In this document: positions 1-64,000 of the stretch, piece after piece
Numbering within the stretch: the stretch's first letter is position 1
How the letters are laid out: each line of letters begins with the position of its first letter
Origin: Cytobacillus firmus
GTDB lineage: Bacteria > Bacillota > Bacilli > Bacillales > Cytobacillaceae
Reading direction: 5' to 3'
NCBI RefSeq assembly: GCF_023657595.1
Contig: NZ_CP098323.1
Span: forward strand, 4,178,001-4,242,000
Length of the DNA: 64,000 nt
The notes under the pieces: generated by a model
What the model was told of the DNA's origin: nothing
What the model saw: only the letters and a program-made list of their open reading frames with translations
Database searches by the model: none
Translations under genes and position numbers: made by a program

Positions 1-438
1 CATGGAAGTTTCCGACACAAGCAATGATCTCCGCCTGGTTATCTGCAACCCCTTTTACGTCATAAGCCCAGCGGCGTGCAGCTTTAATTGCCGTTTCGAC
101 TGCTTCTGCCCCTGTGTTCATAGGGAGAGCCATCTCTTTATTTGTCAGTTCACAGATCATTTCATACCATGGTCCAAGCTGATCGTTATGGAAAGCACGT
201 GAAGTTAATGTTACACGATCTGCCTGTTCCTTCAGCGCCTGAATGATTTTTGGATGGCGGTGCCCCTGGTTTACAGCTGAATATGCACTTAGCATATCCA
301 TATATTTATTTCCTTCAGGGTCTTCCACCCAAACACCTTCCGCTTTGGAAATAACGATTGGCAGCGGATGATAGTTGTGTGCACCGTATTTTTCAGTTTG
401 TTCAATTAGTGATTTTGATTTTGTCGCTTCAGTCAATT
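1..438 (-). CDS. rocD: Ornithine aminotransferase RocD (3' end outside window)
   Basis: This is the first 146 residues of a class III PLP-dependent aminotransferase that converts ornithine to glutamate semialdehyde in arginine catabolism. The visible part reads [18 protein letters not shown], then [20 protein letters not shown] and [18 protein letters not shown], which is typical of RocD. The start is a TTG at 438, chosen because AGGAGG lies eight bases upstream and no in-frame ATG precedes it. The gene follows rocA on the same strand after 119 bases, so the two may be co-transcribed from the sigma-54 promoter of rocA. No separate -24/-12 element was seen in the gap. The PLP lysine lies beyond the window. 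Confidence 0.93.
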
Positions 439-557
439 AAAATTCCTCCTTTTTCAGAATAGTCCTTTTTATTGTAACGTTAAGCTATTCTTCTTTAAAC
501 TATTTAAGGTTTTAGCATGTACAGGATATTAAATATCCCATACATACTTTACAGATT

Positions 558-2105
558 TTAATACATTTCAGAAGTCGTCTTTGCCTGCATGTGAAGCAGG
601 ATATAGTCAGGTCCGCCCGCTTTGGAGTCTGTTCCTGACATGTTGAATCCGCCGAATGGCTGGTATCCAACAATCGCACCTGTACAGCCGCGGTTGAAGT
701 ATAGGTTTCCAACATGGAAATCTTCGCGCGCTTTTTGGATGTGCTCTCGGTTCTGTGTGATCACTGCTCCTGTTAAGCCGTACTCGGTGTTGTTGGCGAT
801 TTCAAGCGCATGATCGAAATCCTTTGCCTTTGTGAAGCCAACGACAGGTCCAAAGATTTCTTCCTGCATTAAGCGTGCATCCGGGGCAAGGTCTGCGAAT
901 ACAGTCGGCTTGATGAAGAAGCCTTTCGAGCTGTCGCCCTCTCCGCCTGCCATCAGCTTGCCTTCTTCTTTGCCGATTTCAATATAGCTCATGATCTTGT
1001 CAAATGCGCCCTGGTCAATCACTGGACCCATGTAATTGCTTTGGTCTTCAGGATTGCCCTGTGTTAATTCGGTAGTCAGTTCAACCACTCGGTTAAGCAC
1101 CTGATCGTAGACATCTTCTACGATAACCGCACGTGAACATGCTGAACACTTCTGGCCGGAGAATCCGAATGCAGAAGCCACGATGGAAGTCGCCGCCAAT
1201 TCAAGGTCTGCTTCTTTGTCGACAACGATTGTGTCCTTACCGCCCATTTCAGCGATGACACGCTTCAGCCAGATTTGGCCTTCGTTTAATTTAGATGCAC
1301 GCTCGTTGATGCGAAGACCAACGTCACGTGATCCTGTGAAGGAGATGAAGCGGGTATCTTTATGGTCAACCAGGTAGTCGCCCACTTCCGCACCGCTGCC
1401 AGGCACGAAGTTCAGAACGCCCTTCGGAAGGCCTGCTTCTTCCATCACTTCAACGAATTTCGCAGCCACAACTGGAGTTGTAGAAGCTGGCTTTAAAAGA
1501 ACAGCATTTCCTGCCACGATTGCCGCAACAGTTGTACCGGCCATGATCGCAAGCGGGAAGTTCCAAGGAGAAATGATGATCCCCACTCCCAATGGAATGT
1601 AGTCATAACGGTTATATTCGTTCGGACGGCTATTGACTGGAACACCGTCTTTGATTTCTAAGATTTGGCGTGCATAGTACTCAAGGAAGTCAATCGCTTC
1701 TGCAGTATCAGCATCTGCCTCGTTCCAAGGCTTCCCTGCTTCCTTCGTTAATAGGGCAGAAAACTCATGCTTGCGGCGGCGGATAATCGCAGCTGCTTTG
1801 AATAGCACATCTGCGCGTGTTTCCGGCTTTACTTTTCTCCAAGTCTTGAACGCTTCGACTGCAGCCTGCATCGCTTTTTCCGCATGATCGCGGTTTGCCT
1901 TTGACACACGGCCAACGACTTCTTCTTTATTAGAAGGATTGATTGATACAATTTTATCTTCAGTAGAAATGCGCTCTCCGCCAATTAATAGATCATAATC
2001 CTGTCCTAAATAGCTTTCGACTGTTTTTAATCCCTGTAAGTACGCTTCACGGTTTTCTTCTGTTTTAAAATTTGTGAAAGGTTCATGTTTGTACGGCTGT
2101 ACCAT
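558..2105 (-). CDS. rocA: 1-pyrroline-5-carboxylate dehydrogenase RocA
   Basis: This 515-residue protein matches the usual length of Bacillus RocA/PruA, which oxidises glutamate gamma-semialdehyde (P5C) to glutamate with NAD+. Aldehyde dehydrogenase landmarks are visible: the [10 protein letters not shown] segment, the [11 protein letters not shown] nucleotide-binding stretch, the [14 protein letters not shown] glutamate motif, and the catalytic cysteine in [14 protein letters not shown]. It is divergent from rocR and precedes rocD. A canonical sigma-54 promoter and two palindromic activator sites lie upstream, so expression probably depends on SigL and RocR with arginine or ornithine as inducer. 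No truncation or unusual residue was seen. Confidence 0.97.
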
Positions 2106-2152
2106 GATGCCATCCCCCTTTAATAAATTCGTTTTTCATCCACCATTTTATA

Positions 2153-2170
2153 ATGCAAGAACTGTGCCAA
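2153..2170 (-). promoter_or_regulatory. Sigma-54 (-24/-12) promoter of rocA
   Basis: The minus strand reads TTGGCAC-N5-TTGCA with exactly ten bases between the invariant GG (-24) and GC (-12). This is the SigL consensus. It lies about 50 bases before the rocA start codon and fits the sigma-54-type activator encoded divergently. Confidence 0.9.
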
Positions 2171-2210
2171 ATATAAAAAGCTGATAAATGACAATTCTTA
2201 TAAGCTGGAA

Positions 2211-2225
2211 GCAAATTTTTTTTGC
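2211..2225. promoter_or_regulatory. Probable RocR upstream activating site, rocA-proximal
   Basis: A perfect inverted repeat GCAAA-N5-TTTGC lies about 40 bp upstream of the rocA -24 element. It has the same architecture as the palindrome at 2254-2270. Arginine catabolic genes of B. subtilis use paired palindromic RocR sites, so this is inferred to be one. Confidence 0.65.
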
Positions 2226-2253
2226 GTTTTTTTAGAAAACCCAATGTTTCTTG

Positions 2254-2270
2254 TGCAAATTTTCATTGCA
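2254..2270. promoter_or_regulatory. Probable RocR upstream activating site, distal
   Basis: The sequence TGCAAATTTTCATTGCA is an inverted repeat (TGCAA-N7-TTGCA). It is centred 44 bp, about four helical turns, from the palindrome at 2211-2225. It also lies close to the rocR start, so it may let RocR influence its own gene. Confidence 0.65.
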
Positions 2271-2324
2271 TATATTCAATTAAATATATACTATTGAATA
2301 AACTGCCGAGTGAAGGAGATTACA

Positions 2325-3746
2325 ATGAATCACAGGGAAATTGAACAGCTCCAACTAAAAAACAAGATCTTTCAGCGGATTTTAGATGAAATAGATGTTG
2401 GTGTCCACGTAGTGAATGAGGAAGGAAGAACAACTTTCTACAATAAAAAAATGGCTCAAATAGAAGGCATGGATTATGAAGATGTATTGGATAAAAATCT
2501 TCTGGATGTGTTTTCTTTCAACCAAAACGAAGACAGCACCTTACTTCAGGCGCTCAAAAATGGCAGCAAAATTAAAAATGCCAAACAAACCTATTTTAAC
2601 AATAAGGGGCAGGAAATTACCACGATTAATAATACTTTTCCAATTATGGAAGATGGCGAACAGATTGGCGCTATGGAAATCGCACGTGATGTAACCAAGC
2701 TTGAAAAGCTGATCAGAGAAAATATGAATAAACGCGGAGACACCCGCTATACTTTCGATAGTATAATTGGCTCAAGTGACGAGATCAATGAAGTGGTTGA
2801 AGCGAGCAAAAGAGCAACCCGGACTAGTTCTTCTGTCCTGATTATCGGAGAGACCGGTACAGGAAAAGAGCTCTTTGCCCAAAGCATCCATAATGGCAGC
2901 AGCCGATCTTCAAAACCATTTATCTCTCAAAATTGCGCTGCTCTTCCAGACAGTCTGATAGAGGGTCTTCTATTTGGCACAAAAAAAGGTGCATTTACAG
3001 GCTCCATTGAAAGGCCTGGATTGTTTGAACAGGCAAATGGCGGGACTTTGCTGCTTGATGAAATCAATTCACTTAATCCATCCCTGCAGGCAAAGCTATT
3101 GAGAGTTTTACAGGAAAAAACGGTCCGCAGGGTCGGTGATACGAAGGACCGGACAGTAGATGTTAGAATTATAGCAACCATTAACGAAGACCCGATTGAT
3201 GCTATCTCAGAAGACCGCCTGCGAAAAGATTTATATTACAGGCTGAGTGTTGTTTCCCTCTTCATTCCGCCTCTCCGAAAGAGAAGAAAGGATATCCGGG
3301 ATCTTGCACAATTTTTCATAGAAAAATACAATCAGCTCTTTGGAATGAATGTAGCGGAAATCAATGAAGAAGTAATGAGCAAATTCGAGCAATACGATTG
3401 GCCGGGCAATGTACGGGAATTGGAGCATATTATCGAAGGAGCCATGAATCTGATTGATCAGGAAGAAACCATCAGCTATGTGCATTTGCCTCTTCATTTC
3501 CGGAATAAGCCGCAATTCAAGGAGGAGCCGAACGAAACCGGTCATTTGGAGGATTTGCTGATTCAGAAAAACAAGCCTATTAAATCACTTGAACAATATA
3601 TACAGGAAGCCGAAACCTACTATCTAAAGAAAGTCCTTAAACACCATGGCAATAATATAACCCAAGCCGCAAAATCCCTTTGCATGAGCCGGCAAAATCT
3701 TCAATATAGGCTGAGGAAGTACGGAGTCAGGAAAGAAAACAGCTGA
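2325..3746 (+). CDS. rocR: Sigma-54-dependent activator RocR
   Basis: This 473-residue regulator has an N-terminal PAS-like sensor domain (about 10-130), a sigma-54-interacting AAA+ domain (about 145-385) and a C-terminal Fis-type HTH (about 435-470, ITQAAKSLCMSRQNLQYRLRK). Walker A is GETGTGKE (175-182) and Walker B is LLLDEI (242-247). The sigma-54 contact loop reads GAFTGS (222-227) rather than the canonical GAFTGA. The ATG at 2325 is preferred over an upstream GTG at 2310 because AAGGAG lies seven bases before it. Its position divergent from rocA and the sigma-54 promoter there support a role in activating arginine catabolism. It could be a BkdR- or AcoR-like relative, but the context argues for RocR. 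Confidence 0.9.
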   Translation: MNHREIEQLQLKNKIFQRILDEIDVGVHVVNEEGRTTFYNKKMAQIEGMDYEDVLDKNLLDVFSFNQNEDSTLLQALKNGSKIKNAKQTYFNNKGQEITTINNTFPIMEDGEQIGAMEIARDVTKLEKLIRENMNKRGDTRYTFDSIIGSSDEINEVVEASKRATRTSSSVLIIGETGTGKELFAQSIHNGSSRSSKPFISQNCAALPDSLIEGLLFGTKKGAFTGSIERPGLFEQANGGTLLLDEINSLNPSLQAKLLRVLQEKTVRRVGDTKDRTVDVRIIATINEDPIDAISEDRLRKDLYYRLSVVSLFIPPLRKRRKDIRDLAQFFIEKYNQLFGMNVAEINEEVMSKFEQYDWPGNVRELEHIIEGAMNLIDQEETISYVHLPLHFRNKPQFKEEPNETGHLEDLLIQKNKPIKSLEQYIQEAETYYLKKVLKHHGNNITQAAKSLCMSRQNLQYRLRKYGVRKENS

Positions 3747-3784
3747 TTGAATCCGGCGTGAGGACCTGCCAAAAACCGAATAAA

Positions 3785-4144
3785 GTGAAACTTCAATCAG
3801 TGGGAGTTTTCCTTATCCCCCACTGATTGTTAGTTGAGGCCAACAGGACAAGGAGGGCTTCGTCAGCATGAGCATCGCACGACCGAAAGCGTTAGCTGTT
3901 GGGAGGAAGCGGGTCACAAAGACGTTGCCACAGGACTAGGAAAGCTACGGCAGCTTTTGGGAGGATGTGGCGTTCTTAGTCTTGTCCTTCTTTCGGGCCT
4001 TTACATTATAAAGCGAGGCGACTTGCCCAGGGGTGACAAGCGAGCCCCTAGGAGCCGCAGCTGGATTGGGCAGTTTGACCACCACTTATCCTCCTTTGAT
4101 TCCTCTGAATCTTGAAGTGGGGTCATACTGCCCGTTAGACTGCG
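3785..4144 (+). repeat. Family A modular repeat, copy A1
   Basis: The copy runs from GTGAAACTTCAATCAGTGGG to CCCGTTAGACTGCG and is flanked by ATAAA on both sides. Its left end forms a hairpin (CAATCAGTGGG with CCCACTGATTG). Its right end pairs GGGCAGT with ACTGCCC around a CCTCCTTTGATTCCTCTGA loop. It fills most of the 428-bp gap between rocR and the globin gene; short ORFs inside it look spurious. Confidence 0.85.
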
Positions 4145-4176
4145 ATAAAAAACGAAAAGCTCCCCACGGGGAGCCT
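4145..4176 (-). terminator. Terminator of truncated globin gene
   Basis: On the minus strand GGCTCCCC/GGGGAGC forms a stem followed by TTTTCGTTTTTT. The stem overlaps the TAG stop codon, and the T-run is the ATAAAA edge of repeat A1. Confidence 0.8.
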
Positions 4177-4540
4177 ATTTGTATAAAATATCGTCCCGAA
4201 GCGCTGCAACACGAGTCAAAGCTTCATCGATATCCCTCTCACTCACTCCAAAATGCGCAAGTGCATCATGCAGATGCCTGGCAATCGCATCAAAGTGTTC
4301 CGGCTGCAGATTCATGCCCTCATGTGCTTTTGCCATGGAATTGCCTGAATATTGATTAGGCCCTCCCAGAGCATAACTGATGAACTTGGATTGATGGCGT
4401 TTCTGCTTTACCATATCGGTATGCTCGAAAAACTGATTGACGGTCGGATCCTTCAATACCAGTTCCTCGTAAAAATAATCGACAACCTTTTCAATAGATT
4501 CTCCGCCGCCTACTTTTTCGTAAAGTGTCTGCTCTGCCAT
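4175..4540 (-). CDS. Group 1 truncated hemoglobin
   Basis: This 121-residue protein has the 2-over-2 truncated globin pattern: LYEKVGGGESIEKVVDYFYEEL at the start, FFEHTDMVKQKRHQSKFISYALGG in the middle, and KAHEGMNL with the probable haem-ligating His73. Such proteins bind O2 or NO and commonly protect against nitrosative stress. The ATG at 4540 is used because AAAGGAGAG lies six bases upstream; an upstream in-frame start would overlap this ribosome site. It is monocistronic, with its own terminator. The physiological ligand cannot be read from sequence. Confidence 0.9.
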   Translation of the reverse strand: MAEQTLYEKVGGGESIEKVVDYFYEELVLKDPTVNQFFEHTDMVKQKRHQSKFISYALGGPNQYSGNSMAKAHEGMNLQPEHFDAIARHLHDALAHFGVSERDIDEALTRVAALRDDILYK

Positions 4541-4641
4541 ATTTATCTCTCCTTTCAACAAACTATATTCTTTGCTAACTGACAGCTCCTATTCAAAATT
4601 TTACAGTCTAAATCAATTTACCTTTACCCTATTATCTTCTC

Positions 4642-4675
4642 AAAAAACAAAAAAGACTCCGAGGGTACGGAGCCT
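4642..4675 (-). terminator. Terminator of nhaC-type gene
   Basis: On the minus strand GCTCCG/CGGAGT forms a stem around TACCCT, followed by TTTTTTGTTTTTTG. It lies just after the antiporter stop codon. Confidence 0.85.
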
Positions 4676-4680
4676 GAGAT

Positions 4681-6108
4681 TTAAGAAGCTAATTGATCTT
4701 TCTCTTCCATTTCTTTTCGTTCCTGATCACTCATGAATGTTATTTTGTAGCCAAGCATCGCAAAGACAATAGCCAGAATCGGCACAGTGAAATTTAAAAT
4801 CGCGTATGGTGCATATTCAAATGGATGAACCGCCAGAGTTGACATGATAAACACCGCACAGGTATTCCAAGGAACAAAAACGGACGTGACGGTACCTCCA
4901 TCTTCAAGGGCCCGCGAAAGATTTTTAGATTGCAGATTTTTATCCTTAAATGCCTGTGTGTACATTCTGCCCGGCAGCAGAATGGAAATGTACTGCTCTG
5001 CAGCGGCTACATTGGTAAAGAAAGCAGATAGCACGGTAGTGGCTACTAAGCTTCTTGCTGAACGGGCCAATTTCAGGATCTGTTCAACAATGGCTTTTAG
5101 CATCCCGGTCTGCTCCATAACTCCTCCAAATGCCATCGCCACTATCGTAAGGGACACAGTATACATCATATCGTCAATGCCGCCTCTATTAAATAGCTCG
5201 TCCACCATCGTGTTTCCTGATTCAATCGAAAACCCGCCCTGGAGTGTATTCACAGCATCCCCTGCAGCGCCCCCCTGTACAAAAATATGGCAAAGCCAGC
5301 CAAGGAAAACACCAATAGCAAGCGCGGGCAATGCAGGAACTTTTTTTGCCACTAATCCTATAACAATTAAAGGAACCAATAATAGCCAAGGGGAGATGAC
5401 AAAGTTCTCCGCTAAAACATTCATGACACCAGAAATTTTATCATTATTCAAATCATCCCCGCCAAATTGCCTTCCCAAAAACCAGTAAGCGATAATGGCA
5501 ATGGCCAGCGCTGGAAGGGTTGTGTAAAACATATGTTTTATATGTTCAAAAAGATCTGTACCAGTAATTCCTGCAGCCAAATTAGTCGTATCTGACAGGG
5601 GTGACATTTTATCTCCGAAATAGGCGCCTGAGATGATAGCTCCCGCCACCATTGGAGCCGGAATGCCCATGCTGATCCCAATTCCCATTCCGGCGACGCC
5701 AATCGTTCCCATTGTAGACCATGAACTTCCGATTGCCAGAGTGACGATGGCACAGATAATACAAATTGAGACTAAAAACATGGATGGAGTCATTAGCTTT
5801 AATCCGTAAAAGACCATGGTCGCTACAATTCCTCCGCCAATCCAGGAGCCAATTGTCAAACCGACCATTATAATAATCAGAATTGCCGGGAGCGCTAACT
5901 TAATGCCTTTATAGAAGCCCTCCTCAATATCGTTCCATTTATAGCCAAAACGCCATGCGATGAAAGCGGATACAATTGTTCCGGCAATTAAAGGCACATG
6001 TGGGCTCCCTTCAAACTTAACAATCGTAATAATCATTGCAGCAATCATTACCAGCAGCGGCAGCACTGCAAACCAGAAGGGAATTTTCTTTCCTGTTGTT
6101 TCTTTCAT
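4681..6108 (-). CDS. nhaC: NhaC-family Na+/H+ antiporter
   Basis: This 475-residue protein has about eleven or twelve hydrophobic helices and is of usual NhaC length. Motifs visible include IGSWIGGGIVATMVFYGLK, LAIGSSWSTMGTIGVAG, and ISGAYFGDKMSPLSDTTNLAA, the acidic and serine/threonine-rich signature of the family. It exchanges cytoplasmic Na+ for external protons at the membrane. NhaC paralogues can also carry malate/lactate or organic acids (MleN type), so the substrate is uncertain. The ATG has AAGGAGG ten bases upstream. It appears monocistronic and is one of three cation/proton transport systems in the window, with mrp and yuiF. Confidence 0.88.
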   Translation of the reverse strand: MKETTGKKIPFWFAVLPLLVMIAAMIITIVKFEGSPHVPLIAGTIVSAFIAWRFGYKWNDIEEGFYKGIKLALPAILIIIMVGLTIGSWIGGGIVATMVFYGLKLMTPSMFLVSICIICAIVTLAIGSSWSTMGTIGVAGMGIGISMGIPAPMVAGAIISGAYFGDKMSPLSDTTNLAAGITGTDLFEHIKHMFYTTLPALAIAIIAYWFLGRQFGGDDLNNDKISGVMNVLAENFVISPWLLLVPLIVIGLVAKKVPALPALAIGVFLGWLCHIFVQGGAAGDAVNTLQGGFSIESGNTMVDELFNRGGIDDMMYTVSLTIVAMAFGGVMEQTGMLKAIVEQILKLARSARSLVATTVLSAFFTNVAAAEQYISILLPGRMYTQAFKDKNLQSKNLSRALEDGGTVTSVFVPWNTCAVFIMSTLAVHPFEYAPYAILNFTVPILAIVFAMLGYKITFMSDQERKEMEEKDQLAS

Positions 6109-6310
6109 AATGTTCCTCCTTTTAAAGTTACACGTCTGTTGGTTTAACTATTGCAAGATTAATGCCAAGATATAAAATTCAAGCATTTTTCAGACTATTT
6201 ACCCTAAAAAAATTTAATTTACATCGGTTTTATGTAAGTAAGCATGCAAAATATATTGTCGAGCGCCCGCTCATTTTGCATACAAAAGCAAATATTTTTT
6301 GCATCAAATA

Positions 6311-6344
6311 AAAATAAAAAACCGGGCAGCAAAACCCGGTTTTC
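6311..6344 (-). terminator. Terminator of yugI
   Basis: On the minus strand AAAACCGGG/CCCGGTTTTTT forms a strong stem with a T-rich tail, directly after the yugI stop codon. Confidence 0.88.
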
Positions 6345-6351
6345 ATTTTTA

Positions 6352-6750
6352 TTACTTCTTAATAAGATCCTCGCGCTGGGACTGGTCAATCCACTCTTGG
6401 AGCTTATCCTTAAGTGTATTGAATCCCTGTGCAGATTCGTCTTCCATTTTGATTGGAGCTGCCTGGCGCTTGCGAGGCTTTCTTGCTTTCGTTTCTGCTT
6501 GTGGCGCTTCTTCTGTTGCACGGATTGATAAACCGATTTTTCCTGCTGCTTCGTCAACAGAAAGAACCTTCACTTTTACTTCATCGCCCACTTTAAGATG
6601 CTCATTAATATCTTTTACGAAACCATGAGTCACTTCGGAAATGTGGACTAATCCCTGTGTATTCTCATCTAATGCTACGAACGCACCATATGGCTGAATA
6701 CCCGTTACCTTTCCTGTAATAACACTGCCTACTTCGATTTTCTCAGACAT
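6352..6750 (-). CDS. yugI: S1-domain RNA-binding protein YugI (general stress protein 13 type)
   Basis: This 132-residue protein opens with one S1 RNA-binding domain (about 5-73: GSVITGKVTGIQPYGAFVAL, GLVHISEV, LKVGDEVKVKVLSVD). A basic linker rich in Lys and Arg follows, then an acidic and amphipathic C-terminus. This matches YugI/CvfD, which associates with ribosomes. The ATG at 6750 was chosen because AGGAGTG precedes it by five bases; a longer start has no ribosome site. It heads the run of genes syntenic with B. subtilis yugI-alaT-alaR-yugF-yugE-patB, though a small regulator gene is inserted before alaT. Confidence 0.92.
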   Translation of the reverse strand: MSEKIEVGSVITGKVTGIQPYGAFVALDENTQGLVHISEVTHGFVKDINEHLKVGDEVKVKVLSVDEAAGKIGLSIRATEEAPQAETKARKPRKRQAAPIKMEDESAQGFNTLKDKLQEWIDQSQREDLIKK

Positions 6751-7029
6751 GAAAACACTCCTATTTAAATTCAAATTTTATCTCTTTATACGCAATAAGA
6801 AATTATATCACAACTTGATCAAAATATCAAAAGGAATTCAAATGGAAACCCCAGACATTTTAATCCCATTGGGAATCACAGACTTTCATTCATTATAATA
6901 AAACAATCCGCAAACAATATGTAGACATTCTATTTGTTTGTTAACTAAATGTTCATGAAGTACAAAAAGGATCATGCGTTTAACATGATAAAATAAAGAT
7001 AGAAGAAATTGTTAGTGGGAGTGATGGAT

Positions 7030-7395
7030 ATGTCAAATATAGGCCATAACATTAAAGCTTGCCGCGAACGCGCAAATATGACCCAGCAGCAGCTCGCATT
7101 AAAGGTGAGAGTGGGGACGGGTACGATTGCAAAATACGAAAATGGAGATCAGATTCCTGATACACAGACTGTTTTAAAAATCTCAACAGCCCTGGATATT
7201 CCAGCTTCCGAACTGCTTGAACAGGAAATGCAGAAGGGCCAGTCAGGAATCGATTATGAAATCGAACAGCTTGTGCGTGAAATTGGCACAAAAAAAGCAA
7301 AGCTTATCTTAAGGAAAGCTAAGGAATTCAGTGAGGAAGATTTCCTCCGTGTCATGCAAATGCTATATGAAATTAAATATGATCAAAAAGTTTAA
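7030..7395 (+). CDS. XRE-family HTH transcriptional regulator
   Basis: This 121-residue protein has a Cro/C1-type HTH at about 4-62 (IGHNIKACRERANMTQQQLA, VGTGTIAKYENGDQIPD, VLKISTALDIPASELLE). A charged helical tail ending in SEEDFLRVMQMLYEIK may dimerise. The ATG at 7030 is preferred over one at 7024 because GGGAG lies eight bases before it. It sits alone on the plus strand between yugI and alaT, interrupting the B. subtilis order, and is followed by two terminators. Its targets are unknown. SinR-like or host-acquired regulators are alternatives. Confidence 0.85.
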   Translation: MSNIGHNIKACRERANMTQQQLALKVRVGTGTIAKYENGDQIPDTQTVLKISTALDIPASELLEQEMQKGQSGIDYEIEQLVREIGTKKAKLILRKAKEFSEEDFLRVMQMLYEIKYDQKV

Positions 7396-7410
7396 TAAAA
7401 GAGAGTATAT

Positions 7411-7468
7411 AAAAAGGGAATACTGGTTAGCCTTGAAGTATAAGGCTTTCTAGTATTCCCCCCTTTTT
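7411..7468 (+). terminator. Terminator of XRE regulator gene
   Basis: The long stem GGGAATACTGG/CTAGTATTCCC with an internal AGCCTT/AAGGCT hairpin is followed by CCCTTTTT. Confidence 0.8.
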
Positions 7469-7474
7469 GAAGTT

Positions 7475-7503
7475 GACAATCTGTTGTGGATTGTCCTTTT
7501 TTT
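7475..7503 (+). terminator. Second plus-strand terminator before alaT end
   Basis: The stem GACAAT/ATTGTC is followed by CCTTTTTTT on the plus strand. It backs up the preceding terminator and would stop read-through into the antisense of alaT. Confidence 0.7.
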
Positions 7504-8677
7504 ATGCTTTCTGATTCTGCTTTATAAAATGGCTAATTCTCTTGATCGCTTCCTGCAGAAGTTCCATGGAGGTGGCATAAGAGCAGCGCACATGGCCTTC
7601 CCCGCTTTCGCCAAAAATATTGCCTGGCACGACCGCTACCTTTTCCTCCAGCAGCAGTTTTTCTGCAAATTCTTCAGAAGAAAGTCCCGTACTTTCAATA
7701 GATGGGAAAGCATAAAAGGCTCCACCCGGCATATGGCAGGTTAATCCCAGTTCATTTAGAGACTGAACAAAATAATTCCGCCTGCGCTTATAGCTCTTTT
7801 TCATAACCTCAACATCTGATCTGCCAGTCTTCAAGGCTTCAAGTGCAGCAAACTGTGCCATCGTAGGTGCGCACATCATCGCATATTGGTGAATTTTCAG
7901 CATTGCCTGCGAGATCTCCTCAGGAGCGCAGACAAACCCCAATCTCCAGCCTGTCATGGCAAACCCCTTTGAAAATCCCGAAATTAAGATTGTTCTTTTC
8001 TTCATCTCTCTGATGGCGGCAAAACTCGTATACTCATCATCATAAGCAAGCTCTGCATATATTTCATCAGAAAGAACCAGCAAGTCGTACTTTTCAGCTA
8101 TTTGTGCAATTGCGTTCAGTTCATCTCCGGATAACATTGTTCCAGTCGGATTATTGGGCGAACAAAGCATAATGGCTTTAGTCCTGCCGGTTATTGCGTT
8201 TTCCAGCTGCTCAGGCAGAATCTTAAACCCATTCTCCTTTAAAGTCTGGACCTGCACAGGCACACCTCCCGCAAGAGTTACTAAGGGAACATAGGAAACA
8301 AAGCTTGGTTCAACCACAATTACTTCATCACCCGGATCAAGGATTGCCCTTAGAGATATATCCAATGCCTGGCTCGCTCCCACCGTAACGATAATTTCAT
8401 TTTGGGGTGAATAAGAAACTCCGAAGCTTTTTTGCATATAATCTGCAATTTCCTCCCGCAGCTCCATTAACCCGGCATTAGCCGTATAAGAGGTATATCC
8501 CTGCTCAAGTGAAAGGATGGCTGCTTCACGCACTGACCAGGGTGTGATAAAATCAGGTTCACCCACCCCAAGGGAAATGACTCCTTCCATTCCTGCAGCA
8601 AGGTCAAAAAAGCGGCGAATCCCGGAAGGCTTCAGCTCTTCTACCGTTTTGGATAAATAAGACTTTGTTCCCTTCAT
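7502..8677 (-). CDS. alaT: Alanine-forming aminotransferase AlaT
   Basis: This 391-residue class I/II PLP aminotransferase transfers an amino group to pyruvate to make alanine in the B. subtilis family member (YugH). Visible motifs are SLGVGEPDF near the start, SYTANAGLMELREEIA, LCSPNNPTGTML, LSDEIYAEL, and the PLP lysine in SGFSKGFAMTGWRLG, with PGNIFGESGEGHVRCSYA near the end. The ATG shares one base with the TAA of alaR (TAATG), so the two are translationally coupled and form an operon. Other aspartate-type aminotransferase activities cannot be excluded from motifs alone. Confidence 0.92.
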   Translation of the reverse strand: MKGTKSYLSKTVEELKPSGIRRFFDLAAGMEGVISLGVGEPDFITPWSVREAAILSLEQGYTSYTANAGLMELREEIADYMQKSFGVSYSPQNEIIVTVGASQALDISLRAILDPGDEVIVVEPSFVSYVPLVTLAGGVPVQVQTLKENGFKILPEQLENAITGRTKAIMLCSPNNPTGTMLSGDELNAIAQIAEKYDLLVLSDEIYAELAYDDEYTSFAAIREMKKRTILISGFSKGFAMTGWRLGFVCAPEEISQAMLKIHQYAMMCAPTMAQFAALEALKTGRSDVEVMKKSYKRRRNYFVQSLNELGLTCHMPGGAFYAFPSIESTGLSSEEFAEKLLLEEKVAVVPGNIFGESGEGHVRCSYATSMELLQEAIKRISHFIKQNQKA

Positions 8678-9180
8678 TACGGTGACACCACAATTCGTTT
8701 GTCATCTTCATTTTGTTCAAAAATAGTGCCGTCATGCTTATATTTTTTTAGAATAAAGTGTGTTGTTGTCGACAAGACGGAATCAAGAGTCGACAGCTTT
8801 TCTGATACAAATCGGGCTACCTCATTCATGGAACGGCCCTCAATGATGACAGAAAGATCATAGGCGCCGGACATTAGATAGACAGACCTCACCTCTTTGA
8901 AACGGTAAATTCTCTGTGCAACTTCATCGAATCCTACCCCGCGCTTTGGAGCGACCTTCACATCAATCATAGCGGTAACTCCCTCATGTCCATCCACCTT
9001 TGACCAGTCAATAACAGAATTAAAACGCACAAGCACTTTCATTTCCTCGAGCTTATCTAAAATGGTTTCAGTTTCCGCCACATTTAATTGAGCCATTTTC
9101 GCAATGTCTTCAACAGGGATTCGCGCACTGTTATTTTCTAAAATTTCAAGAACTTCGATTTGCTTTTCAGTTAATTTCAC
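8677..9180 (-). CDS. alaR: Lrp/AsnC-family regulator AlaR
   Basis: This 167-residue regulator has an N-terminal winged HTH (about 1-60: LTEKQIEVLEILENNSARIP) and a C-terminal RAM effector domain (about 68-145: VTAMIDVKVAP, VRSVYLMSGAYDLSVIIEG). B. subtilis AlaR (YugG) activates alaT. The start is a GTG at 9180 with GGGAG nine bases upstream. It overlaps alaT by one base, so it is the first gene of the alaR-alaT operon and probably autoregulates. The gene faces away from yugF across a 176-base gap. Confidence 0.92.
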   Translation of the reverse strand: MKLTEKQIEVLEILENNSARIPVEDIAKMAQLNVAETETILDKLEEMKVLVRFNSVIDWSKVDGHEGVTAMIDVKVAPKRGVGFDEVAQRIYRFKEVRSVYLMSGAYDLSVIIEGRSMNEVARFVSEKLSTLDSVLSTTTHFILKKYKHDGTIFEQNEDDKRIVVSP

Positions 9181-9356
9181 TACTTGTCGCTCCCATCCTT
9201 TAGTGATTTACTCTATAAAATAGTTCTATTATAGCAAAAACTTCGAAAAATAAATGTGTCACTTTCATTATTTATTAATTTCTTTAAAATCATATGTGTC
9301 AAGATTAAGATTAAGGGGAAAATACTGTGAAACTGAGTCTAGGAGGGGGAAGGCCC

Positions 9357-10199
9357 ATGGAACAAGCGACATTTTCAGGAACAGAGCCAATTAATGGAAC
9401 AGATGTTTATTATGAATACTATAAGCATGAGTCCTCCAGGAATACCCTGGTTCTGCTGCACGGTTTTCTTTCGTCCACCTTTAGCTTTCGCAGGCTGATT
9501 CCTCTGCTGCAAACGGAATTCAATGTGGTTTCGATGGATTTACCGCCCTTCGGCAAAAGCGGGAAATCCCAGCAGTTCGTCTACTCCTATAAAAACCTGG
9601 CTGATACGGTTATCCGCTTATCAGAAAAACTGGGCTTTGAAAAGGTCACTTTAATAGGGCATTCCATGGGAGGACAGATTGTATTAAATGTTGCACATTC
9701 CAACCCTGATCTGGTTGACCAGGCCGTACTGCTGTGCAGTTCCGGGTATATGAAACGAATGAAGCCGCATATCATCTTTTCAAGCTACATACCGTTCTTT
9801 CATCTGTATGTGAAATTATATCTTCAGCGCTCAGGGGTAAAACAGAATTTAAAAAATGTTGTTTACGATCATTCCATGATTGATGATGAAATGCTCTATG
9901 GCTATTTGTCGCCCTTTTTAGAAGACGATATTTTCCGGGCCTTAACCAGGATGATTCGCGACAGGGAAGGCGATATGCCTGCTGCTGCATTAAGGAAAAT
10001 AGAAACACCATGCCTTCTAATATGGGGAGAACACGACAGGGTCGTTCCGCTTCATATCGGAAAACGGCTGAATAAAGATTTAAAGAATTCCAAACTGGTG
10101 GTGTTAAAAGATACCGGTCATCTCGTGCCGGAAGAGCGGCCGGAAGATGTTCTAAAGCACATTCGGAGTTTTGTAAATTCCGTTCAAGTGTGCAGATGA
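9357..10199 (+). CDS. yugF: Alpha/beta hydrolase YugF
   Basis: This 280-residue hydrolase has the oxyanion-region motif LVLLHGFLSSTFSFR, the nucleophile elbow GHSMGG, the acid in IWGEHDRVVP, and the catalytic histidine in DTGHLVPEERPE. Together these give a complete Ser-Asp-His triad. The substrate is unknown; C-C hydrolase or esterase activity would fit the fold. The ATG at 9357 is preferred over a GTG at 9327 because AGGAGG lies ten bases upstream. Its place between alaR and yugE matches B. subtilis. It is followed by a strong terminator. Confidence 0.9.
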   Translation: MEQATFSGTEPINGTDVYYEYYKHESSRNTLVLLHGFLSSTFSFRRLIPLLQTEFNVVSMDLPPFGKSGKSQQFVYSYKNLADTVIRLSEKLGFEKVTLIGHSMGGQIVLNVAHSNPDLVDQAVLLCSSGYMKRMKPHIIFSSYIPFFHLYVKLYLQRSGVKQNLKNVVYDHSMIDDEMLYGYLSPFLEDDIFRALTRMIRDREGDMPAAALRKIETPCLLIWGEHDRVVPLHIGKRLNKDLKNSKLVVLKDTGHLVPEERPEDVLKHIRSFVNSVQVCR

Positions 10200-10201
10200 A
10201 A

Positions 10202-10236
10202 AAGGCAGCCCCCGGGTCGGAGAGCTGCCTTTTTTC
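10202..10236 (+). terminator. Terminator of yugF
   Basis: GGCAGC/GCTGCC forms a stem followed by TTTTTT on the plus strand. The convergent yugE gene may share it. Confidence 0.88.
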
Positions 10237-10239
10237 ACT

Positions 10240-10500
10240 TTACATAGCGCAGGAGCCATTATTCTTGATTTCAAGAAGACGCCCGGAGATTTCTATGCAA
10301 TTTTCCAATGGAATGATTTCCTCAAAGGAAAATTCATATATGGATTGAATCTTTCTGGCTAATTTCACCTGATCATCCAAATCATGGACTGCCTGAACTG
10401 AATCTGCAATTTCAGTGTCATAGTTGCCCGGCCCAACTCTAAATGGATCCCACTGATCCAGTGTATAAACAAGCAAAAGATTCGTTTGCTGAATTTCCAT
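10240..10500 (-). CDS. yugE: DUF1871-family protein YugE
   Basis: This 86-residue acidic protein is of the DUF1871 family. It contains LLVYTLDQWDPFRVGPGNYDTE and a predicted helical C-terminus. Function is unknown. It sits convergent with yugF and divergent from patB, as the neighbours are arranged in B. subtilis. No signal peptide or membrane segment is visible. Confidence 0.82.
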   Translation of the reverse strand: MEIQQTNLLLVYTLDQWDPFRVGPGNYDTEIADSVQAVHDLDDQVKLARKIQSIYEFSFEEIIPLENCIEISGRLLEIKNNGSCAM

Positions 10501-10614
10501 TTATATCACCTGATTATTATTCGGCTGAACGAAGCCGCAATATTTTAATTTTTAGCATCAATATCATATCATAGAGTCAGGATACATAAAAGAATTCTAA
10601 AGGCGGTGACAGAG

Positions 10615-11784
10615 TTGGATCGTTTTCATTTCCATCAAAAAATCAGCAGGGAAAATACAGCTTCTGTTAAGTGGGATCGGACCAGGGAGGTTTTCGGCAG
10701 ATCCGATGTATTGCCGATGTGGGTAGCGGACATGGATTTTCAGCCACCCGAGGAAGTAAAAAAAGCCATCGAGGACAGAATAGCTCATGGAGTCTACGGA
10801 TACACATTTGCTCCTGATTCAACCGCAGACTCTATCGGACAGTGGCTTTACAGGCGGCATGGCTGGAAAATTAATAATGAGTGGATTTTATACAGCACGG
10901 GAGTGGTTCCCTCCATCGCAACTGCGATCCAGGCTTTTACGGAAAAAGAGGAGAAAGTAATGCTCCAGTCTCCCGTATATACTCCTTTCTTTGAGATGAT
11001 TAAACAGAATGGCCGCAAAGTCGTTAATTCTCAGCTGAAGCTCGAGAACGGCCGGTACGAAATTGATTTTGCCGATTTTGAAGACAAATTGAAAGAAGGA
11101 GTGAAACTATTCCTCCTATGTAATCCGCACAATCCTGGAGGCCGCATGTGGACAGAAGAGGAACTTAGGAAAATAGGGGAGCTATGCGTAAAATATAATT
11201 GCCTTATTCTTTCCGATGAAATCCATTCTGATTTAATTTATAAAGGCCATAAGCATTATCCCATTGCTTCAATGGATCCACAATTTGCAGACATTACGGT
11301 CACCTGCATAGCTCCGACAAAAACCTGGAACCTTGCAGGGATCCAGGCTTCAGCTGCCATTATTAGCAATGAGAAGCTGCGAAAGGCATTCCAGGCAGAA
11401 CAGCACAAGCAAGGATTCTTTACGCTGTCGGCCTTCGGCATCATTGGCATGGAGGCAGCTTACCGCCATGGCGAAGAATGGCTCGATGGTCTTATGGATT
11501 ATCTCGCTGAAAATAAGCGAACAGCAGCTGAATTTATTGGTGAGCACCTTCCCGGTATTCGCCTGATGGAGCCGGACGGCACCTATCTCCTATGGCTGGA
11601 TTGCCGCGAATTGGGATTAAGTGATGCCGAACTGCGCCAAAGGCTTTTGGAAAAAGGAAAACTCGCATTGGAGCCTGGCCCGAAATACGGCCAGGGCGGT
11701 GAAGGCTTCGTCCGGATGAACATTGCCTGCACGCATGAAGTATTGGCGGAGGGACTGGATAGGCTGAAGCGGGCCTTTGAGTAA
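10615..11784 (+). CDS. patB: Cystathionine beta-lyase / aminotransferase PatB
   Basis: This 389-residue PLP enzyme belongs to the MalY/PatB branch, which cleaves cystathionine or cysteine conjugates to homocysteine or thiols, pyruvate and ammonia. Typical segments are SVKWDRTREVFGRSDVLPMWVADMDF (split here as SVKWDR and LPMWVADMDF), SPVYTPFFEMI, LLCNPHNPGGRMW, LSDEIHSDL, and the PLP lysine in APTKTWNLAG. The start is uncertain: a TTG at 10615 has AAAGGCGG seven bases upstream, while the GTG at 10606 overlaps that site. It is the last gene of the yug-type block before the accessory region. Confidence 0.9.
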   Translation: MDRFHFHQKISRENTASVKWDRTREVFGRSDVLPMWVADMDFQPPEEVKKAIEDRIAHGVYGYTFAPDSTADSIGQWLYRRHGWKINNEWILYSTGVVPSIATAIQAFTEKEEKVMLQSPVYTPFFEMIKQNGRKVVNSQLKLENGRYEIDFADFEDKLKEGVKLFLLCNPHNPGGRMWTEEELRKIGELCVKYNCLILSDEIHSDLIYKGHKHYPIASMDPQFADITVTCIAPTKTWNLAGIQASAAIISNEKLRKAFQAEQHKQGFFTLSAFGIIGMEAAYRHGEEWLDGLMDYLAENKRTAAEFIGEHLPGIRLMEPDGTYLLWLDCRELGLSDAELRQRLLEKGKLALEPGPKYGQGGEGFVRMNIACTHEVLAEGLDRLKRAFE

Positions 11785-11796
11785 TAGTGTGTGGAG

Positions 11797-11821
11797 GCAC
11801 GGCTGGAAGGCCGTGCTTTTT
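11797..11821 (+). terminator. Terminator of patB
   Basis: GCACGGC/GCCGTGC forms a stem with a six-base loop, followed by TTTTT. Confidence 0.88.
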
Positions 11822-11844
11822 GCGTTGTGCGAGATTGCGGTGGC

Positions 11845-12688
11845 CGGTCTGATTAAGTACCCTTTTCGTTGGTCGTTCTTCATTTTGGACGTTATTCCCT
11901 CTGATTAACTACCATATTTCTTTGGTCGCTTCACTTTTGGGCGTTATCCCCTCTGATTAATTACCATTTTCTCTAGTCGCTCTCCTTCTTCGGCGTTATT
12001 CCCTCTGATTAACTACCATTTTTCTTTGGTCGCTCCACTTTTCGGCGTTATTCCCTCTGATTAACTACCAGTTTCTCTAGTCGCTCTCCATTTCGGCGTT
12101 ATTTCCTCCGATTAACTACCATTTTTCTTTGGTCGCTCCACTTTTCGGCGTTATTCCCTCTGATTAACTACCATTTTTCTTTGGTCGCTCCACTTTTCGG
12201 CGTTATTCCCTCCGATTAACTACCATTTTTCTTTGGTCGCTCCACTTTTGGGCATTATCCCCTCTGATTAATTACCATTTTCTTTAGTCGCTCTCCTTCT
12301 TCGGCATTATCCCCTCTGATTAACTACCAGTTTCTTTGGTCGCTCCACTTTTCGGCGTTATTCCCTCCGATTAACTACCATTTTTCTTTGGTCGCTCCAC
12401 TTTTGGGCATTATCCCCTCTGATTAATTACCATTTTCTTTAGTCGCTCTCCTTCTTCGGCGTTATTCCCTCTGATTAACTACCAGTTTCTTTGGCCGCTC
12501 CACTTTTCGGCGTTATTCCCTCCGATTAACTACCATTTTTCTTTGGTCGCTCCACTTTTGGGCATTATCCCCTCTGATTAATTACCATTTTCTTTAGTCG
12601 CTCTCCTTCTTCGGCGTTATTCCCTCTGATTAACTACCAGTTTCTTTGGCCGCTCCACTTTTGGGCGTTATCCCCTCTGATTAATTAC
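11845..12688. repeat. 52-bp tandem repeat array 1 (about 16 units)
   Basis: The array contains about sixteen head-to-tail units whose core reads CTCTGATTAACTACCA then TTTCTTTGGTCGCTCCACTT and GGCGTTATTCC. The unit length is 52 bp throughout. Subtype variants recur in a three-unit (156-bp) order in the second half: GATTAATTACC with TTTAGTCGCTCTCC, then ACTACCAGTTTC, then ACTACCATTTTTC with GGGCATTATC. The first unit is degenerate. The array starts after the patB terminator and ends a few bases past the stop codon of the NERD gene. No gene is visible in it. Confidence 0.95.
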
Positions 12689-12692
12689 TTAA

Positions 12693-13631
12693 TCACCTCA
12701 AACCTCTTCTCCTGTTTTTACCTTCTTTGATAATATGAAGCTTTCCCCCTCCTTTTTTCTCATAATTTCTCACTAGTATCCTCCGCACAGTCTTCCCAGA
12801 CCCTACACCTCCGCACCAATCCACTATCGTATTTGTAGTAATTTTCCTATCTGGAAACAGAACCCTAAATTCATTCACACAACGCAGTATCGCAGTGTCT
12901 GCCTTTTCTTTCAAACCACATTCCCCGCACGTTAAGTATCCTTGAGTAAAGGGGGTCAAGAACGAGGAACACGAATCACACGGGATCCCTTTCCGCAATT
13001 GGGCATAGTTATATTCTGGTATTCTTATGTAGGGGTTCTCTTTCATACAGCGGGCATTTAACTGCTCCGCGAGCTTCATGTTTCTGGATTTCGCCGCAGT
13101 TGGAGTATTTTTTAATTTTGTAAGAAATCGTTTTAGCTGTGAAGGAAATACTGCGGAAATATTTAGTGGAGCCTGATAAAGCTGAAAGCCGGGGTTAATG
13201 AAGATCAGGTGTGATTTGATGGGAAGATGAAAGCCGAGTTCTTTTAGGAGTCCTCGCAAAAGTGTTTCGCATCTCTGCAGCTGAAGAAGGGGATTTTTTA
13301 TTTCTGTTTTGGACGGAAGGGAGTACCATCTTTCATTTTCTATGCAATAGTCACCCTCGTAGTTTTTTACTTCAAAGACAAATAGAGTGCTGCCGGCGAT
13401 AAGGAGGGTATCGATTTGGAAGTGGGTATTGCTGTTTTCCAGCAATAGATCATTTAAAATAATACAAGAGTCTGGTAAGTCCTGTAGCTCCCTGTCAAAA
13501 TGCTGCTCGCCTGCATAGCCCTTCTCTAGATGCAGATACTGTTTTTCATTTTTCAAAGGCAGCTTCAGGCGGCGGGAGAGAAAACGGAGGATTTCCAGCT
13601 CCTTTGGTTCGATACGGAGTTTGTTTATCAT
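12693..13631 (-). CDS. NERD-domain (nuclease-related) protein with zinc ribbon
   Basis: This 312-residue protein has a NERD domain at about 38-150. A PD-(D/E)XK-like core is visible: IDTLLIAG with Asp74 and VFEVKNYEG with Glu87 and Lys89. A C-terminal zinc ribbon follows with Cys218, Cys221, Cys235 and Cys238, then a helical module with a basic tail. Nuclease activity is inferred from the family, not shown. The ATG at 13631 has AAAGGATG seven bases upstream. The 3' end abuts the 52-bp tandem array, and the gene lies in the accessory stretch between patB and kapB, which suggests acquisition. DNA processing or defence roles are possible but unproven. Confidence 0.85.
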   Translation of the reverse strand: MINKLRIEPKELEILRFLSRRLKLPLKNEKQYLHLEKGYAGEQHFDRELQDLPDSCIILNDLLLENSNTHFQIDTLLIAGSTLFVFEVKNYEGDYCIENERWYSLPSKTEIKNPLLQLQRCETLLRGLLKELGFHLPIKSHLIFINPGFQLYQAPLNISAVFPSQLKRFLTKLKNTPTAAKSRNMKLAEQLNARCMKENPYIRIPEYNYAQLRKGIPCDSCSSFLTPFTQGYLTCGECGLKEKADTAILRCVNEFRVLFPDRKITTNTIVDWCGGVGSGKTVRRILVRNYEKKGGGKLHIIKEGKNRRRGLR

Positions 13632-13688
13632 CACTCACATCCTTTATTAAGATAATTTAATTTTATGAAAACTCCTCCAAGACTACAA

Positions 13689-13722
13689 GCAAAATCCCCT
13701 TGGTTTTAAAAAGCAAGGGGAT
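13689..13722 (-). terminator. Terminator of PH-domain gene
   Basis: AATCCCCTTG/CAAGGGGATT forms a stem followed by TTTTGC on the minus strand, immediately after the stop codon at 13723. Confidence 0.82.
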
Positions 13723-14097
13723 TCATAGTACATATTCAGCAAGCACGCTCTGCACTTCGTAGATGTTCAAGTTTTTATTAAAATGTTTTTCAATCGGTTC
13801 GTCTGATCCTGAGATCCAAATTTTTAATTCGGCCTCCAGATCGAAGCTGCCTGCGGTTTCAATGCTAAAATGGGTAATGTTTTTATAAGGGATGCTGTGA
13901 TACTCAATTTTTTTCCCTGTGATTCCCTGCTTATCCACCAGAATCAGGCGCTTGTTTGTAAAAATGAATAAATCACGGACCAGCCTGTAGGCTTTTTCAA
14001 CCTGTTCACTTGGGGCAAGGACGGCTGAAAATTCGTCCTGTACCTCCTTAATGTCCGCTTCAGAGGCATTGCCGATAAAGCCATCGAAAATTCCCAT
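13723..14097 (-). CDS. Bacterial PH-domain (bPH, YvbH-like) protein
   Basis: This 124-residue cytosolic protein consists almost entirely of a bacterial pleckstrin-homology-like domain. Visible elements are LVRDLFIFTNKRLILVDKQG, IEYHSIPYKNITHFSIETAG and LKIWISGSDEPIEKHF. The ligand and role are unknown; related proteins occur in stress-associated loci. The ATG is preceded by GGAGG, itself part of a 17-bp triplicated TATAATGGAG unit. It has its own terminator and no obvious operon partner. Confidence 0.85.
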   Translation of the reverse strand: MGIFDGFIGNASEADIKEVQDEFSAVLAPSEQVEKAYRLVRDLFIFTNKRLILVDKQGITGKKIEYHSIPYKNITHFSIETAGSFDLEAELKIWISGSDEPIEKHFNKNLNIYEVQSVLAEYVL

Positions 14098-14106
14098 TTA
14101 ACCAAC

Positions 14107-14153
14107 CTCCATTATAAGGTTAACTCCATTATACGGTTAACTCCATTATACGG
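14107..14153 (-). repeat. Triplicated 17-bp promoter/RBS-like unit
   Basis: Three copies of CTCCATTATA occur at 14107, 14124 and 14141 (period 17 bp). On the minus strand each reads TATAATGGAG. The copy nearest the PH-domain gene supplies its GGAGG ribosome site, and each TATAAT could act as a -10 element. Confidence 0.8.
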
Positions 14154-14178
14154 ATCGTCCGGAAAAATTCCCAGTGAT

Positions 14179-14206
14179 AAAGGCTTTCCCTTCCCGGAAA
14201 GCCTTC
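14179..14206 (-). terminator. Probable terminator of SOD-like gene
   Basis: AAGGCTTTCC/GGAAAGCCTT forms a strong stem just after the stop codon, but only a short TTTAT follows on the minus strand. Confidence 0.6.
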
Positions 14207-14212
14207 ACTTAT

Positions 14213-14776
14213 TTATTCTTTTGTTGACTGATCATCCTGTGCTTTTTTCTGCCCTTCTTCTTTTTTATCTTTTGAAATACGGCCGCAGGCAATGCGTTCT
14301 CCGGAATCTCCTGCCGGCTGGGTCATGCCATCATCCGGCCCGTCATGGATGACAATGGAGGTCCCTTCCTTTGTCAGCAATGAAGTTTTGTCTTCTTTTA
14401 ATGTGACCTGAGGCGCCATAAAATCAATCTTAACTTTGCCGTCATCCTCGACAATCAAGTTGGGAAGATCACCCGCATGGGATCCTTTTGGGTGAAGCAG
14501 ACCATGCTCCTTATTATCAGGATTGAAATGATTTCCGGCGGATTTGAAATCAGGGGGTTCGCATTTTGCTTCTTCATGGATATGGATAGCAAGCTCCCCC
14601 GGCGGCAGCCCGCTCAGATCACCGGTCAATTTTACTCCGCTCGCTTGTTCCTGCACCTTAATGGTGCCTAATGAATCACCTGCAGCATTATACATTTCGA
14701 CTTCTGTATTTGTAATATTCTCTTCCCCGCAGCCGGACAGAAGAAGAAAAACACCAAGCATCAAGCCTTTTCTCAT
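14213..14776 (-). CDS. sodC: Cu/Zn superoxide dismutase-like lipoprotein
   Basis: This 187-residue protein has a type II signal peptide with lipobox LLSGC (Cys16) and a SodC domain at about 28-168. All canonical metal ligands appear: His65 and His67 (HIHE), His83 (NHFNP), His91 (HGLLHP), His100 and Asp103 (HAGDLPN), and His144 (IVIHDGPDD). Cys72 and Cys164 could form the usual disulfide. A charged Lys/Glu/Gln tail follows. It probably dismutes superoxide at the outer membrane surface. The ATG at 14776 has GGAGG eight bases upstream. It resembles B. subtilis YojM in layout, but the ligand set here looks complete. Confidence 0.88.
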   Translation of the reverse strand: MRKGLMLGVFLLLSGCGEENITNTEVEMYNAAGDSLGTIKVQEQASGVKLTGDLSGLPPGELAIHIHEEAKCEPPDFKSAGNHFNPDNKEHGLLHPKGSHAGDLPNLIVEDDGKVKIDFMAPQVTLKEDKTSLLTKEGTSIVIHDGPDDGMTQPAGDSGERIACGRISKDKKEEGQKKAQDDQSTKE

Positions 14777-14898
14777 GATTGAATCCTCCATCAAGACAAT
14801 TTGCCTTTAGTGTTGCCCAATCACTTTATTAATAAACAAGAGCAGCGCAAGTGCCATGCTCACCCCCGACTCCTGGAAGCTGAGGCTAGATCTTACAC

Positions 14899-14927
14899 AA
14901 AAAAAGAAGAACAGCCGCTCAGCTGTT
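14899..14927 (-). terminator. Terminator of small membrane protein gene
   Basis: GAACAGC/GCTGTTC forms a stem followed by TTCTTTTTTT on the minus strand. The stem overlaps the TGA stop codon of the gene. Confidence 0.85.
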
Positions 14928-15128
14928 CCCCTCTTGTCTATTTTGCCTGTCAATGCGCTCTTCAAGCTCTTTCGCTTTGGCTGCTTCGCGCCTTGATACA
15001 CGGATAATTAATCTCATGGTAAGAATGGCCCCAATTAAGAAGATGGCAAACGTTAAAGCTGCCGGGCCGTATTCTGATTTATCTTCAGGAAAATACAAAA
15101 ACAGTGACAGTACATACCATTGCAGCAT
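14919..15128 (-). CDS. Small membrane protein, unknown
   Basis: This 69-residue protein has one clear transmembrane helix at about 22-42 (GPAALTFAIFLIGAILTM) after a shorter hydrophobic N-terminus. A basic and acidic amphipathic tail follows (RREAAKAKELEERIDRQNRQ), likely a cytoplasmic coiled coil. AAAGGATGG lies upstream of the ATG and a terminator overlaps the stop, both supporting a real gene. I do not recognise the family. It lies between the SOD-like and cyclophilin lipoprotein genes on the same strand. Confidence 0.7.
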   Translation of the reverse strand: MLQWYVLSLFLYFPEDKSEYGPAALTFAIFLIGAILTMRLIIRVSRREAAKAKELEERIDRQNRQEGNS

Positions 15129-15203
15129 TCTAATCCATCCTTTCTGCTAAAAGCAGTGTCCATTAAATTATTATATCAGCAAAGGCTGCACAGTCCAATG
15201 AAC

Positions 15204-15935
15204 TTATTTCAATACCTCGATCTTTTCAATAACCACATCTTCCGCAGGCTTGTCCTGTTCGGCTGTTTCAACCGCTGCAATGCTGTCGACTACATCCATT
15301 CCCTCAACAACCTGTCCAAAAACAGTATGCTTATTGTCAAGCCAAGGTGTACCGCCTTTTTCATAAGCTTTAATGATTTCTTCCGGATAGCCGGCCTTTT
15401 CCATTTGTTCTTTCAGGCTTGGATCAAGTGCCGTGTTCTGAACAATAAAGAATTGGCTTCCGTTTGTGTTTGGACCGGAATTCGCCATGGATAAAGCTCC
15501 GCGAATATTATAGAGCTCATTGGAGAATTCATCCTGAAATGCTTCACCGTAAATGCTTTCTCCGCCCATGCCGGTTCCCTCAGGATCGCCGCCCTGAATC
15601 ATAAAGTCCTGAATGACACGGTGAAAAATCAAGCCGTCGTAGTAGCCATCTTCACTGTGCTTAATGAAATTTTCAACAGCTTTCGGGGCCTGGTCCGGGA
15701 AAAGTTTAATTTTAATATTCCCTTTTGATGTCTGCATTTCCACCAGTCTTTCATTTCCCTGCACTTCTTCAGTCAGCTGCGGAAAATTGTCTGGAGTTTC
15801 ACTTGACTGGTTATTTGTCTGGTTTTCTTCAGTCTCAGAGCCAGTTGCATTGTCCGCTTCTTTTTCAGTGCTTGTCCCGCATGCTGACAGGATAAACATC
15901 AGAATTAGAATGGGAGTTAACATTCGCCATTTCAT
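15204..15935 (-). CDS. Lipoprotein peptidyl-prolyl cis-trans isomerase (cyclophilin)
   Basis: This 243-residue protein has a lipoprotein signal peptide with lipobox LSAC (Cys19), a low-complexity Asn/Glu/Thr linker (about 22-55) and a cyclophilin domain (about 65-240). Cyclophilin signatures are [22 protein letters not shown] and [17 protein letters not shown], and [14 protein letters not shown] near the end. It should catalyse proline isomerisation of exported proteins on the outer face of the membrane. B. subtilis PpiB is cytosolic, so this is a distinct exported form. An AGGAGG-like site precedes the ATG. No operon partner is obvious. Confidence 0.92.
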
Positions 15936-16057
15936 TATTTTTCAGCCTCCTATAAAAAACTAATCATTTTTTAGCTTACCTGATTTATTGAAAATTTGCA
16001 CTTTGTTTTTTCAGGCTTCATAATAGGGCTAAAGAAAATGAAAAAGGAGAGGTTAGG

Positions 16058-16438
16058 TTGGCAGAAGTAAAGATAGGCGACAAAGTAACAGCCATCTATA
16101 AAACAGGCAAGTATATCGGGGAAGTGACAGATATCCGGCCGCAGCATTACCTGGTCAGAGTGCTTGGGGTCCTAAAGCATCCCATGCAGGGCGATTTGCA
16201 TAATCCTAAAGAAGCGGACGTGATGCTTTTTCATGAACGCCGCGCACTTGCATACAGAGAGCAGACGAATGTGCCTAAGCAAATGGTAAAGCCTTTCGCA
16301 GAAGAAATACCAGATTATAAGGATTCGCTTCAAATAGCACTGGATAGAATGAGAACGGAGCTGGAAGGAGATTCTTCTCCATGGGCTGAGCAAAGCATAA
16401 GAAATCTCGACTCATTGGGGAAAGATTATTTTAAGTAA
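16058..16438 (+). CDS. kapB: Kinase-associated protein B KapB
   Basis: This 126-residue protein has the KapB SH3-like fold pattern: VKIGDKVTAIYKTGKYIGEV, RPQHYLVRVLGVLKHPMQGDLHNP (split) and FHERRALAYREQTNVPK. In B. subtilis KapB is needed for the KinB branch of the sporulation phosphorelay and is encoded with kinB. The start is a TTG at 16058 with GGAGAGG nearby. No histidine kinase gene lies next to it here; the upstream region holds the NERD, SOD and cyclophilin genes instead. The lipoprotein label of the family is historical; no signal peptide is visible. Confidence 0.9.
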   Translation: MAEVKIGDKVTAIYKTGKYIGEVTDIRPQHYLVRVLGVLKHPMQGDLHNPKEADVMLFHERRALAYREQTNVPKQMVKPFAEEIPDYKDSLQIALDRMRTELEGDSSPWAEQSIRNLDSLGKDYFK

Positions 16439-16446
16439 AATGAATA

Positions 16447-16477
16447 CAAGCCAAATCGCTTTGATGGATTTGGCTTG
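16447..16477. terminator. Bidirectional terminator hairpin between kapB and kapD
   Basis: CAAGCCAAATC/GATTTGGCTTG is a perfect 11-bp stem between convergent genes. Neither side has a strong T-run, so termination efficiency is uncertain. Confidence 0.6.
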
Positions 16478-17098
16478 TCAGGCAAATTTATTAAACAGCT
16501 TCGAGAAATCCACCCGGTCGCCAATTGTTGTAGGCTCCGGCCTTTGCAGATACTTTTTATCCTTTTCTACCAGTCTGAAAATATTGTAAGTCGTCAAGGC
16601 ATCATCCAGTGCTCGGTGATGTTTTCCGGTTCCTTCTTTGCCGTATTCCTGAACTGCTTTCCATAATCCTGTCTGGTTTTGGTCCCCAAAGAATCGCTTA
16701 TATTCCATCGAAAGATCCACTTCCCTGCCCCTGAATGGAAAATCCACTCCAGCCTGGATACAATTATTTCTAAGCACCTTCATATCCATATTTCCCCACG
16801 TAACGATTGTGCAGGAACGATTTCTGTTCATATCCTTCATTTTCTTGACCAATTCAAGAAAATCCATTCCCTGATCTACTTGGTCCTGTGATATATGCAG
16901 AAAGGATTTGCATCGCTCGGACAATATCGGAAACCGGACAGGAGTTACATATGAAGAGAACTCTTCACAAACCTGATTGCTGATAACTGATACAATGCCG
17001 GCTTCGATAATTTCCGGAAAAAAACCTCTGAAAGCATTGCCTTTATCAGGCATGGTAAACTCAAAATCAATAAATAAGTATTGATGTTCCTCCCCCAT
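16478..17098 (-). CDS. kapD: DEDDh 3'-5' exonuclease KapD
   Basis: This 206-residue protein is a DnaQ-like exonuclease. ExoI is LFIDFEFTM with acidic Asp11 and Glu13. ExoII includes VTWGNMDMKVL, and ExoIII is KHHRALDDALTT with the catalytic His and Asp. In B. subtilis KapD inhibits the KinA sporulation pathway; its biochemical target is presumed to be nucleic acid. The ATG at 17098 has an AGGTG ribosome site. It is convergent with kapB, a positive factor for KinB, which matches the B. subtilis neighbourhood. Confidence 0.92.
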   Translation of the reverse strand: MGEEHQYLFIDFEFTMPDKGNAFRGFFPEIIEAGIVSVISNQVCEEFSSYVTPVRFPILSERCKSFLHISQDQVDQGMDFLELVKKMKDMNRNRSCTIVTWGNMDMKVLRNNCIQAGVDFPFRGREVDLSMEYKRFFGDQNQTGLWKAVQEYGKEGTGKHHRALDDALTTYNIFRLVEKDKKYLQRPEPTTIGDRVDFSKLFNKFA

Positions 17099-17336
17099 GT
17101 TTTCACCTGCTTTCCCTTAAGATTTAACGGACTTAATTTCTTATATTATAGCATGAAATGTTTAAATTTTCTGATCAAATTGCTTTTATGCTGGAATTTC
17201 TCCATCGCTCTCCTTATCTAGCTATCTATTATGGAATAACCCGCCCGGCAAGCTGTATATTTCCATTCTTCCCAGCATAAACATAAACCATATTCTAGTA
17301 ATCTTAAGAGACAAATAGAGATAAAGGGGGCAGGGT

Positions 17337-17879
17337 ATGAAAAAAGGAATGTGCTGTTTTTTGTTTGCAGTCCTGCTGTTCGTGGGATCCCTAATGCCTG
17401 CGAAAGCTGCTGATGCTGAAAAAGAGTTTGAAGACATACTCGAGGAACAGCTTCGAAGCACAGTCCATTATTACAGCGAAAACTCCTTTTCAGTCATCGA
17501 TGCGTACGGAATGCAGGGACAGGTAACAAAGATCGTTACATCTGATGACCCGCAAACATCAGAAAATGAAGAGGTTATTGAGAGATATACTTCCCATATC
17601 GGCATTGTTTTTTTGGAATTGGAACAAAAACGGGATGACTTATTTATATTTAAGAAAAAAGATTTCTTTTATTATGATTTTGACAAAAAAGAATTTCTGA
17701 CAGCATCCAATGTGCTTGGCAATGAATCAATCAGGGAGTTTTTTGAACGGTATGTTGATAATATCGAAAAAAGCATTACCCCCTTCTCCAAGTTACTCCT
17801 CCTATTCTTCCTTTCCTTTATCATTACGGTTCCGCTAGCCATCATGATTTTCCAAAACCGCGGCCGCAGTAAAACTTAA
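17337..17879 (+). CDS. Secreted, C-terminally anchored protein, unknown
   Basis: This 180-residue protein has a Sec signal peptide (about 1-24, cleavage probably after AKA), an extracytoplasmic domain of about 125 residues rich in Glu, Asp and Phe, and a C-terminal membrane helix (about 155-173) with a basic RGRSKT tail. The gene has GGGGGCAGGG before the ATG and its own terminator. I do not recognise a family; in B. subtilis, unnamed yuf-type membrane genes occupy this area between kapD and mrp. A surface sensor or anchor function would be a guess. Confidence 0.75.
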   Translation: MKKGMCCFLFAVLLFVGSLMPAKAADAEKEFEDILEEQLRSTVHYYSENSFSVIDAYGMQGQVTKIVTSDDPQTSENEEVIERYTSHIGIVFLELEQKRDDLFIFKKKDFFYYDFDKKEFLTASNVLGNESIREFFERYVDNIEKSITPFSKLLLLFFLSFIITVPLAIMIFQNRGRSKT

Positions 17880-17889
17880 TACAGCAGAA

Positions 17890-17924
17890 AGAGAGGATGT
17901 GCCAAAGCACACCCTCTTTTTCTT
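17890..17924 (+). terminator. Terminator of anchored protein gene
   Basis: AGAGAGGATGTG pairs with CACACCCTCT and is followed by TTTTT on the plus strand. Confidence 0.82.
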
Positions 17925-18141
17925 ATGAAGCCGTCTGTATCCTCACATATTCCCTAGGCTCAAACACCTTCAGCTTTTGTTCTTTTCCAGCTTCCATTTT
18001 ATAATCTGCAGGTAATAATTCGACCACTTCTTCGTCTGCCGGAATATAGAATTCCCTTTTTGTTTGGTGGTTCAATATCCAGGCGCCTGCAAACAGCAGG
18101 GCAAAGATTGTAATGGCTGCTGAAATTTTATGTTTAATCAT
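17923..18141 (-). CDS. Small membrane-anchored protein, unknown
   Basis: This 72-residue protein has one N-terminal transmembrane helix (about 7-23, SAAITIFALLFAGAWIL) and an extracytoplasmic charged domain (EFYIPADEEVVELLP, FEPREYVRIQ). The ATG at 18141 has AGGTGG eight bases upstream; nearer in-frame GTG codons overlap the ribosome site. It converges on the preceding anchored protein gene and is divergent from mrp. I do not recognise the family. Confidence 0.65.
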   Translation of the reverse strand: MIKHKISAAITIFALLFAGAWILNHQTKREFYIPADEEVVELLPADYKMEAGKEQKLKVFEPREYVRIQTAS

Positions 18142-18153
18142 GCATAACACCAC

Positions 18154-18593
18154 CTACTAATAGTGTGCTTGAATGAATGATTTTTTATACAAATGTGCTT
18201 TCTTTTTATATATTTTTTCAAAAAAATTTTTCCTGATACATTCGTGTTTCTACCTATTTAATAAGAATGGATAAATCCTTTAACGATAAGGGTTGGAAGA
18301 ATGCACAGACTTTCTTTTTAGGTTATAATTTGTTCTGAGGTGCATGAACGGATAGTAATGATGAATATGGCACGACTGTCATGCCTGCCCTGGCTGGATA
18401 ATATGGGGGAAGGTGGAAAAACTTTTATTAAGCGCTTACTAATTGCAGGAATAGATTATACATTCTGCGGAAGAAAAATACATTATTCCAAATATCCATC
18501 CTGAACCGTTAGATGCCATATAGCGGCTTCATCAAGCTGCCTGATAGGATACTTTGTTGAATAACTCGCAATTAATTTAAAGGGGGTAATGTC
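18154..18593 (+). other. 440-bp gene-free region upstream of mrpA
   Basis: No convincing gene is visible. A perfect TATAAT lies at 18324-18329 without a good -35 at normal spacing, and AAGCGCTT at 18430 is a bare palindrome. The tract between 18330 and 18580 could be a long untranslated leader for the mrp operon. I see no riboswitch class that I can name with confidence. Confidence 0.5.
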
Positions 18594-20996
18594 TTGTCTT
18601 TGCTTCACCTGGCAATAATTTCACCATTTTTGCTTGCCATCCTTGTGCCTATTGCGTACAAGCTGTTCAGGCAGATACATACGGGTTGGTTTGTACTTCC
18701 TCTGCCAATCCTTTTATTCAGTTATTTTATTTCTTATTTATCCATCACCTCCAATCAGCAGTCCGTCACAAAGTCTTTTTCGTGGATACCCGCTCTGGGG
18801 ATTGATTTCACGGCAAAAGTAGACGGTCTCGGTTTGCTTTTTGCTTTGCTGATTACCGGAATAGGATCATTGGTTGTTCTGTATTCCATCTATTACCTTG
18901 ATAAAAATAAAGAAAAACTGAACACCTTTTATGTGTACTTGCTTCTATTTATGGGAGCCATGCTTGGGGTTGTCCTATCTGATAACCTGATTGTGCTTTA
19001 TACTTTCTGGGAATTCACGAGTTTTTCTTCATTCCTGCTAATCGGGTATTGGTACCACAGAGAGAAATCAAGATATGGCGCACAGAAGTCGATGATCATT
19101 ACCGTTTTCGGCGGTCTTTCTATGCTTGGAGGCATCATCCTTCTTTATTTGATGACAGGCACATTCAGCATTTCGGAAATTATCGCTGGATCAGATGAGA
19201 TATTTTCACATTCATTATTCGTTCCTGCTCTCCTTTGCTTTTTGCTTGGGGCTTTTACCAAGTCCGCGCAGTTTCCATTTCACATCTGGCTGCCGGATGC
19301 CATGGAAGCTCCAACACCCGTCAGTGCATATCTGCACTCGGCAACGATGGTTAAAGCCGGCATTTATTTAGTAGCACGTATGAGTCCGGTATTTGCTGAG
19401 CATTCGCTCTGGTTCTGGCTCATTGCTGGATTTGGCATTACAACCTTATTCTGGGGTTCCTTTTCAGCTGTCAAACAGACTGACCTTAAAGCCATTCTGG
19501 CTTTCTCAACAGTCAGCCAGCTGGGGATGATCATGTCCCTTCTCGGCATCGGCGCTGCAGCGCTTCACTTTGAAACAGTGGATGACAGTTATTTTACGGT
19601 TGCCACTACAGCTGCTGTTTTTCATTTGATCAACCATGCCACCTTTAAAGGAAGTCTCTTCATGGTAGCCGGAATTGTCGATCATGAAACCGGAACCCGT
19701 GATATCCGCAAGCTTGGCGGTCTTATGAACTTTATGCCGATTACCTTTACTTTGGCGATCATCGGCACATTTTCCATGGCAGGGCTTCCGCCTTTCAATG
19801 GGTTCTTAAGTAAGGAAATGTTCTTCACAGGTATGGTCCGTGTTTTGGAAATGGATATTTTCAATTTGGATACATGGGGATTCTTGTTCCCTGTTATTGC
19901 CTGGGTGGCAAGTGTATTCACGTTCATTTACAGCATGATCCTTGTATTCAAAACGTTCACAGGAAAGTACCAGCCTGAACAATTAGAAAAGAAACCGCAT
20001 GAAGCTCCAATCGGGATGCTGATTTCACCCATTATCCTGGCTTCATTAGTTATCATTATCGGTTTCTTCCCTAATATTATTTCAAACACGCTCATCTCTC
20101 CGGCACAGGCAGCCATCATGCCTGTTGAAGGGTATGTATATGATACTCATATATACTTCTGGCATGGATTTACGCCTGAACTGTTCATGACTTTAGGTGT
20201 TATTACATTGGGAATTCTGCTCTTTGTCACTCTGCCAAAGTGGAGAAGAGTATATGATTTCTTCCCTGAAAAATTGGCTCTGAATCGTTTTTACGATTCT
20301 ATGCTGGAAGTATCACAGAGGGCTTCCTTCAACTTAACAAGATTATATATGAACGGATTCATCAGAACCTATCTTGTGTATATTTTTTCATTTTTCATTG
20401 TTGCTCTGGCTGCCACCCTGGTTCTGAAAGATGCTTTTAAATTCGATACGAGCGATGTGGCAACCATCCATTATGCTGAGGTCCTGCTGGCATTAGTCAT
20501 CGCTGCTGCATCTATTTCCATTCTTTTTGTAAAGTCCAGAATGACATCCATCATTCTGCTGGGGGCAGTCGGATATACCGTTTCATTGTTCTTTGTTATT
20601 TTCAGGGCCCCTGACCTTGCATTAACACAGCTTGTAATCGAAACTATTTCTGTCTCTTTGTTCCTGCTGGCTTTCTACCATCTGCCAAAGCTCCGGCATG
20701 AGGAGCGGATGGGATTTAAAATGACGAATGCCCTTATTTCTGTTGGAGTGGGTGCAATTGTAACGATGATTGCCCTATCTGCGCACAGCAATAAGATGTT
20801 TCCTTCAATTGCGCAATATTACGTCGAGAATACGTATAAGGAGGCAGCCGGGAAAAACATGGTAAACGTTATTCTTGTTGATTTCCGTGGTTTTGATACC
20901 ATGTTTGAAATTACGGTTCTTGGAATTGCAGCTCTTGGAATATTTGCAATGATCAAACTTCGCCTGGAAGGGGGAAAGAAAAATGAAAACAAATGA
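18594..20996 (+). CDS. mrpA: Na+/H+ antiporter subunit MrpA
   Basis: This 800-residue polytopic protein is the largest Mrp subunit, homologous to complex I NuoL with an extra C-terminal MrpB-like part. Proton-channel motifs are visible: YTFWEFTSFSSFLLIGYW, the conserved Lys in FTKSAQFPFHIWLPDAMEAPTPVSAYLHSATMVKAG (here FTKSAQFPFHIWLP and EAPTPVSAYLHS) and AFSTVSQLGM. The C-terminal domain includes FRAPDLALTQLVIETIS. The start is TTG at 18594 with GGGGG seven bases upstream. It opens the seven-gene operon; its end overlaps mrpB by 14 bases. The complex expels Na+ and supports alkaline pH homeostasis. Confidence 0.96.
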   Translation: MSLLHLAIISPFLLAILVPIAYKLFRQIHTGWFVLPLPILLFSYFISYLSITSNQQSVTKSFSWIPALGIDFTAKVDGLGLLFALLITGIGSLVVLYSIYYLDKNKEKLNTFYVYLLLFMGAMLGVVLSDNLIVLYTFWEFTSFSSFLLIGYWYHREKSRYGAQKSMIITVFGGLSMLGGIILLYLMTGTFSISEIIAGSDEIFSHSLFVPALLCFLLGAFTKSAQFPFHIWLPDAMEAPTPVSAYLHSATMVKAGIYLVARMSPVFAEHSLWFWLIAGFGITTLFWGSFSAVKQTDLKAILAFSTVSQLGMIMSLLGIGAAALHFETVDDSYFTVATTAAVFHLINHATFKGSLFMVAGIVDHETGTRDIRKLGGLMNFMPITFTLAIIGTFSMAGLPPFNGFLSKEMFFTGMVRVLEMDIFNLDTWGFLFPVIAWVASVFTFIYSMILVFKTFTGKYQPEQLEKKPHEAPIGMLISPIILASLVIIIGFFPNIISNTLISPAQAAIMPVEGYVYDTHIYFWHGFTPELFMTLGVITLGILLFVTLPKWRRVYDFFPEKLALNRFYDSMLEVSQRASFNLTRLYMNGFIRTYLVYIFSFFIVALAATLVLKDAFKFDTSDVATIHYAEVLLALVIAAASISILFVKSRMTSIILLGAVGYTVSLFFVIFRAPDLALTQLVIETISVSLFLLAFYHLPKLRHEERMGFKMTNALISVGVGAIVTMIALSAHSNKMFPSIAQYYVENTYKEAAGKNMVNVILVDFRGFDTMFEITVLGIAALGIFAMIKLRLEGGKKNENK

Positions 20997-21405
20997 TATT
21001 ATTTTGCAGACTGCTACGAAAGTAGTTTTGTTTCTCATTGTTCTTTTCTCTATCCATATCTTTTTTGCCGGCCATTATACGCCGGGCGGCGGATTTGTTG
21101 GGGGTTTGCTGACATCGGGGGCAATCGTGCTGCTGCTGCTGGCTTTTGATATGAAAACTGTCTCTAAGATTCTTCCTGTCAATTATATTCACATGATTGC
21201 AGTCGGACTTCTTTTTGCCATTGGTACAGGGACGGGAGCATTGCTATTTAATGTCCCTTTCCTTACCCATGCCTTTGGACATATTGACCTGCCAGTTCTG
21301 GGGGACACTTCCCTCCATACAGCTACACTGTTTGACCTTGGTGTTTTTCTGGTTGTTGTTGGCGTTACGATGACCATTATTCAAACGATAGGAGAGGATG
21401 AATAA
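20983..21405 (+). CDS. mrpB: Na+/H+ antiporter subunit MrpB
   Basis: This 140-residue membrane protein has four hydrophobic helices and the MrpB signature GHYTPGGGFVGGLL near residues 28-41. It overlaps mrpA by 14 bases and its TAA overlaps the mrpC ATG by one base, indicating coupled translation within the operon. It is a structural subunit of the Mrp complex in the cytoplasmic membrane. Confidence 0.95.
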   Translation: MKTNDIILQTATKVVLFLIVLFSIHIFFAGHYTPGGGFVGGLLTSGAIVLLLLAFDMKTVSKILPVNYIHMIAVGLLFAIGTGTGALLFNVPFLTHAFGHIDLPVLGDTSLHTATLFDLGVFLVVVGVTMTIIQTIGEDE

Positions 21406-21743
21406 TGGAAATATTAATGGCTTTCGTAATTGGAATTTTATTTATGTCAGCTACTTATCTCATGCTGTCAAAAAGCTTGCTGCGCATTATTGTCGGAACC
21501 GGGCTTTTAAGCCATGGAGCACATATGCTGATATTAACGATGGGCGGTTTAAAAGAAGGATCTGCCCCGCTGCTGGGTGAAAAAGCACCCTATACTGATC
21601 CAATTCCTCAGGCTCTTATCCTGACGGCAATTGTAATCAGCTTCGGGGTCACTGCGTTTTTCCTGGTTCTGGCATACCGTGCCTACCAGGAGCTTGGCAC
21701 TGATAATATGGATCGAATGAGAGGAACTGAAGGAAATGATTAA
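21405..21743 (+). CDS. mrpC: Na+/H+ antiporter subunit MrpC
   Basis: This 112-residue, three-helix protein is homologous to NuoK of complex I. It has the conserved GTGLLSHGAHMLIL helix and the loop EKAPYTDPIPQALILTAIVI, where a membrane-embedded glutamate/aspartate pair would line the proton path. It overlaps mrpB by one base and mrpD by eight. It is of usual length for MrpC. Confidence 0.95.
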   Translation: MEILMAFVIGILFMSATYLMLSKSLLRIIVGTGLLSHGAHMLILTMGGLKEGSAPLLGEKAPYTDPIPQALILTAIVISFGVTAFFLVLAYRAYQELGTDNMDRMRGTEGND

Positions 21744-23229
21744 CTTTTTAATATTGCCCATCCTGATCCCTTTAGTTACAGGTGTCCTTCTCATCTTCGT
21801 TTCTAAAAGAATCATGCTGCAAAGATGGATTGCAGGCATTTCATCAGTGATTGCGATCATTTTCTCAGCCCTGCTGGTTCAGAAGGTCCGAGTCAGCGGG
21901 ATCCAAACGCTGGATGTTTCAAGCTGGGAGGCTCCGTTTGGGATCACGCTTGTTTCTGACATGATGTCAGCTCTGCTGGTGCTTACAACCAGTATAATCG
22001 CATTTCTATGTCTGATTTATTCATTTTGGAGCATCGGGGAAGCCAGAGAGAAGTTTTACTATTATGCTGCATTCAACTTTTTAATTGTTGGCGTAAACGG
22101 TGCCTTTACAACAGGGGATATCTTCAACCTTTTCGTATTTTTCGAGGTTATGCTGATGGCTTCGTATGTTTTGCTTGTATTAGGCGGAAAGAAGGCACAG
22201 CTTAGGGAGTCCATTAAATACATCCTTGTGAATGTAATATCTTCCGCTCTGTTTGTTATAGCTGTTGCCTATCTTTATTCTGTAGTAGGAACGCTTAATA
22301 TGGCGCATATATCCGTCCGCATCAGCGAAGCAAGCCAAGGGAATCCCCCAGGAATCATTACAGTGATTGCTGTACTATTTTTAATCGTATTTGGATTGAA
22401 AGGCGCCATTTTTCCTTTATATTTCTGGATGCCAGGCTCTTACTATGCACCGCCTGCTCCTGTTTTGGCTTTATTCGGAGCGCTGCTGACAAAGGTCGGA
22501 GTTTACTCCATTACAAGAACCTATACGCTGTTCTTTTATCACGATACTGGCTTTACCCATCAGCTCTTAAGCTTTTTGGCTATTATGTCGATCATCGCAG
22601 GAGTCATTGGGGCAATTGCCTACTGGGATATTAAGAAAATCATCATCTACAATATCATCATTGCTGTAGGGGCAATTTTGTTTGGAGTATCAGCTATGAC
22701 GACTGATTCCCTTACCGGGTCAATCTTCTATTTGATTCATGATATGATTATTAAGGCGGCTCTATTCTTACTTGCCGGCATCGTGATTGCAATTGCCGGA
22801 ACAAGCAATTTGCATAAGATAAGCGGGCTGATCAAGCGCTATCCCGGTCTGGGATGGACCTTCTTCATCGCAGCGCTTGCTCTTGCGGGAATTCCTCCGT
22901 TAAGCGGGTTTGTTGGAAAGCTTCTAATTGTTAAAGGAGGATTCGAAGCAGAACATTACTGGGGAGCAGGGATTGTTTTAATGTCCAGTCTTCTTGTGCT
23001 GTTTTCAATCATGAAAGTCTTCATTAATGGCTTTTGGGGTACACCTCGCGCCTATAAAGGGGAAGACAAAGTACCTGTCGGCAAAATGTTGATTGCCCCG
23101 GTAATCCTTGTTATCATTGCCGTTTTCTACGGAGCCGGCTCGGAGTACGTTTATCCGTATATCTTACAGGCTGCTGAAACTCTTGCAAATCCGGAAATAT
23201 ATATTGAAGCAGTTTTAAAGGAGTATTGA
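21736..23229 (+). CDS. mrpD: Na+/H+ antiporter subunit MrpD
   Basis: This 497-residue polytopic protein is homologous to NuoM/NuoN. Key membrane motifs are FNLFVFFEVMLMASYVLLVLGG with the conserved Glu, GLKGAIFPLYFWMPGSYYAPPAPVLALFGALLTKVGVYS with conserved lysines, and FYLIHDMIIKAALFLLAG with the conserved His and Lys. It is one of the two proton-translocating antiporter-like subunits. It overlaps mrpC by eight bases and continues directly into mrpE. Confidence 0.96.
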   Translation: MINFLILPILIPLVTGVLLIFVSKRIMLQRWIAGISSVIAIIFSALLVQKVRVSGIQTLDVSSWEAPFGITLVSDMMSALLVLTTSIIAFLCLIYSFWSIGEAREKFYYYAAFNFLIVGVNGAFTTGDIFNLFVFFEVMLMASYVLLVLGGKKAQLRESIKYILVNVISSALFVIAVAYLYSVVGTLNMAHISVRISEASQGNPPGIITVIAVLFLIVFGLKGAIFPLYFWMPGSYYAPPAPVLALFGALLTKVGVYSITRTYTLFFYHDTGFTHQLLSFLAIMSIIAGVIGAIAYWDIKKIIIYNIIIAVGAILFGVSAMTTDSLTGSIFYLIHDMIIKAALFLLAGIVIAIAGTSNLHKISGLIKRYPGLGWTFFIAALALAGIPPLSGFVGKLLIVKGGFEAEHYWGAGIVLMSSLLVLFSIMKVFINGFWGTPRAYKGEDKVPVGKMLIAPVILVIIAVFYGAGSEYVYPYILQAAETLANPEIYIEAVLKEY

Positions 23230-23231
23230 GT

Positions 23232-23708
23232 ATGGCATTTCAAATATTATTAAATGTGTTCCTTGGGTTTATGTGGATGTTTTTAACAGGATCATACGAA
23301 CCGGTTGCGTTCCTTAAAGGATACCTTTTTGGCCTGCTCATCATCTTTACTTTCAGAAGATTTTTCGATTCACGCTTTTATCTATTAAGAGTTGTAGCGG
23401 TAATCAATCTTTTGTTTCTTTTCATCAAAGAGCTTATCTTAGCGAACATCGGCGTGCTTAAAGTATTGTTAAGACCCAAACTTGATATGCAGCCAGGCAT
23501 TTTCGCCTACCCTACTGTTCTGAAAAAGGACTGGGAAATAACAGTGCTATCGAATTTGATCACACTGACTCCGGGGACATTGGTTGTAGACGTTTCTCCG
23601 GATAATAAGATTCTTTACATCCATGCAATTGATATTGAAGATGCAGAGGAAACCATTGATTCTATCAGGAACTCGTTTGAAAAAGCAATCTTGGAGGTGA
23701 GCCGGTAA
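23232..23708 (+). CDS. mrpE: Na+/H+ antiporter subunit MrpE
   Basis: This 158-residue protein has two or three N-terminal hydrophobic helices and a cytoplasmic domain with LSNLITLTPGTLVVDVSPDNKILYIHAID (shown in two parts: LSNLITLTPGT and LYIHAIDIED), the conserved MrpE core. The ATG at 23232 is preferred over a TTG at 23226 because AAAGGAG lies eight bases upstream, and it yields the usual length. Its TAA shares one base with the mrpF ATG. Confidence 0.95.
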   Translation: MAFQILLNVFLGFMWMFLTGSYEPVAFLKGYLFGLLIIFTFRRFFDSRFYLLRVVAVINLLFLFIKELILANIGVLKVLLRPKLDMQPGIFAYPTVLKKDWEITVLSNLITLTPGTLVVDVSPDNKILYIHAIDIEDAEETIDSIRNSFEKAILEVSR

Positions 23709-23992
23709 TGCTGAATACTGTTGTTCTAAGTGCCATCCTTATCATTTCGGCTGCCACCATCGGGTTGATCTACAGAGTGATTAAAGGGCCGACCACGCCA
23801 GACCGTGTGGTTGCACTTGATGCTATTGGCATAAATCTTGTTGCAATTGTTGCATTGATTTCTATCGCCCTTAATACAAGTGCTTATGTGGAGGTTATCC
23901 TTCTGATCGGGATTCTTGCCTTTATAGGGACCGTAGCCTTCTCTAAATATCTGGAGAAGGGGGTTATTATCGAAAATGAACGAGATCGCTAA
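23708..23992 (+). CDS. mrpF: Na+/H+ antiporter subunit MrpF
   Basis: This 94-residue, three-helix protein contains the MrpF signature YRVIKGPTTPDRVVALDAIG. MrpF in B. subtilis also contributes to cholate and Na+ efflux. It overlaps mrpE by one base and mrpG by 17 bases, so the operon is very compact. Confidence 0.95.
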   Translation: MLNTVVLSAILIISAATIGLIYRVIKGPTTPDRVVALDAIGINLVAIVALISIALNTSAYVEVILLIGILAFIGTVAFSKYLEKGVIIENERDR

Positions 23993-24347
23993 TATTGTCA
24001 TTATTGTGCTGATTATACTGGGTGCTTTTTTAAGCCTTGTCGCTGCATATGGCGTTATCAGGCTTCCTGATGTTTATACCAGGAACCATGCGGCATCAAA
24101 GTCCGCTACACTGGGGGTTATGTCCATACTGCTTGGAGCCCTGCTGTTCTTTTATGTTAAAGATGGCTTTTTCAATTCCAGAGTGCTGCTCGGAATTATA
24201 TTCATCTTCATGACATCACCTGTAGCCGGGCATTTAATTGCCCGGGCAGCTTATAACTCCGGTGTAGAGCTATGGGATAAAAGTGTACAGGATGACTTGA
24301 AAGATGCACCACATATGAAAAAGGCAAGCAGCAAGGAACAATCATAA
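23976..24347 (+). CDS. mrpG: Na+/H+ antiporter subunit MrpG
   Basis: This 123-residue, three-helix protein has the MrpG pattern VAAYGVIRLPDVYTRNHAASKSATLG (here GVIRLPDVYTRNHAASKS) and FIFMTSPVAGHLIARAAYNSG. It closes the mrp operon. Its TAA stop codon is embedded in the ATAAA that borders a family A repeat, so the last codons may have been set by that insertion; the soluble tail KKASSKEQS is of ordinary length. No conventional terminator follows, but the repeat begins with a hairpin. Confidence 0.95.
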   Translation: MNEIANIVIIVLIILGAFLSLVAAYGVIRLPDVYTRNHAASKSATLGVMSILLGALLFFYVKDGFFNSRVLLGIIFIFMTSPVAGHLIARAAYNSGVELWDKSVQDDLKDAPHMKKASSKEQS

Positions 24348-24348
24348 A

Positions 24349-24612
24349 GTGAAACTTCAATCAGTGGAGTTTTTTCCCACTGATTGTTAGTTGAACCAAT
24401 CGGGCCTTTACATTATAAAGCGAGGCGACTTGCCCAGGGGTGACAAGCATAAGACGAGCAGATGGTGGGAAGTGCTTTTCTTCCCATCAGCTGATTGGCT
24501 TATGACCTCGAGCCCCTAGGAGCCGCAGCTGGATTGGGCAGTTTGCCCCCGCTTATCCTCCTTTGATTCCTCTGAGTCTTGAAGTGGGGGTCTTACTGCC
24601 CGTTAGACTGCG
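24349..24612 (+). repeat. Family A modular repeat, copy A2
   Basis: The copy starts GTGAAACTTCAATCAGTGG immediately after the mrpG stop codon and ends CCCGTTAGACTGCG before ATAAA. It has the left-end hairpin, the GCATAAGACGAGC/GGCTTATGACCTCGAG module and the right-end GGGCAG/CTGCCC hairpin, but lacks the central module present in A3. It is joined to A3 by a single ATAAA. Confidence 0.88.
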
Positions 24613-24617
24613 ATAAA

Positions 24618-25066
24618 GTGAAACTTCAATCAGCGGGGAGTGCTTTTCTCCCCGCTGATTGTTAGTTGAGGCCCACAGGACAAGGAAGGCTTCGTCAGCA
24701 TGAGCATCGCACGACCAAATGCGACAGCTTTTGGGAGGAAGTGGGTCACAAAGACGTTGCCACAGGACAAGGAAAGCTGCGGCAGCGATACATCGCACGA
24801 CCGAAAGCGGCAGCTTTTGGGAGGATGTGGCGTTCTTAGTCTTTGTCCTTCTTTTGGGCCTTTACATTATAAAGCGAGGCGACTTCCCCAGGGGTGACAA
24901 GCATAAGACGAGCAGATGGTGAGAAGTGCTTTTCTTCCCATCAGCTGATTGGCTTATGACCTCGAACCCCTAGGAGCCGCAGCTGGATTGGGCAGTTTGA
25001 CCCCGCTTATCCTCCTTTGATTCCTCTGAGTCTTGAAGTGGGGGTCTTACTGCCCGTTAGACTGCG
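24618..25066 (+). repeat. Family A modular repeat, copy A3 (full length)
   Basis: At 449 bp this is the longest family A copy. In order it has the left hairpin (CAATCAGCGGGG with CCCCGCTGATTG), two related modules with ATCGCACGACC and CAGCTTTTGGGAGGA, the CATAAGACGAGC/GGCTTATGACCTCG hairpin, and the right-end GGGCAGTTTGACCCC/GGGGTCTTACTGCCC hairpin. ATAAA flanks both ends. Together with A2 it fills the 766-bp gap between mrpG and yuxO; no gene is visible. Confidence 0.88.
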
Positions 25067-25076
25067 ATAAATAGGA

Positions 25077-25110
25077 AAACCGCAAGAGAAATCCTCTTGC
25101 GGTTTTTTAT
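25077..25110 (-). terminator. Terminator of yuxO
   Basis: AAACCGCAAGAG pairs with CTCTTGCGGTTT. A longer T-run lies on the plus-strand side, so it can act in both directions. Confidence 0.8.
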
Positions 25111-25113
25111 TAT

Positions 25114-25497
25114 TTATTTTCTTTTTATTACTGCCATGGTACATCTTGATGTGCAAACCAGTTTGTCATTTTCATCTGTTATTTTGATATCCCAGACCAT
25201 TGTAGTTCTCCCCTGATGCAGCACTGTTGCGACAGCCGTCACGATCCCATCTTTTTTGGCACGTATATGGTTAGCATTGATCTCAAGCCCTGCCACGGAC
25301 TCCGTTTCTTTGTCGCAAAGTTCAAATGCTCCGATGCTTGCAACAGTTTCTGCAAGGGCGACAGATGCCCCTCCATGCAGGAGGCCAAACGGCTGGCGGG
25401 TGCGTTCATCAACAGGCATAGTGGCAACAACACGGCCTTTTTCAAGTGACACGATTTCCATTCCGAGTGTTTCGATTAGAGTACCTTTCAATTCCAT
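25114..25497 (-). CDS. yuxO: Hotdog-fold thioesterase YuxO (PaaI family)
   Basis: This 127-residue protein has the PaaI-type hotdog core: RQPFGLLHGGASVALAETVAS with the HGG motif and catalytic glutamate, VGLEINANHIRA-like LEINANHIRAKKDG, and TMVWDIKITDE. It likely hydrolyses an acyl-CoA thioester; the substrate is not certain. In B. subtilis yuxO also sits beside the mrp operon. The ATG at 25497 has AAAGGGG upstream; the longer in-frame extension to 25647 lacks a ribosome site and does not resemble the family. Confidence 0.9.
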   Translation of the reverse strand: MELKGTLIETLGMEIVSLEKGRVVATMPVDERTRQPFGLLHGGASVALAETVASIGAFELCDKETESVAGLEINANHIRAKKDGIVTAVATVLHQGRTTMVWDIKITDENDKLVCTSRCTMAVIKRK

Positions 25498-25603
25498 TCC
25501 CCAATCCCCTTTCGCTATGTAAAATGTTGTCATACTATACTTCATTATATAAGAACAAACTATGGATGTCCTCTTGGACAATCTCAAAAAAGAGGTGACC
25601 GTC

Positions 25604-25786
25604 ATGGATCGTGTACGCGAAGGATTAATTCCGGCTGTTCTCGGCACCGCTGTTACTGCGGCAGGCTATGCAATGAAACAAAACCGCAGAACAAACAATA
25701 TGTTATCAGATACCATCGTTGGTTTTGGGCTCGCCCATATCGTACTTGGAGCCATCGACCTGGTAGAGCACCGCAATCAGTACTAA
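25604..25786 (+). CDS. Small conserved protein with hydrophobic helices, unknown
   Basis: This 60-residue protein has two short hydrophobic segments (LIPAVLGTAVTAAGYAM and IVGFGLAHIVLGAIDLV) separated by a polar KQNRRTNN turn, suggesting a small membrane hairpin. AGAGGTGACC precedes the ATG at 25604. It is divergent from yuxO. The family is not one I can name with confidence. A family B repeat begins four bases after its stop codon. Confidence 0.68.
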   Translation: MDRVREGLIPAVLGTAVTAAGYAMKQNRRTNNMLSDTIVGFGLAHIVLGAIDLVEHRNQY

Positions 25787-25789
25787 GTT

Positions 25790-25850
25790 AGAAAAGCGCA
25801 AGCGCCTTGCCCACCCCCGACACCTCGAGGGGTAGGCGCTGGAGCTAGAC
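25790..25850. repeat. Family B repeat, minimal copy B1
   Basis: This 61-bp copy reads AGAAAAGCGCAAGCGCCTTG to GGCGCTGGAGCTAGAC. AGCGCCT pairs with AGGCGCT and CCCC with GGGG, giving a hairpin with an ACACCTCG-type loop. It contains only the family B ends and no inserted module. Confidence 0.85.
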
Positions 25851-25853
25851 ATA

Positions 25854-25882
25854 TAAAAGGCAGCATCTGGCTGCCTTTTATA
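25854..25882 (-). terminator. Terminator of DedA-family gene
   Basis: AAAAGGCAGC/GCTGCCTTTT forms a stem followed by ATAT. It lies just after the DedA stop codon and is nearly symmetric. Confidence 0.8.
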
Positions 25883-26506
25883 TTATAATCCCAGCCCCTG
25901 ATCATGCAGCTTTTCCTGCTCCTTCCCGCGTTTTTTTCTGGTAATGCGGAAAATAAGGAAGATTGCAGCAAAGCCTGCCAGGCCAATCAGTATTTCTTTT
26001 TCATGCTTGATGATAGTGTCAATATGATCTCCAAATACGTAGCCGATCGCGAAGGCTAAAGACAGCCATATCAGTGCGCCGCTGTATGCAAATAAAGCGA
26101 ATTTTTTAAATGGCAATTTACTGAAGCCGTATAAAAAAGGGAGGAAGTTTCGGATACCCGGAACAAAATAGCTGAAGGAGAGGGAAAAGGCATGATACTT
26201 TTCCATTAACTTTAAAGAAGAATCAATCGTTTTAGACATCCTTTTGCTTTTATGAAAGTACTTTAGCAAAGGCCTTCCGACCAAACGCCCGATGGTATAA
26301 CAGGTTGACAATGCCGCCAAAATGCCAAGATAAATGACGATGAATGCAAGCGCAGGGTGAAGCGTTTTTAAAGAGGAAGAAAGTCCAACAGTCATAACAA
26401 TCAATTCATTTGGCACAGGAAAAATAAAAACTCCTACCCAAAGCCAGAGAAACAGCCCCAAATATCCGTTATTTTCAATGATTTCCAAAATCAGTTCCAG
26501 TTCCAT
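25883..26506 (-). CDS. DedA-family membrane protein
   Basis: This 207-residue protein has four or five hydrophobic helices and DedA/VTT features: VFIFPVPNELIVMTVG (the E/P motif), GRLVGRPLLKYF, and the FSYFVPGIRNFLPFLYG arginine motif. Members act in lipid carrier recycling (undecaprenyl phosphate or phosphatidylethanolamine flipping) and membrane homeostasis; the substrate here is unknown. The ATG at 26506 has AGGAGG upstream. A basic Lys/Arg tail is cytoplasmic. Confidence 0.88.
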   Translation of the reverse strand: MELELILEIIENNGYLGLFLWLWVGVFIFPVPNELIVMTVGLSSSLKTLHPALAFIVIYLGILAALSTCYTIGRLVGRPLLKYFHKSKRMSKTIDSSLKLMEKYHAFSLSFSYFVPGIRNFLPFLYGFSKLPFKKFALFAYSGALIWLSLAFAIGYVFGDHIDTIIKHEKEILIGLAGFAAIFLIFRITRKKRGKEQEKLHDQGLGL

Positions 26507-26740
26507 TCGGGGCCTCCTATCTATGTAAGCTATGCACAATTATTTACCACACTAATATATTCTTCATTCCCTTCTTTTACCCCTTTTCTAATAATATCAA
26601 TCCTTTTAAAAAATTCTCTTCCTATCCACCTCCTATGCCTAACCTTTGTGTGAAACAATTTTGTTCCTTCATAGGAAAAGCCTTGTTTTCATATATTGGG
26701 AATGCGTGCATTTATTATTAATCGAAAGGGGCAGAACCGA

Positions 26741-27157
26741 ATGTACCCCTATTATTATTTTCGCTATCCAAAGCCCGGATATAATCCTCAGCAGCAAAGC
26801 TGCTGGACTTATCCCCAGGCCTATCAGACTTATTATCACCCTGTGCATTTCTACAGGACCTTGCCTGCTGTAGATCCCCAAATGTTCATGAGCTCTGCAA
26901 AAAAAATGGAGGTCCTCATGAGAGATGCCAGCACATTGCTTGTAAATATGGCAGAGTCAAAAAAGTTTTCTTATGAACTGATGTCAGCGGCCCAGCAGTC
27001 CAACAAGGCGGCAGTCGAAAACCTGCTGAAATCGACAGGCATCTCGCGAGTCCCTACTGTTGACTATACCCCCGACGGGCTAAGACTTCATTTCGAATCA
27101 GACAAAGAGGATCCTCAGAAATGCTGTGATTTAACGTTAAAACTGAGATGGATGTAA
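26741..27157 (+). CDS. Tyr/Pro-rich N-terminus protein, possible spore-associated
   Basis: This 138-residue protein begins with a Tyr, Pro and Gln-rich stretch (MYPYYYFRYPKPGYNP and QAYQTYYHPVHFYR). It continues into a helical domain (MFMSSAKKMEVLMRDASTLL) and a C-terminal beta-rich part ending in KCCDLTLKLRWM. GAAAGGGG lies upstream of the ATG at 26741. It resembles small Bacillus proteins such as YuzC/YppG associated with spores by composition, but the assignment is weak. It converges on another composition-biased small gene. Confidence 0.65.
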   Translation: MYPYYYFRYPKPGYNPQQQSCWTYPQAYQTYYHPVHFYRTLPAVDPQMFMSSAKKMEVLMRDASTLLVNMAESKKFSYELMSAAQQSNKAAVENLLKSTGISRVPTVDYTPDGLRLHFESDKEDPQKCCDLTLKLRWM

Positions 27158-27186
27158 ATAAAAAAGCTCTCAATCAAGAGAGCTTC
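27157..27186 (-). terminator. Terminator of Gly/Pro/Tyr-rich gene
   Basis: AGCTCTC/GAGAGCT forms a stem followed by TTTTTTATT on the minus strand. Confidence 0.82.
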
Positions 27187-27194
27187 CCACGTGT

Positions 27195-27443
27195 TTAGCG
27201 GTAATATGGGTTTCCATATGGGCCATAGCCAGGGTATCCGCCACCGCCGTAAGGGGCATATGGTGCTCCTGGCGGGCCATAGAAAGGCGGTGGAGGCGGA
27301 GGGCCGTAAAATGGACGTGGAGCAAATAAAGCTGCTCCCAGCCCGCCTCCCAGGAAACCGCCAAGCAAGCCGCCGACGAAAGGAGCTCCTAAAAAGAAAA
27401 ACCTTTCGTTCCCGTTTCTATATGGGCCTCTATAATAATACAT
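27195..27443 (-). CDS. Gly/Pro/Tyr-rich small protein, possibly spore coat
   Basis: This 82-residue protein is made of MYYYRGPYRNGNERFFFLGAP, a glycine-rich hydrophobic segment (GGLLGGFLGGGLGAALF) and a PFYGPPPPPPFYGPPGAPY-like tail with GYGPYG repeats. Such composition is common in spore coat and spore-surface proteins, but no family is assigned. An AGGTTACC-type ribosome site precedes the ATG and a strong terminator follows. The strong coding bias of the tail and convergent arrangement with a Tyr-rich gene support it being real. Confidence 0.68.
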   Translation of the reverse strand: MYYYRGPYRNGNERFFFLGAPFVGGLLGGFLGGGLGAALFAPRPFYGPPPPPPFYGPPGAPYAPYGGGGYPGYGPYGNPYYR

Positions 27444-27517
27444 GCAGGGTAACCTCCTTCATTTTCAATCCCTTCTCTATTTAATATGCAGATGTCCTTA
27501 TTTTGAGTGGGCGGCCA

Positions 27518-27639
27518 GGAAAGCGGAAGCGCCTTGCTCACCCCCGACAAGCACAAGACGAGCCTCACGGAAAGGCGTCCTTTGCCTTTTTGTGAGGATT
27601 GGCTTGTGACCTCGAGGGGGGTAGGCGCTGGAGCTAGAC
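27518..27639. repeat. Family B repeat, copy B2
   Basis: The 122-bp copy starts GAAAGCGGAAGCGCC and ends GGCGCTGGAGCTAGAC. It carries one inner module, GCACAAGACGAGCC to GGCTTGTGACCTCGAG, a hairpin. B2-B4 lie head to tail, separated by ACAGCACTAG-like joints, and fill the 775-bp gap between the Gly/Pro/Tyr gene and ald. Confidence 0.85.
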
Positions 27640-27645
27640 AGCACT

Positions 27646-27887
27646 AGAAAAGCGGAAGGCGCCCGCTTATAAAGGAACGCAGACTAAAACCGCCACGTCC
27701 TGTGGCAACGTCTGCATGACCTGCATCCTCCCAAAAGCTGTCGCTTTTGGTCGTGCGATGTTTATGCTGACGAAGCCTTCCTTGTCCTGCGGGCCTCAAG
27801 CATAAGACGAGCCGGCTAAAAGGTTGTTCTTTAACCTTTTGGACGGATTGGCTTATGACCTCGAGCCGATGGCGCCTGGAGCTAGAC
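27646..27887. repeat. Family B repeat, copy B3 with family A-like module
   Basis: This 242-bp copy has family B ends. Inside it is the module TCCTCCCAAAAGCTGTCGCT, GGTCGTGCGATG and GAAGCCTTCCTTGTCCT, which is the family A central module in the opposite orientation, followed by the CATAAGACGAGCC/GGCTTATGACC hairpin. Confidence 0.85.
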
Positions 27888-27893
27888 AACACT

Positions 27894-28166
27894 GGAAAAG
27901 CGGAAGCGCCTTGTCCACCCCCGACAAGCACAAGACGAGCCTCCATAAAGGCGTCCTTTGCCTTTTTGTGAGGATTGCCCGAAATGTGGAGGCGACTGCC
28001 AAGGGAAGACAGGCATAAGACGGTTCCTGTAAGAAGGTGTTTTTTCCTTCTGAAAGTTAACGGCTTATGACCCCGAGTCCCTAGGAGCCGAAACTAGACA
28101 AGCTTGTGACCTCGAGGGGGCAGGCGCTGGAGCTAGACAGCACTAGAAAAACGGAAGGCGCCCTGA
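27894..28166. repeat. Family B repeat, copy B4 plus partial copy
   Basis: The copy 27894-28138 carries two hairpin modules (GCACAAGACGAGCC, then GGCATAAGACGGTTCC to GGCTTATGACCCCGAG) before the GGCGCTGGAGCTAGAC end. A fragment at 28143-28166 repeats the left end only. No gene is visible. Confidence 0.82.
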
Positions 28167-28178
28167 CTGCACAAAACA

Positions 28179-28212
28179 AAATCCCCTTAGCCTTTTGGCC
28201 AAGGGGATTTTT
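28179..28212 (-). terminator. Terminator of ald
   Basis: AAATCCCCTT/AAGGGGATTT forms a long stem with inner GCC/GGC pairing, followed by TGTTTTG on the minus strand. Confidence 0.85.
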
Positions 28213-28218
28213 GGTATA

Positions 28219-29349
28219 TTAGTTAGCTGCTTTTACTTTAGCAAACGCATCTTCGACAGATACATACTCATAGCCAAGGTCTTTAGCAACCGCTGGGTAT
28301 GTGATGCTTCCGTTTACAACGTTTACGCCAAGTTTTAGTGCTGCATTGTCTTCAATCGCTTTTACAACACCTTTGTTTGCAATTTGCAGAGCATAGTTGA
28401 TTGTAACGTTTGTAAGAGCAATTGTAGATGTTCTTGGAACTGCACCAGGCATGTTTGCAACAGCATAGTGAACAACGCCATGCTTATCATATGTTGGATT
28501 GTCATGAGTTGTAATGTGATCAACAGTTTCGAAAATACCGCCCTGGTCAATCGCTACGTCAACAACTACTGAACCAGGCTTCATTGTTTTAATCATTTCT
28601 TCTGTTACAAGTTTAGGCGCTTTCGCTCCCGGGATCAGAACCGCACCAATTACCAGGTCAGCATCTTTTACGGCTTCTGCAATGTTGAAAGGATTAGACA
28701 TTAAAGTTTGGATGCTGTTTCCGAAAATATCGTCAAGCTGGCGCAGACGCTCTGGGCTTAAGTCGATGATTGTAACTTGTGCGCCAAGTCCGATTGCCAT
28801 TTTCGCTGCGTTGATTCCAACCACACCGCCGCCAACGATGGTAACTTTTCCGCGTGATACCCCTGGAACACCTGCAAGAAGGATTCCCATTCCGCCATTC
28901 GTCTTCTGAAGGAATTGAGCTCCAATTTGAGCAGACATGCGTCCTGCAACTTCACTCATTGGAGTTAGAAGAGGCAATGTGCGGTTTACTTCCACTGTTT
29001 CATAAGCAATCGCTGTAACACCTTTTTCAGTTAATGCTTTTGCAAGCTCAGGCTCTGCTGCAAGGTGAAGGTATGTGAAAAGAACCAATCCTTCACGGAA
29101 ATAGCCATACTCGGAAGCTAGCGGCTCTTTAACCTTCATAACCATTTCAGCTGCCCATGCTTCTGCAGCAGTATCTACGATAACGGCTCCTACTTCAGTA
29201 TAATCTTCGTTAGTGAAACCGCTTCCAATTCCTGCATCGATTTCTACTAATACTTTATGTCCGGACTTTACTAATGCGTCAACGCTTGCTGGTGTCGCAG
29301 CAACACGATTTTCGTTATTTTTAATCTCTTTAGGTACTCCAATAATCAT
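28219..29349 (-). CDS. ald: Alanine dehydrogenase
   Basis: This 376-residue enzyme oxidatively deaminates L-alanine to pyruvate with NAD+. Characteristic segments are [17 protein letters not shown], the conserved Lys in [10 protein letters not shown], the NAD-binding [18 protein letters not shown] and [13 protein letters not shown]. In Bacillus it supports alanine use during growth and sporulation. The ATG at 29349 has AAAGGGG upstream; the extension before it is not family-like. A promoter overlapped by a cre-like site lies upstream. The activator gene adeR follows upstream on the same strand, and alsT lies beyond it. Confidence 0.96.
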
Positions 29350-29395
29350 GGAAAAATCCCCTTTCAATCTATCAATTATGATATTTACTATTGTC

Positions 29396-29425
29396 AGTAT
29401 AATAATTTAAGTAAAGCGCTGTCAT
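29396..29425 (-). promoter_or_regulatory. Sigma-A promoter of ald
   Basis: On the minus strand ATGACA and TATACT are separated by 18 bases. Each matches its consensus hexamer at five of six positions, and the TSS would lie about 40 bases before the ald start codon. Confidence 0.6.
29411..29424. promoter_or_regulatory. cre-like site at ald promoter
   Basis: GTAAAGCGCTGTCA matches 12 of 14 positions of the CcpA cre consensus TGWAANCGNTNWCA. It overlaps the -35 region of the ald promoter, a position suited to repression. Confidence 0.45.
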
Positions 29426-29437
29426 TGTTAAATCGGT

Positions 29438-29483
29438 AAAATAAAAGAGCCTCCATTTGTGAAAATCTACAAATGGGGGCTCT
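29438..29483 (-). terminator. Terminator of adeR
   Basis: AGAGCCCCCATTTGT pairs with ACAAATGGAGGCTCT and is followed by TTTATTTT on the minus strand. The stem contains the adeR TAG stop codon. Confidence 0.85.
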
Positions 29484-30708
29484 TCTTTTCCATTCTCCGG
29501 ATTTTTAGTTCAAGATATAAAGAAAATTTTGTATTTGTATTCTTCAAGTCAACTTTCCCAATATCGGTTATCCTCTTTAATCGGTAATTCAGTGTATTCA
29601 TATGAATATGCAGCTTTTTAGCTGTTTCATTCACATTGCTGTCATGATCGATGAAGGCTTCAAGAGTAGTGAGCAGATTGGTCCGGTGCTCAAGGTCATA
29701 TTTAGTAATCTTTTCGATAGCAGGGTGCTCATACGGTTCCTGCCGTTTCTTTTCAAGGATGGCATCAAGGTAGCGGAAAAGGCCAAGCTGCTGATAGCTA
29801 TAAATATGATGGATCTCTTCCGGAAATTGTTCTTTAAGACGCAGGACCTGCAATGCCTCCTGATAGCTTTTTTCCACTTTTTCAAAGTGCTGATAAGTTG
29901 TTCCTGTTGCCCCGGTAATATGATCGATGCCAAAACGTGATTTCATTTGATCAATGAAAAACTGGATGAATTCAATAAAAGTATTTTCAGCTAGAGCAGG
30001 TTCAGGCGGCACTGCTAAAATAACGAATTCATTCCCCATCGCGGCATGGAAGGTTATATGAACCTTTTGGCTTGTCGTGATCAGATAGATGATCTTTTGC
30101 TCTATTTTAGAGGTAACCTCTTCTTTAAACCTAAAGACTAGCACAGCAAAAGGTGATGGCGGTTTTATGCTTAAATCCTCAAATCTGTCTGAGATTTCAT
30201 CATGGGTATGAAAACGGCCGGTTAGCAGTTCCCAGAAAAAATCCCGGTAGCCTTCAGCTCTTTTTTTCTTCTGGGCGTTTAATCTTAACATTTCCGTCCT
30301 TGCAGACTGTGCGGCCAGCTTTAGCATATTCAGCTTGCTATCTGTTAAAGCGGCTTCTTCTTCAACTGCCCAGATGTAGCCTAATACTTCATTATGATTA
30401 CGTATTGAAATGGCTACCCGATTTCCCAGTCCGATCTCCTTTATTTCAGGTATTCTAAGCGGTTCGCCGCTTTGCATCAGCTGCGGAATCACACGTTCCT
30501 TCCATAAACGATTAATCACCTTCTCAGGAACCTTTCTGCTGATGATTGTAGCGATTCTTGCGGAATCGGTCTGGTCATCATGTGTACTGTATGCCAGCAG
30601 GCGATGATTAACATCTTCTATTGTAACAGGGCATTCCAGGACATCGCGGATCTTATCTACCAATTCCTCCAGATCACTAAATGCCCTCTTAAACGGATCT
30701 TTTTCCAT
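29467..30708 (-). CDS. adeR: PucR-family regulator AdeR (ald activator)
   Basis: This 413-residue protein has an N-terminal sensor domain, a GGDEF-like/CdaR central part (about 150-290) and a C-terminal PucR HTH (about 355-400, VNETAKKLHIHMNTLNYRLKRI). B. subtilis AdeR (YukF) lies beside ald and is needed for its induction by alanine. The ATG at 30708 has GGGTGA eight bases upstream; an alternative GTG at 30720 lacks a good site. It lies upstream of ald on the same strand, separated by a terminator, and divergent from the alanine symporter gene. Confidence 0.88.
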   Translation of the reverse strand: MEKDPFKRAFSDLEELVDKIRDVLECPVTIEDVNHRLLAYSTHDDQTDSARIATIISRKVPEKVINRLWKERVIPQLMQSGEPLRIPEIKEIGLGNRVAISIRNHNEVLGYIWAVEEEAALTDSKLNMLKLAAQSARTEMLRLNAQKKKRAEGYRDFFWELLTGRFHTHDEISDRFEDLSIKPPSPFAVLVFRFKEEVTSKIEQKIIYLITTSQKVHITFHAAMGNEFVILAVPPEPALAENTFIEFIQFFIDQMKSRFGIDHITGATGTTYQHFEKVEKSYQEALQVLRLKEQFPEEIHHIYSYQQLGLFRYLDAILEKKRQEPYEHPAIEKITKYDLEHRTNLLTTLEAFIDHDSNVNETAKKLHIHMNTLNYRLKRITDIGKVDLKNTNTKFSLYLELKIRRMEKKSPHL

Positions 30709-30858
30709 TTTAATTATCACCCAATCGTAAAACTTCTTTAAACTGCACTTTTTCTATCCTATTATATTATACCTCAATGCCACCCTGTACTCTACCAAAG
30801 CCCTCATGCCTATTCGACAAAATTCGAGCGGGGCCCCTCCCTGTTTTTATAAAATTTC

Positions 30859-30955
30859 TAATAGTTTTACTTTTTAAATTTGACTTGAAGTTATATTCAG
30901 ATAATTTTACAATAGGACATGCTCACAAAAAAAGCACATATTAATAGTTTTACTT
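30859..30955 (+). promoter_or_regulatory. alsT upstream region: 14-bp direct repeats and promoter
   Basis: TAATAGTTTTACTT occurs exactly at 30859-30872 and again at 30942-30955, 83 bp apart. Between them TTGACT (30880-30885) and TAATTT (30902-30907) with a 16-base spacer form a fair sigma-A promoter. The repeats could bind a regulator such as AdeR, but this is unproven. Confidence 0.5.
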
Positions 30956-30963
30956 ACAGTATT

Positions 30964-30977
30964 TGAAAGCGTTAACA
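30964..30977 (+). promoter_or_regulatory. cre box upstream of alsT
   Basis: TGAAAGCGTTAACA matches all 14 positions of the CcpA cre consensus TGWAANCGNTNWCA. It lies 18 bases before the start codon, downstream of the likely promoter, so CcpA could block elongation when glucose is present. Confidence 0.75.
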
Positions 30978-30995
30978 TCTAGGAGGCGATGATTT

Positions 30996-32405
30996 ATGCT
31001 TGAGACGCTTAATAAAATTAACGGGGTGCTCTGGGGCACACCAAGTTTGATTTTGCTGTTTGGTACGGGTGTTCTTTTAACATTCATGCTGAAGGGTCTT
31101 CAATTCAGAAGACTGATATATGCATTTAAATTAGGATTTACAAAAGAAGGACAGGCTTCATCCAATGATGAAGGAGATGTCAGTAACTTTAAGGCTCTTA
31201 TGACAGCTCTTGCAGCAACCATTGGTAATGGTAATATCGCCGGTGTTGCCACCGCGATTACACTCGGCGGACCAGGAGCTATCTTCTGGATGTGGGTTGT
31301 TGGTTTGCTTGGAATGGCAACCAAATATGCCGAAGCATTACTGGCAATGAAATACCGTGTAAAAAATGCAAATGGCGAGTACTCCAGCGGACCGATGTAT
31401 TATGTGGAACGCGGCCTCGGCAAAAAGTTTAAATGGCTTGCAGTTGCCTTTGCAGTCTTTGGCGCTTTTGCAGCACTGGGCATCGGGAACAGTGTTCAAT
31501 CGAATACGATTGCCGCTGTTATGGATACTTCTTTTGGGATTAATAATTGGGTTACAGGTGTCGTACTTGCTGTGTTGGCTGCCTTAATCATCTTTGGCGG
31601 CATTCAGCGCATCAGTACTGTAGCAGGATTCTTTGTTCCAGTCATGGCTGTTCTATATATCGGCGGAGCATTACTGATACTCGCTGTTAACTATGATCAA
31701 ATCATTCCTGGTTTCCAGACTATCTTCTACTATGCCTTCAATCCGGTAGCAGCGACAGGCGGTTTTGTCGGTGTTGTCGTATCCGAAGCAATCAAGAATG
31801 GTGTTTCAAGGGGTATTTTCTCTAATGAAGCCGGTCTTGGTACCGCAGCGCTAATTGCAGGGAACGCAAAGACAGACCATCCTGTAAAACAGGCTCTTGT
31901 TGCGATGACTGGAACATTTATTGTTACAATCGTGGTTTGTACGATGACCGGCCTTGTGCTAATCATGACTGGTTTCTGGGACACAACAGGCGGATTGATC
32001 TCAGGTGTGGCACATGACGGCAGCCTTGACGGCGGGGCATTAACAAGTGCAGCCTTTACCCATGTTCTTGGAACAGCGGGTGAATATATCGTTGCATTCT
32101 CTGTTATATTCTTCGGCTTCTCTACAATCGTCGGCTGGTATGTATATGGTGAAAAATGCTTTGAATACCTTGTTGGCACAAAAGGAATTATGGGATACCG
32201 TGCCATTTACATCTTCGCAACTGGCATCGGTGCTGTGGCCAACTTAACTACTGTTTGGGCATTCGCAGACATGGCAAATGCATTAATGATGATTCCTAAC
32301 TTAATTGCATTAATTCTCTTAAGCAAAGTGGTTGTTAAAGATACTAATGAATTCTTTGAAAATCATTATAAAGCAGCAAATAAGCAGTTAAATAAGGCTA
32401 GCTAA
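30996..32405 (+). CDS. alsT: Alanine/glycine:cation symporter (AGCS family, AlsT-like)
   Basis: This 469-residue transporter has about ten to eleven transmembrane helices. AGCS motifs are visible, including ALAATIGNGNIAGVATAITLGGPGA (split here as IGNGNIAGVATAITLGG) and RGIFSNEAGLGTAALIAGNA. It imports alanine (or glycine/glutamine in paralogues) with Na+ or H+. AGGAGG lies nine bases before the ATG. Divergence from adeR-ald and the upstream cre suggest a regulated alanine uptake and breakdown set. The exact amino acid cannot be read from sequence. Confidence 0.92.
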   Translation: MLETLNKINGVLWGTPSLILLFGTGVLLTFMLKGLQFRRLIYAFKLGFTKEGQASSNDEGDVSNFKALMTALAATIGNGNIAGVATAITLGGPGAIFWMWVVGLLGMATKYAEALLAMKYRVKNANGEYSSGPMYYVERGLGKKFKWLAVAFAVFGAFAALGIGNSVQSNTIAAVMDTSFGINNWVTGVVLAVLAALIIFGGIQRISTVAGFFVPVMAVLYIGGALLILAVNYDQIIPGFQTIFYYAFNPVAATGGFVGVVVSEAIKNGVSRGIFSNEAGLGTAALIAGNAKTDHPVKQALVAMTGTFIVTIVVCTMTGLVLIMTGFWDTTGGLISGVAHDGSLDGGALTSAAFTHVLGTAGEYIVAFSVIFFGFSTIVGWYVYGEKCFEYLVGTKGIMGYRAIYIFATGIGAVANLTTVWAFADMANALMMIPNLIALILLSKVVVKDTNEFFENHYKAANKQLNKAS

Positions 32406-32412
32406 TATATGT

Positions 32413-32453
32413 AAAACAAACACAGGTCCCTTGATCTGTGTTTGTTTTTGTTT
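32413..32453 (+). terminator. Terminator of alsT
   Basis: AAACAAACACAG/CTGTGTTTGTTT forms a 12-bp stem followed by TTGTTT on the plus strand. Confidence 0.85.
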
Positions 32454-32464
32454 AGGCGGTATCC

Positions 32465-32707
32465 CTAAAATGGAAATAACGGCAGTTCATTTCTCTCGTG
32501 GATATAGGCAAATATCCGATAGTGATAAAGAAACTCGTCAGTTATTATTCCTTCTTCTTCAAAAGAATAAGCATTTAAAAACGCTTCTATTCTGTCTTCA
32601 CCCTCTTCTTCCCATACCCCTGTCATCCAGACTTTATAGGCAAGCTTGCTGTTTAAACCGGGATTTCCGCTTTCCTCAAAAAGCTCCTCGATTTGCTCCC
32701 TTTCCAC
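32465..32707 (-). CDS. Small acidic protein, unknown
   Basis: This 80-residue protein is acidic and helical (MEREQIEELFEESGNPGLNS, VWEEEGEDRIEAFLNAYSFEEEG) and ends in YIHERNELPLFPF. The start is a GTG at 32707 with GGGAGG seven bases upstream. It converges on alsT and is divergent from the SDR gene. I do not recognise the family; codon bias and the good ribosome site support translation. Confidence 0.65.
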   Translation of the reverse strand: MEREQIEELFEESGNPGLNSKLAYKVWMTGVWEEEGEDRIEAFLNAYSFEEEGIITDEFLYHYRIFAYIHERNELPLFPF

Positions 32708-32888
32708 CTTTTCGCCTCCCTCACCCGTTTGTTATCCATCCTTTTCTGTTTTTGTCTTCCTTATACATTTTTGGGACACGGCAAATATACAATTTTAGCA
32801 CCACAAGAGGTGAACTTGTCTATACTATATCGAAGTCTATTTTAAATATCAGGATTGCTTATTACTAACAAATAAGGGAGGGATAACG

Positions 32889-33662
32889 TTGGAATTGAAC
32901 GAGTTATTTCATTTAGGCAATAAAACAGCCATTGTCACTGGAGGAGGACGCGGACTCGGTGAGCAAATGGCAAATGCACTTGGGGAAGCAGGAGCAAATG
33001 TTGTCATCTGCTCACGCAGAATTGAAGCATGTGAGCATGTCAGAAAAAACCTTGAAGCCAAAGGGGTTAAGGCCCTGGCCATCGAATGTGACATCACCAA
33101 GGAAGAAGACATTCAGAAGGTCATCCAAAAAACCTTGGAGACATTTGGAAGCATCGATATCCTCATTAATAATAGCGGTACATCCTGGGTTGCACCTTTT
33201 CTGGATCTGCCTGCTGATAAATGGGACAAAGTCATGGATGTGAACTTAAAGGGGCTGTTTTTATTTTCTCAGGCTGCCGCAAAAGTGATGACGAAGCAGG
33301 GAAGCGGCAAAATCATTAATATTTCTTCCGTAAATGGAATGAGGGGCACTCACTCGGCATTTCTTGATGCAGTGCCTTACAGCACAAGTAAAGGAGCAGT
33401 TATCGCACTTACAAAGGATTTAGCTGTAAAATTGGCTCCTGCCGGCATTCAAGTAAACGCTATTGCTCCAGGCTTCTTTCCTACCAAAATTACAAAAATC
33501 CTTGAAAAATCGAGTTCAGTCATTCTCAGAAAGATTCCTGCCGGAAGATTTGGCAGCGAACATGACTTAAAAGGAGCAGCTGTGTTTTTATCATCCAAAG
33601 CGTCTGATTACGTGACAGGACAGGTATTAGTCGTAGATGGAGGAATGACGGTATCCCTTTAA
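32889..33662 (+). CDS. SDR-family reductase (PhaB/FabG-like) of PHA-type operon
   Basis: This 257-residue protein has the SDR cofactor motif TGGGRGLGE (about 18-26), the NNSG motif, catalytic serine in NISSVNGM, and YSTSKGA with catalytic Tyr and Lys. The C-terminal YVTGQVLVVDGGMTVSL is typical. It likely reduces a 3-oxoacyl-CoA (acetoacetyl-CoA for PhaB) with NADPH. The start is TTG at 32889 with GGGAGG nearby. It is followed by a PhaR-like protein and PhaC, so a role in 3-hydroxyacyl-CoA supply is inferred. Gluconate-type SDR activity remains possible from sequence alone. Confidence 0.85.
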   Translation: MELNELFHLGNKTAIVTGGGRGLGEQMANALGEAGANVVICSRRIEACEHVRKNLEAKGVKALAIECDITKEEDIQKVIQKTLETFGSIDILINNSGTSWVAPFLDLPADKWDKVMDVNLKGLFLFSQAAAKVMTKQGSGKIINISSVNGMRGTHSAFLDAVPYSTSKGAVIALTKDLAVKLAPAGIQVNAIAPGFFPTKITKILEKSSSVILRKIPAGRFGSEHDLKGAAVFLSSKASDYVTGQVLVVDGGMTVSL

Positions 33663-33700
33663 GGTTTCACAGAGCTAACTTCATAGAAAGGAGAAAGTTT

Positions 33701-34057
33701 ATGTCTATTAACCATACAGAAGCCCTATTGCAGGCAATAAAAAAGTTAGGGACAAAAGTGGAAAGAGAACTGAATGAATCTATTCAGAACTCTATTAACA
33801 AAGAAGATATTTTCAAAAACTTAGTCACCCGTTCCGAGGTGACTGCAGCAAGCATGAAAAAACTCCGGGACGCCATTGAAACACTATCCATCCCTCTTAA
33901 CTTTCCTACCAAGACCGACGTGGCAAATGCAGCAAAACTAACTGTTCAGGCTGAAGAAAAAATGGATCAGATTGACGAAAAAGTCATCGCTTTGGCCAGA
34001 TCTATTGAGGAAATAAAAAAAGCACTTGGCAGCCCTGCTGAAAGTGCGGAAAAATAA
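33701..34057 (+). CDS. PhaR-like coiled-coil partner of PHA synthase
   Basis: This 118-residue acidic protein is predicted to be mostly helical with coiled-coil parts (LQAIKKLGTKVERELNES, AEEKMDQIDEKVIALARSIEEIKKAL). It is encoded immediately before phaC, whose ATG directly follows its stop codon, so the two are co-expressed. In class IV PHA synthases PhaR is an obligate partner of PhaC. This protein is shorter than B. megaterium PhaR, and similarity is by length, helix content and position, so the call is moderate. AAAGGAG precedes the ATG. Confidence 0.6.
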   Translation: MSINHTEALLQAIKKLGTKVERELNESIQNSINKEDIFKNLVTRSEVTAASMKKLRDAIETLSIPLNFPTKTDVANAAKLTVQAEEKMDQIDEKVIALARSIEEIKKALGSPAESAEK

Positions 34058-35080
34058 ATGGAACAAAATACAGCTTCCAAAAAACTGTTTGGATTCGTTA
34101 AAACTCTTTTACAGCCTGATCCGGAGATCAATTTAACTCCAAGGACTGCAGTATGGAAAAGAAATAAGGCAACTCTCTGGCACTATGCCCCTTCCAGCAA
34201 AAAATACAGTATCCCCATTTTCCTTGTCTATTCACTTGTCAATCAGCCCTTTATCTTAGACCTGGGACCACAGAACAGTTTAATCGAAGCTTTGGTTAAC
34301 AGCGGGTATGATGTCTATTTGCTGGATTTCGGGATTCCGGGCTATGAGGATAAAGACATTACGATGGAAGATTATATTACTGAATACATCCAGAAGGGGG
34401 TAAAAAGAGCTTTATATCACTCGGGAGCAGACGAAATAACTGTGATGGGCTTTTGCCTGGGAGGCACCTTTGCAGCCATTTATGCGGCCATTGCGGATGA
34501 ACCGGTCAAAAACTTAGTATTGTCTGTTGCACCAGTTGATTTCAGCATTGTCCCGGTCTTTGATAAATGGGCAGATGAACTGCGAAATGGAGAAGGCAGC
34601 CTGGAAACCACTTTTGATGCATGGGGACTTATCCCCGCCTTTGCCATTAAATCAGGTATGCGGCTATTTACTTCCCCCCTCTATTACTCTCCATATTTAT
34701 CGCTTCTGGCCAGGGCCGACGATGAAGCATATGCGTCCCGCTGGAAGCGATTTAACCATTGGACCAATGGCCATATTCCATTTGCAGGGGCTGCACTGAA
34801 GCAAATCCATCAAGATCTTTTAAAAGACAATAAGCTTGTGAACGGTACATTAACGATCGGAGAAAAGAAAGCCGCACTCAGTAATATTAAAGCTAATTTG
34901 CTCGCTGTCGCGTCAGATAATGACCGACTTGTTCCAAAAGAGCAGATTCTTCCGGTCATGGACCTGGTGTCCAGTGCTGATAAAACTTTTCATCTCCTTC
35001 AGGGCGGGCATGCCAACCTTACTTCAGAAGGAAAAGTTCCTGACTATATGGACAAATGGCTGTCAGCAAGATCAGGATAA
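34058..35080 (+). CDS. phaC: Class III/IV-type polyhydroxyalkanoate synthase PhaC
   Basis: This 340-residue alpha/beta-hydrolase has the PHA synthase lipase-like box GFCLGG with catalytic Cys133, a catalytic Asp in ASDNDRLVP (Asp287 or Asp289) and His318 in GGHANLTSEGK. The NHWTNGHIPFAG segment resembles the PhaC W-motif region. It would polymerise 3-hydroxyacyl-CoA into storage polyester at granules. Its length is slightly below the usual 355-362. It lies third in the SDR-PhaR-like-PhaC operon. Its TAA stop codon sits in the ATAAA border of a family A repeat, which may have trimmed the C-terminus. Confidence 0.82.
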   Translation: MEQNTASKKLFGFVKTLLQPDPEINLTPRTAVWKRNKATLWHYAPSSKKYSIPIFLVYSLVNQPFILDLGPQNSLIEALVNSGYDVYLLDFGIPGYEDKDITMEDYITEYIQKGVKRALYHSGADEITVMGFCLGGTFAAIYAAIADEPVKNLVLSVAPVDFSIVPVFDKWADELRNGEGSLETTFDAWGLIPAFAIKSGMRLFTSPLYYSPYLSLLARADDEAYASRWKRFNHWTNGHIPFAGAALKQIHQDLLKDNKLVNGTLTIGEKKAALSNIKANLLAVASDNDRLVPKEQILPVMDLVSSADKTFHLLQGGHANLTSEGKVPDYMDKWLSARSG

Positions 35081-35081
35081 A

Positions 35082-35151
35082 GTGAAACTTCAACTCCTCC
35101 ATTGATTCCTCCGAGTCTTAAAGTGGGGGTCTTACTGCCCGTTACACTGCG
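35082..35151 (+). repeat. Family A repeat, short copy A4
   Basis: This 70-bp deletion derivative joins GTGAAACTTCAA directly to CTCCTCCATTGATTCC and TGCCCGTTACACTGCG. It begins immediately after the phaC stop codon and lacks all central modules. Its right border is mutated to GAAAAA. Confidence 0.8.
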
Positions 35152-35215
35152 AAAAATATAATATTTATCATTCCCCTGCCTCGCAGGGGATTCAATATTT
35201 AAAGGAGGTAACTTG

Positions 35216-35317
35216 ATGACTTTATGGAATTATCCAAATTATTTTATATACGACTACACTGTCAGTGCTTATATGGGTTTTGCTTCATTTGTGTTTAGAG
35301 ACTTATTTTCTGCTTAG
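35216..35317 (+). CDS. 33-residue aromatic small protein, unknown
   Basis: The reading frame encodes a peptide beginning MTLWNYPNYFIYDYTVSAY and ending SFVFRDLFSA. The ribosome site AAAGGAGGTAA is near perfect at seven bases from the ATG. A terminator follows the stop codon by four bases, and a small hairpin (35170-35191) precedes it. It is rich in Phe, Tyr and Trp and could insert in the membrane. It has its own apparent transcription unit between phaC and the PAP2 gene. The family is not recognised. Confidence 0.6.
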   Translation: MTLWNYPNYFIYDYTVSAYMGFASFVFRDLFSA

Positions 35318-35320
35318 TTT

Positions 35321-35358
35321 TAAGACCATGCCATTGATGCATGGTCTTTATTTTTTTA
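35321..35358 (+). terminator. Terminator of 33-residue gene
   Basis: AAGACCATGC/GCATGGTCTT forms a ten-base stem followed by TATTTTTTT. Confidence 0.88.
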
Positions 35359-35478
35359 TGTTAGCCCAAATGGTGTTTTTCATGCTTAGCTGCAAATAAT
35401 AAGCAAATGAACAATAGGAAATCACAGGAGAGCCTTAAGCAGGCATCTGACAATGACAAGAGCAGAAGGAGACTAATA

Positions 35479-35982
35479 ATGGACTTGAAGATTTTCAAGG
35501 CAATCAACCGTTTATCCGGTCGTATAGCATTTATTGATTATTTAATGATTCTTTTATCAAATAGGGCAAGGTATTTATTTTTATTTGTCCTGGCATGCAT
35601 GTGGCTGGCCAAAGGACCTTCCAGAACAGCCGCAAAAAAAGCTGCTGCTGCTTCTCTGATTGCAATCTTTGTAAATAAGGTTCTAAAAATTTGTTATTTC
35701 AGGCCCCGTCCCTTCATAAAAAATAAGGTTGGCCTATTAATTCCAGCCAAAAGAGACTCAAGTTTTCCAAGCAAGCATACAGTAGTTTCGTTTGCTGCTT
35801 CTATCGTCATTTTTTACGGAAACCAATTTATAGGCCGTATTTTGCTGTGGGTTTCAGCATGTACAGGCTTCGCCCGCATCTGGGCAGGCCACCACTACCC
35901 TTCCGATGTTATTGGCGGTGCTCTTATTGGCGGAACAATAGGCTGGTTCACAGAAAAACTTTCAAAACCAGAAATAAAGTGA
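35479..35982 (+). CDS. PAP2-family phosphatase (undecaprenyl-pyrophosphatase type)
   Basis: This 167-residue membrane protein has the three PAP2 motifs: KVLKICYFRPRPF, FPSKHTVVSF (Ser and His) and ARIWAGHHYPSDVIGG with the nucleophile-region His and Asp. BcrC-like members dephosphorylate undecaprenyl pyrophosphate during wall synthesis. The ATG at 35479 is chosen because AGAAGGAG lies upstream; a longer in-frame start at 35407 lacks a site. The TGA stop codon lies inside the first bases of a family A repeat (ATAAAGTGA), so the C-terminal residues may have been set by the insertion. Confidence 0.85.
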   Translation: MDLKIFKAINRLSGRIAFIDYLMILLSNRARYLFLFVLACMWLAKGPSRTAAKKAAAASLIAIFVNKVLKICYFRPRPFIKNKVGLLIPAKRDSSFPSKHTVVSFAASIVIFYGNQFIGRILLWVSACTGFARIWAGHHYPSDVIGGALIGGTIGWFTEKLSKPEIK

Positions 35983-36234
35983 AACTTCAATCAGTGGGGG
36001 TTTTCCTTATCCCCCACTTATTGTTAGTCGCGTTCTAGTGTCGCTAAGATCTCCGCTAGCGCTTCGATCAATCGACACTACGAACCCGATTGGTTCAACT
36101 AAGCCTCTGCCTGCGCGTCGGCAAGTTTCACTGTATCTCACCAATCGGGCCTTTACGGGCAGTTTGCCCCCCGCTTATCCTCCTTTGATTCCTCTGAGTC
36201 TTGAAGCGGGGGTCTTACTGCCCGTTAGACTGCG
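35979..36234 (+). repeat. Family A repeat, variant copy A5
   Basis: This 256-bp copy has the usual ends (GTGAAACTTCAATCAGTGGG and CCCGTTAGACTGCG with ATAAA borders). The centre is different, with CGCGTTCTAGTGTCGCTAAG and GATCAATCGACACTACGAAC, apparently another inserted module. Its first bases supply the TGA of the PAP2 gene. It occupies most of the 367-bp gap before racA. Confidence 0.83.
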
Positions 36235-36349
36235 ATAAAAAAAATGTAAAATCCGCACTTTCTTTAGCGAAAGAAAACTTGTTTTGTCAGCCGGGAAGGA
36301 CTTCACGTTAAACGGGTAGAATTCCTTGTGAAAACGGGAGGGGATCAGT

Positions 36350-36874
36350 ATGAATACAAGTGCTGCTGCTAAATTATTAGGGGTTTCACCAAGCACTATT
36401 CAGCGATGGGTTAAACAACTGGAACTCCGCACGGAACGAAATGAATTGGGTCATTACTTATTTACGGAAGACGACATTAGCCTGCTAAAACAGGTGCAGG
36501 ATCAGCTTAATCAGGGGATAATATTGCAGGACGTTACTGTAAAGGGAAAAAAGACGAGAAAGGGTACGGTTCATGTAGAAGCAGCTGCCGCTCCGGCAAT
36601 AGAGAAAATATATTTAAAAATCAGCGAGCTTGAGAAGCGGCTGAATGGAAAAGCAGATGATGTGGTGTCTTATCAGCTGCTTCAGCACCGCAGCGAAATA
36701 GAGGAACTGCAGAAAGAAAATGCACGCCTGCTTAAACGAATTGAGGCTCTTGAAGCCAGGACAGCTGTTAAAAATCGGGACATCCCTTCTGATACCCTTC
36801 TGGTTTTTGATCAGGAGAAGCCCAGGAAGAAATTAAAAAAGAGAAATATTTTCACAATGCTGTTCGGATTTTAA
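36350..36874 (+). CDS. racA: Chromosome-anchoring protein RacA
   Basis: This 174-residue protein has an N-terminal MerR-like HTH (about 1-45: AAAKLLGVSPSTIQRWVKQLEL), a central coiled coil (about 85-135: ISELEKRLNGKADDV, SEIEELQKENARLLKRIEAL) and a basic amphipathic C-terminus (KPRKKLKKRNIFTMLFGF). RacA binds the oriC-proximal chromosome and tethers it to the cell pole through DivIVA during sporulation. GGAGGGG precedes the ATG. A terminator follows closely. Its presence supports a spore-forming host. Confidence 0.92.
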   Translation: MNTSAAAKLLGVSPSTIQRWVKQLELRTERNELGHYLFTEDDISLLKQVQDQLNQGIILQDVTVKGKKTRKGTVHVEAAAAPAIEKIYLKISELEKRLNGKADDVVSYQLLQHRSEIEELQKENARLLKRIEALEARTAVKNRDIPSDTLLVFDQEKPRKKLKKRNIFTMLFGF

Positions 36875-36913
36875 TAAGAATAAAAGCGTATGCAACGCTT
36901 TTATTCTTATTAA
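36874..36913. terminator. Bidirectional terminator between racA and yuiH
   Basis: AAGAATAAAAGCG pairs with CGCTTTTATTCTT between the convergent genes. Both sides end in A/T-rich tails. Confidence 0.8.
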
Positions 36914-37506
36914 TCATCCCAGCTAAACCGCTGTTCACGAAAGGGGTCTCCATAGTTGTGATAGCCGTTCTTCTCCCAAAAACCAGGCTTGTCGGTTTTA
37001 GAGAACTCGACGCCTCTAATCCACTTTGCACTTTTCCAGAAATACAGATGCGGAATCACGGCCCGCAGCGGAAATCCGTGCTCGGGAGTAAGGGGCTCAC
37101 CGTTATGGGTATGTGCCAGCAGACTGGTGCTTTTTAGATAATCCTTAATGGGAAGGTTCGTGGTCCAGCCCTCTTCCGCATGAAGAATCACAAATTGTGC
37201 TGTTTCTTTTACGCCTGCCAGCCTGGCAATTTCTGCGGCGGAGACTCCCTCCCAGACATTATCAAGCTTTGACCAGCCCGTGACACAGTGGATATCATTT
37301 TTGTACAGAGTCTGAGGAAGGTTCATTATCTCCTCATGCGAAAAGGATAATTCCTTATCCACTTCTCCAAATATTTGCAGGTTCCATTCCCTCATATCCT
37401 TATAGTACGGAACATTTCCGTAATGCAATACAGGAAAGGCAGTCGTCACATTTTGATTGGGCGGTACCCGGTCTGAGGTCTGTTTTCTGATTTTCCCAAA
37501 ATACAC
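36910..37506 (-). CDS. yuiH: Molybdopterin-dependent sulfite-oxidase-like protein YuiH
   Basis: This 198-residue protein has the sulfite oxidase fold pattern: FPVLHYGNVP, LPQTLYKNDIHCVTGWSKLDN (Mo-ligand Cys in HCVTGW) and HGFPLRAVIPHLYFWKSAKWIRGVEF (split as FPLRAVIPHLYFWKSAKWI). It lacks a signal peptide, so it acts in the cytosol. The GTG at 37506 has GGAGGTGG six bases upstream and gives the usual YuiH length; the longer reading to 37563 lacks support. A family B repeat lies just upstream of its leader. Confidence 0.9.
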   Translation of the reverse strand: MYFGKIRKQTSDRVPPNQNVTTAFPVLHYGNVPYYKDMREWNLQIFGEVDKELSFSHEEIMNLPQTLYKNDIHCVTGWSKLDNVWEGVSAAEIARLAGVKETAQFVILHAEEGWTTNLPIKDYLKSTSLLAHTHNGEPLTPEHGFPLRAVIPHLYFWKSAKWIRGVEFSKTDKPGFWEKNGYHNYGDPFREQRFSWDD

Positions 37507-37566
37507 TGAAGCCACCTCCGTTCCATTTCTTTTATCGTACCCTACTTTAAGGGCTGATAACAAAAC

Positions 37567-37929
37567 AAAAGCGGAAGCGCCTTGCCCACGATAGAACGCA
37601 GACTAAAAGCGCCACGTCCTGTGGCAACGTCTGCATGACCCCCATCCTCCCAAAAGCTGTCGCTTTCGGTCGTGCGATGTTTTTGCTGTCGAAGCCTTCC
37701 TTGTCCTGGGGGCCTCAAGCACAAGACGAGCCTTCCGGAAAGGCGTTCTTTGCCTTTTTGGGAGGATTGCCCGAAATGTGGAGGCGACTGCCCAGGGACG
37801 ACAGGCATAAGACGGTTCCTGTAAGAAGGCGTTTTTCCTTCTGAAAGGAAACGGCTTATGACCCCGAGTCCCTAGGAGCCGAAACAAGACAGGCTTGTGA
37901 CCTCGAGGGGGTAGGCGCTGAAGCTAGAC
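37567..37929. repeat. Family B repeat, composite copy B6
   Basis: The copy starts AAAAGCGGAAGCGCCTTG and ends GTAGGCGCTGAAGCTAGAC. It contains the family A-like module (CCTCCCAAAAGCTGTCGCT, GGTCGTGCGATG), then two hairpin modules (CACAAGACGAGCC and CATAAGACGG with GGCTTATGACC). It fills most of the 519-bp gap between yuiH and yuiF. Short reading frames here are not genes. Confidence 0.83.
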
Positions 37930-37982
37930 GTAGATAAATTCTTCCACAGAGTTATATACAAATCGCGATTTTATAATTTCCT

Positions 37983-38021
37983 AAAAAAATGAGAAAGCAG
38001 CCCCCTTCCGGGAAGCTGCTT
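37983..38021 (-). terminator. Terminator of yuiF
   Basis: AGCAGCTTCC pairs with GGGGGCTGCT and is followed by TTCTCATTTTTTT on the minus strand, just after the yuiF stop codon. Confidence 0.82.
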
Positions 38022-38025
38022 ACGA

Positions 38026-39336
38026 TTATAAGACCATTGCCGCCAGCCATCCAAACAGGATGAGCGGAATATTGTAGTGCAGGAATGTTGGCACACATGT
38101 ATCCCAGATGTGATTGTGCTGTCCATCTGCATTCAAGCCTGCTGTTGGCCCCAATGTACTGTCTGACGCAGGAGAACCGGCATCTCCAAGAGCTGCGGCT
38201 GTTCCCACTAGAGCAATCGTTGCCATCGGACTGAAGCCAACCTCCAGTGCAAGCGGAACAAATATAGTTGCAATAATCGGAATGGTGGAAAATGAAGATC
38301 CAATCCCCATTGTAACAAGTAAGCCGACAAGAAGCATCAGCAAGGCTGCAAGTGATTTATTATTGCCAATTACCTCAGCCGCCTGTGCAACAAGGCTATC
38401 GACATCACCTGTTTCTTTTAATACATCAGCAAAGCCGAATGCAGCCAGCATAACAAATCCAATGAATGCCATCATCTTCATACCTTCAGTTAAAAGCTGA
38501 TCTGCCTCGTTCCATTTAATTGCACCGCTGATGTAAATAACTATAATACCTGTCAGCGCCCCAAAGATCATCGAATCAAGCTGAAGCTGAACGATGAGAG
38601 CTGCCGCAATTGCAATGAGTGAAAAAATAATGCCCTTTTTAGAGTAATTGCCTTTTTCCCTCTCAATTAATTCTGATGGACGATAATCTCTCTTTTTACG
38701 ATAAACAAATAATGCAGCCAAAAGACCGGCAGCCATACCAACTACTGGAATAAGCATAGCCTTCGGGATGTCAGCCATTTCCACTGGCAGCCCGCTGTTC
38801 TCCATATTTTCTGCAAGTATTCCTTGGAATATCTGGCCAAAGCCTGCAGGAAGCAAAATATACGGAGCCGTTAAACCAAATGTCAGTACAGACGCGATCA
38901 GGCGCCGATCTATTTGCAGCTCATTCATAACCTTTAATAATGGCGGAATTAAAATGGGAATAAACGCGATATGAATGGGAATTAAGTTTTGGGAAAAAAT
39001 AGACATTAATAATATAGAAAATACGATGAGTGCCTTTGATAATGTTTTCCCTTTGGACTCCCCGTCTTTCCCAACCTTGTCAAGGACCCATTCCACTAAT
39101 AGATTCGGAAGCCCCGTTGCGGAAATGGCCAAGGCAAATCCGCCCAATAACGCATAACTCAATGCAACCTCTGCACTGCCTCCAAGTCCATTTGAAAAAA
39201 CTTCAATTGTTTTATCTATACTTAATCCGCCTGCGAGCCCGCCTGCCAATGCACCTGCCACAAGAGCAAGAACCACATTGACGCGCAGAAGACTGAGAAC
39301 AAGCATGATCAAAACTGCAAGTATAACTGCATTCAT
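38026..39336 (-). CDS. yuiF: Na+/H+ antiporter-family membrane protein YuiF
   Basis: This 436-residue protein has about twelve hydrophobic helices and belongs to the NhaC-like Na+/H+ antiporter family of YuiF. Segments include [65 protein letters not shown] and [20 protein letters not shown]. The transported ion is uncertain; amino acid transport has also been proposed for relatives. GAGGG precedes the ATG. It lies between yuiH and pepA, as in B. subtilis. Confidence 0.88.
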
Positions 39337-39528
39337 GATGCAACCCTCTTTCTATTCATTGTTTCACTTTTACTTTAGTCTGCTAAATCGGTAGAGAACT
39401 AAAACACATGTATTAAATTATCATACTAGTGCTTTTTATGTCAATAATTTTAAGCCGATTCGAGATGGGAGTTTCCGCCAGACGGATGTTATTTTGGATA
39501 AGCCGGCCGCTAAGGATTTTTACTAGAA

Positions 39529-39557
39529 TAAAAAAACTCCGGATTGCTCCGGAGTTC
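39529..39557 (-). terminator. Terminator of pepA
   Basis: AACTCCGGAG/CTCCGGAGTT forms a strong stem followed by TTTTTTTAT on the minus strand. Confidence 0.88.
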
Positions 39558-39568
39558 TGATTTCACTT

Positions 39569-41071
39569 TTATTTTGTTTCAAATCTTTCAACCAGCAATG
39601 CCAATGTACGCACCATTACGCCTGTCGCGCCGTCTGGTCCAAGATCATGGCTTTTTCCTGTAGTGGCTGTACCTGCAATATCGAGGTGCACCCATGGTGT
39701 GTCTTCGGCAAATTCACCAACAAAACCTCCGCCCATGATCGCATGGCCGGCACGTCCGGGTGAATTGTTCAGATCTGCAATTTTGCTGCTTCTGATTCTT
39801 TCTTTATCTTTTTCAAAAAGAGGCAGCCGCCAGATTGGTTCGCCAGCTTCATAGGAGGCTTCCAGCACCTGCTCAAACCACTCTTCATTATTGGTTAATG
39901 CACCTGTTGTTTCTTCCCCCAGTGCAACAATGACACCGCCAGTCAGGGTTGCGACATCCACCAGGCAGTCTGCTCCATGGTGCTTCGCATATGTTACTGC
40001 ATCAGCAAGTGCCAGACGTCCTTCTGCATCCGTATTGAGGACTTCAATGGTTTTTCCGCTCATGGAGGTGAGGACATCATCCGGCTTAAACGCGGTTCCG
40101 CTCACCATATTATCTGTAGAAGGAATGACTGCGACAACATTTTTTTCAGGCTTCAGTTCGCCGATGACTTCCATTGCGCCAAGTACTGCCGCTGCACCGC
40201 CCATATCGGATTTCATGCCGACTATGCCGTCCTTCGGCTTAATGGAATAGCCTCCTGTATCGAAGGTGATTCCTTTGCCGACGAGACCGATAACATCCTT
40301 CCATTCTTCCTTGCCCTGATATTTTAAGACAATCATCTTAGGAGGCTCTGCCGAACCCTGGTTAACCGCCAAAAGAGCACCCATGCCAAGCTTAAGCATG
40401 TCCTCTTTTTCTAGGATCTCCACTTCAAATCCGTATCTCCACGCTAGTTCAGATGAGTAATTTGCCAAGTCAGTGGCAGTCAGCATATTGCCTGGCAGAT
40501 TGACTAATGTGCGGGCTGAATTCGTTCCTTTCCCGTGGGCATATCCAACTGTAAGGGAAGCCTTTACATCTTCTTCATCTGCAGCTTCACAATAAACAGC
40601 AATACTCTCAATTTCCTTTTCCGGTTCATTTGATTTCTGTTTGTAATCTTCAAACTTATAGGTGGAAAGGGCAAACGCCTCGCTTAGTGCATGTGCTGCA
40701 TCCAGCGCATCTACATTACCGCCAATAAAAGTATCAAGACAAACACCGGCATTTTGAAGCTTGGACGATTTCACTTCCTTGAATGCCTTTCCTAAAGCTT
40801 CACGCAAACCTTCAAAGCTGAATTCTTTTTCTTTTCCAAGACCCACTGTAATAAATCGTTTGGCCCCAATTTTTCCAAAAGTATGTATTTTTGCAATCGC
40901 TTTCTTCTTAGCAGAAATATCGCCGCTCTTCACAAGTTCTGTCAAATGGCCCTCAAAATGTTCATCTGCACGGGCAAGTATTCCCTCAAACCTGGCTGGT
41001 TTATCAAAAACACCAACAATCAGGCATTCCTGTTCGGCTGAAACGTCAAATTCTTTCTTAACAGAAAACAT
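39569..41071 (-). CDS. pepA: Leucyl aminopeptidase PepA (YuiE)
   Basis: This 500-residue M17 metallopeptidase has an N-terminal regulatory domain (about 1-165) and the catalytic domain. Signature [12 protein letters not shown] and metal-binding [28 protein letters not shown] and [10 protein letters not shown] are visible. It removes N-terminal residues with two divalent metal ions, usually as a hexamer. GGGGGTG lies before the ATG. It corresponds to B. subtilis yuiE, with yuiF downstream and the yuiD region upstream. Confidence 0.95.
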
Positions 41072-41149
41072 ACTGGCACCCCCATAATCTATTTATCTCT
41101 TATTATATCGAAAATATTGAATTATTTCGACTATCTAATTTCTGCTTTG

Positions 41150-41527
41150 TTAATCCTTCAGATACAGTACCAGCTGAGGTAATTTAGGAAGAATACCGAC
41201 CTTATCAAATGGAAGACGGTCGATATCTTTCGGAAATATAGAGAGGCATTCTTCAATAAAAGCGTACACATGCTCAAGATCCAATCCCCAATGTCCGGGT
41301 CTGTATGCCTGTAAATATTCATGTGCAGCCTCCATCATTAGCCTTGCACCTTTGACATTGCCATATTCATAGTGATAAATGCTGACACTCATTTGAAGCA
41401 GGCCTTTTAAAAACAAATTGCCTTTATCAGTCATCCACATTTCTTCAAGAAGATCATGGCAGGTGTAATAATCACCTTCATTGAAACTGACAAAGAATTC
41501 ATAGTACTCAAGAGGATAATCTTCCAT
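41150..41527 (-). CDS. DUF309-family protein
   Basis: This 125-residue helical protein is of the DUF309 family, marked by NEGDYYTCHDLLEEMWM and GLLQMSVSIYHYEYGNVKGA. Function is unknown; a helical bundle enzyme has been suggested for the fold. The ATG at 41527 has GGAGTGA before it. The reading frame stays open to 41743, but the extension passes through a GC-rich intergenic repeat and is not part of the family. It is divergent from the membrane protein gene at 41870. Confidence 0.85.
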   Translation of the reverse strand: MEDYPLEYYEFFVSFNEGDYYTCHDLLEEMWMTDKGNLFLKGLLQMSVSIYHYEYGNVKGARLMMEAAHEYLQAYRPGHWGLDLEHVYAFIEECLSIFPKDIDRLPFDKVGILPKLPQLVLYLKD

Positions 41528-41619
41528 GAAATCACTCCATTTTCCGGATCTTGTACTAGTCATTTTAACAAAAAACTCTTTTCGTATAAATCGTTGTTTT
41601 TCATCAGCAATGTGGCCCG

Positions 41620-41748
41620 TTGATTTCCGCTCCAGGATGCTCAGCGAACCGCGGGGCGGGCGGTGAGCCTCCTCAACGCTGCGCGTCTGCGGGGTCTCAC
41701 CTGTCCCGCTACTCCCGCCGGAGTCTCGCACCTTCCGCTCCAATCAAC
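41620..41748. repeat. GC-rich Bacillaceae-type intergenic repeat
   Basis: This tract is strongly GC-rich against AT-rich flanks. It runs from GTTGATTTCCGCTCCAGGAT through CGAACCGCGGGGCGGGCGGT and AGGCTCACC-type elements to CTCGCACCTTCCGCTCC and AATCAAC. The outer GTTGATT/AATCAAC is inverted, and TTCCGCTCC occurs near both ends. The same type of repeat is familiar in many Bacillaceae genomes. It creates a false N-terminal extension for the DUF309 gene. Confidence 0.8.
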
Positions 41749-41869
41749 TCAGCAAATAATATATATCAATCAAGCAACAAACTGTGAAAACAGCCTAACA
41801 AAAAGAAAAGAGATTAAATATAATCATTAATTATTGGGTAAAGAAAATAGAGACAGAAAGGAGAATGTA

Positions 41870-42535
41870 ATGGATCCTCTATTATTTGCCGCTTTCACAG
41901 CCGGGTATATCCTGCTATTTATATGGGCCATTCTCATTGTAAAGAACAGCGGCCCTGTTAGTGCTGCCTTCCTGCTGCCTGTAATTCTCGGATTGATTTA
42001 CGATAATGGAATTCTTGCTGCTGGTAGTTTGATCGGGGAAGGCAATACTCTAAAGCTACTGAATTATGCACGATTCTGGATTCATGCCTTTTTTACACCG
42101 CTGCTTGTTCTATATTCCTGGCATACTTTAAAACAAGCTGATATTGATTGGGCAAAAACAGATACACTAAAAGGGGCTGCATACCTGCTCACTGCCGGAT
42201 TGATTCTTCTGGAGATTTTCACCGAGGCTTTCGGCCTTGAACTTGAAGCGAAATGGGAATATGGAGTTCTAAGCTATTCAAACGCAGAGGCAAAGGGCGG
42301 CCCTCCGATAATGGTGCTGATCATTTCCGCCGTATTGCTGGCGGCATCTGTATTTATTTGGCGCAAACAGGGATGGTTCTGGTTTTTTGCGGGTTCCGTC
42401 TTGATGATTATCGGAAGCGCAATCGATATTCCAGTTGAGAGTGCCGCTGCCGTGAATGCTTTTGAATGGATTCTTTTGCTTTCCCTGACAGCAACAGCAT
42501 ATTTTCAAAAAAAGCGCGGTTTAACAAAAACTTAA
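41870..42535 (+). CDS. Polytopic membrane protein, unknown
   Basis: This 221-residue protein has seven hydrophobic segments (for example LLFAAFTAGYILLFIWAIL, AAFLLPVILGLIYDNGI, ILLEIFTEAFG and PPIMVLIISAVLLAASVFIW). A conserved-looking YARFWIHAFFTPLLVLYSW segment carries His and Arg within a helix. AAAGGAG precedes the ATG at 41870. I do not recognise the family. It is upstream of the second 52-bp tandem array and shares its strand with yuiD. Confidence 0.75.
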   Translation: MDPLLFAAFTAGYILLFIWAILIVKNSGPVSAAFLLPVILGLIYDNGILAAGSLIGEGNTLKLLNYARFWIHAFFTPLLVLYSWHTLKQADIDWAKTDTLKGAAYLLTAGLILLEIFTEAFGLELEAKWEYGVLSYSNAEAKGGPPIMVLIISAVLLAASVFIWRKQGWFWFFAGSVLMIIGSAIDIPVESAAAVNAFEWILLLSLTATAYFQKKRGLTKT

Positions 42536-42614
42536 AGCAGACCCTCTTGCAGGAAGGAACAATCTGTTGGAGAATATTAGTTAGTATAACATTACGAAGT
42601 TCCTGAATCTGCAG

Positions 42615-43165
42615 AATCCGAGCCAGGTATAGCTTCGGACACAGGAAGCTGAAATGAGCTGGTCAAGGTCCGAACATGGTTTTACTTCAGACAAAAAATG
42701 CAGAAATAAGCTGGTCACAGTCTGAACATGGCTCAACTTCGGACACAAATTGCTGAATTGAGCTGGTCAGAGTCCGAACATGGCTCAACTTCGGACACAA
42801 AGTGCTGAATTGAGCTGGTCAGAGTCCGAACATGGCTCAACTTCGGACACAAATTGCTGAATTGAGCTGGTCAGAGTCCGAACATGGTTCAACTTCGGAC
42901 ACAAATTGCTGAATTGAGCTGGTCAGAGTCCGAACATGGCTCAACTTCGGACACAAATTGCTGAATTGAGCTGGTCAGAGTCCGAACATGGTTCAACTTC
43001 GGACACAAATTGCTGAATTGAGCTGGTCAGAGTCCGAACCCGGTTCAACTTCAGACACAAAAAGTGCAAAAAACAACTCAGAGTCCGAACATGGCTCAAC
43101 TTGGGACACAAAAAGTGCAAAAAAAACTCAGAGTCCGAACACGATTCAACTTCAGAAAGCAGAAT
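42615..43165. repeat. 52-bp tandem repeat array 2 (about 10 units)
   Basis: About ten head-to-tail units share the core CTGAATTGAGCTGGTCAGAG then TCCGAACATGGCTCAACTTC and GGACACAAATTG, with a 52-bp period. Six central units are almost identical; outer units are degenerate. Each contains GTCCGAA and TTCGGAC as an inverted pair around CATGGCTCAAC, so each could form a hairpin. The array ends about 45 bp before yuiD, in its promoter region. Confidence 0.93.
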
Positions 43166-43209
43166 AGAATTCAAAGATGGAGTATCATACAACCCAAAGG
43201 TGGTCTCAC

Positions 43210-43686
43210 ATGGAATTATTGACAAATTTCCCCCTATGGTCTGCTTTGGCAGCCATCTTCTTTGCCCAATTTGTAAAAGTGCCCATTCAATTTATTGCCA
43301 CCCGAAGAGTGGATTGGTCCCTTTTAACCAGTACAGGCGGAATGCCAAGCTCACACTCAGCTGCAGTAACTGCCCTTTCAACCGGGGTGGCACTTGAAAC
43401 CGGAATGGACTCTGCTGTTTTCGCTGTTTCTGCCGTTTTTGCCATTATCACTATGTTTGATGCTACGGGAGTGCGGCGTCAGGCCGGGGAACAGGCGATT
43501 GTATTAAACCAGCTTGTTGCCGACTTCAATAAATTCGTTGAAGAAGCAAAGACATGGCAGAAAAAAGCTGGCCAGGAAAAACAGAAAGAATTGAAGGAGC
43601 TGCTGGGCCATAAGCCGATAGAAGTACTCTTTGGGGGCCTGACTGGAATTTTATTAACTTTAGGGCTTCATTATTTATTTTCCTAA
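43210..43686 (+). CDS. yuiD: Divergent PAP2-family membrane protein YuiD
   Basis: This 158-residue protein has the DivPAP2 signature: FVKVPIQFIATRRVDWSLLTSTGGMPSSHSAAVTAL (key GGMPSSHSA) and MFDATGVRRQAGEQA, with hydrophobic helices and a charged middle loop. It is a divergent phosphatase-like membrane protein of unknown substrate. The ATG at 43210 has AAAGGTGG seven bases upstream; a longer frame from 43177 runs into the tandem array. It is followed 14 bp later by the cobalamin-binding gene. Confidence 0.9.
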   Translation: MELLTNFPLWSALAAIFFAQFVKVPIQFIATRRVDWSLLTSTGGMPSSHSAAVTALSTGVALETGMDSAVFAVSAVFAIITMFDATGVRRQAGEQAIVLNQLVADFNKFVEEAKTWQKKAGQEKQKELKELLGHKPIEVLFGGLTGILLTLGLHYLFS

Positions 43687-43700
43687 AGGTTGTGATGTAA

Positions 43701-44483
43701 ATGAAAATCCTTTCCTTATGCCCAAGCAATACTGAATTAGTGGAATACTTGGGATTGACTGATATGCTTGCCGGCGTGGACGATTATTCGGATTGGCCGG
43801 AGCAAATTTCCAATCTGCCCAGGCTGGGTCCTGACTTGTCTATTAACATGGATAAAGTGGAGGAACTGCAACCGGACCTTGTGCTTGCCTCCCTGAGTGT
43901 ACCCGGCATGGAAAAGAATGTAGCAGAGCTTGAAAAAAGGCAGATTCCCCATATTGTCTTAAATCCCCAAAGCCTCGCAGATATTGCAAATGACCTGGTT
44001 TTTACTGCTGAAAAAATCGGGATGCCTGAGAGAGGGATTTTGGCGGCTAAACAGTTTACGGAGAAAATAGAGGAACTTAAGCACATCTCAAGCAGGATTG
44101 AAAAAAAACCAAGCCTCTATTGGGAATGGTGGCCAAAGCCTGTGTTTACTCCTGGCAAGGTCAATTGGCTGACGGAAATCAGTGAAATAGCCGGTGGACG
44201 GAATTTATTTGCTGATGTTGAGCTTGCAAGTGTCCAGACTGATTGGGAGGATGTCCTGAATCGGCAGCCGGATTATATCTGTCTCGCCTGGGTCGGTGTC
44301 AGAAGAGAAAAGGTGAATCCGGAGATTGTCCTGAATCGTCCAGGCTGGAGTGAAATGGGAGCAGTAAAACAGGAAAGAATCCTGGTTTTGGAAGAAGAAC
44401 TGTATTGCAGGCCTTCACCGCGGCTGATTGAAGGCGCCATAAAATTAGCAGAAAAGATTCATCCGCAGGCATTTTCTGTTTGA
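43701..44483 (+). CDS. Cobalamin/substrate-binding-protein-like protein without signal peptide
   Basis: This 260-residue protein resembles BtuF-type metal-chelate/cobalamin-binding proteins: MKILSLCPSNTELVEYLGL, LGPDLSINMDKVEELQPDLVLA and WEWWPKPVFTPGKVNWLTE. It has no signal peptide or lipobox, so it would be cytosolic, unlike the extracytoplasmic binding proteins of ABC importers. No BtuC or BtuD gene lies nearby. A ribosome site is weak (AAAGGTTG). It may bind a corrinoid or metal chelate inside the cell, but the ligand is inferred. Confidence 0.78.
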   Translation: MKILSLCPSNTELVEYLGLTDMLAGVDDYSDWPEQISNLPRLGPDLSINMDKVEELQPDLVLASLSVPGMEKNVAELEKRQIPHIVLNPQSLADIANDLVFTAEKIGMPERGILAAKQFTEKIEELKHISSRIEKKPSLYWEWWPKPVFTPGKVNWLTEISEIAGGRNLFADVELASVQTDWEDVLNRQPDYICLAWVGVRREKVNPEIVLNRPGWSEMGAVKQERILVLEEELYCRPSPRLIEGAIKLAEKIHPQAFSV

Positions 44484-44490
44484 TAATACA

Positions 44491-44526
44491 AAAAGGCAAA
44501 TCCGTTCATTGCGGATTTGCCTGTCT
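44491..44526. terminator. Terminator between binding-protein gene and yuiC
   Basis: AGGCAAATCCG/CGGATTTGCCT forms a strong stem between convergent genes, with short T-rich tails (TGTCTT on the plus strand). Confidence 0.8.
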
Positions 44527-44531
44527 TCTGT

Positions 44532-45245
44532 TTATTTTTTCTCAGATTTGATATATTGCTGTCTGAAAACCTGCATGGCTTCATTTTCATTCAGTAACCT
44601 TAAATCTTCTTCCGTAAGGGTTCCATCGCCCATTTCAACAATGTAAACATCGAGCGTTTTCTTTCCCCAATTATTATAAACATCATCAACCGTTTCATAA
44701 TAGAGATCCAATTTATTCCCCTTAATGGCACCGCCTTTATCAGCTACAACACCATACCCATAATCAGGAATAAACAGGATCGTCCCAATCGGAAAAACAT
44801 TTAAATCTGCTGCGACTGTAGAGTATAAGTCCCTTTTAACTTTAACACCTGAGTATGTAATGCCAAAGGACGGATGATCCGGATTTTTTCCTGTCGACTC
44901 GTAAAAAGCTGTATATCCGGTAGCAATTACTTGTTTTTTCTGATACTGCGACCAGTCAATTGATTCCTCCAGTGTCGGCGCCTGTTCAATTGCGACAGCT
45001 TCACTCGCAGAAATCTTCGGTTCCAGGCTCACGGCCTGCTTCAAAAACTTAAATGCTACGCCAACCGATTTTAATGTATGTTCAAAATCTGAATTTCCAT
45101 CTTTGCCAGCTTGTTCAGCATTTTGCTGCAGCTGTACAATTGATCTTGCTTCCACCCCGGAAATCGAATGGAAAGTTGTCAATAATGCACCTATAAATAA
45201 GGCAGACATTACTGTACGTTTCATCCATTTTGTAATTATGTTCAT
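44532..45245 (-). CDS. yuiC: 3D-domain protein YuiC
   Basis: This 237-residue exported protein has a signal peptide (about 1-34) and a C-terminal 3D domain (about 120-215: [59 protein letters not shown]). The acidic Asp residues in ADKGG and DLY give the family its name. YuiC is a lytic-transglycosylase-like enzyme that acts on peptidoglycan. GGGAGGAG precedes the ATG. It is convergent with the upstream gene and downstream of yuiB on the same strand. Confidence 0.9.
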
Positions 45246-45437
45246 CTTTTACACTCCTCCCAAAGTTAGTCATTTCCCTTCTTCGAGAGAAATATTCATA
45301 ACTTATGGGAAAGAAAGGCTTCCATCAGCCAATTACAGACAGGATAAAGCCAGTAATACCATAGGCTTGCCCGATTTGATCACACTAATCAAAAAAAATA
45401 AAAAATCCCCACACCCGGCAGAGATTTCAACACTAAT

Positions 45438-45761
45438 TTAAAACATCCGATATCCTTTTTTACGGAGCAGTCTAATCGTGATTCCGGCAACAATGGCGCC
45501 TGCCATTCCGCTGCTGAGTATAAGGATGTCCGCCAAAGCGAGGCTGGACATTTCTACTCCAAGACTGGAAAACGATTCCTCCGGTTTTTGAAAATACTCA
45601 ATGAAACGAACTTTATCAATGATAAAAATGGCAATTACGGGATAAATAATAGCCATAATCCAAGACATTCTTAATAGCATATTTAATATAAAACCTATTC
45701 CAAAAAACAGCACAAAAAACAGAAGCATCGAAATAGGCAAAACGAAAATCGTCATTTGCAT
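45438..45761 (-). CDS. yuiB: Membrane protein YuiB
   Basis: This 107-residue protein has three hydrophobic helices (ILPISMLLFFVLFFGIGFIL-like VLPISMLLFFVLFFGIGF, MAIIYPVIAIFIIDKV and LADILILSSGMAGAIVAGI) and a basic tail. It matches the YuiB family in length and position between yuiC and yuiA. Function is unknown. GGGAGG lies about ten bases before the first ATG; a second ATG two codons later is a possible start. Confidence 0.82.
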   Translation of the reverse strand: MQMTIFVLPISMLLFFVLFFGIGFILNMLLRMSWIMAIIYPVIAIFIIDKVRFIEYFQKPEESFSSLGVEMSSLALADILILSSGMAGAIVAGITIRLLRKKGYRMF

Positions 45762-45825
45762 GAACTTGTTTCCTCCCTTAACACATCAATAATTAGTTTA
45801 CTTTATTGTGGATTGGGGAGTCAAC

Positions 45826-45856
45826 AAGAAAAGCGGGTGTGTCAATACACCCGTTA
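45826..45856 (-). terminator. Terminator-like hairpin downstream of copy A6
   Basis: On the minus strand CGGGTGT/ACACCCG forms a stem followed by CTTTTCTTGTT. It could end transcription from yuiA through the repeat. Confidence 0.65.
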
Positions 45857-45896
45857 TGAAAAGAAAAACTTCGCTGCTCGCGAAGTTTGACTTTAT

Positions 45897-46338
45897 CACA
45901 GTCTAACGGGCAGTAAGACCCCCACTTCAAGACTCAGAGGAATCAAAGGAAAGTGGGGTCAAACTGCCCAATCTAGCTGCGGCTCCAAGGGGCTCGAGGT
46001 CATAAGCCGATCAGCTGATGGGAAGAAAAGCACTTCCCACCATCTGCTCGTCTTATGCTTGTCACCCCTGGGCAAGTCGCCTCGCTTTATAATGTAACGG
46101 CCCGAAAGAAGGACAAAGACTAAGAACGCCACATCCTCCTAAAAGCTGCCGCTTTCGGTCGTGAGATGTATCGCTGCCGTAGCTTCCTTGTCCTGTGGCA
46201 ACGTCTTTGTGACCCACTTCCTCCCAAAAGCTGTCGCATTTGGTCGTGCGATGCTCATGCTGACGAAGCCTTCCTTATCCTGTGGGCCTCAACTAACAAT
46301 CAGTGGGGGATAAAGCCCCCCACTGATTGAAGTTTTAC
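45897..46338 (-). repeat. Family A modular repeat, copy A6 (near full length)
   Basis: On the minus strand this 442-bp copy reads GTAAAACTTCAATCAGTGGG to CCCGTTAGACTGTG, flanked by ATAAAGT on both sides. It has all modules seen in A3, including the double ATCGCACGACC module and the GCATAAGACGAGC/GGCTTATGACC hairpin. The yuiA TAA lies in the ATAAA border. It fills the 578-bp gap between yuiB and yuiA; no gene is visible. Confidence 0.86.
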
Positions 46339-46339
46339 T

Positions 46340-46465
46340 TTATTCCTTTTTCTTTCCTGTACCGCCGCAGCAGCTGCAGGTTTCAGATCCGCCTAATAGT
46401 AATTGAAAATACCCTTTACCGGAACAATACATACACTCTTTGTTTTCATATTTCTTAGCTGTCAT
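46340..46465 (-). CDS. yuiA: Small zinc-finger-like protein YuiA
   Basis: This 41-residue protein has two DnaJ-type CxxCxGxG-like elements, CMYCSGKGYF and CSCCGGTGKKK, which may bind zinc. The ATG at 46465 has AAAAGGAG nine bases upstream. It corresponds to yuiA at the end of the B. subtilis yuiA-yuiI cluster. Its TAA stop codon is within the ATAAA border of a family A repeat. Confidence 0.85.
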   Translation of the reverse strand: MTAKKYENKECMYCSGKGYFQLLLGGSETCSCCGGTGKKKE

Positions 46466-46626
46466 TTCATTCATCTCCTTTTGAATTTTCGTAACTGAAT
46501 TTTCTGATAATATACCAAGGATTTGAATAAATGAAAAGCTCCATATTTCATGAAAAACTATCGTTGGAAACGCATACAAGCATTATTTACTTCTGATTTC
46601 TCGTTCTTTCTCTAAATTTCAGAAAA

Positions 46627-47118
46627 TTATAAAAATAATTTATAAGCTGTATAGCCGAAAGTATCCCCGGGATTAATGCCGTTAATTAAAGGTTTGATGG
46701 ACGAATCCGAAGTATCCAATATGTATTTTAAAAGAACTGATGCATCCGGATCATCTGCAAGTTCTTTCGGATTGCGATACTGTACATCGAGTAGTTCGCT
46801 TTCCTGAACTTTTAATGATTGTTCAGGCTCAGCTTCAAGCAAAAACAAAATCATATTATCACTGACTTCTCCTTTTATGACACCTGTACGCAATCCAAGC
46901 AGGCCTTTCACTGTACATTTTATCCCGGTTTCCTCTTCTATTTCCCGGACTGCAGCTTCATCAGCCGTTTCGCCTGGTTCCACAAACCCTGCGGGCAGAG
47001 ACCATTTGCCTTTAAGCCCTCCATATTTCTTTTTAACAACAAGCCAGTTGCCTTCAGGTGAAATAACAAGCCCGGAAACCGCAAGCCACACCTTTCCCCT
47101 TTTATGTTCGACTCCCAT
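46627..47118 (-). CDS. NUDIX hydrolase
   Basis: This 163-residue protein has a complete NUDIX box, GFVEPGETADEAAVREIEEETGI, in the family pattern GX5EX7REUXEEXGU. It hydrolyses a nucleoside diphosphate linked to another group, with Mg2+. The start is an ATG at 47118. It lies between yuiA and yumB on the same strand. The specific substrate (oxidised dNTP, ADP-ribose or other) cannot be read from the sequence. Confidence 0.9.
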   Translation of the reverse strand: MGVEHKRGKVWLAVSGLVISPEGNWLVVKKKYGGLKGKWSLPAGFVEPGETADEAAVREIEEETGIKCTVKGLLGLRTGVIKGEVSDNMILFLLEAEPEQSLKVQESELLDVQYRNPKELADDPDASVLLKYILDTSDSSIKPLINGINPGDTFGYTAYKLFL

Positions 47119-47163
47119 TCACACACCCCCTTTTACGTCATTTTATCACGAAAAAATCACCAT

Positions 47164-47196
47164 TAAAAAAAGGGACAGACTTTAGAGTCCATCCCC
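47164..47196 (-). terminator. Terminator of yumB
   Basis: GGGATGGACT pairs with AGTCTGTCCC around a TTTA-type loop and is followed by TTTTTTT on the minus strand. Confidence 0.85.
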
Positions 47197-47219
47197 ATAT
47201 ATAAATGATAGCTGATTGA

Positions 47220-48437
47220 TTAAAGAACGTTGAATTTACCTTTTTTCAATACAAGAGATGGTCCGCCAACCATGTAAAGTGCACGGTTATCGATCATCTT
47301 CTTCATGAATGAAGCTTTAGTTCCAACCATTTTCTTTCCGAATGCCACACCGATGGCATCATGTTCGCCCAGAGAACATACAGTACCTTTAATATCCGGT
47401 GTAAACGTTTCAAGATCAGTTTTATTACGGATTAAAGCAGTAATGTTTCTTGCACATACTTCACCCTGCTGCATAGCAATTTGGGCAGTAGGAGGGTATG
47501 GACGGTTAATTTCTTCATTGATGATTAATGAGCAGTCTCCGATGATAAACATATTATCATGGCCAGGAGCGCGCAAATCAGGCTGAACTTTTACACGGCC
47601 GCGCATTGCTTCAATGCCGGATTTTTCAATAATAGAATTTCCGCGTACACCTGCAGCCCAGACAACTGTTGCAGCTTTGATTTCTTCTACTTCATCTTCT
47701 CCCTTGCCAACGATAATTCCTTCAGGAGTAGCTTCTTTAATCGCTGTTCCGATCATGAATTGTACGCCTTTTTTCTCCAAGTGGGATACAGCGTAATTAA
47801 CAAGCTCCGGATCAAAGCCTGGAAGAACCATTGGAGCTGCTTCCACACAAATGATTTTCACTTTATGATAGTCCACATCGTATTCTTTGCAAAGCTCAGG
47901 AACACGGTTTGCCAACTCTCCAAGGAATTCAATGCCAGTGAAGCCTGCACCGCCGACAACAATTGTCAGGCGCTCATCTTTTTTCTCGGCGTCTGTATTA
48001 TAAGTAGCAAATTGGTATTCGATATGCTCGCGGATTTGACGTGCAGCATTGACATTGACAATCGAAAATGCATGTTCCTTAAGTCCTTTGATACCGAATG
48101 TCTCCGGCTCAGCTCCAAGTGAAACAACCAGATAATCATAGTCAATTTCGCCGTTTTCCAAAATGACTTTCTTTTCTTCTGCTTTAATTTCAAGAGCAGT
48201 GCCCTGAACGAATTCAACTTTGTTGCGGTCAATAACATCTTTTATATCATAGCGTACACGATCATGATGAAGTGTTCCGGCTGATGCCTCGTGCAGCCAT
48301 GTTGTTTCATAATGGTAGTCATTCTTGTTCACTAAAACGATTTCCGCTTCGTTTGTTCCTACAGATTTCTGCAAACGGGTTGCAACCATCAAACCGCCGT
48401 AGCCTCCACCGAGGATTACAATCTTTGGCTTTCTCAA
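47220..48437 (-). CDS. yumB: Type II NADH dehydrogenase YumB
   Basis: This 405-residue flavoprotein has the FAD-binding motif [14 protein letters not shown] near the N-terminus, a second Rossmann motif [17 protein letters not shown] and the FAD-contacting FIIGDCSLI. It resembles NDH-2, which passes electrons from NADH to menaquinone without pumping protons. The TTG at 48437 has AAAGGTGG about 11 bases upstream; earlier in-frame GTG codons overlap that site. A Rex-like palindrome lies upstream. It is divergent from yumC across 385 bp of AT-rich DNA. Confidence 0.88.
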
Positions 48438-48528
48438 GTGTATCACTTCCACCTTTTTTAAGTATTTTCTAATGTTTTCTTATCTTCCACTGCTTTATAT
48501 TTTTTATAGCCAAAAACATAAAAAAACT

Positions 48529-48546
48529 TTGTGATTTTATTCACTA
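48529..48546. promoter_or_regulatory. Rex-like operator upstream of yumB
   Basis: TTGTGATTTTATTCACTA matches 16 of 18 positions of the Rex box TTGTGAAWWWWTTCACAA. It lies 91 bp before the yumB start codon. Rex senses the NADH/NAD+ ratio, so control of an NADH dehydrogenase gene is logical. The rest of the intergenic region up to 48822 is AT-rich with no other clear site. Confidence 0.5.
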
Positions 48547-48822
48547 ATTAGTTCAAAAAAACTCAAAAAAATTGTCATAAAATATTAACATTATTCCTCC
48601 ATTAATCTTATTCTACTTCATAGGGTTTTTCAACCCCAAAAAAATAGACGAAAAACTTAAAAATTTTAGGAAAAATTAAAAAAATATACGTGTTTTTATT
48701 TTCATGTATTCCACTCGAAATATTCCTATCATTCATAATATTTACCTCTATTCGTGAGGTTTCAAACGATATATGTTAAAATAAAGAATAGAATTTTCAA
48801 TACATACGTGGGGGGATTTTGC

Positions 48823-49821
48823 ATGAAAGAAGATCAAAAAGTGTATGACATAACCATTATTGGCGGGGGGCCAACTGGTTTATTCACTGCTTTCTACGGG
48901 GGCATGAGACAAGCATCAGTAAAGATTATTGAAAGCTTGCCGCAGCTTGGGGGACAGTTATCTGCTCTTTATCCTGAAAAATACATATACGATGTTGCCG
49001 GCTTCCCGAAAGTCCGCGCCCAGGAATTGATTGATAACCTTAAGGAACAAATGGCTAAATTCGAGCCCACTGTATCACTTGAGCAGTCTGTTGAAAAGTT
49101 GGAGAAGCAGGCTGATGGAACATTCAAGCTTACCACCAATAAAGAAGTGCATTATTCAAAAACTATCATTATCACTGCCGGCAATGGCGCTTTCCAGCCT
49201 CGCCGTCTTGAACTTGAGAGTGCCGTTCAATACGAAGGCAAAAACCTTCATTACTTTATTGATGATTTAAATCAATTTGCCGGCAAAAAAGTCGTTGTGT
49301 TCGGCGGAGGGGATTCTGCTGTGGACTGGGCATTAATGCTTGAGCCTATCGCTGAGAAAGTCACCATTGTTCATCGTCGCGATAAATTCCGTGCACATGA
49401 ACACAGTGTAGAAAATCTGCAGAACTCCAAAGTAGAAATTAAAACACCTTATGTTCCTGCTGAGCTTATTGGTGACAGTGAAGGAATCAGCCAAGTCGTA
49501 CTTGAAGGTGTGGCTTCAAAGGAGAAAGAAGTATTTGATGTTGATGCGGTAATCGTTAACTACGGATTCGTTTCCTCGCTTGGCCCAATTAAGGAATGGG
49601 GTCTTGATATCGAAAAGAATTCCATCGTGGTTAACTCCAGAATGGAAACAAATATCGAAGGCATCTACGCGGCCGGCGATATCTGCACATATGACGGGAA
49701 AGTTAAGCTTATTGCCTGCGGTTTCGGTGAAGCGCCAACTGCCGTCAATCATGCAAAATCCTACATTGATCCAAAAGCAAAAGTGCAGCCAATGCACAGC
49801 TCTTCCATGTTCGGCAAATAA
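48823..49821 (+). CDS. yumC: Ferredoxin/flavodoxin-NADP reductase YumC
   Basis: This 332-residue protein is a thioredoxin-reductase-like ferredoxin-NADP+ reductase. FAD motif [17 protein letters not shown] and NADPH motif [17 protein letters not shown] are present, with YAAGDICTY in the C-terminal FAD part, and the dithiol CxxC of thioredoxin reductase is absent. It moves electrons between NADPH and ferredoxin or flavodoxin. The ATG at 48823 has a GGGGGG site. It corresponds to YumC in B. subtilis. Confidence 0.93.
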
Positions 49822-49830
49822 GATAGGAAA

Positions 49831-49861
49831 AGGACGGCCCGTTCGGGACCGTCCTCTTTTG
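49831..49861 (+). terminator. Terminator of yumC
   Basis: AGGACGGT-type stem: GGACGG/CCGTCC with inner CCCG/CGGG pairing, then TCTTTT on the plus strand. Confidence 0.85.
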
Positions 49862-49876
49862 ATGAGTAATGTTTTT

Positions 49877-50239
49877 TTAGCACTCTTCCGGTGTACCTGT
49901 ATTTGTAGCTGTGCGGAAAGAAGATCCGCAGCCGCAGTTGGCTATGGCATTGGGATTGTCGATTGTGAATCCGCCGCCCATCATGGATTGTTTATAATCA
50001 ATTTTTGTGCCATTTAAGATAGGTGCGTCTTCCTTGCTGACAAGAACCTGAATTCCATAGTGCTCTGACTGGATATCCCCTTCCTCGACTTCGTGTGCAA
50101 ACCCCATTCCATAGGAAAGCCCGCTGCACCCGCCTCCTTTAACAGCTACGCGCAAGAATGCATCTTCTTCCTCATTTTGCTTCATCATTTCTTTTATATG
50201 CAAAGCTGCTGCTTCTGTTATATCCACAACTTTTTCCAT
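49877..50239 (-). CDS. yutM: HesB/IscA-family Fe-S assembly protein YutM
   Basis: This 120-residue A-type Fe-S carrier has the three conserved cysteines in GGGCSGLSYGM and ANCGCGSSF, in the pattern of ErpA/IscA proteins. It carries Fe-S clusters from the SUF scaffold to apo-enzymes. The ATG at 50239 has AGGAGG upstream and gives the usual length. It lies near yutI and yuzB, two other Fe-S or redox-linked genes. Confidence 0.93.
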   Translation of the reverse strand: MEKVVDITEAAALHIKEMMKQNEEEDAFLRVAVKGGGCSGLSYGMGFAHEVEEGDIQSEHYGIQVLVSKEDAPILNGTKIDYKQSMMGGGFTIDNPNAIANCGCGSSFRTATNTGTPEEC

Positions 50240-50432
50240 GTTATTCCCTCCTGTCATGTAAGGATACTTCTATAAACATAGTATATACAGTAACAGGCAT
50301 GTGCTCAACTTAAGCGGCTTTTACATTTTTTAATTTTTCTATGATACATCCTAAACAATAGTTCTTTATACTCAATAACTACATCAATAGTGGTATAATA
50401 GTCTCATTCATCATCTCCGGAGGTGGCATTCT

Positions 50433-51128
50433 ATGCAGCAATTAAAACTGACTTATGATAAAAAATGCGAATGCAGAGTCTGCAAACAGAGTTTCACCAC
50501 TAAAAAACTCCGCTCCAGATTTGTAAGAGCAGCTGAATTTGACAGTGATTTCTGCCCTAATTATGCTGATGCAACCACGAACCCTCTTTTATATCATATA
50601 AATACCTGTCCGCACTGCGGCTACTCTGAATCAGAAGAATTTTCTCCTTATTTCCCGCCGGGAGCCCTGGACTTGATTCATTCTAAAATAGCAAAAGCCT
50701 GGATTCCTCAGGATTTTTGCCAGGATCGATCCATCCATGCTGCTGTCAGCACCTATAAACTGGCTATATATTGCGGGACTTTAAAAAGGGAGAAGCATAT
50801 TATTATGGCTGGTTTACAAGTCAGACTTGCCTGGCTTTACCGCAATATGAAGAATGATATTCAGGAACAGCGCTTTTTGAAGCTTTCTCTAAAGGAATAT
50901 CTGGAGTCTTATATGTCAGATGATTTTAAAGGATCATCTATTTCAGAAACGAGGATTTTTTATCTGATCGGGGAGCTATCCCGAAGGACACATCAGGCAG
51001 AACAGGCTGTTAAATATTTCTCAAAAGTAATTGAGCTGCAAAACCGCTCCACTGAACCCAAATTAATTGAAATGGCCAGAGAACGCTGGTATGAAATGAG
51101 ACAGGACCAAAAAACTGCAGCAAATTAA
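50433..51128 (+). CDS. DUF2225-family protein
   Basis: This 231-residue protein has an N-terminal zinc-ribbon-like part (CRVCKQSF and CPHCGYSE) followed by helical TPR-like repeats (RIFYLIGELSRRTHQAEQAVKYFSKVIEL). DUF2225 members have unknown function. GGAGGTGG precedes the ATG. It is convergent with yuzB and separated by a bidirectional terminator. Confidence 0.85.
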   Translation: MQQLKLTYDKKCECRVCKQSFTTKKLRSRFVRAAEFDSDFCPNYADATTNPLLYHINTCPHCGYSESEEFSPYFPPGALDLIHSKIAKAWIPQDFCQDRSIHAAVSTYKLAIYCGTLKREKHIIMAGLQVRLAWLYRNMKNDIQEQRFLKLSLKEYLESYMSDDFKGSSISETRIFYLIGELSRRTHQAEQAVKYFSKVIELQNRSTEPKLIEMARERWYEMRQDQKTAAN

Positions 51129-51134
51129 GGAATA

Positions 51135-51167
51135 AGAAAAGGAGCGAATTTAATCGCTCCTTTTCTA
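51135..51167. terminator. Bidirectional terminator between DUF2225 gene and yuzB
   Basis: AAAAGGAGCGA/TCGCTCCTTTT forms a long stem between convergent genes, with TTTT tails on both strands. Confidence 0.85.
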
Positions 51168-51169
51168 TA

Positions 51170-51409
51170 TTAAAACATTGGATTTTCATCCAGATATTGA
51201 TATATATTTTCAACCAGTTCATCTGGTGTTTCTCCTGTTACCACTTCTCCGTTCACAAGCGCAAAAAGAGTGCTTGCACATTTGCCGCAATACCCAAGAC
51301 AGCCATATTCTATGACATCCAGATCATAATCCTTTTCCAGCTGTTCAAGCGCTTTTTGAGAGCCGCTGGCCAAATTGCTGATGCAAAATTCGATGATTGG
51401 CTTAATCAC
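51170..51409 (-). CDS. yuzB: DUF1450-family protein YuzB
   Basis: This 79-residue protein belongs to DUF1450, with [26 protein letters not shown] and [19 protein letters not shown]. Cysteines in GCLGYCGKC suggest metal or thiol chemistry. The GTG at 51409 has AGAGAGGTG six bases upstream; an earlier in-frame GTG overlaps that site. It is convergent with the DUF2225 gene and divergent from yutJ, matching B. subtilis yuzB-yutJ order. Confidence 0.85.
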
Positions 51410-51546
51410 ATCTTTCACCTCTCTACCCTGTTAATGCTACCTTTTTTACCCGAATTCTGCAAGAAAGTGATTTCATTAATATTTCTTATAAGTATGCATA
51501 ATTACCACTTCATGTCGTTTATTGTCAAGTTTCCTGCTGATTTGTG

Positions 51547-51575
51547 TTGTGATTTTGTCACAATTTCGTTATACT
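51547..51575 (+). promoter_or_regulatory. yutJ promoter overlapped by Rex-like palindrome
   Basis: TTGTGA-N5-TCACAA (51547-51563) is a perfect palindrome. TTGTGA also forms a -35 element 17 bases before TATACT (51570-51575), a near-consensus -10. The palindrome has one base fewer between half-sites than the usual Rex box, so the regulator is uncertain, but the overlap with the promoter suggests repression. Confidence 0.55.
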
Positions 51576-51689
51576 TTTTATGGGTTTGAGGTTAATAATA
51601 TCATTTATTTATTTTTTCAAGATAACTAATAACGGTTATATTTAGGTTCGGTAACAGCAATCAGTACGGACATAAAGGGGAAATATACT

Positions 51690-52757
51690 ATGAAAAATCT
51701 TGTGATACTTGGCGGAGGCTATGGAGGTATGAGGGCGCTTGCCCGACTTTTGCCTAACCAGCTTCCCGATGATGTCTCTATTACTCTAATAGATCGTGTG
51801 CCTTATCATTGTTTAAAAACTGAATATTACGCTCTTGCTGCCGGCACCATTTCTGACCAGCATGTGCGTGTATCCTTCCCTGAACACCAAAGATTGACCA
51901 TTAAATACGGTGAAGTGACAAAAATCAGCATCGAGGAAAACAAGGTATATCTTCAGGGCGAAGATCCTGTTTCATATGACGATATAATCATTGGGCTTGG
52001 ATGTGAAGATAAGTACCATAATGTTCCGGGAGCTGACATTCACACATATAGCATACAGACAATTGAGAAATCCCGAAGAACATATGAAGCTTTAAATAAT
52101 CTATCACCAGGCTCTGTTGTTGGAATCGTCGGTGCAGGATTAAGCGGAGTGGAACTGGCTTCTGAATTAAATGAAAGCCGTCCGGATTTAAAAGTCAAAT
52201 TATTTGATAGAGGGAAGCATATACTTTCCGCCTTCTCCGAAAGATTGAGCACCTATGTTGAAAATTGGTTTTTGGAGCATAATGTTGAAATCATTAACCA
52301 ATCGAATATCACAAAAGTAGAAGAAAAAACCCTTTATAATCATGACGAAGCCATCCACTGTGATGCCATCGTATGGACCGCCGGCATCCAGCCGACCAAA
52401 GTGGTTCGGGATATGAATGTGGAAAAGGACCCGCAAGGACGAGTAGTCTTAACCAAGCATCACAATATTCCCGGGAATGAACATGTATATGTGGTAGGAG
52501 ATTGTGCGAGCCTTCCGCATGCACCAAGTGCACAGCTTGCAGAAGGGCAGGCAGAGCAAATCGTTCAAATTCTATTGAAACGCTGGAAAGGCGAGGAGCT
52601 TCCTGAAACATTGCCAGTTATCAAGCTTAAAGGAGTTCTTGGATCACTGGGCAAAAAGCACGGTTTCGGTCTGGTTGCAGAACGTCCTATCACAGGCCGC
52701 GTCGCCCGCCTGCTGAAATCCGGAATACTTTGGATGTATAAATACCATAACGGTTAA
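51690..52757 (+). CDS. yutJ: NDH-2-like FAD-dependent oxidoreductase YutJ
   Basis: This 355-residue flavoprotein has FAD motif [17 protein letters not shown], a second GIVGAGLSGVELASEL motif for NAD(P)H and YVVGDCASLPHAP near the C-terminus. It resembles type II NADH dehydrogenases and may use a quinone. Its C-terminus ends in LLKSGILWMYKYHNG, an amphipathic segment that could touch the membrane. AAAGGGG precedes the ATG. It lies between yuzB and yuzD as in B. subtilis. The electron acceptor is inferred. Confidence 0.88.
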   Translation: MKNLVILGGGYGGMRALARLLPNQLPDDVSITLIDRVPYHCLKTEYYALAAGTISDQHVRVSFPEHQRLTIKYGEVTKISIEENKVYLQGEDPVSYDDIIIGLGCEDKYHNVPGADIHTYSIQTIEKSRRTYEALNNLSPGSVVGIVGAGLSGVELASELNESRPDLKVKLFDRGKHILSAFSERLSTYVENWFLEHNVEIINQSNITKVEEKTLYNHDEAIHCDAIVWTAGIQPTKVVRDMNVEKDPQGRVVLTKHHNIPGNEHVYVVGDCASLPHAPSAQLAEGQAEQIVQILLKRWKGEELPETLPVIKLKGVLGSLGKKHGFGLVAERPITGRVARLLKSGILWMYKYHNG

Positions 52758-52762
52758 GAAAT

Positions 52763-52797
52763 AAAATGAGCATCCGTTTGGATGCTCATTTTTTATT
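52763..52797. terminator. Bidirectional terminator between yutJ and yuzD
   Basis: AATGAGCATCC/GGATGCTCATT forms a stem with TTTTTT on the plus strand and TTTTAT on the minus strand. Confidence 0.85.
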
Positions 52798-53119
52798 AAA
52801 CTGTCTGATAACCATACTTTTCCATTTCCGCATAGATCGTTTTTAATTTTGGATTACCTTCACCGACAATCTCATCCTCAATCAGGACAACAGGGTAAAA
52901 CATATCTTCCTCTATCACTTTAAGTGCGAATTCTTTTTTGTCCTCTTCTTCGGGTGGATTATGAATGTCAACATACACGATTTTAAAAGGCTGATTGGCA
53001 AATTTCCGGGATAGTGCTGCCTCCAGCCATTCATAAGTTTCCTTGGATGATGGCAGGTTCACACAGCTTGGACAAAGCTGCTCCGCCCCATAAACAGTGA
53101 TTTCAATCTCTTTTTTCAC
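52796..53119 (-). CDS. yuzD: Thioredoxin-like DUF1462 protein YuzD
   Basis: This 107-residue protein is a DUF1462, thioredoxin-fold protein with a CxxC in GAEQLCPSCVNLPSS near residues 16-19, PFKIVYVDI and YPVVLIEDEIVGEGNPK. It may act in thiol or Fe-S cluster biology; it lies between yutJ and the NfuA-like yutI. The start is a GTG at 53119 with GGGGGAGAG nearby. Function is inferred only. Confidence 0.85.
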   Translation of the reverse strand: MKKEIEITVYGAEQLCPSCVNLPSSKETYEWLEAALSRKFANQPFKIVYVDIHNPPEEEDKKEFALKVIEEDMFYPVVLIEDEIVGEGNPKLKTIYAEMEKYGYQTV

Positions 53120-53283
53120 TCTTCTCTCCCCCTATGCAAAACTTGTTCTTCCCTCCATTTTACAACATTAACAATGAGCAGCCTAATAAAAATATTCTCC
53201 TAATGAGTGGAAATTACGTTCTTTGAATAGATTTTTAAGACTGATTTGATTATAATAAATGTATGGAAAGGAGTCGATTTCAC

Positions 53284-53523
53284 ATGGCAGAACAAACAAC
53301 TATGACTGAACAAGTTCAGGAAGTATTAGATAAATTGCGCCCATTCCTTCTTCGCGATGGCGGGGACTGTGAATTAGTGGATATTGAAGATGGCATCGTT
53401 AAATTGCGCCTTCTTGGTGCATGCGGCAGCTGCCCAAGTTCAACGATTACATTGAAAGCTGGTATTGAGCGCGCTCTTTTGGAAGAAGTACCTGGTGTAG
53501 TCGAAGTAGAACAAGTTTTTTAA
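53284..53523 (+). CDS. yutI: NfuA/NifU C-terminal-like Fe-S scaffold YutI
   Basis: This 79-residue protein is a NifU C-terminal (Nfu) domain with [15 protein letters not shown] and the cluster-ligating CxxC in [15 protein letters not shown]. It carries [4Fe-4S] clusters to client proteins. The ATG at 53284 has AAAGGAG ten bases before it, and the earlier ATG at 53263 lacks a site. It is divergent from yuzD and convergent with thrB. Confidence 0.93.
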
Positions 53524-53535
53524 TTTTTCCTTTGC

Positions 53536-53570
53536 AAAAAGCGATGTCTGCATGACATCGCTTTTTTTAT
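53536..53570 (+). terminator. Terminator of yutI
   Basis: AAAGCGATGTC/GACATCGCTTT forms a stem with TTTTTTTAT on the plus strand. It may also serve thrB on the minus strand. Confidence 0.87.
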
Positions 53571-54502
53571 ATTGTATGGCCTATCTCCAGCTCAGCTAAG
53601 CTTTTTTTTAAAACCGTGCAGCCTTCCTGATCAATTTTAAGGGGCATGATTTCCATTTCCGGGAGCAGCCTCCGAAGCCCTTCTGCCACCGCGGGAGCAC
53701 ATCCTGTCTCAGCCAGGCAGAGAACTGCCGGCCCTGCACCGCTTAAGGCAACTCCAAATGCTCCGAGCCCAGGTGCTGCTTTTTCAATGACTTCCAAATG
53801 CGGAACCATTTTCTTTCGGTAAGGATGATGGAATAAGTCTCCGCTCATCATCTTGCCTGCGAGGGTGTAATTCCCGCTAAGCAAGGCTGCTACCATGACA
53901 TTTCCGACTGCGCCTGCCTGGACAGCTTCCCTAAAGGACCATTCTGAAGGCAGAACACCTCTGGATTCCTTTGTGAGGAGCTCGTTTTTCGGAACCACTG
54001 CTATAACATCAAATTCTATAGTTTTAATACTTTGAACAGATACCTCTTCCTCTGACAGGCAGCCAATAACGAGGCCTCCGAGAAGGGAGGCACCTGCGTT
54101 ATCAGGATGGCCCTCCATTCTTGATGACAGTTCAAGCTTCTCGTACTGTGTCAGCTGGAGTCCGCAAAGCACATCAGCCAATTCGATTCCCGCTACAATG
54201 GCTGCAGCGCTTGACCCAAGTCCCCGTGTGAGAGGGATATCGCTCGAAATGCGGACTTTACATCCCGGAAGCTCTCTACCATACTTCTTCGCGGTTTCCA
54301 TTGCAACTTGAAAAATAAAATTGGATTCATCAGATGGGTAGATGCTTAGCGGCTCTGATAAAGGAATCATTTCAAACTTGTCTGCCTTCTCTGCTTCAAG
54401 CGTCAAATATAAATTTAAGGCAAGGCCAATCGAGTCGAAGCCTGGCCCAAGATTTGCCGTACTGCCGGGTACTTTAATGACAACCATTTCACCTTCGCTC
54501 AT
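53567..54502 (-). CDS. thrB: Homoserine kinase ThrB
   Basis: This 311-residue GHMP kinase phosphorylates homoserine before threonine synthase. The ATP-binding GHMP motif [16 protein letters not shown] and the N-terminal [21 protein letters not shown] are visible, with a C-terminal [15 protein letters not shown]. The ATG overlaps the thrC TGA by four bases (ATGA), so it is translationally coupled as the last gene of hom-thrC-thrB. Confidence 0.96.
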
Positions 54503-55560
54503 ATGTGAACGGCTCCCTTGATATGGTCCGCAACTGCTTTTTCATCATTAGGCAGCAAAACAGGCTTAACAGGGCTGCAATCAATGGCTGTATTAGGATC
54601 CTTCAGTCCGTTCCCAGTCAGGATGGCCACCACTTTTGTTTTATGCGGAATCTCCCCATTGCGAAGCTGTTTATATACTCCCGCAAGTGAAGCACATGAA
54701 GCCGGCTCAGCAAAAATGCCTTCAGATGAAGCAAGTTTACGGTACATGCACAGGATCTCTTCGTCGCTGACTTCATCAATTTTTCCATTTGATTCTGACA
54801 ATGCTGCATTGGCTAAATGCCAGCTCGCAGGATTTCCGATTCGGATGGCTGTGGCGATCGTTTCGGGATTTTCAAACACACGGTTATGAACGATAGCCGC
54901 TGCACCTTCAGCCTGTACTCCGTGTACTTTTGGAAGGCCAGTGCCGCGCACTTCATGGTATTCTTTAAATCCTTTCCAATAGGCAGAAATATTGCCGGCA
55001 TTGCCCACAGGCAGGGCCAGGATATCCGGAGCCCCTCCAAGCTGGTCGCAGATTTCAAAGGCCGCTGTCTTCTGGCCTTCCAGACGATATGGATTAACTG
55101 AGTTTACTAGAGTAATAGGTTCTGTTTCGCTTATCTTCCGCACCATTGCCAGTGCCTGGTCAAAGTTGCCCTCAATAGATACGACTTCCGCTCCATACAT
55201 AACAGCCTGTGCAAGTTTCCCCATGGCGATTTTTCCTTCAGGGATGACAACCACACATCTCATGCCGGCTCTTGCTGCATATGCCGCCGCAGCTGCAGAG
55301 GTATTGCCGGTGGAGGCACAGATGATGGCATCGCTTCCTTCTTCTTTCGCCTTTGCAACAGCCATAACCATGCCTCTGTCTTTAAATGACCCGGTAGGAT
55401 TTGCTCCTTCCGTTTTTACATAAAGGTCAATGCCCCAGTCCCTTGAGAGTTTATCCAGCCTGATAAGGGGGGTATTTCCCTCATTTAAAGTAAGCATTGG
55501 TGTATTTTCACTAACTGGCAAATAGTCTTTATATGTCTTTATGAGGCCTTCCCATCTCAT
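54499..55560 (-). CDS. thrC: Threonine synthase ThrC
   Basis: This 353-residue PLP enzyme converts O-phosphohomoserine to threonine. The PLP lysine is in [12 protein letters not shown], with [15 protein letters not shown] and [18 protein letters not shown]. It overlaps hom and thrB by four bases each, consistent with an operon. Length is typical of the Bacillus form. Confidence 0.96.
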
Positions 55561-56855
55561 ACTCTGGCGCTCCCTTCCACACGATACGAACTTTTGATTG
55601 ATTGAACTGCCGGCAAATCTCTTAAACTTACTAAAATATCCTCATAATCCTGAAGGGATGCCTGGTGGGTAACCAGCACAATCTCAGCAAGCCCTTTTTC
55701 TTTTAAAGGAAGCTGCAGGATTTTCTCGAAGCTGACATGATGCTCTGAAAAAATGGATGTGATGTTGGCAAATGTCCCTACTTCATCTTTTACATGCATT
55801 CTTAAGAAATACTTCGAATAAATTTCATCTGCATCTTTTAATTTTTTATCATATTGAGGAACTGCCGCGCTTTTTCCGTTGACGCCAAGACGCATATTTT
55901 TCATGACCCCAACAAGATCCGATACCACAGCTGTAGCTGTAGGCAGACTCCCTGCCCCAGGCCCGTAGAACATCGTTTCCCCTACCGCTTCACCGTAAAC
56001 ATATACTGCATTATATTCATCCTGAACCGATGCAAGAGGATGAGACTCGGAAAGCAATGTCGGCTGGACACTTACTTCCACCTTCTCCCCCTCCCGATGG
56101 GCAATCCCGATCAGCTTCATGATGTACCCAAGCTGCTTGCCGTACTGCAGGTCTTCTTCCGTAATATCCGTAATGCCTTTAACCTTTACATCATCAAGGT
56201 CAATATTCATGGAAAAACCCAGTGTAGACAGGATCGCCATTTTCCTTGCTGCATCAAGGCCCTCCACATCTGCAGTCGGGTCGCTTTCCGCATATCCCAG
56301 CTCCTGAGCTTCTTTCAGGACGTCCTCATAAGCGCTCCCATTCTTGCTCATTTTAGTCAAAATAAAGTTCGTTGTCCCATTCACAATTCCCATCATTTTT
56401 GTAATTCTATCAGAAGCCAAACCATCTACCAGCCCTCTTAAGATGGGAATGCCGCCGGCAACACTTGCCTCATAAAAGAGATCGCACCCGTTTTGAGCAG
56501 AAGCAGCCAGCAATTCAGGTCCATAAACAGCCATTAAATCCTTATTTGCCGTCACCACATGCTTGCCATTATCCAAAGCTTTCTTTAAATGGTTTCTGGT
56601 TTCTTCTATGCCGCCCATTACTTCAATCACTACATCTATATCAGCATCATTTAAAATGTCTTCAGGATTAAGCGTCAGCAAATTCCTGTCCACTTTAACG
56701 GCTCTGTCTTTATTTACATCTTTAACAAGAACTTTTTTTACAATAACCGGACAGCCGACCTGGTGCATAAGCTTATCCTGATGTTTCTCAATGATTTGCA
56801 CGACACCCGATCCAACTGTTCCTAACCCTAATAAACCGATTGAGATTGATTCCAC
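55557..56855 (-). CDS. hom: Homoserine dehydrogenase Hom
   Basis: This 432-residue protein makes homoserine from aspartate semialdehyde with NAD(P)H. It has a Rossmann motif [19 protein letters not shown], the substrate region [11 protein letters not shown], and a C-terminal ACT domain (about 350-425: [26 protein letters not shown], split as [16 protein letters not shown]). The ACT domain likely senses threonine. The start is GTG at 56855 with AAGGGGGAG nearby. A consensus promoter and a CodY-like box lie upstream, and the leader is too short for a T-box. Confidence 0.96.
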
Positions 56856-56912
56856 GCTAGCTCCCCCTTAAAGTGTTCACTATGTAAGTACATTTGTATT
56901 TGTATAGTAGAC

Positions 56913-56941
56913 ATTATAGGGGGCAAGAGTGATTTTTACAA
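56913..56941 (-). promoter_or_regulatory. Sigma-A promoter of hom-thrC-thrB
   Basis: On the minus strand TTGTAA and a perfect TATAAT are separated by 17 bases. The leader to the GTG start would be about 50 bases. Confidence 0.75.
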
Positions 56942-56946
56942 TAGGC

Positions 56947-56961
56947 AATTTTCCGAAAATA
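56947..56961. promoter_or_regulatory. CodY-like box next to hom promoter
   Basis: AATTTTCCGAAAATA matches 13 of 15 positions of the CodY consensus AATTTTCWGAAAATT on either strand. It lies six bases upstream of the -35 element. CodY controls amino acid biosynthesis in Firmicutes, so repression in rich medium is a reasonable inference. Confidence 0.5.
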
Positions 56962-57025
56962 ATACGTGGAAGCGCTTAACATACTGGTTTATTGCGCTTT
57001 AATTTTTTAAAATTTTTTTATCCAT

Positions 57026-57053
57026 CAATAAAGGCACCCATTATGGATGCCTT
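57026..57053 (-). terminator. Terminator of 2-hydroxyacid dehydrogenase gene
   Basis: On the minus strand GGCATCC/GGGTGCC (with one G-T pair) forms a stem followed by TTTATT. Confidence 0.78.
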
Positions 57054-57061
57054 CATCACTT

Positions 57062-58024
57062 CTATTGCACCGGTGTTTTCGGTTTTTTTTCCGAAAGAAC
57101 AAGATCAATATTTTCCACACACAGCTGCATCATCCTATAGCGCGTTTCTATGCTTGCACTTCCGATATGGGGCATGGCCACCACATTTTTCAGCTCTAAC
57201 AGCGGATGTCCGGCGCCGATTGGCTCTTCCGCAAAAACATCCAATCCTGCAGCCGCAATTTCACCTGCCTTCAGTGCTTCATATAAATCATGTTCATTTA
57301 CTACCGGTCCTCTGGAGGCATTCACAAAAACAGCATGGTTTTTCATCTTCCGGAAGGCATTTCGGTTAAATAGATTTCTTGTTTCTTCTGTCAATGGTGT
57401 CAGACAGACAACAAAATCTGACCGTTCGAGCAGCTCATCAAAGCTAACGTACTGAGCTCCCAGTTCCTGTTCTGCATCCAGCTTCCTCGAGCGATTGTGA
57501 TACAGGATTTCCATATCAAATCCTGCGGCACGCTTTGCCACTGTTTTACCGATATTCCCCATTCCCACAATCCCGATTGTTTTATGATGCACATCCTGGC
57601 CTGCCAAAAGGAGCGGGCTCCAGCTCTTCCAATCGCCTTTCTTTACAAACTCCGCAGCCTCCACCATTCTTCGGGCAGCAGCAAGCACAAGTGCAAATGT
57701 CAGGTCGGCGGTTGAATCATTTAATACCTCTGGAGTGTTGGTCACTGTAATTCCCAGCCTCTTTGCTGTTTCAACGTCCACATTATCATAGCCGACAGCC
57801 ATATTGGCAACAACCTTCAGCTTCTCTCCCGCTTTCAGAACTTCCTCATTTACCTGCTCTGACAGCATGGTTAGAAGGGCATCCGCCTTTTCGGCTTCTT
57901 GCAGAAATACATCGTAAGGAACCGGCATATCTTCCCGATCCCACATTTCAACAATGTATTTTTCTTTTAATATGGCGATAACATCCTCAGGAAGCTTCCT
58001 GCTGATAAATACATATGGTTTCAT
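57062..58024 (-). CDS. D-2-hydroxyacid dehydrogenase (glyoxylate/hydroxypyruvate reductase type)
   Basis: This 320-residue enzyme has the NAD(P) motif IGIVGMGNIGKTVAKRAAGF, the Arg in VFVNASRGPVVNEHDL, Glu in LDVFAEEPI and the catalytic His in MPHIGSAS. It likely reduces glyoxylate, hydroxypyruvate or gluconate-type 2-keto acids. YvcT of B. subtilis is a similar protein. It lies between yutH and hom, apparently monocistronic. The specific keto acid is not certain. Confidence 0.88.
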   Translation of the reverse strand: MKPYVFISRKLPEDVIAILKEKYIVEMWDREDMPVPYDVFLQEAEKADALLTMLSEQVNEEVLKAGEKLKVVANMAVGYDNVDVETAKRLGITVTNTPEVLNDSTADLTFALVLAAARRMVEAAEFVKKGDWKSWSPLLLAGQDVHHKTIGIVGMGNIGKTVAKRAAGFDMEILYHNRSRKLDAEQELGAQYVSFDELLERSDFVVCLTPLTEETRNLFNRNAFRKMKNHAVFVNASRGPVVNEHDLYEALKAGEIAAAGLDVFAEEPIGAGHPLLELKNVVAMPHIGSASIETRYRMMQLCVENIDLVLSEKKPKTPVQ

Positions 58025-58096
58025 TGAAATATCCCCTTTTCACATTCTCAGCTTACTGTTCCTTTCGCCAAGAAAGAGGGAATTCCCTGCCTTTTT

Positions 58097-59104
58097 TCAG
58101 CTCTTAATCCAATTCACCAGAGGAATCCTTAGTTTTTTGATCGGAACTTCCGCAAATTCGAAAAACCCTCCCAGAAAGCGCTCATGGTCGTCAGACTGCC
58201 AGAGATATTTCTGCAGGCGCTCCTGAAGCACCAGCTTCTGCTGTTCAGAATCGGCGCCATAATAATTTTCTACTGTTTCAAAATAATGGAGGGGAAACAA
58301 TAGACGGGCGTAGTATAACCGCCATGAAAAAGAGGATAATCCTCCAACACTTTGATATTCCGATAAAAATTGGCGGAGTTCCGGCTGATACGTTTTGATA
58401 TTACGGAAGTATTTTTCCCTTGTCCATTCCGCCAAATCTCTCGACGAGTGATCAAATACCCAGTCAAATGGATTTTTCATATAATAATTGTCTCCCCAGG
58501 TGGAAGAAGTCAATCTAATATGACAAACGGTTCCGCTGTCTGCCATACCGGGTTCATCGTCAAGCTCTGTATCCACAAGATACTGTATTGAATTTTCAGC
58601 CAGCCCCATATAGTATGGAAATGACTCTAAAAACATTCTCTCAAAGTCATTTTCGGGTTTTTGGAATAGCATCTCATTCCATACCTTTTCCATTTGGTCA
58701 AGCCGCTGTTCCCAAAGCTGTTTCCATTGCCCGATTCTGCTCGTTTTTTTCACAGGAAAAGAAATGCTCCTGCCTCTATGATGGAACTTTGCCAGCTTTC
58801 TGCCAAACTGATTCTGCTTCCTGCTCATGGTATGCCGATTAACTAAAATGCAAAAACGGCTATCATTCCAGTCAATGGACTGCTTGCCTTCCTTCGTTTT
58901 CAAAAAAGTGCTTATATTTCTATCTCCGCTATTGGACAGGTGTTCTGCCATTCGGTCCAGTTCATCAAGCTCTTCTTCATCTGTATGCCCAGCAGGCACA
59001 AGCAAATAAAGATGCCCCTGCTTACGGCATGCATCATATTTTCCGATTCTGAGTGTATCTTCTGCTTCTATGCCAAATTGTTCTTTCAAAAGCATTCTAA
59101 ACAT
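58097..59104 (-). CDS. yutH: Spore coat-associated protein YutH
   Basis: This 335-residue protein resembles the CotS/YutH family of kinase-fold spore coat proteins, with a N-terminal YDACRKQGHLYLLVPAGHTDEEE part and GDNYYMKNPFDWVFDHSSRDLAEW in the middle. Canonical kinase catalytic residues are not obvious, consistent with a structural coat role. GAGGTGG precedes the ATG at 59104. It is expected to be expressed in the mother cell during sporulation. It lies at the usual hom-yutH neighbourhood. Confidence 0.85.
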   Translation of the reverse strand: MFRMLLKEQFGIEAEDTLRIGKYDACRKQGHLYLLVPAGHTDEEELDELDRMAEHLSNSGDRNISTFLKTKEGKQSIDWNDSRFCILVNRHTMSRKQNQFGRKLAKFHHRGRSISFPVKKTSRIGQWKQLWEQRLDQMEKVWNEMLFQKPENDFERMFLESFPYYMGLAENSIQYLVDTELDDEPGMADSGTVCHIRLTSSTWGDNYYMKNPFDWVFDHSSRDLAEWTREKYFRNIKTYQPELRQFLSEYQSVGGLSSFSWRLYYARLLFPLHYFETVENYYGADSEQQKLVLQERLQKYLWQSDDHERFLGGFFEFAEVPIKKLRIPLVNWIKS

Positions 59105-59361
59105 TAAACCACCTCAAGTTAAAAAGATCTTTAAGGGATATATATGATAGAAGACTTTAAAACTTGTTGTTTTCTTGGATAAGACTGTGCACCATGGAAA
59201 TGATATAGAAAATGAATTTTTTCCGTTTGAGCGGCAGTGGGCATATTTGATAAAAAAAGGGTATATACATAGTGAAAAGAATCTAAAAGTAAACAGCACA
59301 GGTCTTTTAAAGGCCTGATGAAGTTACCGTAATCACTTATAAACCAGAAAAGGTGAAGCCA

Positions 59362-59865
59362 ATGAATGAAGAAAAAAAAGCAGTTAATCTTACAGAACAG
59401 ACAGCACGTAAATGGCTACATGAAAGAGGGGTCGAAATACAGGATATAGCTGATTTGGTGTTCTTCCTCCAGGAGAAATATCACCCCGATTTGCAGATGA
59501 AGGACTGCATTCACAATGTAGAGCGTGTTTTATCAAAAAGAGAAGTGCAAAACGCCATTTTGACAGGAATTCAGCTGGATATGCTGGCCGAGGAAAAGAA
59601 ACTCCTGGAACCGCTGCAATCGATTATCGCTACAGATGAAGGATTATATGGTGCAGATGAAGTACTGGCCTTATCCATAGTAAACGTATATGGTTCCATC
59701 GGATTTACCAATTTCGGGTATATCGATAAATTGAAGCCGGGCATTTTGAAGGATCTGAACGATAAGAGTTCAGGCAGATGCCACACCTTCCTTGATGATA
59801 TTGTAGGGGCTATCGCTGCAGCCGCTTCGAGCAGACTTGCACATAGTGCTGAAAATGCGGAATAA
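59362..59865 (+). CDS. yutG: Phosphatidylglycerophosphatase A-like protein YutG
   Basis: This 167-residue protein belongs to the PgpA family in its soluble Gram-positive form (YutG). Visible segments are KDCIHNVERVLSKREVQNAILTGIQLDMLAEE and GLYGADEVLALSIVNVYGSIGFTNFGYIDK. A phosphatase role on phosphatidylglycerophosphate is inferred from the family. The ATG at 59362 has AAAGGTG upstream. A family B repeat begins immediately after the TAA stop codon. Confidence 0.88.
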   Translation: MNEEKKAVNLTEQTARKWLHERGVEIQDIADLVFFLQEKYHPDLQMKDCIHNVERVLSKREVQNAILTGIQLDMLAEEKKLLEPLQSIIATDEGLYGADEVLALSIVNVYGSIGFTNFGYIDKLKPGILKDLNDKSSGRCHTFLDDIVGAIAAAASSRLAHSAENAE

Positions 59866-60018
59866 GAAAAGCGCAAGCGCCTTGGCCACGAAGGAACGCA
59901 GACTAAGAACGCCACGTCCTCCCAAAAGCTGTTGCTTTCGGTCGTGCGATGTTTATGCTGACAAAGCCTTCCTTGTCCCGGGGCCTTACCTCGAGCGGGG
60001 CAGGCGCTGGAGCTAAAC
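59866..60018. repeat. Family B repeat, copy B7
   Basis: The 153-bp copy starts GAAAAGCGCAAGCGCCTTGG directly after the yutG stop codon and ends CAGGCGCTGGAGCTAAAC. It carries the module CTCCCAAAAGCTGTTGCT, GGTCGTGCGATG and AAGCCTTCCTTGTCC, shared with family A and B3/B6. Confidence 0.84.
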
Positions 60019-60054
60019 ATTTTTCGAAGTTAAAATTATACTTTCTTATCTTTT

Positions 60055-60087
60055 AAAAAAGGATGGAGACTTTTCTCCATCCTTTTC
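60055..60087 (-). terminator. Terminator of yutF
   Basis: AAAAGGATGGAG/CTCCATCCTTTT forms a stem followed by TTTTAAAAGAT-type DNA on the minus strand. Confidence 0.82.
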
Positions 60088-60855
60088 CTATTTGAAGTCC
60101 CAATCCGCTAATGAATCGAGTACAAAGTCCGGCTGCCTCTCATAGCCCTTCAATAATTCTTTCGTTGTTACCCCCGTATGGACAAGCAGAGTATCCATAC
60201 CGGCATTCATTCCTGCTAAGATATCTGTATCATAGTTATCTCCAACCATCAGCGTTTCTTCCTTGGCAGTTCCCAGCACCTTCAAAGCCTGCTCCATGAT
60301 AATCGATTCCGGCTTGCCAATAAAAACAGGCTGAGTTTGTGTCGATACAGTGATGACAGTGGTTAGTGAGCCATTGCCCGGCAGAAGGCCTCTTTCTGTC
60401 GGAATGGCAATGTCTCCGTTTGTAGAAATGAAGGTTGCCCCATTCCGGACAGCAAGACAGGCAATGGACAGCTTTTCATAGTTAATGGAGCGGTCAATCC
60501 CTACCACAACGAAGTCTGCATGCTCCTCTGCAAAGCTTAGCCCTTTTTCAGACAGCGCTTCCCTTATTCCTTCTTCTCCGATTACATATACAGAAGCATC
60601 TTTTTGCTGTTCATATATGTAGCTGGCAGTGGCCATGCTCGTTGTAAATACCTGTCTCTCTTCAGCAGGAATGCCAAACTTCACAAGCTTATCCGCCACC
60701 TGGCCTGGTGTTCTTGACGAATTATTCGTCACAAACAAATAAGGCAGACCCAGTTCCTGAAGCTTTTTGACAAAGTCGGCCGCCTCACTAATCAGTTCTG
60801 TCCCGCGATACATAGTGCCATCTAAATCGATTAAGTATCCTTTATATTTTTTCAA
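60088..60855 (-). CDS. yutF: HAD-family phosphatase YutF (NagD type)
   Basis: This 255-residue haloacid dehalogenase-superfamily enzyme has motif I YLIDLDGTMYRG (nucleophile Asp), motif II FVTNNSSRTP and the C-terminal METLMVGDNYDTDILAG-type motif (seen as LMVGDNYDTDI). It dephosphorylates small phosphometabolites; the substrate is not established. The TTG at 60855 has GGGAGG seven bases upstream and yields the family length; an upstream ATG lacks a site. It is the yutF position in the B. subtilis block. Confidence 0.9.
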   Translation of the reverse strand: MKKYKGYLIDLDGTMYRGTELISEAADFVKKLQELGLPYLFVTNNSSRTPGQVADKLVKFGIPAEERQVFTTSMATASYIYEQQKDASVYVIGEEGIREALSEKGLSFAEEHADFVVVGIDRSINYEKLSIACLAVRNGATFISTNGDIAIPTERGLLPGNGSLTTVITVSTQTQPVFIGKPESIIMEQALKVLGTAKEETLMVGDNYDTDILAGMNAGMDTLLVHTGVTTKELLKGYERQPDFVLDSLADWDFK

Positions 60856-61001
60856 AATTATTCCTCCCATAATGAACTGCGCTTTGATTAGTATCCCTAT
60901 AATTATTGCTTTTTAACTTGGCTTTCGCCCATAAAGGATATCTTAAAGGAACGAGGTGAATTGTGCAATTTTTCATGATTAAGGGGATACAGTCAATCCC
61001 A

Positions 61002-61030
61002 CAAAAAAAAACTCCTTGATGAACAGGAGC
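61002..61030 (-). terminator. Terminator of SufR-like gene
   Basis: CTCCTG-TTCAT-CAAGGAG forms a stem followed by TTTTTTTTTG on the minus strand. Confidence 0.85.
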
Positions 61031-61036
61031 CCGCGC

Positions 61037-61663
61037 TTAATCTTGCTCTATTATATAATGACAGCATCCATCACCCGCAGCCATGCAGGACTTGATATCA
61101 ACTTTATCAGCAGAAAGAAAATCTTTGATAAATTCCTTTTCAGATCTGCAGATTTGTTTAAATTCTTCTGCTGTTTCGATATATGGGCAATTGAATTCTT
61201 TGAGATGGACCTGACCTTCCTCTATCCGAACTTCCGGCATAAAGCCTTCAAGCAGAAGGAGTTCCTCCAGAATATGAAGCTTTTCGGAGAATGATTTCCC
61301 CGCTGTCTGAAACTCATACTGCTGTATGAGGCGGCTTTTTCTCCTGGAAAACAACTCAGTAATTAAATGGCTCTGCCCCATGCTTTTTAATTCGGTTAAT
61401 AATTCAACACTTAGCTGCTTGTATTTTTTCGGAAACAGATCTTCTCCTTTTGCTGTTAGCTGATAAAGCTTTGAAGGGCGCCCTTTTGTTTGCCTCTGGA
61501 TTGAAGATGTAATAAATCCATCCTTTTCAAGAACCTGAATATGCTTTCTGACGGCCATTTCGGATATTCCTAACTTCTGGGCCATTTCCAGTATGGATCG
61601 TTTTCCCGCTGTTTTGATTAACCTCAGAATCATATCTCTTGTGGAGTTTTCTCCAATATGCAT
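61037..61663 (-). CDS. SufR-like HTH regulator with C-terminal Cys cluster
   Basis: This 208-residue regulator has an N-terminal winged HTH (about 8-75: ILEMAQKLGISEMAVRKHIQVLEKDGFI) and a C-terminal domain with a cysteine set. The order is C-X12-C (NCPYIETAEEFKQIC), then SC, then GCC in AAGDGCCHYIIEQD. This resembles Fe-S cluster-binding SufR regulators, which sense cluster status. The ATG at 61663 has a GGCGGTG site. It lies near Fe-S genes but about 8 kb away. Targets are unknown, and a DeoR-type non-Fe-S role remains possible. Confidence 0.75.
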   Translation of the reverse strand: MHIGENSTRDMILRLIKTAGKRSILEMAQKLGISEMAVRKHIQVLEKDGFITSSIQRQTKGRPSKLYQLTAKGEDLFPKKYKQLSVELLTELKSMGQSHLITELFSRRKSRLIQQYEFQTAGKSFSEKLHILEELLLLEGFMPEVRIEEGQVHLKEFNCPYIETAEEFKQICRSEKEFIKDFLSADKVDIKSCMAAGDGCCHYIIEQD

Positions 61664-61707
61664 AACTTCACCGCCCTTCTCTTTAATCAAGACTAATCTG
61701 CCCTAGA

Positions 61708-61732
61708 GAAAAAGATCGGATTACTCCGATCC
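61708..61732 (-). terminator. Terminator of yutE
   Basis: GGATCGGA/TCCGATC forms a stem followed by TTTTTC on the minus strand. Confidence 0.82.
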
Positions 61733-62173
61733 TTATTGAGGTTTAAATGCAGAAACCGGTCCGAGTTCATTGATCAAATACTCTCTGACCCGGTCAGGAA
61801 ACTCTTTAATCATAGGGATATGGCTGCTTATCGCTGCTTTTAGCTCCTTATGATTGACATCTGTGTAGTTTTGGACGAGCATTTTACGATATGTAATGAA
61901 TTGTTTAAAGCTCTCGCTCATTTCTTTGCTGATTACTTTTTCATCGTCAAGAATATCCACGATATCATCGTAGCTGCCTGGATCCCTCATGATAAAACCG
62001 TCTATCATCGTATTTCCAATATCAAGGATCGCTTCGATCATAATTTGGGCAATCCGCTCCAAGGCTGCCTTTTCAATAGGGGATGTCCACTCTTTCACTT
62101 CTTCAAAAAGGGAGATTTGCTGTTCCAGATAACCAAGTGTGTCTTCAATCTTTTCCCTGTCTACGAAATACAT
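61733..62173 (-). CDS. yutE: DUF86/HepT-like protein YutE
   Basis: This 146-residue helical protein belongs to DUF86, with ALERIAQIMIEAILDIGNTMID and SESFKQFITYRKMLVQNY. DUF86 (HepT-like) proteins include toxin RNases of HepT-MntA pairs, but here no MntA-like nucleotidyltransferase is next to it; it lies in the yutE position of the B. subtilis block. The RX4HXY motif of HepT toxins is partly replaced (KMLVQNY lacks His). AGGAGG lies before the ATG. A toxin role is therefore not supported. Confidence 0.85.
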   Translation of the reverse strand: MYFVDREKIEDTLGYLEQQISLFEEVKEWTSPIEKAALERIAQIMIEAILDIGNTMIDGFIMRDPGSYDDIVDILDDEKVISKEMSESFKQFITYRKMLVQNYTDVNHKELKAAISSHIPMIKEFPDRVREYLINELGPVSAFKPQ

Positions 62174-62400
62174 AACGCTTCGTTCCTCCTATGAAGATTT
62201 CAGGCTCCTGGTTTAGAGCATCCGGCTGCATCCGTGTCGTCACAGCCACCCGAAATCCTAAAGTTCTCTATACCTTTATATTGTATATAAAGTTTTCAAT
62301 ACCTTCAATGGGATCACATTGAGTTATTTCAGTTCCGGGGGGATAAACCTTATAAGGACATGCTATAATCGGTATATAAAACAACTAAGGAGTGTTATAT

Positions 62401-62667
62401 TTGGCAGAACGCTTTTTCTTATATGATGATCTTGAAGATACAAAAACCAGATTTGTCAGCTTTATGGGGGAAAACCAGCGATTCGATTTAGCTATCGTTC
62501 GTTCGGATCGCTATTACGGCAAACAATTGGTCCTTGATATTCAGGGAAGCCGCTTTGCCATCATAGGAGAAGATGACTTAAAGGAAGAAGGCTATCTTGA
62601 GCATGTATTTCAGCTTTCTGAGGAAGATGCAGAGGACCTTAAATCATTTCTGATGGAAATCGTTTAA
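62401..62667 (+). CDS. DUF3055-family protein
   Basis: This 88-residue acidic protein is of the DUF3055 type, with ERFFLYDDLEDTKTRFVSFMGE and DIQGSRFAIIGEDDL. Function is unknown. The start is a TTG at 62401 with AAGGAG eight bases upstream. It lies in the yut cluster and is followed by a terminator. Confidence 0.8.
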   Translation: MAERFFLYDDLEDTKTRFVSFMGENQRFDLAIVRSDRYYGKQLVLDIQGSRFAIIGEDDLKEEGYLEHVFQLSEEDAEDLKSFLMEIV

Positions 62668-62689
62668 TATACGATAATAAACAGATACT

Positions 62690-62725
62690 AAAGGGGAACC
62701 TATTTTGGTGGGTTCTCCTTTTTCT
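62690..62725 (+). terminator. Terminator of DUF3055 gene
   Basis: AAGGGGAACC pairs with GGGTTCTCCTT around a short loop, followed by TTTCTTC on the plus strand. Confidence 0.82.
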
Positions 62726-62769
62726 TCTTTAAAGACCCTGCTTCCTATAACTTCTTAAGGAGTGATGGC

Positions 62770-63057
62770 ATGGACGATAAAGAAAGACGCACATACACCG
62801 ACTTCTCAAATGTGGAAACCCAAAGGAATTTCCTGATTCCCGAGGACTTGCCTGAAGGGGCATATGGCGCTCCCAGAAATGCGGATGAACCGGTAGAGAA
62901 TAAAAGCACCCCATGGCGGGAGGGCCAGCGCTATTACAGCGCCTTTAACTATGAGTTCAAGTCCCTTCACCAAAACTTGCCGCGGCAAATGCCAGGTGCG
63001 CACCCTCCGCATGACGATCCTGATAAAAACGAAGAACCGCCATACACAGAGACTTAA
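62770..63057 (+). CDS. Small cytosolic protein, unknown
   Basis: This 95-residue hydrophilic protein is rich in Glu, Pro, Asn and Arg (NFLIPEDLPEGAYGAPRN, TPWREGQRYYSAFNYEFKSL, PGAHPPHDDPDKNEEPPY). It has no membrane segment or signal peptide. AAGGAG precedes the ATG at 62770. I do not recognise a named family. It is convergent with yutD, with a shared terminator. Confidence 0.72.
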   Translation: MDDKERRTYTDFSNVETQRNFLIPEDLPEGAYGAPRNADEPVENKSTPWREGQRYYSAFNYEFKSLHQNLPRQMPGAHPPHDDPDKNEEPPYTET

Positions 63058-63071
63058 GCAAGGCGCATGCG

Positions 63072-63104
63072 CAAAAAGGGCCGGGTTTCCCCTGCCCTTT
63101 TTAG
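63072..63104. terminator. Bidirectional terminator before yutD
   Basis: AAAAAGGGC/GCCCTTTTT forms a stem between convergent genes, with T/A tails on both strands. Confidence 0.82.
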
Positions 63105-63385
63105 CTTTTAACTTTTTTCACAACAAAATAGGCACAGCCGAAATTACAGAACTCGTAAAGGTATTCTGTAAGTGTGCTGATTTTTGTATCAAATGAAGCC
63201 TTCTGGCTCTGATCATCGAAAAAACCGCGGAGACGAAGCTGTCCATATCCCCAGTCCCCGACAATATAGTCATATCTGGATAAAATTTCGCTATATCTGG
63301 CCCGGAATGCCTCCTCGTTGAAACCATCCCGTTCTTCCTGGATCAATTCATAACTGATATTGTTAATGCTAACCAATTTTTTCAC
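63101..63385 (-). CDS. yutD: DUF1027-family protein YutD
   Basis: This 94-residue protein belongs to the YutD (DUF1027) family, marked by ELIQEERDGFNEEAFRARYSEIL, YDYIVGDWGYGQLRLRGFF (split at 20) and LYEFCNFGCAYFVVKK. Its function is unknown. GGTGA lies before the ATG. It matches the yutD position in the B. subtilis block. Confidence 0.9.
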   Translation of the reverse strand: MKKLVSINNISYELIQEERDGFNEEAFRARYSEILSRYDYIVGDWGYGQLRLRGFFDDQSQKASFDTKISTLTEYLYEFCNFGCAYFVVKKVKS

Positions 63386-63544
63386 CTCATTTTAAGAGCA
63401 TATGTAACAGTATTATATTGAAAATAACATGATATGAAAACAAACCAATATTTTGTCTTTATTTAAATTATAACTGATTCCCCATCAATTACTAAGAGAA
63501 AAAAATTTAGACGTGGCAACTCTATAAATGAGGAGGTGTTAATA

Positions 63545-64000
63545 GTGAAGAAATCACTAATCATTCTTGGCATTAGCGGCATGGCTGCACTGACTGCCTG
63601 CCAAAATAATGCCGCAAAAGAAGATATCTATGAAGAAACCGGTCATACCGTAAATGTAAATGACCAGCGTGCTGATTTATACAATAGGGATATGGGCAAC
63701 GGCCAAAACGGCCGAAACAATATGGGTGAAGACTTTGGCTATGTACGCCATCAAAAAAGCCCAATTATGGGAGACAACGTTTCAGCAGACCACTATGCTG
63801 CCATTGACCGTGAACAGGTTGCAGATATTATCGGGAAATATTGCACAGAAGTTCCGAATGTGGACGATATTTCAACTCTTGTTACAGATGAAGAAGTCCT
63901 GATTGTATATAATACTGACACAAAAAACCGAAATCAGACAGCTGATCAGGTCAAGAAGATGGCTATGTCTGTTGTCCCAAGATGGTATCATGTCTATGTA
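63545..64000 (+). CDS. yutC: YhcN/YlaJ-family sporulation lipoprotein YutC (3' end outside window)
   Basis: The visible 152 residues begin with a lipoprotein signal peptide (lipobox LTAC, Cys19) and then YhcN/YlaJ-type sequence: HYAAIDREQVADIIGKYCTE and ISTLVTDEEVLIVYNTDTK. Family members are spore membrane lipoproteins linked to germination. The start is a GTG at 63545 with GAGGAGGTG before it. It continues past position 64000. Confidence 0.85.
   Translation, partial: MKKSLIILGISGMAALTACQNNAAKEDIYEETGHTVNVNDQRADLYNRDMGNGQNGRNNMGEDFGYVRHQKSPIMGDNVSADHYAAIDREQVADIIGKYCTEVPNVDDISTLVTDEEVLIVYNTDTKNRNQTADQVKKMAMSVVPRWYHVYV

Follow-up and report, generated by a model that had tools for sequence, protein, structure and literature searches.

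Family A of Cytobacillus firmus: a hairpin-ended repeat that probably moves in the manner of IS200/IS605-type single-strand transposons

Six copies of a non-coding repeat, Family A, were detected in the 64,000-nucleotide stretch of the Cytobacillus firmus genome analysed here (the window), with lengths of 360, 264, 449, 70, 256 and 442 bp in coordinate order. All six copies proposed in the initial annotation were found in place and their common ends were confirmed, with small changes in some copies: the start, GTGAAACTTCAATC, is changed in two of the six, and the terminus, GTTAGACTGCG, has one change in two of the six. Copy 1 (plus strand, element 3785-4144, 3780..4149 with both ATAAA borders) begins 38 bp after the stop of the closest same-strand upstream gene, a sigma-54 activator. 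Copy 2 (plus strand, element 24349-24612, 24344..24617 with borders) has the mrpG stop TAA (24345-24347) inside its left ATAAA and is followed head to tail by copy 3 (plus strand, element 24618-25066, 24613..25071 with borders), one ATAAA being common to both. The orthologous locus of copy 3 in the relative L094 has a single ATAAA without the element.

Copy 4 (plus strand, element 35082-35151, 35077..35156 with borders) is an internally deleted form of 70 bp that has lost the left hairpin and has AAAAA as its right border, so the ATAAA borders and the two terminal hairpins described for the family stand in general but not for every copy. The stop TAA of the phaC-like gene (35078-35080) is inside its left ATAAA. 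The empty site reads GGA AAA ATA TGA in L089 and L133 and GGA CAA ATA TAA in L091 and L094; compared with these, the insertion created a new phaC stop two codons early. Copy 5 (plus strand, element 35979-36234, 35974..36239 with borders) contains the PAP2 stop TGA (35980-35982) within its first bases; the same site is occupied by a 380-bp element in C. firmus DS1 and is empty in AMY 5.1.1. Copy 6 (minus strand, element 45897-46338, 45892..46343 with borders) carries in its left ATAAA the stop TAA (46340-46342, minus strand) of a gene matching Pfam DUF5351, previously named yuiA. The four genes reported to end at these borders were thus correctly recognized, as was the use of two frames (TAA for mrpG, the phaC-like gene and the DUF5351 gene, TGA for PAP2), but the score of four in six becomes four of five independent insertions, because copies 2 and 3 form a head-to-tail pair sharing one ATAAA. 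The two longest window copies additionally contain the Bacillaceae-1 RNA (Rfam RF01690), at 24721-24854 in copy 3 on the strand opposite to the element and at 46105-46237 in copy 6 on the plus strand, again opposite to the element. In Family A this RNA is only an interior module, and it is shared with the window's Family B repeats.

The genome-wide search yielded approximately 107 copies (118 matched rows, of which 11 had been dropped beforehand as chance or duplicate matches), two of the 107 being without the right end. The left end gave 109 matches (at most two mismatches) and the right end 105 (at most three), and the reversed end patterns, used as control, gave none. The lengths run from 44 to 450 bp and are often ~148, ~256 or ~380 bp; ~148 and ~256 bp are the commonest, and the ~450-bp form described initially is not typical of the family. 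The ends persist across all these lengths and the window ORFs overlapping the elements are short and, by eye, do not track them; coding capacity was therefore rejected, in agreement with the initial annotation. Across 25 genomes of the genus the left-end counts range from 0 to 168, and left ends are present in 50 of the 106 sampled genera of the order, with Family A found in Cytobacillus, Pseudalkalibacillus and Peribacillus; in other genera many copies appear by eye to be ~150-170 bp long. No plasmid of B. cereus or B. thuringiensis was matched by an element in the Family A queries, and the lone 36-nt match in B. arachidis is not an element. For phage carriage, one Family A 20-mer had no exact match in viral_contigs and a copy from this genome had no match in 'phages'.

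The hairpins are well defined in copy 5. The left-end hairpin (35988..36027, plus strand) has arms at 35988-36000 and 36011-36023 and the foot TTAG at 36024-36027; the right-end hairpin (36155..36228, plus strand) has the outer arms ACGGGCAGT (36155-36163) and ACTGCCCGT (36217-36225) and the foot TAG at 36226-36228. Neither end is an inverted repeat of the other. DNA folding of Family A gave a z-score of -8.2. Covariation was counted in 29 short copies of this genome selected by their ends alone, an unbiased set: seven of the 13 left-hairpin pairs change on both sides, and 99.2% of the cells pair in the right-end outer hairpin, where 7 of the 9 pairs of the outer arms are invariant within this genome and thus give little evidence on pairing. 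For the alignments A1 and A2 the extraction patterns already prescribed the left foot and some arm positions, and the pairing and foot counts obtained from them are therefore partly built in. Of the 101 own copies of at least 100 bp, 99 have TTAGT as their left foot; at the right end the foot can depart from TTA, being TTG in some genera without change of the target. CTAA, present at both feet, would be able to pair with the TTA of TTTAT, which may point to a role of the foot motif in target choice, but the right foot varies while the target is near-constant, and a search for co-change of guide and target found no variant target. An integron attC reading was set aside: GTTAGAC of Family A fits the GTTRRRY consensus of attC sites, but the joint lies 6 nt further out.

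ATAAA is present on both sides in 82 of 105 copies. This would be expected of a MITE of the classical type, mobilised by a DDE transposase with a 5-bp ATAAA duplication and altered at its borders by later mutations, but the two borders are not equivalent: the left is ATAAA in 100 of the 107 copies, and among copies with exactly one ATAAA border the left has kept it in 17 of 19, the right being the variable one. Empty sites with a single 5-mer were detected in four relatives. The comparison started from 70 alignments, of which 33 were excluded for gaps close to the joint. Where the two borders are equal, 13 comparisons were clean: the relative has ATAAA in seven and differs from it by one or two bases in the other six, so an ATAA(A)-like 5-mer was present at the target beforehand, as the initial annotation had supposed. 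Clean comparisons were obtained at 11 of the 20 sites with discordant borders. The relative is exactly equal to the right border at five of the 11 and to the left at two; by lean, six sites favour the right, four the left and one neither. Counted singly, the 24 clean discordant comparisons comprise 9 nearer the right border, 6 nearer the left (2 exactly equal to it) and 9 ties, and at site 1638152 all three relatives show ATAAC, the right border.

Since the relatives more often match the right border at discordant sites, the element probably brings the left ATAAA with it, and the right ATAAA is probably the old target. This verdict of no duplication, with one border as target and the other as part of the element, is a likelihood argument with contrary rows: at 1568341 and at 987067 one relative each carries ATAAA where the right border of our genome differs, as later mutation in a MITE would predict. 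At five sites, on the other hand, the relative has, in place of ATAAA, a target identical to the right border, the left border there still being ATAAA or TTAAA. Neither terminal inverted repeats nor target duplication, the hallmarks of DDE-type MITEs, were found in Family A, and we consider this explanation unlikely.

Family A is also oriented with respect to replication: 75 copies run against it and 32 with it, as compared with 373 against and 435 with for control intergenic ATAAA sites (p 3e-6). The bias is present outside the 2.0-2.6 Mb region (66:21) and in a second species, G018, where 23 of 30 copies run against replication (23:7). Copies against replication have TTTAT on the lagging-strand template. 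To our knowledge DDE elements do not usually show a bias of this kind.

Group II retrohoming can favour one replication strand too, and the bias is thus compatible with an RNA-mediated origin, in which a structured RNA starting AUAAAGUGAAAC would be reverse transcribed before ATAAN by a resident group II intron-like or retron-like reverse transcriptase. Copies after same-sense genes would be transcribed, the hairpins are conserved and a known RNA family is inside long copies; however, this RNA match is antisense to the element and the upstream gene runs in the opposite direction in 49 of the 107 copies, making such an origin improbable. We attach similarly little weight to site-specific recombination, in which a tyrosine or serine recombinase would act on a short TTTAT/ATAAA core. 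The 5-bp core on each side and the head-to-tail arrays with one common core fit it, and the same idea was suggested for bcr1, a B. cereus repeat. A circle swapping cores should nevertheless spread variants to both sides, while the left border stays near-constant, and the strand bias is left unexplained.

We therefore regard Family A as probably a non-autonomous mobile element working like an IS200/IS605-type single-strand transposon. With the left ATAAA seemingly element-borne and the right one the old target, the strand reading TTTAT would be the active one, opposite to the orientation of the initial annotation: 5'-(N/T)TTAT|CGCAGT-CTAAC-hairpin ... CTAA-hairpin-AAGTTTCAC-TTTAT-3', where the outer pentamer on the 5' side would be the old host target and the pentamer on the 3' side that of the element. 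In this 'peel and paste' scheme one strand would leave the lagging-strand template and be inserted into it 3' of TTTAT without target duplication, presumably by an HUH-type enzyme acting in trans, and the joint of the circle in this model would have GTTTCACTTTAT joined to CGCAGTCTAAC with one TTTAT. ISDra2 and IS608 are described as inserting 3' to a fixed 4-5-mer on the lagging strand without duplicating the target (PMC8612924). Family A shares with IS200/IS605 (ISDra2, IS608 and their non-autonomous derivatives) the hairpin ends without long terminal inverted repeats, the fixed pentamer target on one side with an element-borne pentamer on the other, the lack of clear duplication and the lagging-strand bias.

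The proposed IS200/IS605-like mobilisation is thus upheld in the hairpins, the non-coding interior, the pre-existing target, the lack of simple duplication and the strand bias, but not in the expected TnpA-type partner with matching end hairpins: no Y1 TnpA (PF01797) was detected in the C. firmus genome. Nor was a Y1 transposase found in G010 or in G094, a many-copy genome of another genus, and copy number does not, by eye, track Y1 presence across the genus. Of 133 Y1 matches we examined 60 loci (30 of 59 matches in the genus and 30 of 74 from 16 genomes with 9-23 model matches), and none had both Family A ends. With no Y1 gene in the genome and none of these 60 loci carrying both ends, membership of Family A in IS200/IS605 is not supported, though it probably works like one. 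The IS200 copies of G008 were rejected as partners, their ends differing from those of Family A. A short Family A copy was observed near a Y1-search locus in L294.

REP repeats are numerous intergenic palindromes whose movement is attributed to a Y1 enzyme (RAYT), with a motif at the hairpin foot (PMC3733652, PMC8266576), and with tags described as GTAG or CGTC (PMC3733652). Family A resembles them in its many intergenic palindromes and its foot motif, and RAYT-like genes were detected in G002, G018, G054 and G055. Unlike REP, Family A has neither GTAG nor CGTC tag, two different end hairpins, a variable interior and no linked RAYT. G000 and G010 gave no RAYT match, G052 a chance-level match only and G053 an unlike 96-aa open frame, and the genes in G002, G054 and G055 are flanked by GGTGACAGGCACC-type repeats instead of Family A ends. 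RAYT (TnpA_REP) was accordingly rejected as partner, and movement of Family A as REP-like repeats is very improbable. Another of the examined Y1 loci, in L303, has a left end ~560 bp ahead of a RAYT-like gene of the same strand; GGACAGGAACC-type repeats occur between the two and also beyond the gene.

By comparison of descriptions alone, bcr1, of the group A Bacillus cereus repeats bcr1-bcr3, appears to be the closest described repeat. Okstad in 2004 reportedly placed TTTAT at each end of bcr1. The TTTAT motif at the ends, the length of ~150 bp, the folding and the high copy number are common to both families. In its literature bcr1 is non-coding, ~150 bp, folded, of high and variable copy number, with TTTAT and often in UTRs (PMC6542083, PMC3446304, PMC2267715), and is described from the B. 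cereus group only, whereas Family A is present in many other genera. Six pieces of Family A (15-20 nt) were absent from the literature searched, and no title or abstract describing it was found there, most subscription journals being outside the search.

A more far-reaching reading, which we hold only tentatively, is that Family A represents a large unnamed family of single-strand elements in dozens of Bacillota genera, bringing its own stop codon and moved by an enzyme that is not a recognisable Y1. If so, one anatomy would account for a broad class of intergenic repeats in Bacillota, and perhaps also for the unexplained TTTAT motif of bcr1, and a rule that can be put to the test would follow (TTTAT target, lagging strand, element-borne stop codon). 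It would also show how a mobile element can make insertion at a gene end nearly harmless.

The left ATAAAGTGA provides TAA or TGA. Each insertion would bring this sequence, in which TAA and TGA lie in different frames, and at or just inside a gene 3' end would keep or make a stop with the protein almost unchanged, so that copies could settle on stop codons. A same-strand gene ends at the left ATAAAGTGA in 30 of the 107 copies. The suggestion that this docking is non-random was borne out genome-wide for TAA, although no enrichment was seen in the second species (30 G018 copies sampled). The TAA of the left ATAAA is used as gene stop in 20 of 97 non-tandem copies vs 37 of 854 permissive ATAAA sites of the same genome, approximately five times more commonly. 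With a cruder control of all ATAAA sites including intragenic ones, no excess was detected for all frames together (33/97 copies vs 672/2066) or for TGA (9/97 vs 181/2066), while TAA stops remained in excess (18/97 vs 63/2066).

We detected all six copies of Family A, a non-coding repeat with terminal hairpins and ATAAA borders, that the initial annotation had placed in the window (3785-4144, 24349-24612, 24618-25066, 35082-35151, 35979-36234 and 45897-46338). The window is positions 4178001-4242000 of a single-contig 4.98-Mb genome, and the genome-wide search proposed there returned 109 left-end and 105 right-end matches, and 0 for the reversed patterns. The curated set holds 107 copies (118 rows less 11 dropped) from 82 contiguous stretches (480 kb, window included). 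Their lengths cluster at 143-148, 208-211, ~255 and ~380 bp, the remainder ranging from 44 to 450; the left and right modules are invariant and the interior varies. The interior can differ even at one given site, since the PAP2 site (window 35979-36234) carries 256 bp here and a 380-bp element at the identical insertion site in C. firmus DS1, suggesting exchange or deletion within resident copies.

The left end has the order ATAAA-GTGAAACTT-hairpin-TTAG and the right end hairpin-GTTAG-ACTGCG-ATAAA. In 29 short copies of this genome (28 distinct), picked by their ends alone, 97.4% of the cells pair and 8/26 pairs are changed on both sides, a level matched in 0/500 shuffles; sliding the partners by 1-3 columns gave at most 53% pairing and at most 3 pairs. 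The left hairpin holds 7 of the 8 doubly changed pairs, 7/9 outer pairs of the right hairpin are invariant, and the left-hairpin foot is TTAGT in 99/101 own copies of at least 100 bp (ATAGT in the remaining two). A wider set was drawn from this genome, a second one (G018) and plasmid records, with extraction patterns that fix the left foot and part of the arms; its 42 left ends showed 96.3% pairing with 7/13 pairs changed on both sides, and its 44 right ends 98.0% pairing with 7 double-changed cells (0/500 shuffles) and 2 doubly changed pairs, equalled in 50/500 shuffles. Folded as single-stranded DNA, one copy reaches -38.1 kcal/mol (z -8.2). In the two longest window copies, the strand opposite to the element matches Bacillaceae-1 RNA.

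The right-end pattern was found in 26/36 genomes of the genus, and the left-end model in 79/249 genomes (50/106 genera) of the order and 44/398 genomes (25/146 genera) of the class, with own genome counted, at E <= 0.001 with rough E-values and strict filters. Whole elements, many of 150-170 bp, stood at most of 40 loci in one sample and several of 20 in another, and several right borders there read, by eye, ATAAG, ATAAT, GTAAA, ATCAA, ATTAA or ACAAA. Pseudalkalibacillus hwajinpoensis NZ_CP156675.1 carries a whole copy, Peribacillus asahii NZ_CP085722.1 a left part adjoining a gene end, and Cytobacillus oceanisediminis NZ_CP062791.1 a match only; CP079755.1, labelled 'Klebsiella grimontii' plasmid pNY3A, carries a short Family A-type copy and probably contains Bacillaceae DNA. 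Family A is a real, abundant and widespread family of non-autonomous elements. By description, it has TTTAT and size in common with bcr1, the repeat of the Bacillus cereus group (passages of PMC6542083, PMC2267715, PMC3446304); PMC6542083 describes bcr1 as having plasmid copies and as confined to that group, and Family A queries against plasmid records gave no element on B. cereus-group plasmids. Six Family A sequence pieces were absent from the text of the open-licence papers searched. In one draft genome (G042), many of the listed contigs start 33-79 bases ahead of a right end, indicating that these repeats break assemblies.

Joined flanks of 32 sites were searched against four relatives (G052-G055, from which L089, L092, L091 and L094 come), giving 70 aligned loci and 37 clean comparisons, defined by 12/16 or more flank identities and the absence of gaps within 8 nt. 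At equal-border sites the 13 clean comparisons showed ATAAA in 7, GTAAA in 2, TTAAA in 2, ATATA in 1 and AAAGA in 1, so one ATAAA-like 5-mer predates insertion, as the initial annotation had supposed. Eleven sites with unequal borders gave 24 clean comparisons. The relative had exactly the right border in 7 (one each at 375319, 3917461, 4213082 and 4787818, and three, one per relative, at 1638152) and exactly the left in 2 (987067; 1568341); it was closer to the right in 9, closer to the left in 6 and tied in 9. Site by site, 6 favoured the right border, 4 the left and one had no preference. This count takes the right 5-mer of 987067 in the wrong register; shifted back by a single base it reads ATAAG, which is also what the gapped alignment with G052 gives by eye. 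Duplication of the target would demand that the left border mutated to exactly ATAAA at 4/5 exact-right sites and, at 4787818, to TTAAA; with a left border borne by the element, ordinary point changes suffice. Among 105 copies with both borders, 6 left and 21 right borders deviate from ATAAA, and the left keeps it in 17 of the 19 copies with ATAAA on one side only (p 7e-4), a count biased to intact left borders because most copies were found via a left pattern containing TAAA (two mismatches allowed).

By GC skew, replication starts close to position 0 and terminates at about 2.25 Mb. Against replication run 75 copies vs 32 with it (66 and 21 outside 2.0-2.6 Mb; 64:28 by cluster), putting the TTTAT-reading strand on the lagging-strand template. 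For genes the split is 332 with replication to 131 against it; for intergenic ATAAA sites, the control from which Family A differs (p 3e-6), it is 435 to 373. In G018, whose plus strand, being G-rich (skew +0.09), was taken as leading, the first 30 copies include 23 oriented against replication. IS200/IS605 elements insert 3' to a 4-5-mer on the lagging strand without target duplication, as described in passages of PMC8612924, and the strand bias and border rule of Family A agree with this behaviour.

The initial annotation had proposed looking for a TnpA-type gene with matching end hairpins elsewhere in the genome; PF01797, the family of Y1 transposases, had no match in it, nor did a RAYT (TnpA_REP) query, at E up to 10. 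PF01797 occurs in 23/36 genomes of the genus, by eye not tracking copy number, and genomes lacking a match hold 74 (G019) and 40 (G010) right ends; outside the genus, 16 genomes having between 9 and 23 left-end matches were scanned, and all but G094 have it. None of 60 Y1 loci examined, of 133 matches in the genus and these 16 genomes, carries both ends; a short copy lies close to one of them (L294), and at L303 a left end lies ~560 bp ahead of a RAYT-like gene bearing its own repeats. The RAYT of the clade was considered as partner and rejected, as its flanks are GGTGACAGGCACC-type; such repeats flank the RAYT-like genes of C. firmus relatives (L229, L230, L231). Family A therefore appears IS200/IS605-like in action and cannot be filed in that family. 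The mobilisation initially suggested is supported by borders and strand bias but not by a transposase locus with both ends, and we regard single-strand, IS200/IS605-like movement as the best reading, and a moderately probable one. This assessment did not shift when the left-foot motif was recounted in unselected copies, where it held up.

The further claim, that copies dock non-randomly on stop codons, stood in this genome for TAA. The end of a same-strand gene lies no more than 5 nt from 30/107 copies, and the TAA of the left ATAAA serves as stop in 20/97 non-tandem copies vs 37/854 control ATAAA sites that are intergenic or coincide with the end of a gene (p 1e-7; genes called by a simple codon score). 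In a second count, open frames of 80 codons or more end at the element in 33/97 copies (TAA in the border 18, TGA of AAAGTGA 9, stop just before 5, further in 1); with the left end placed at every ATAAA site, gene interiors included, the control gave 672/2066 for all stops (TAA 63, TGA 181), and only TAA is in excess. Docked copies are co-directional with replication in 14/30 cases vs 332/463 genes (p 0.006). At the phaC site the sequence is GGA AAA ATA TGA in the closest relative, and in five others TAA comes after two codons (e.g. GGA CAA ATA TAA); here GGA is followed by TAA within the border, so insertion created a stop two codons early. At 375319 the target in the relatives itself contains TAA (ATAAG, ATAAT); insertion at a stop codon restores the stop, because TAA lies in the same register in target and border. 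In 30 G018 copies TAA is the stop in none, and a long frame ends in the first bases in 2 (and at position 51 in one more); the enrichment is not general. An element-borne stop codon is well supported in this genome and of possible wider importance; stem-loops of IS605 overlapping lipoprotein gene ends in Borrelia, described in passages of PMC2775950, are a precedent for transposon ends on stop codons.

The window phaC-like protein shares 98% identity with a record that bears the label Paenibacillus sp. FSL R5-0490, and 94-96% with three labelled Cytobacillus firmus, which makes the host probably a relative of C. firmus; Cytobacillus-like phaC regions lie in records labelled Paenibacillus (L089) and Pseudomonas (L097), labels that accordingly look wrong. 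A second repeat family (AAAGCGGAAGCGCC...GGAGCTAGAC) occupies window 27490-28180 and 37540-37935 and matches Bacillaceae-1 RNA there at 67 and 57 bits; its copy at 37.5 kb is missing from the loci L090-L094. Tandem arrays of ~52-nt units lie at 11813-12688 (14 overlapping repeat copies) and 42560-43131 (8), and 7439-7502 matches the Bacillus sRNA ncr1241 at 62.6 bits vs a gathering score of 60.
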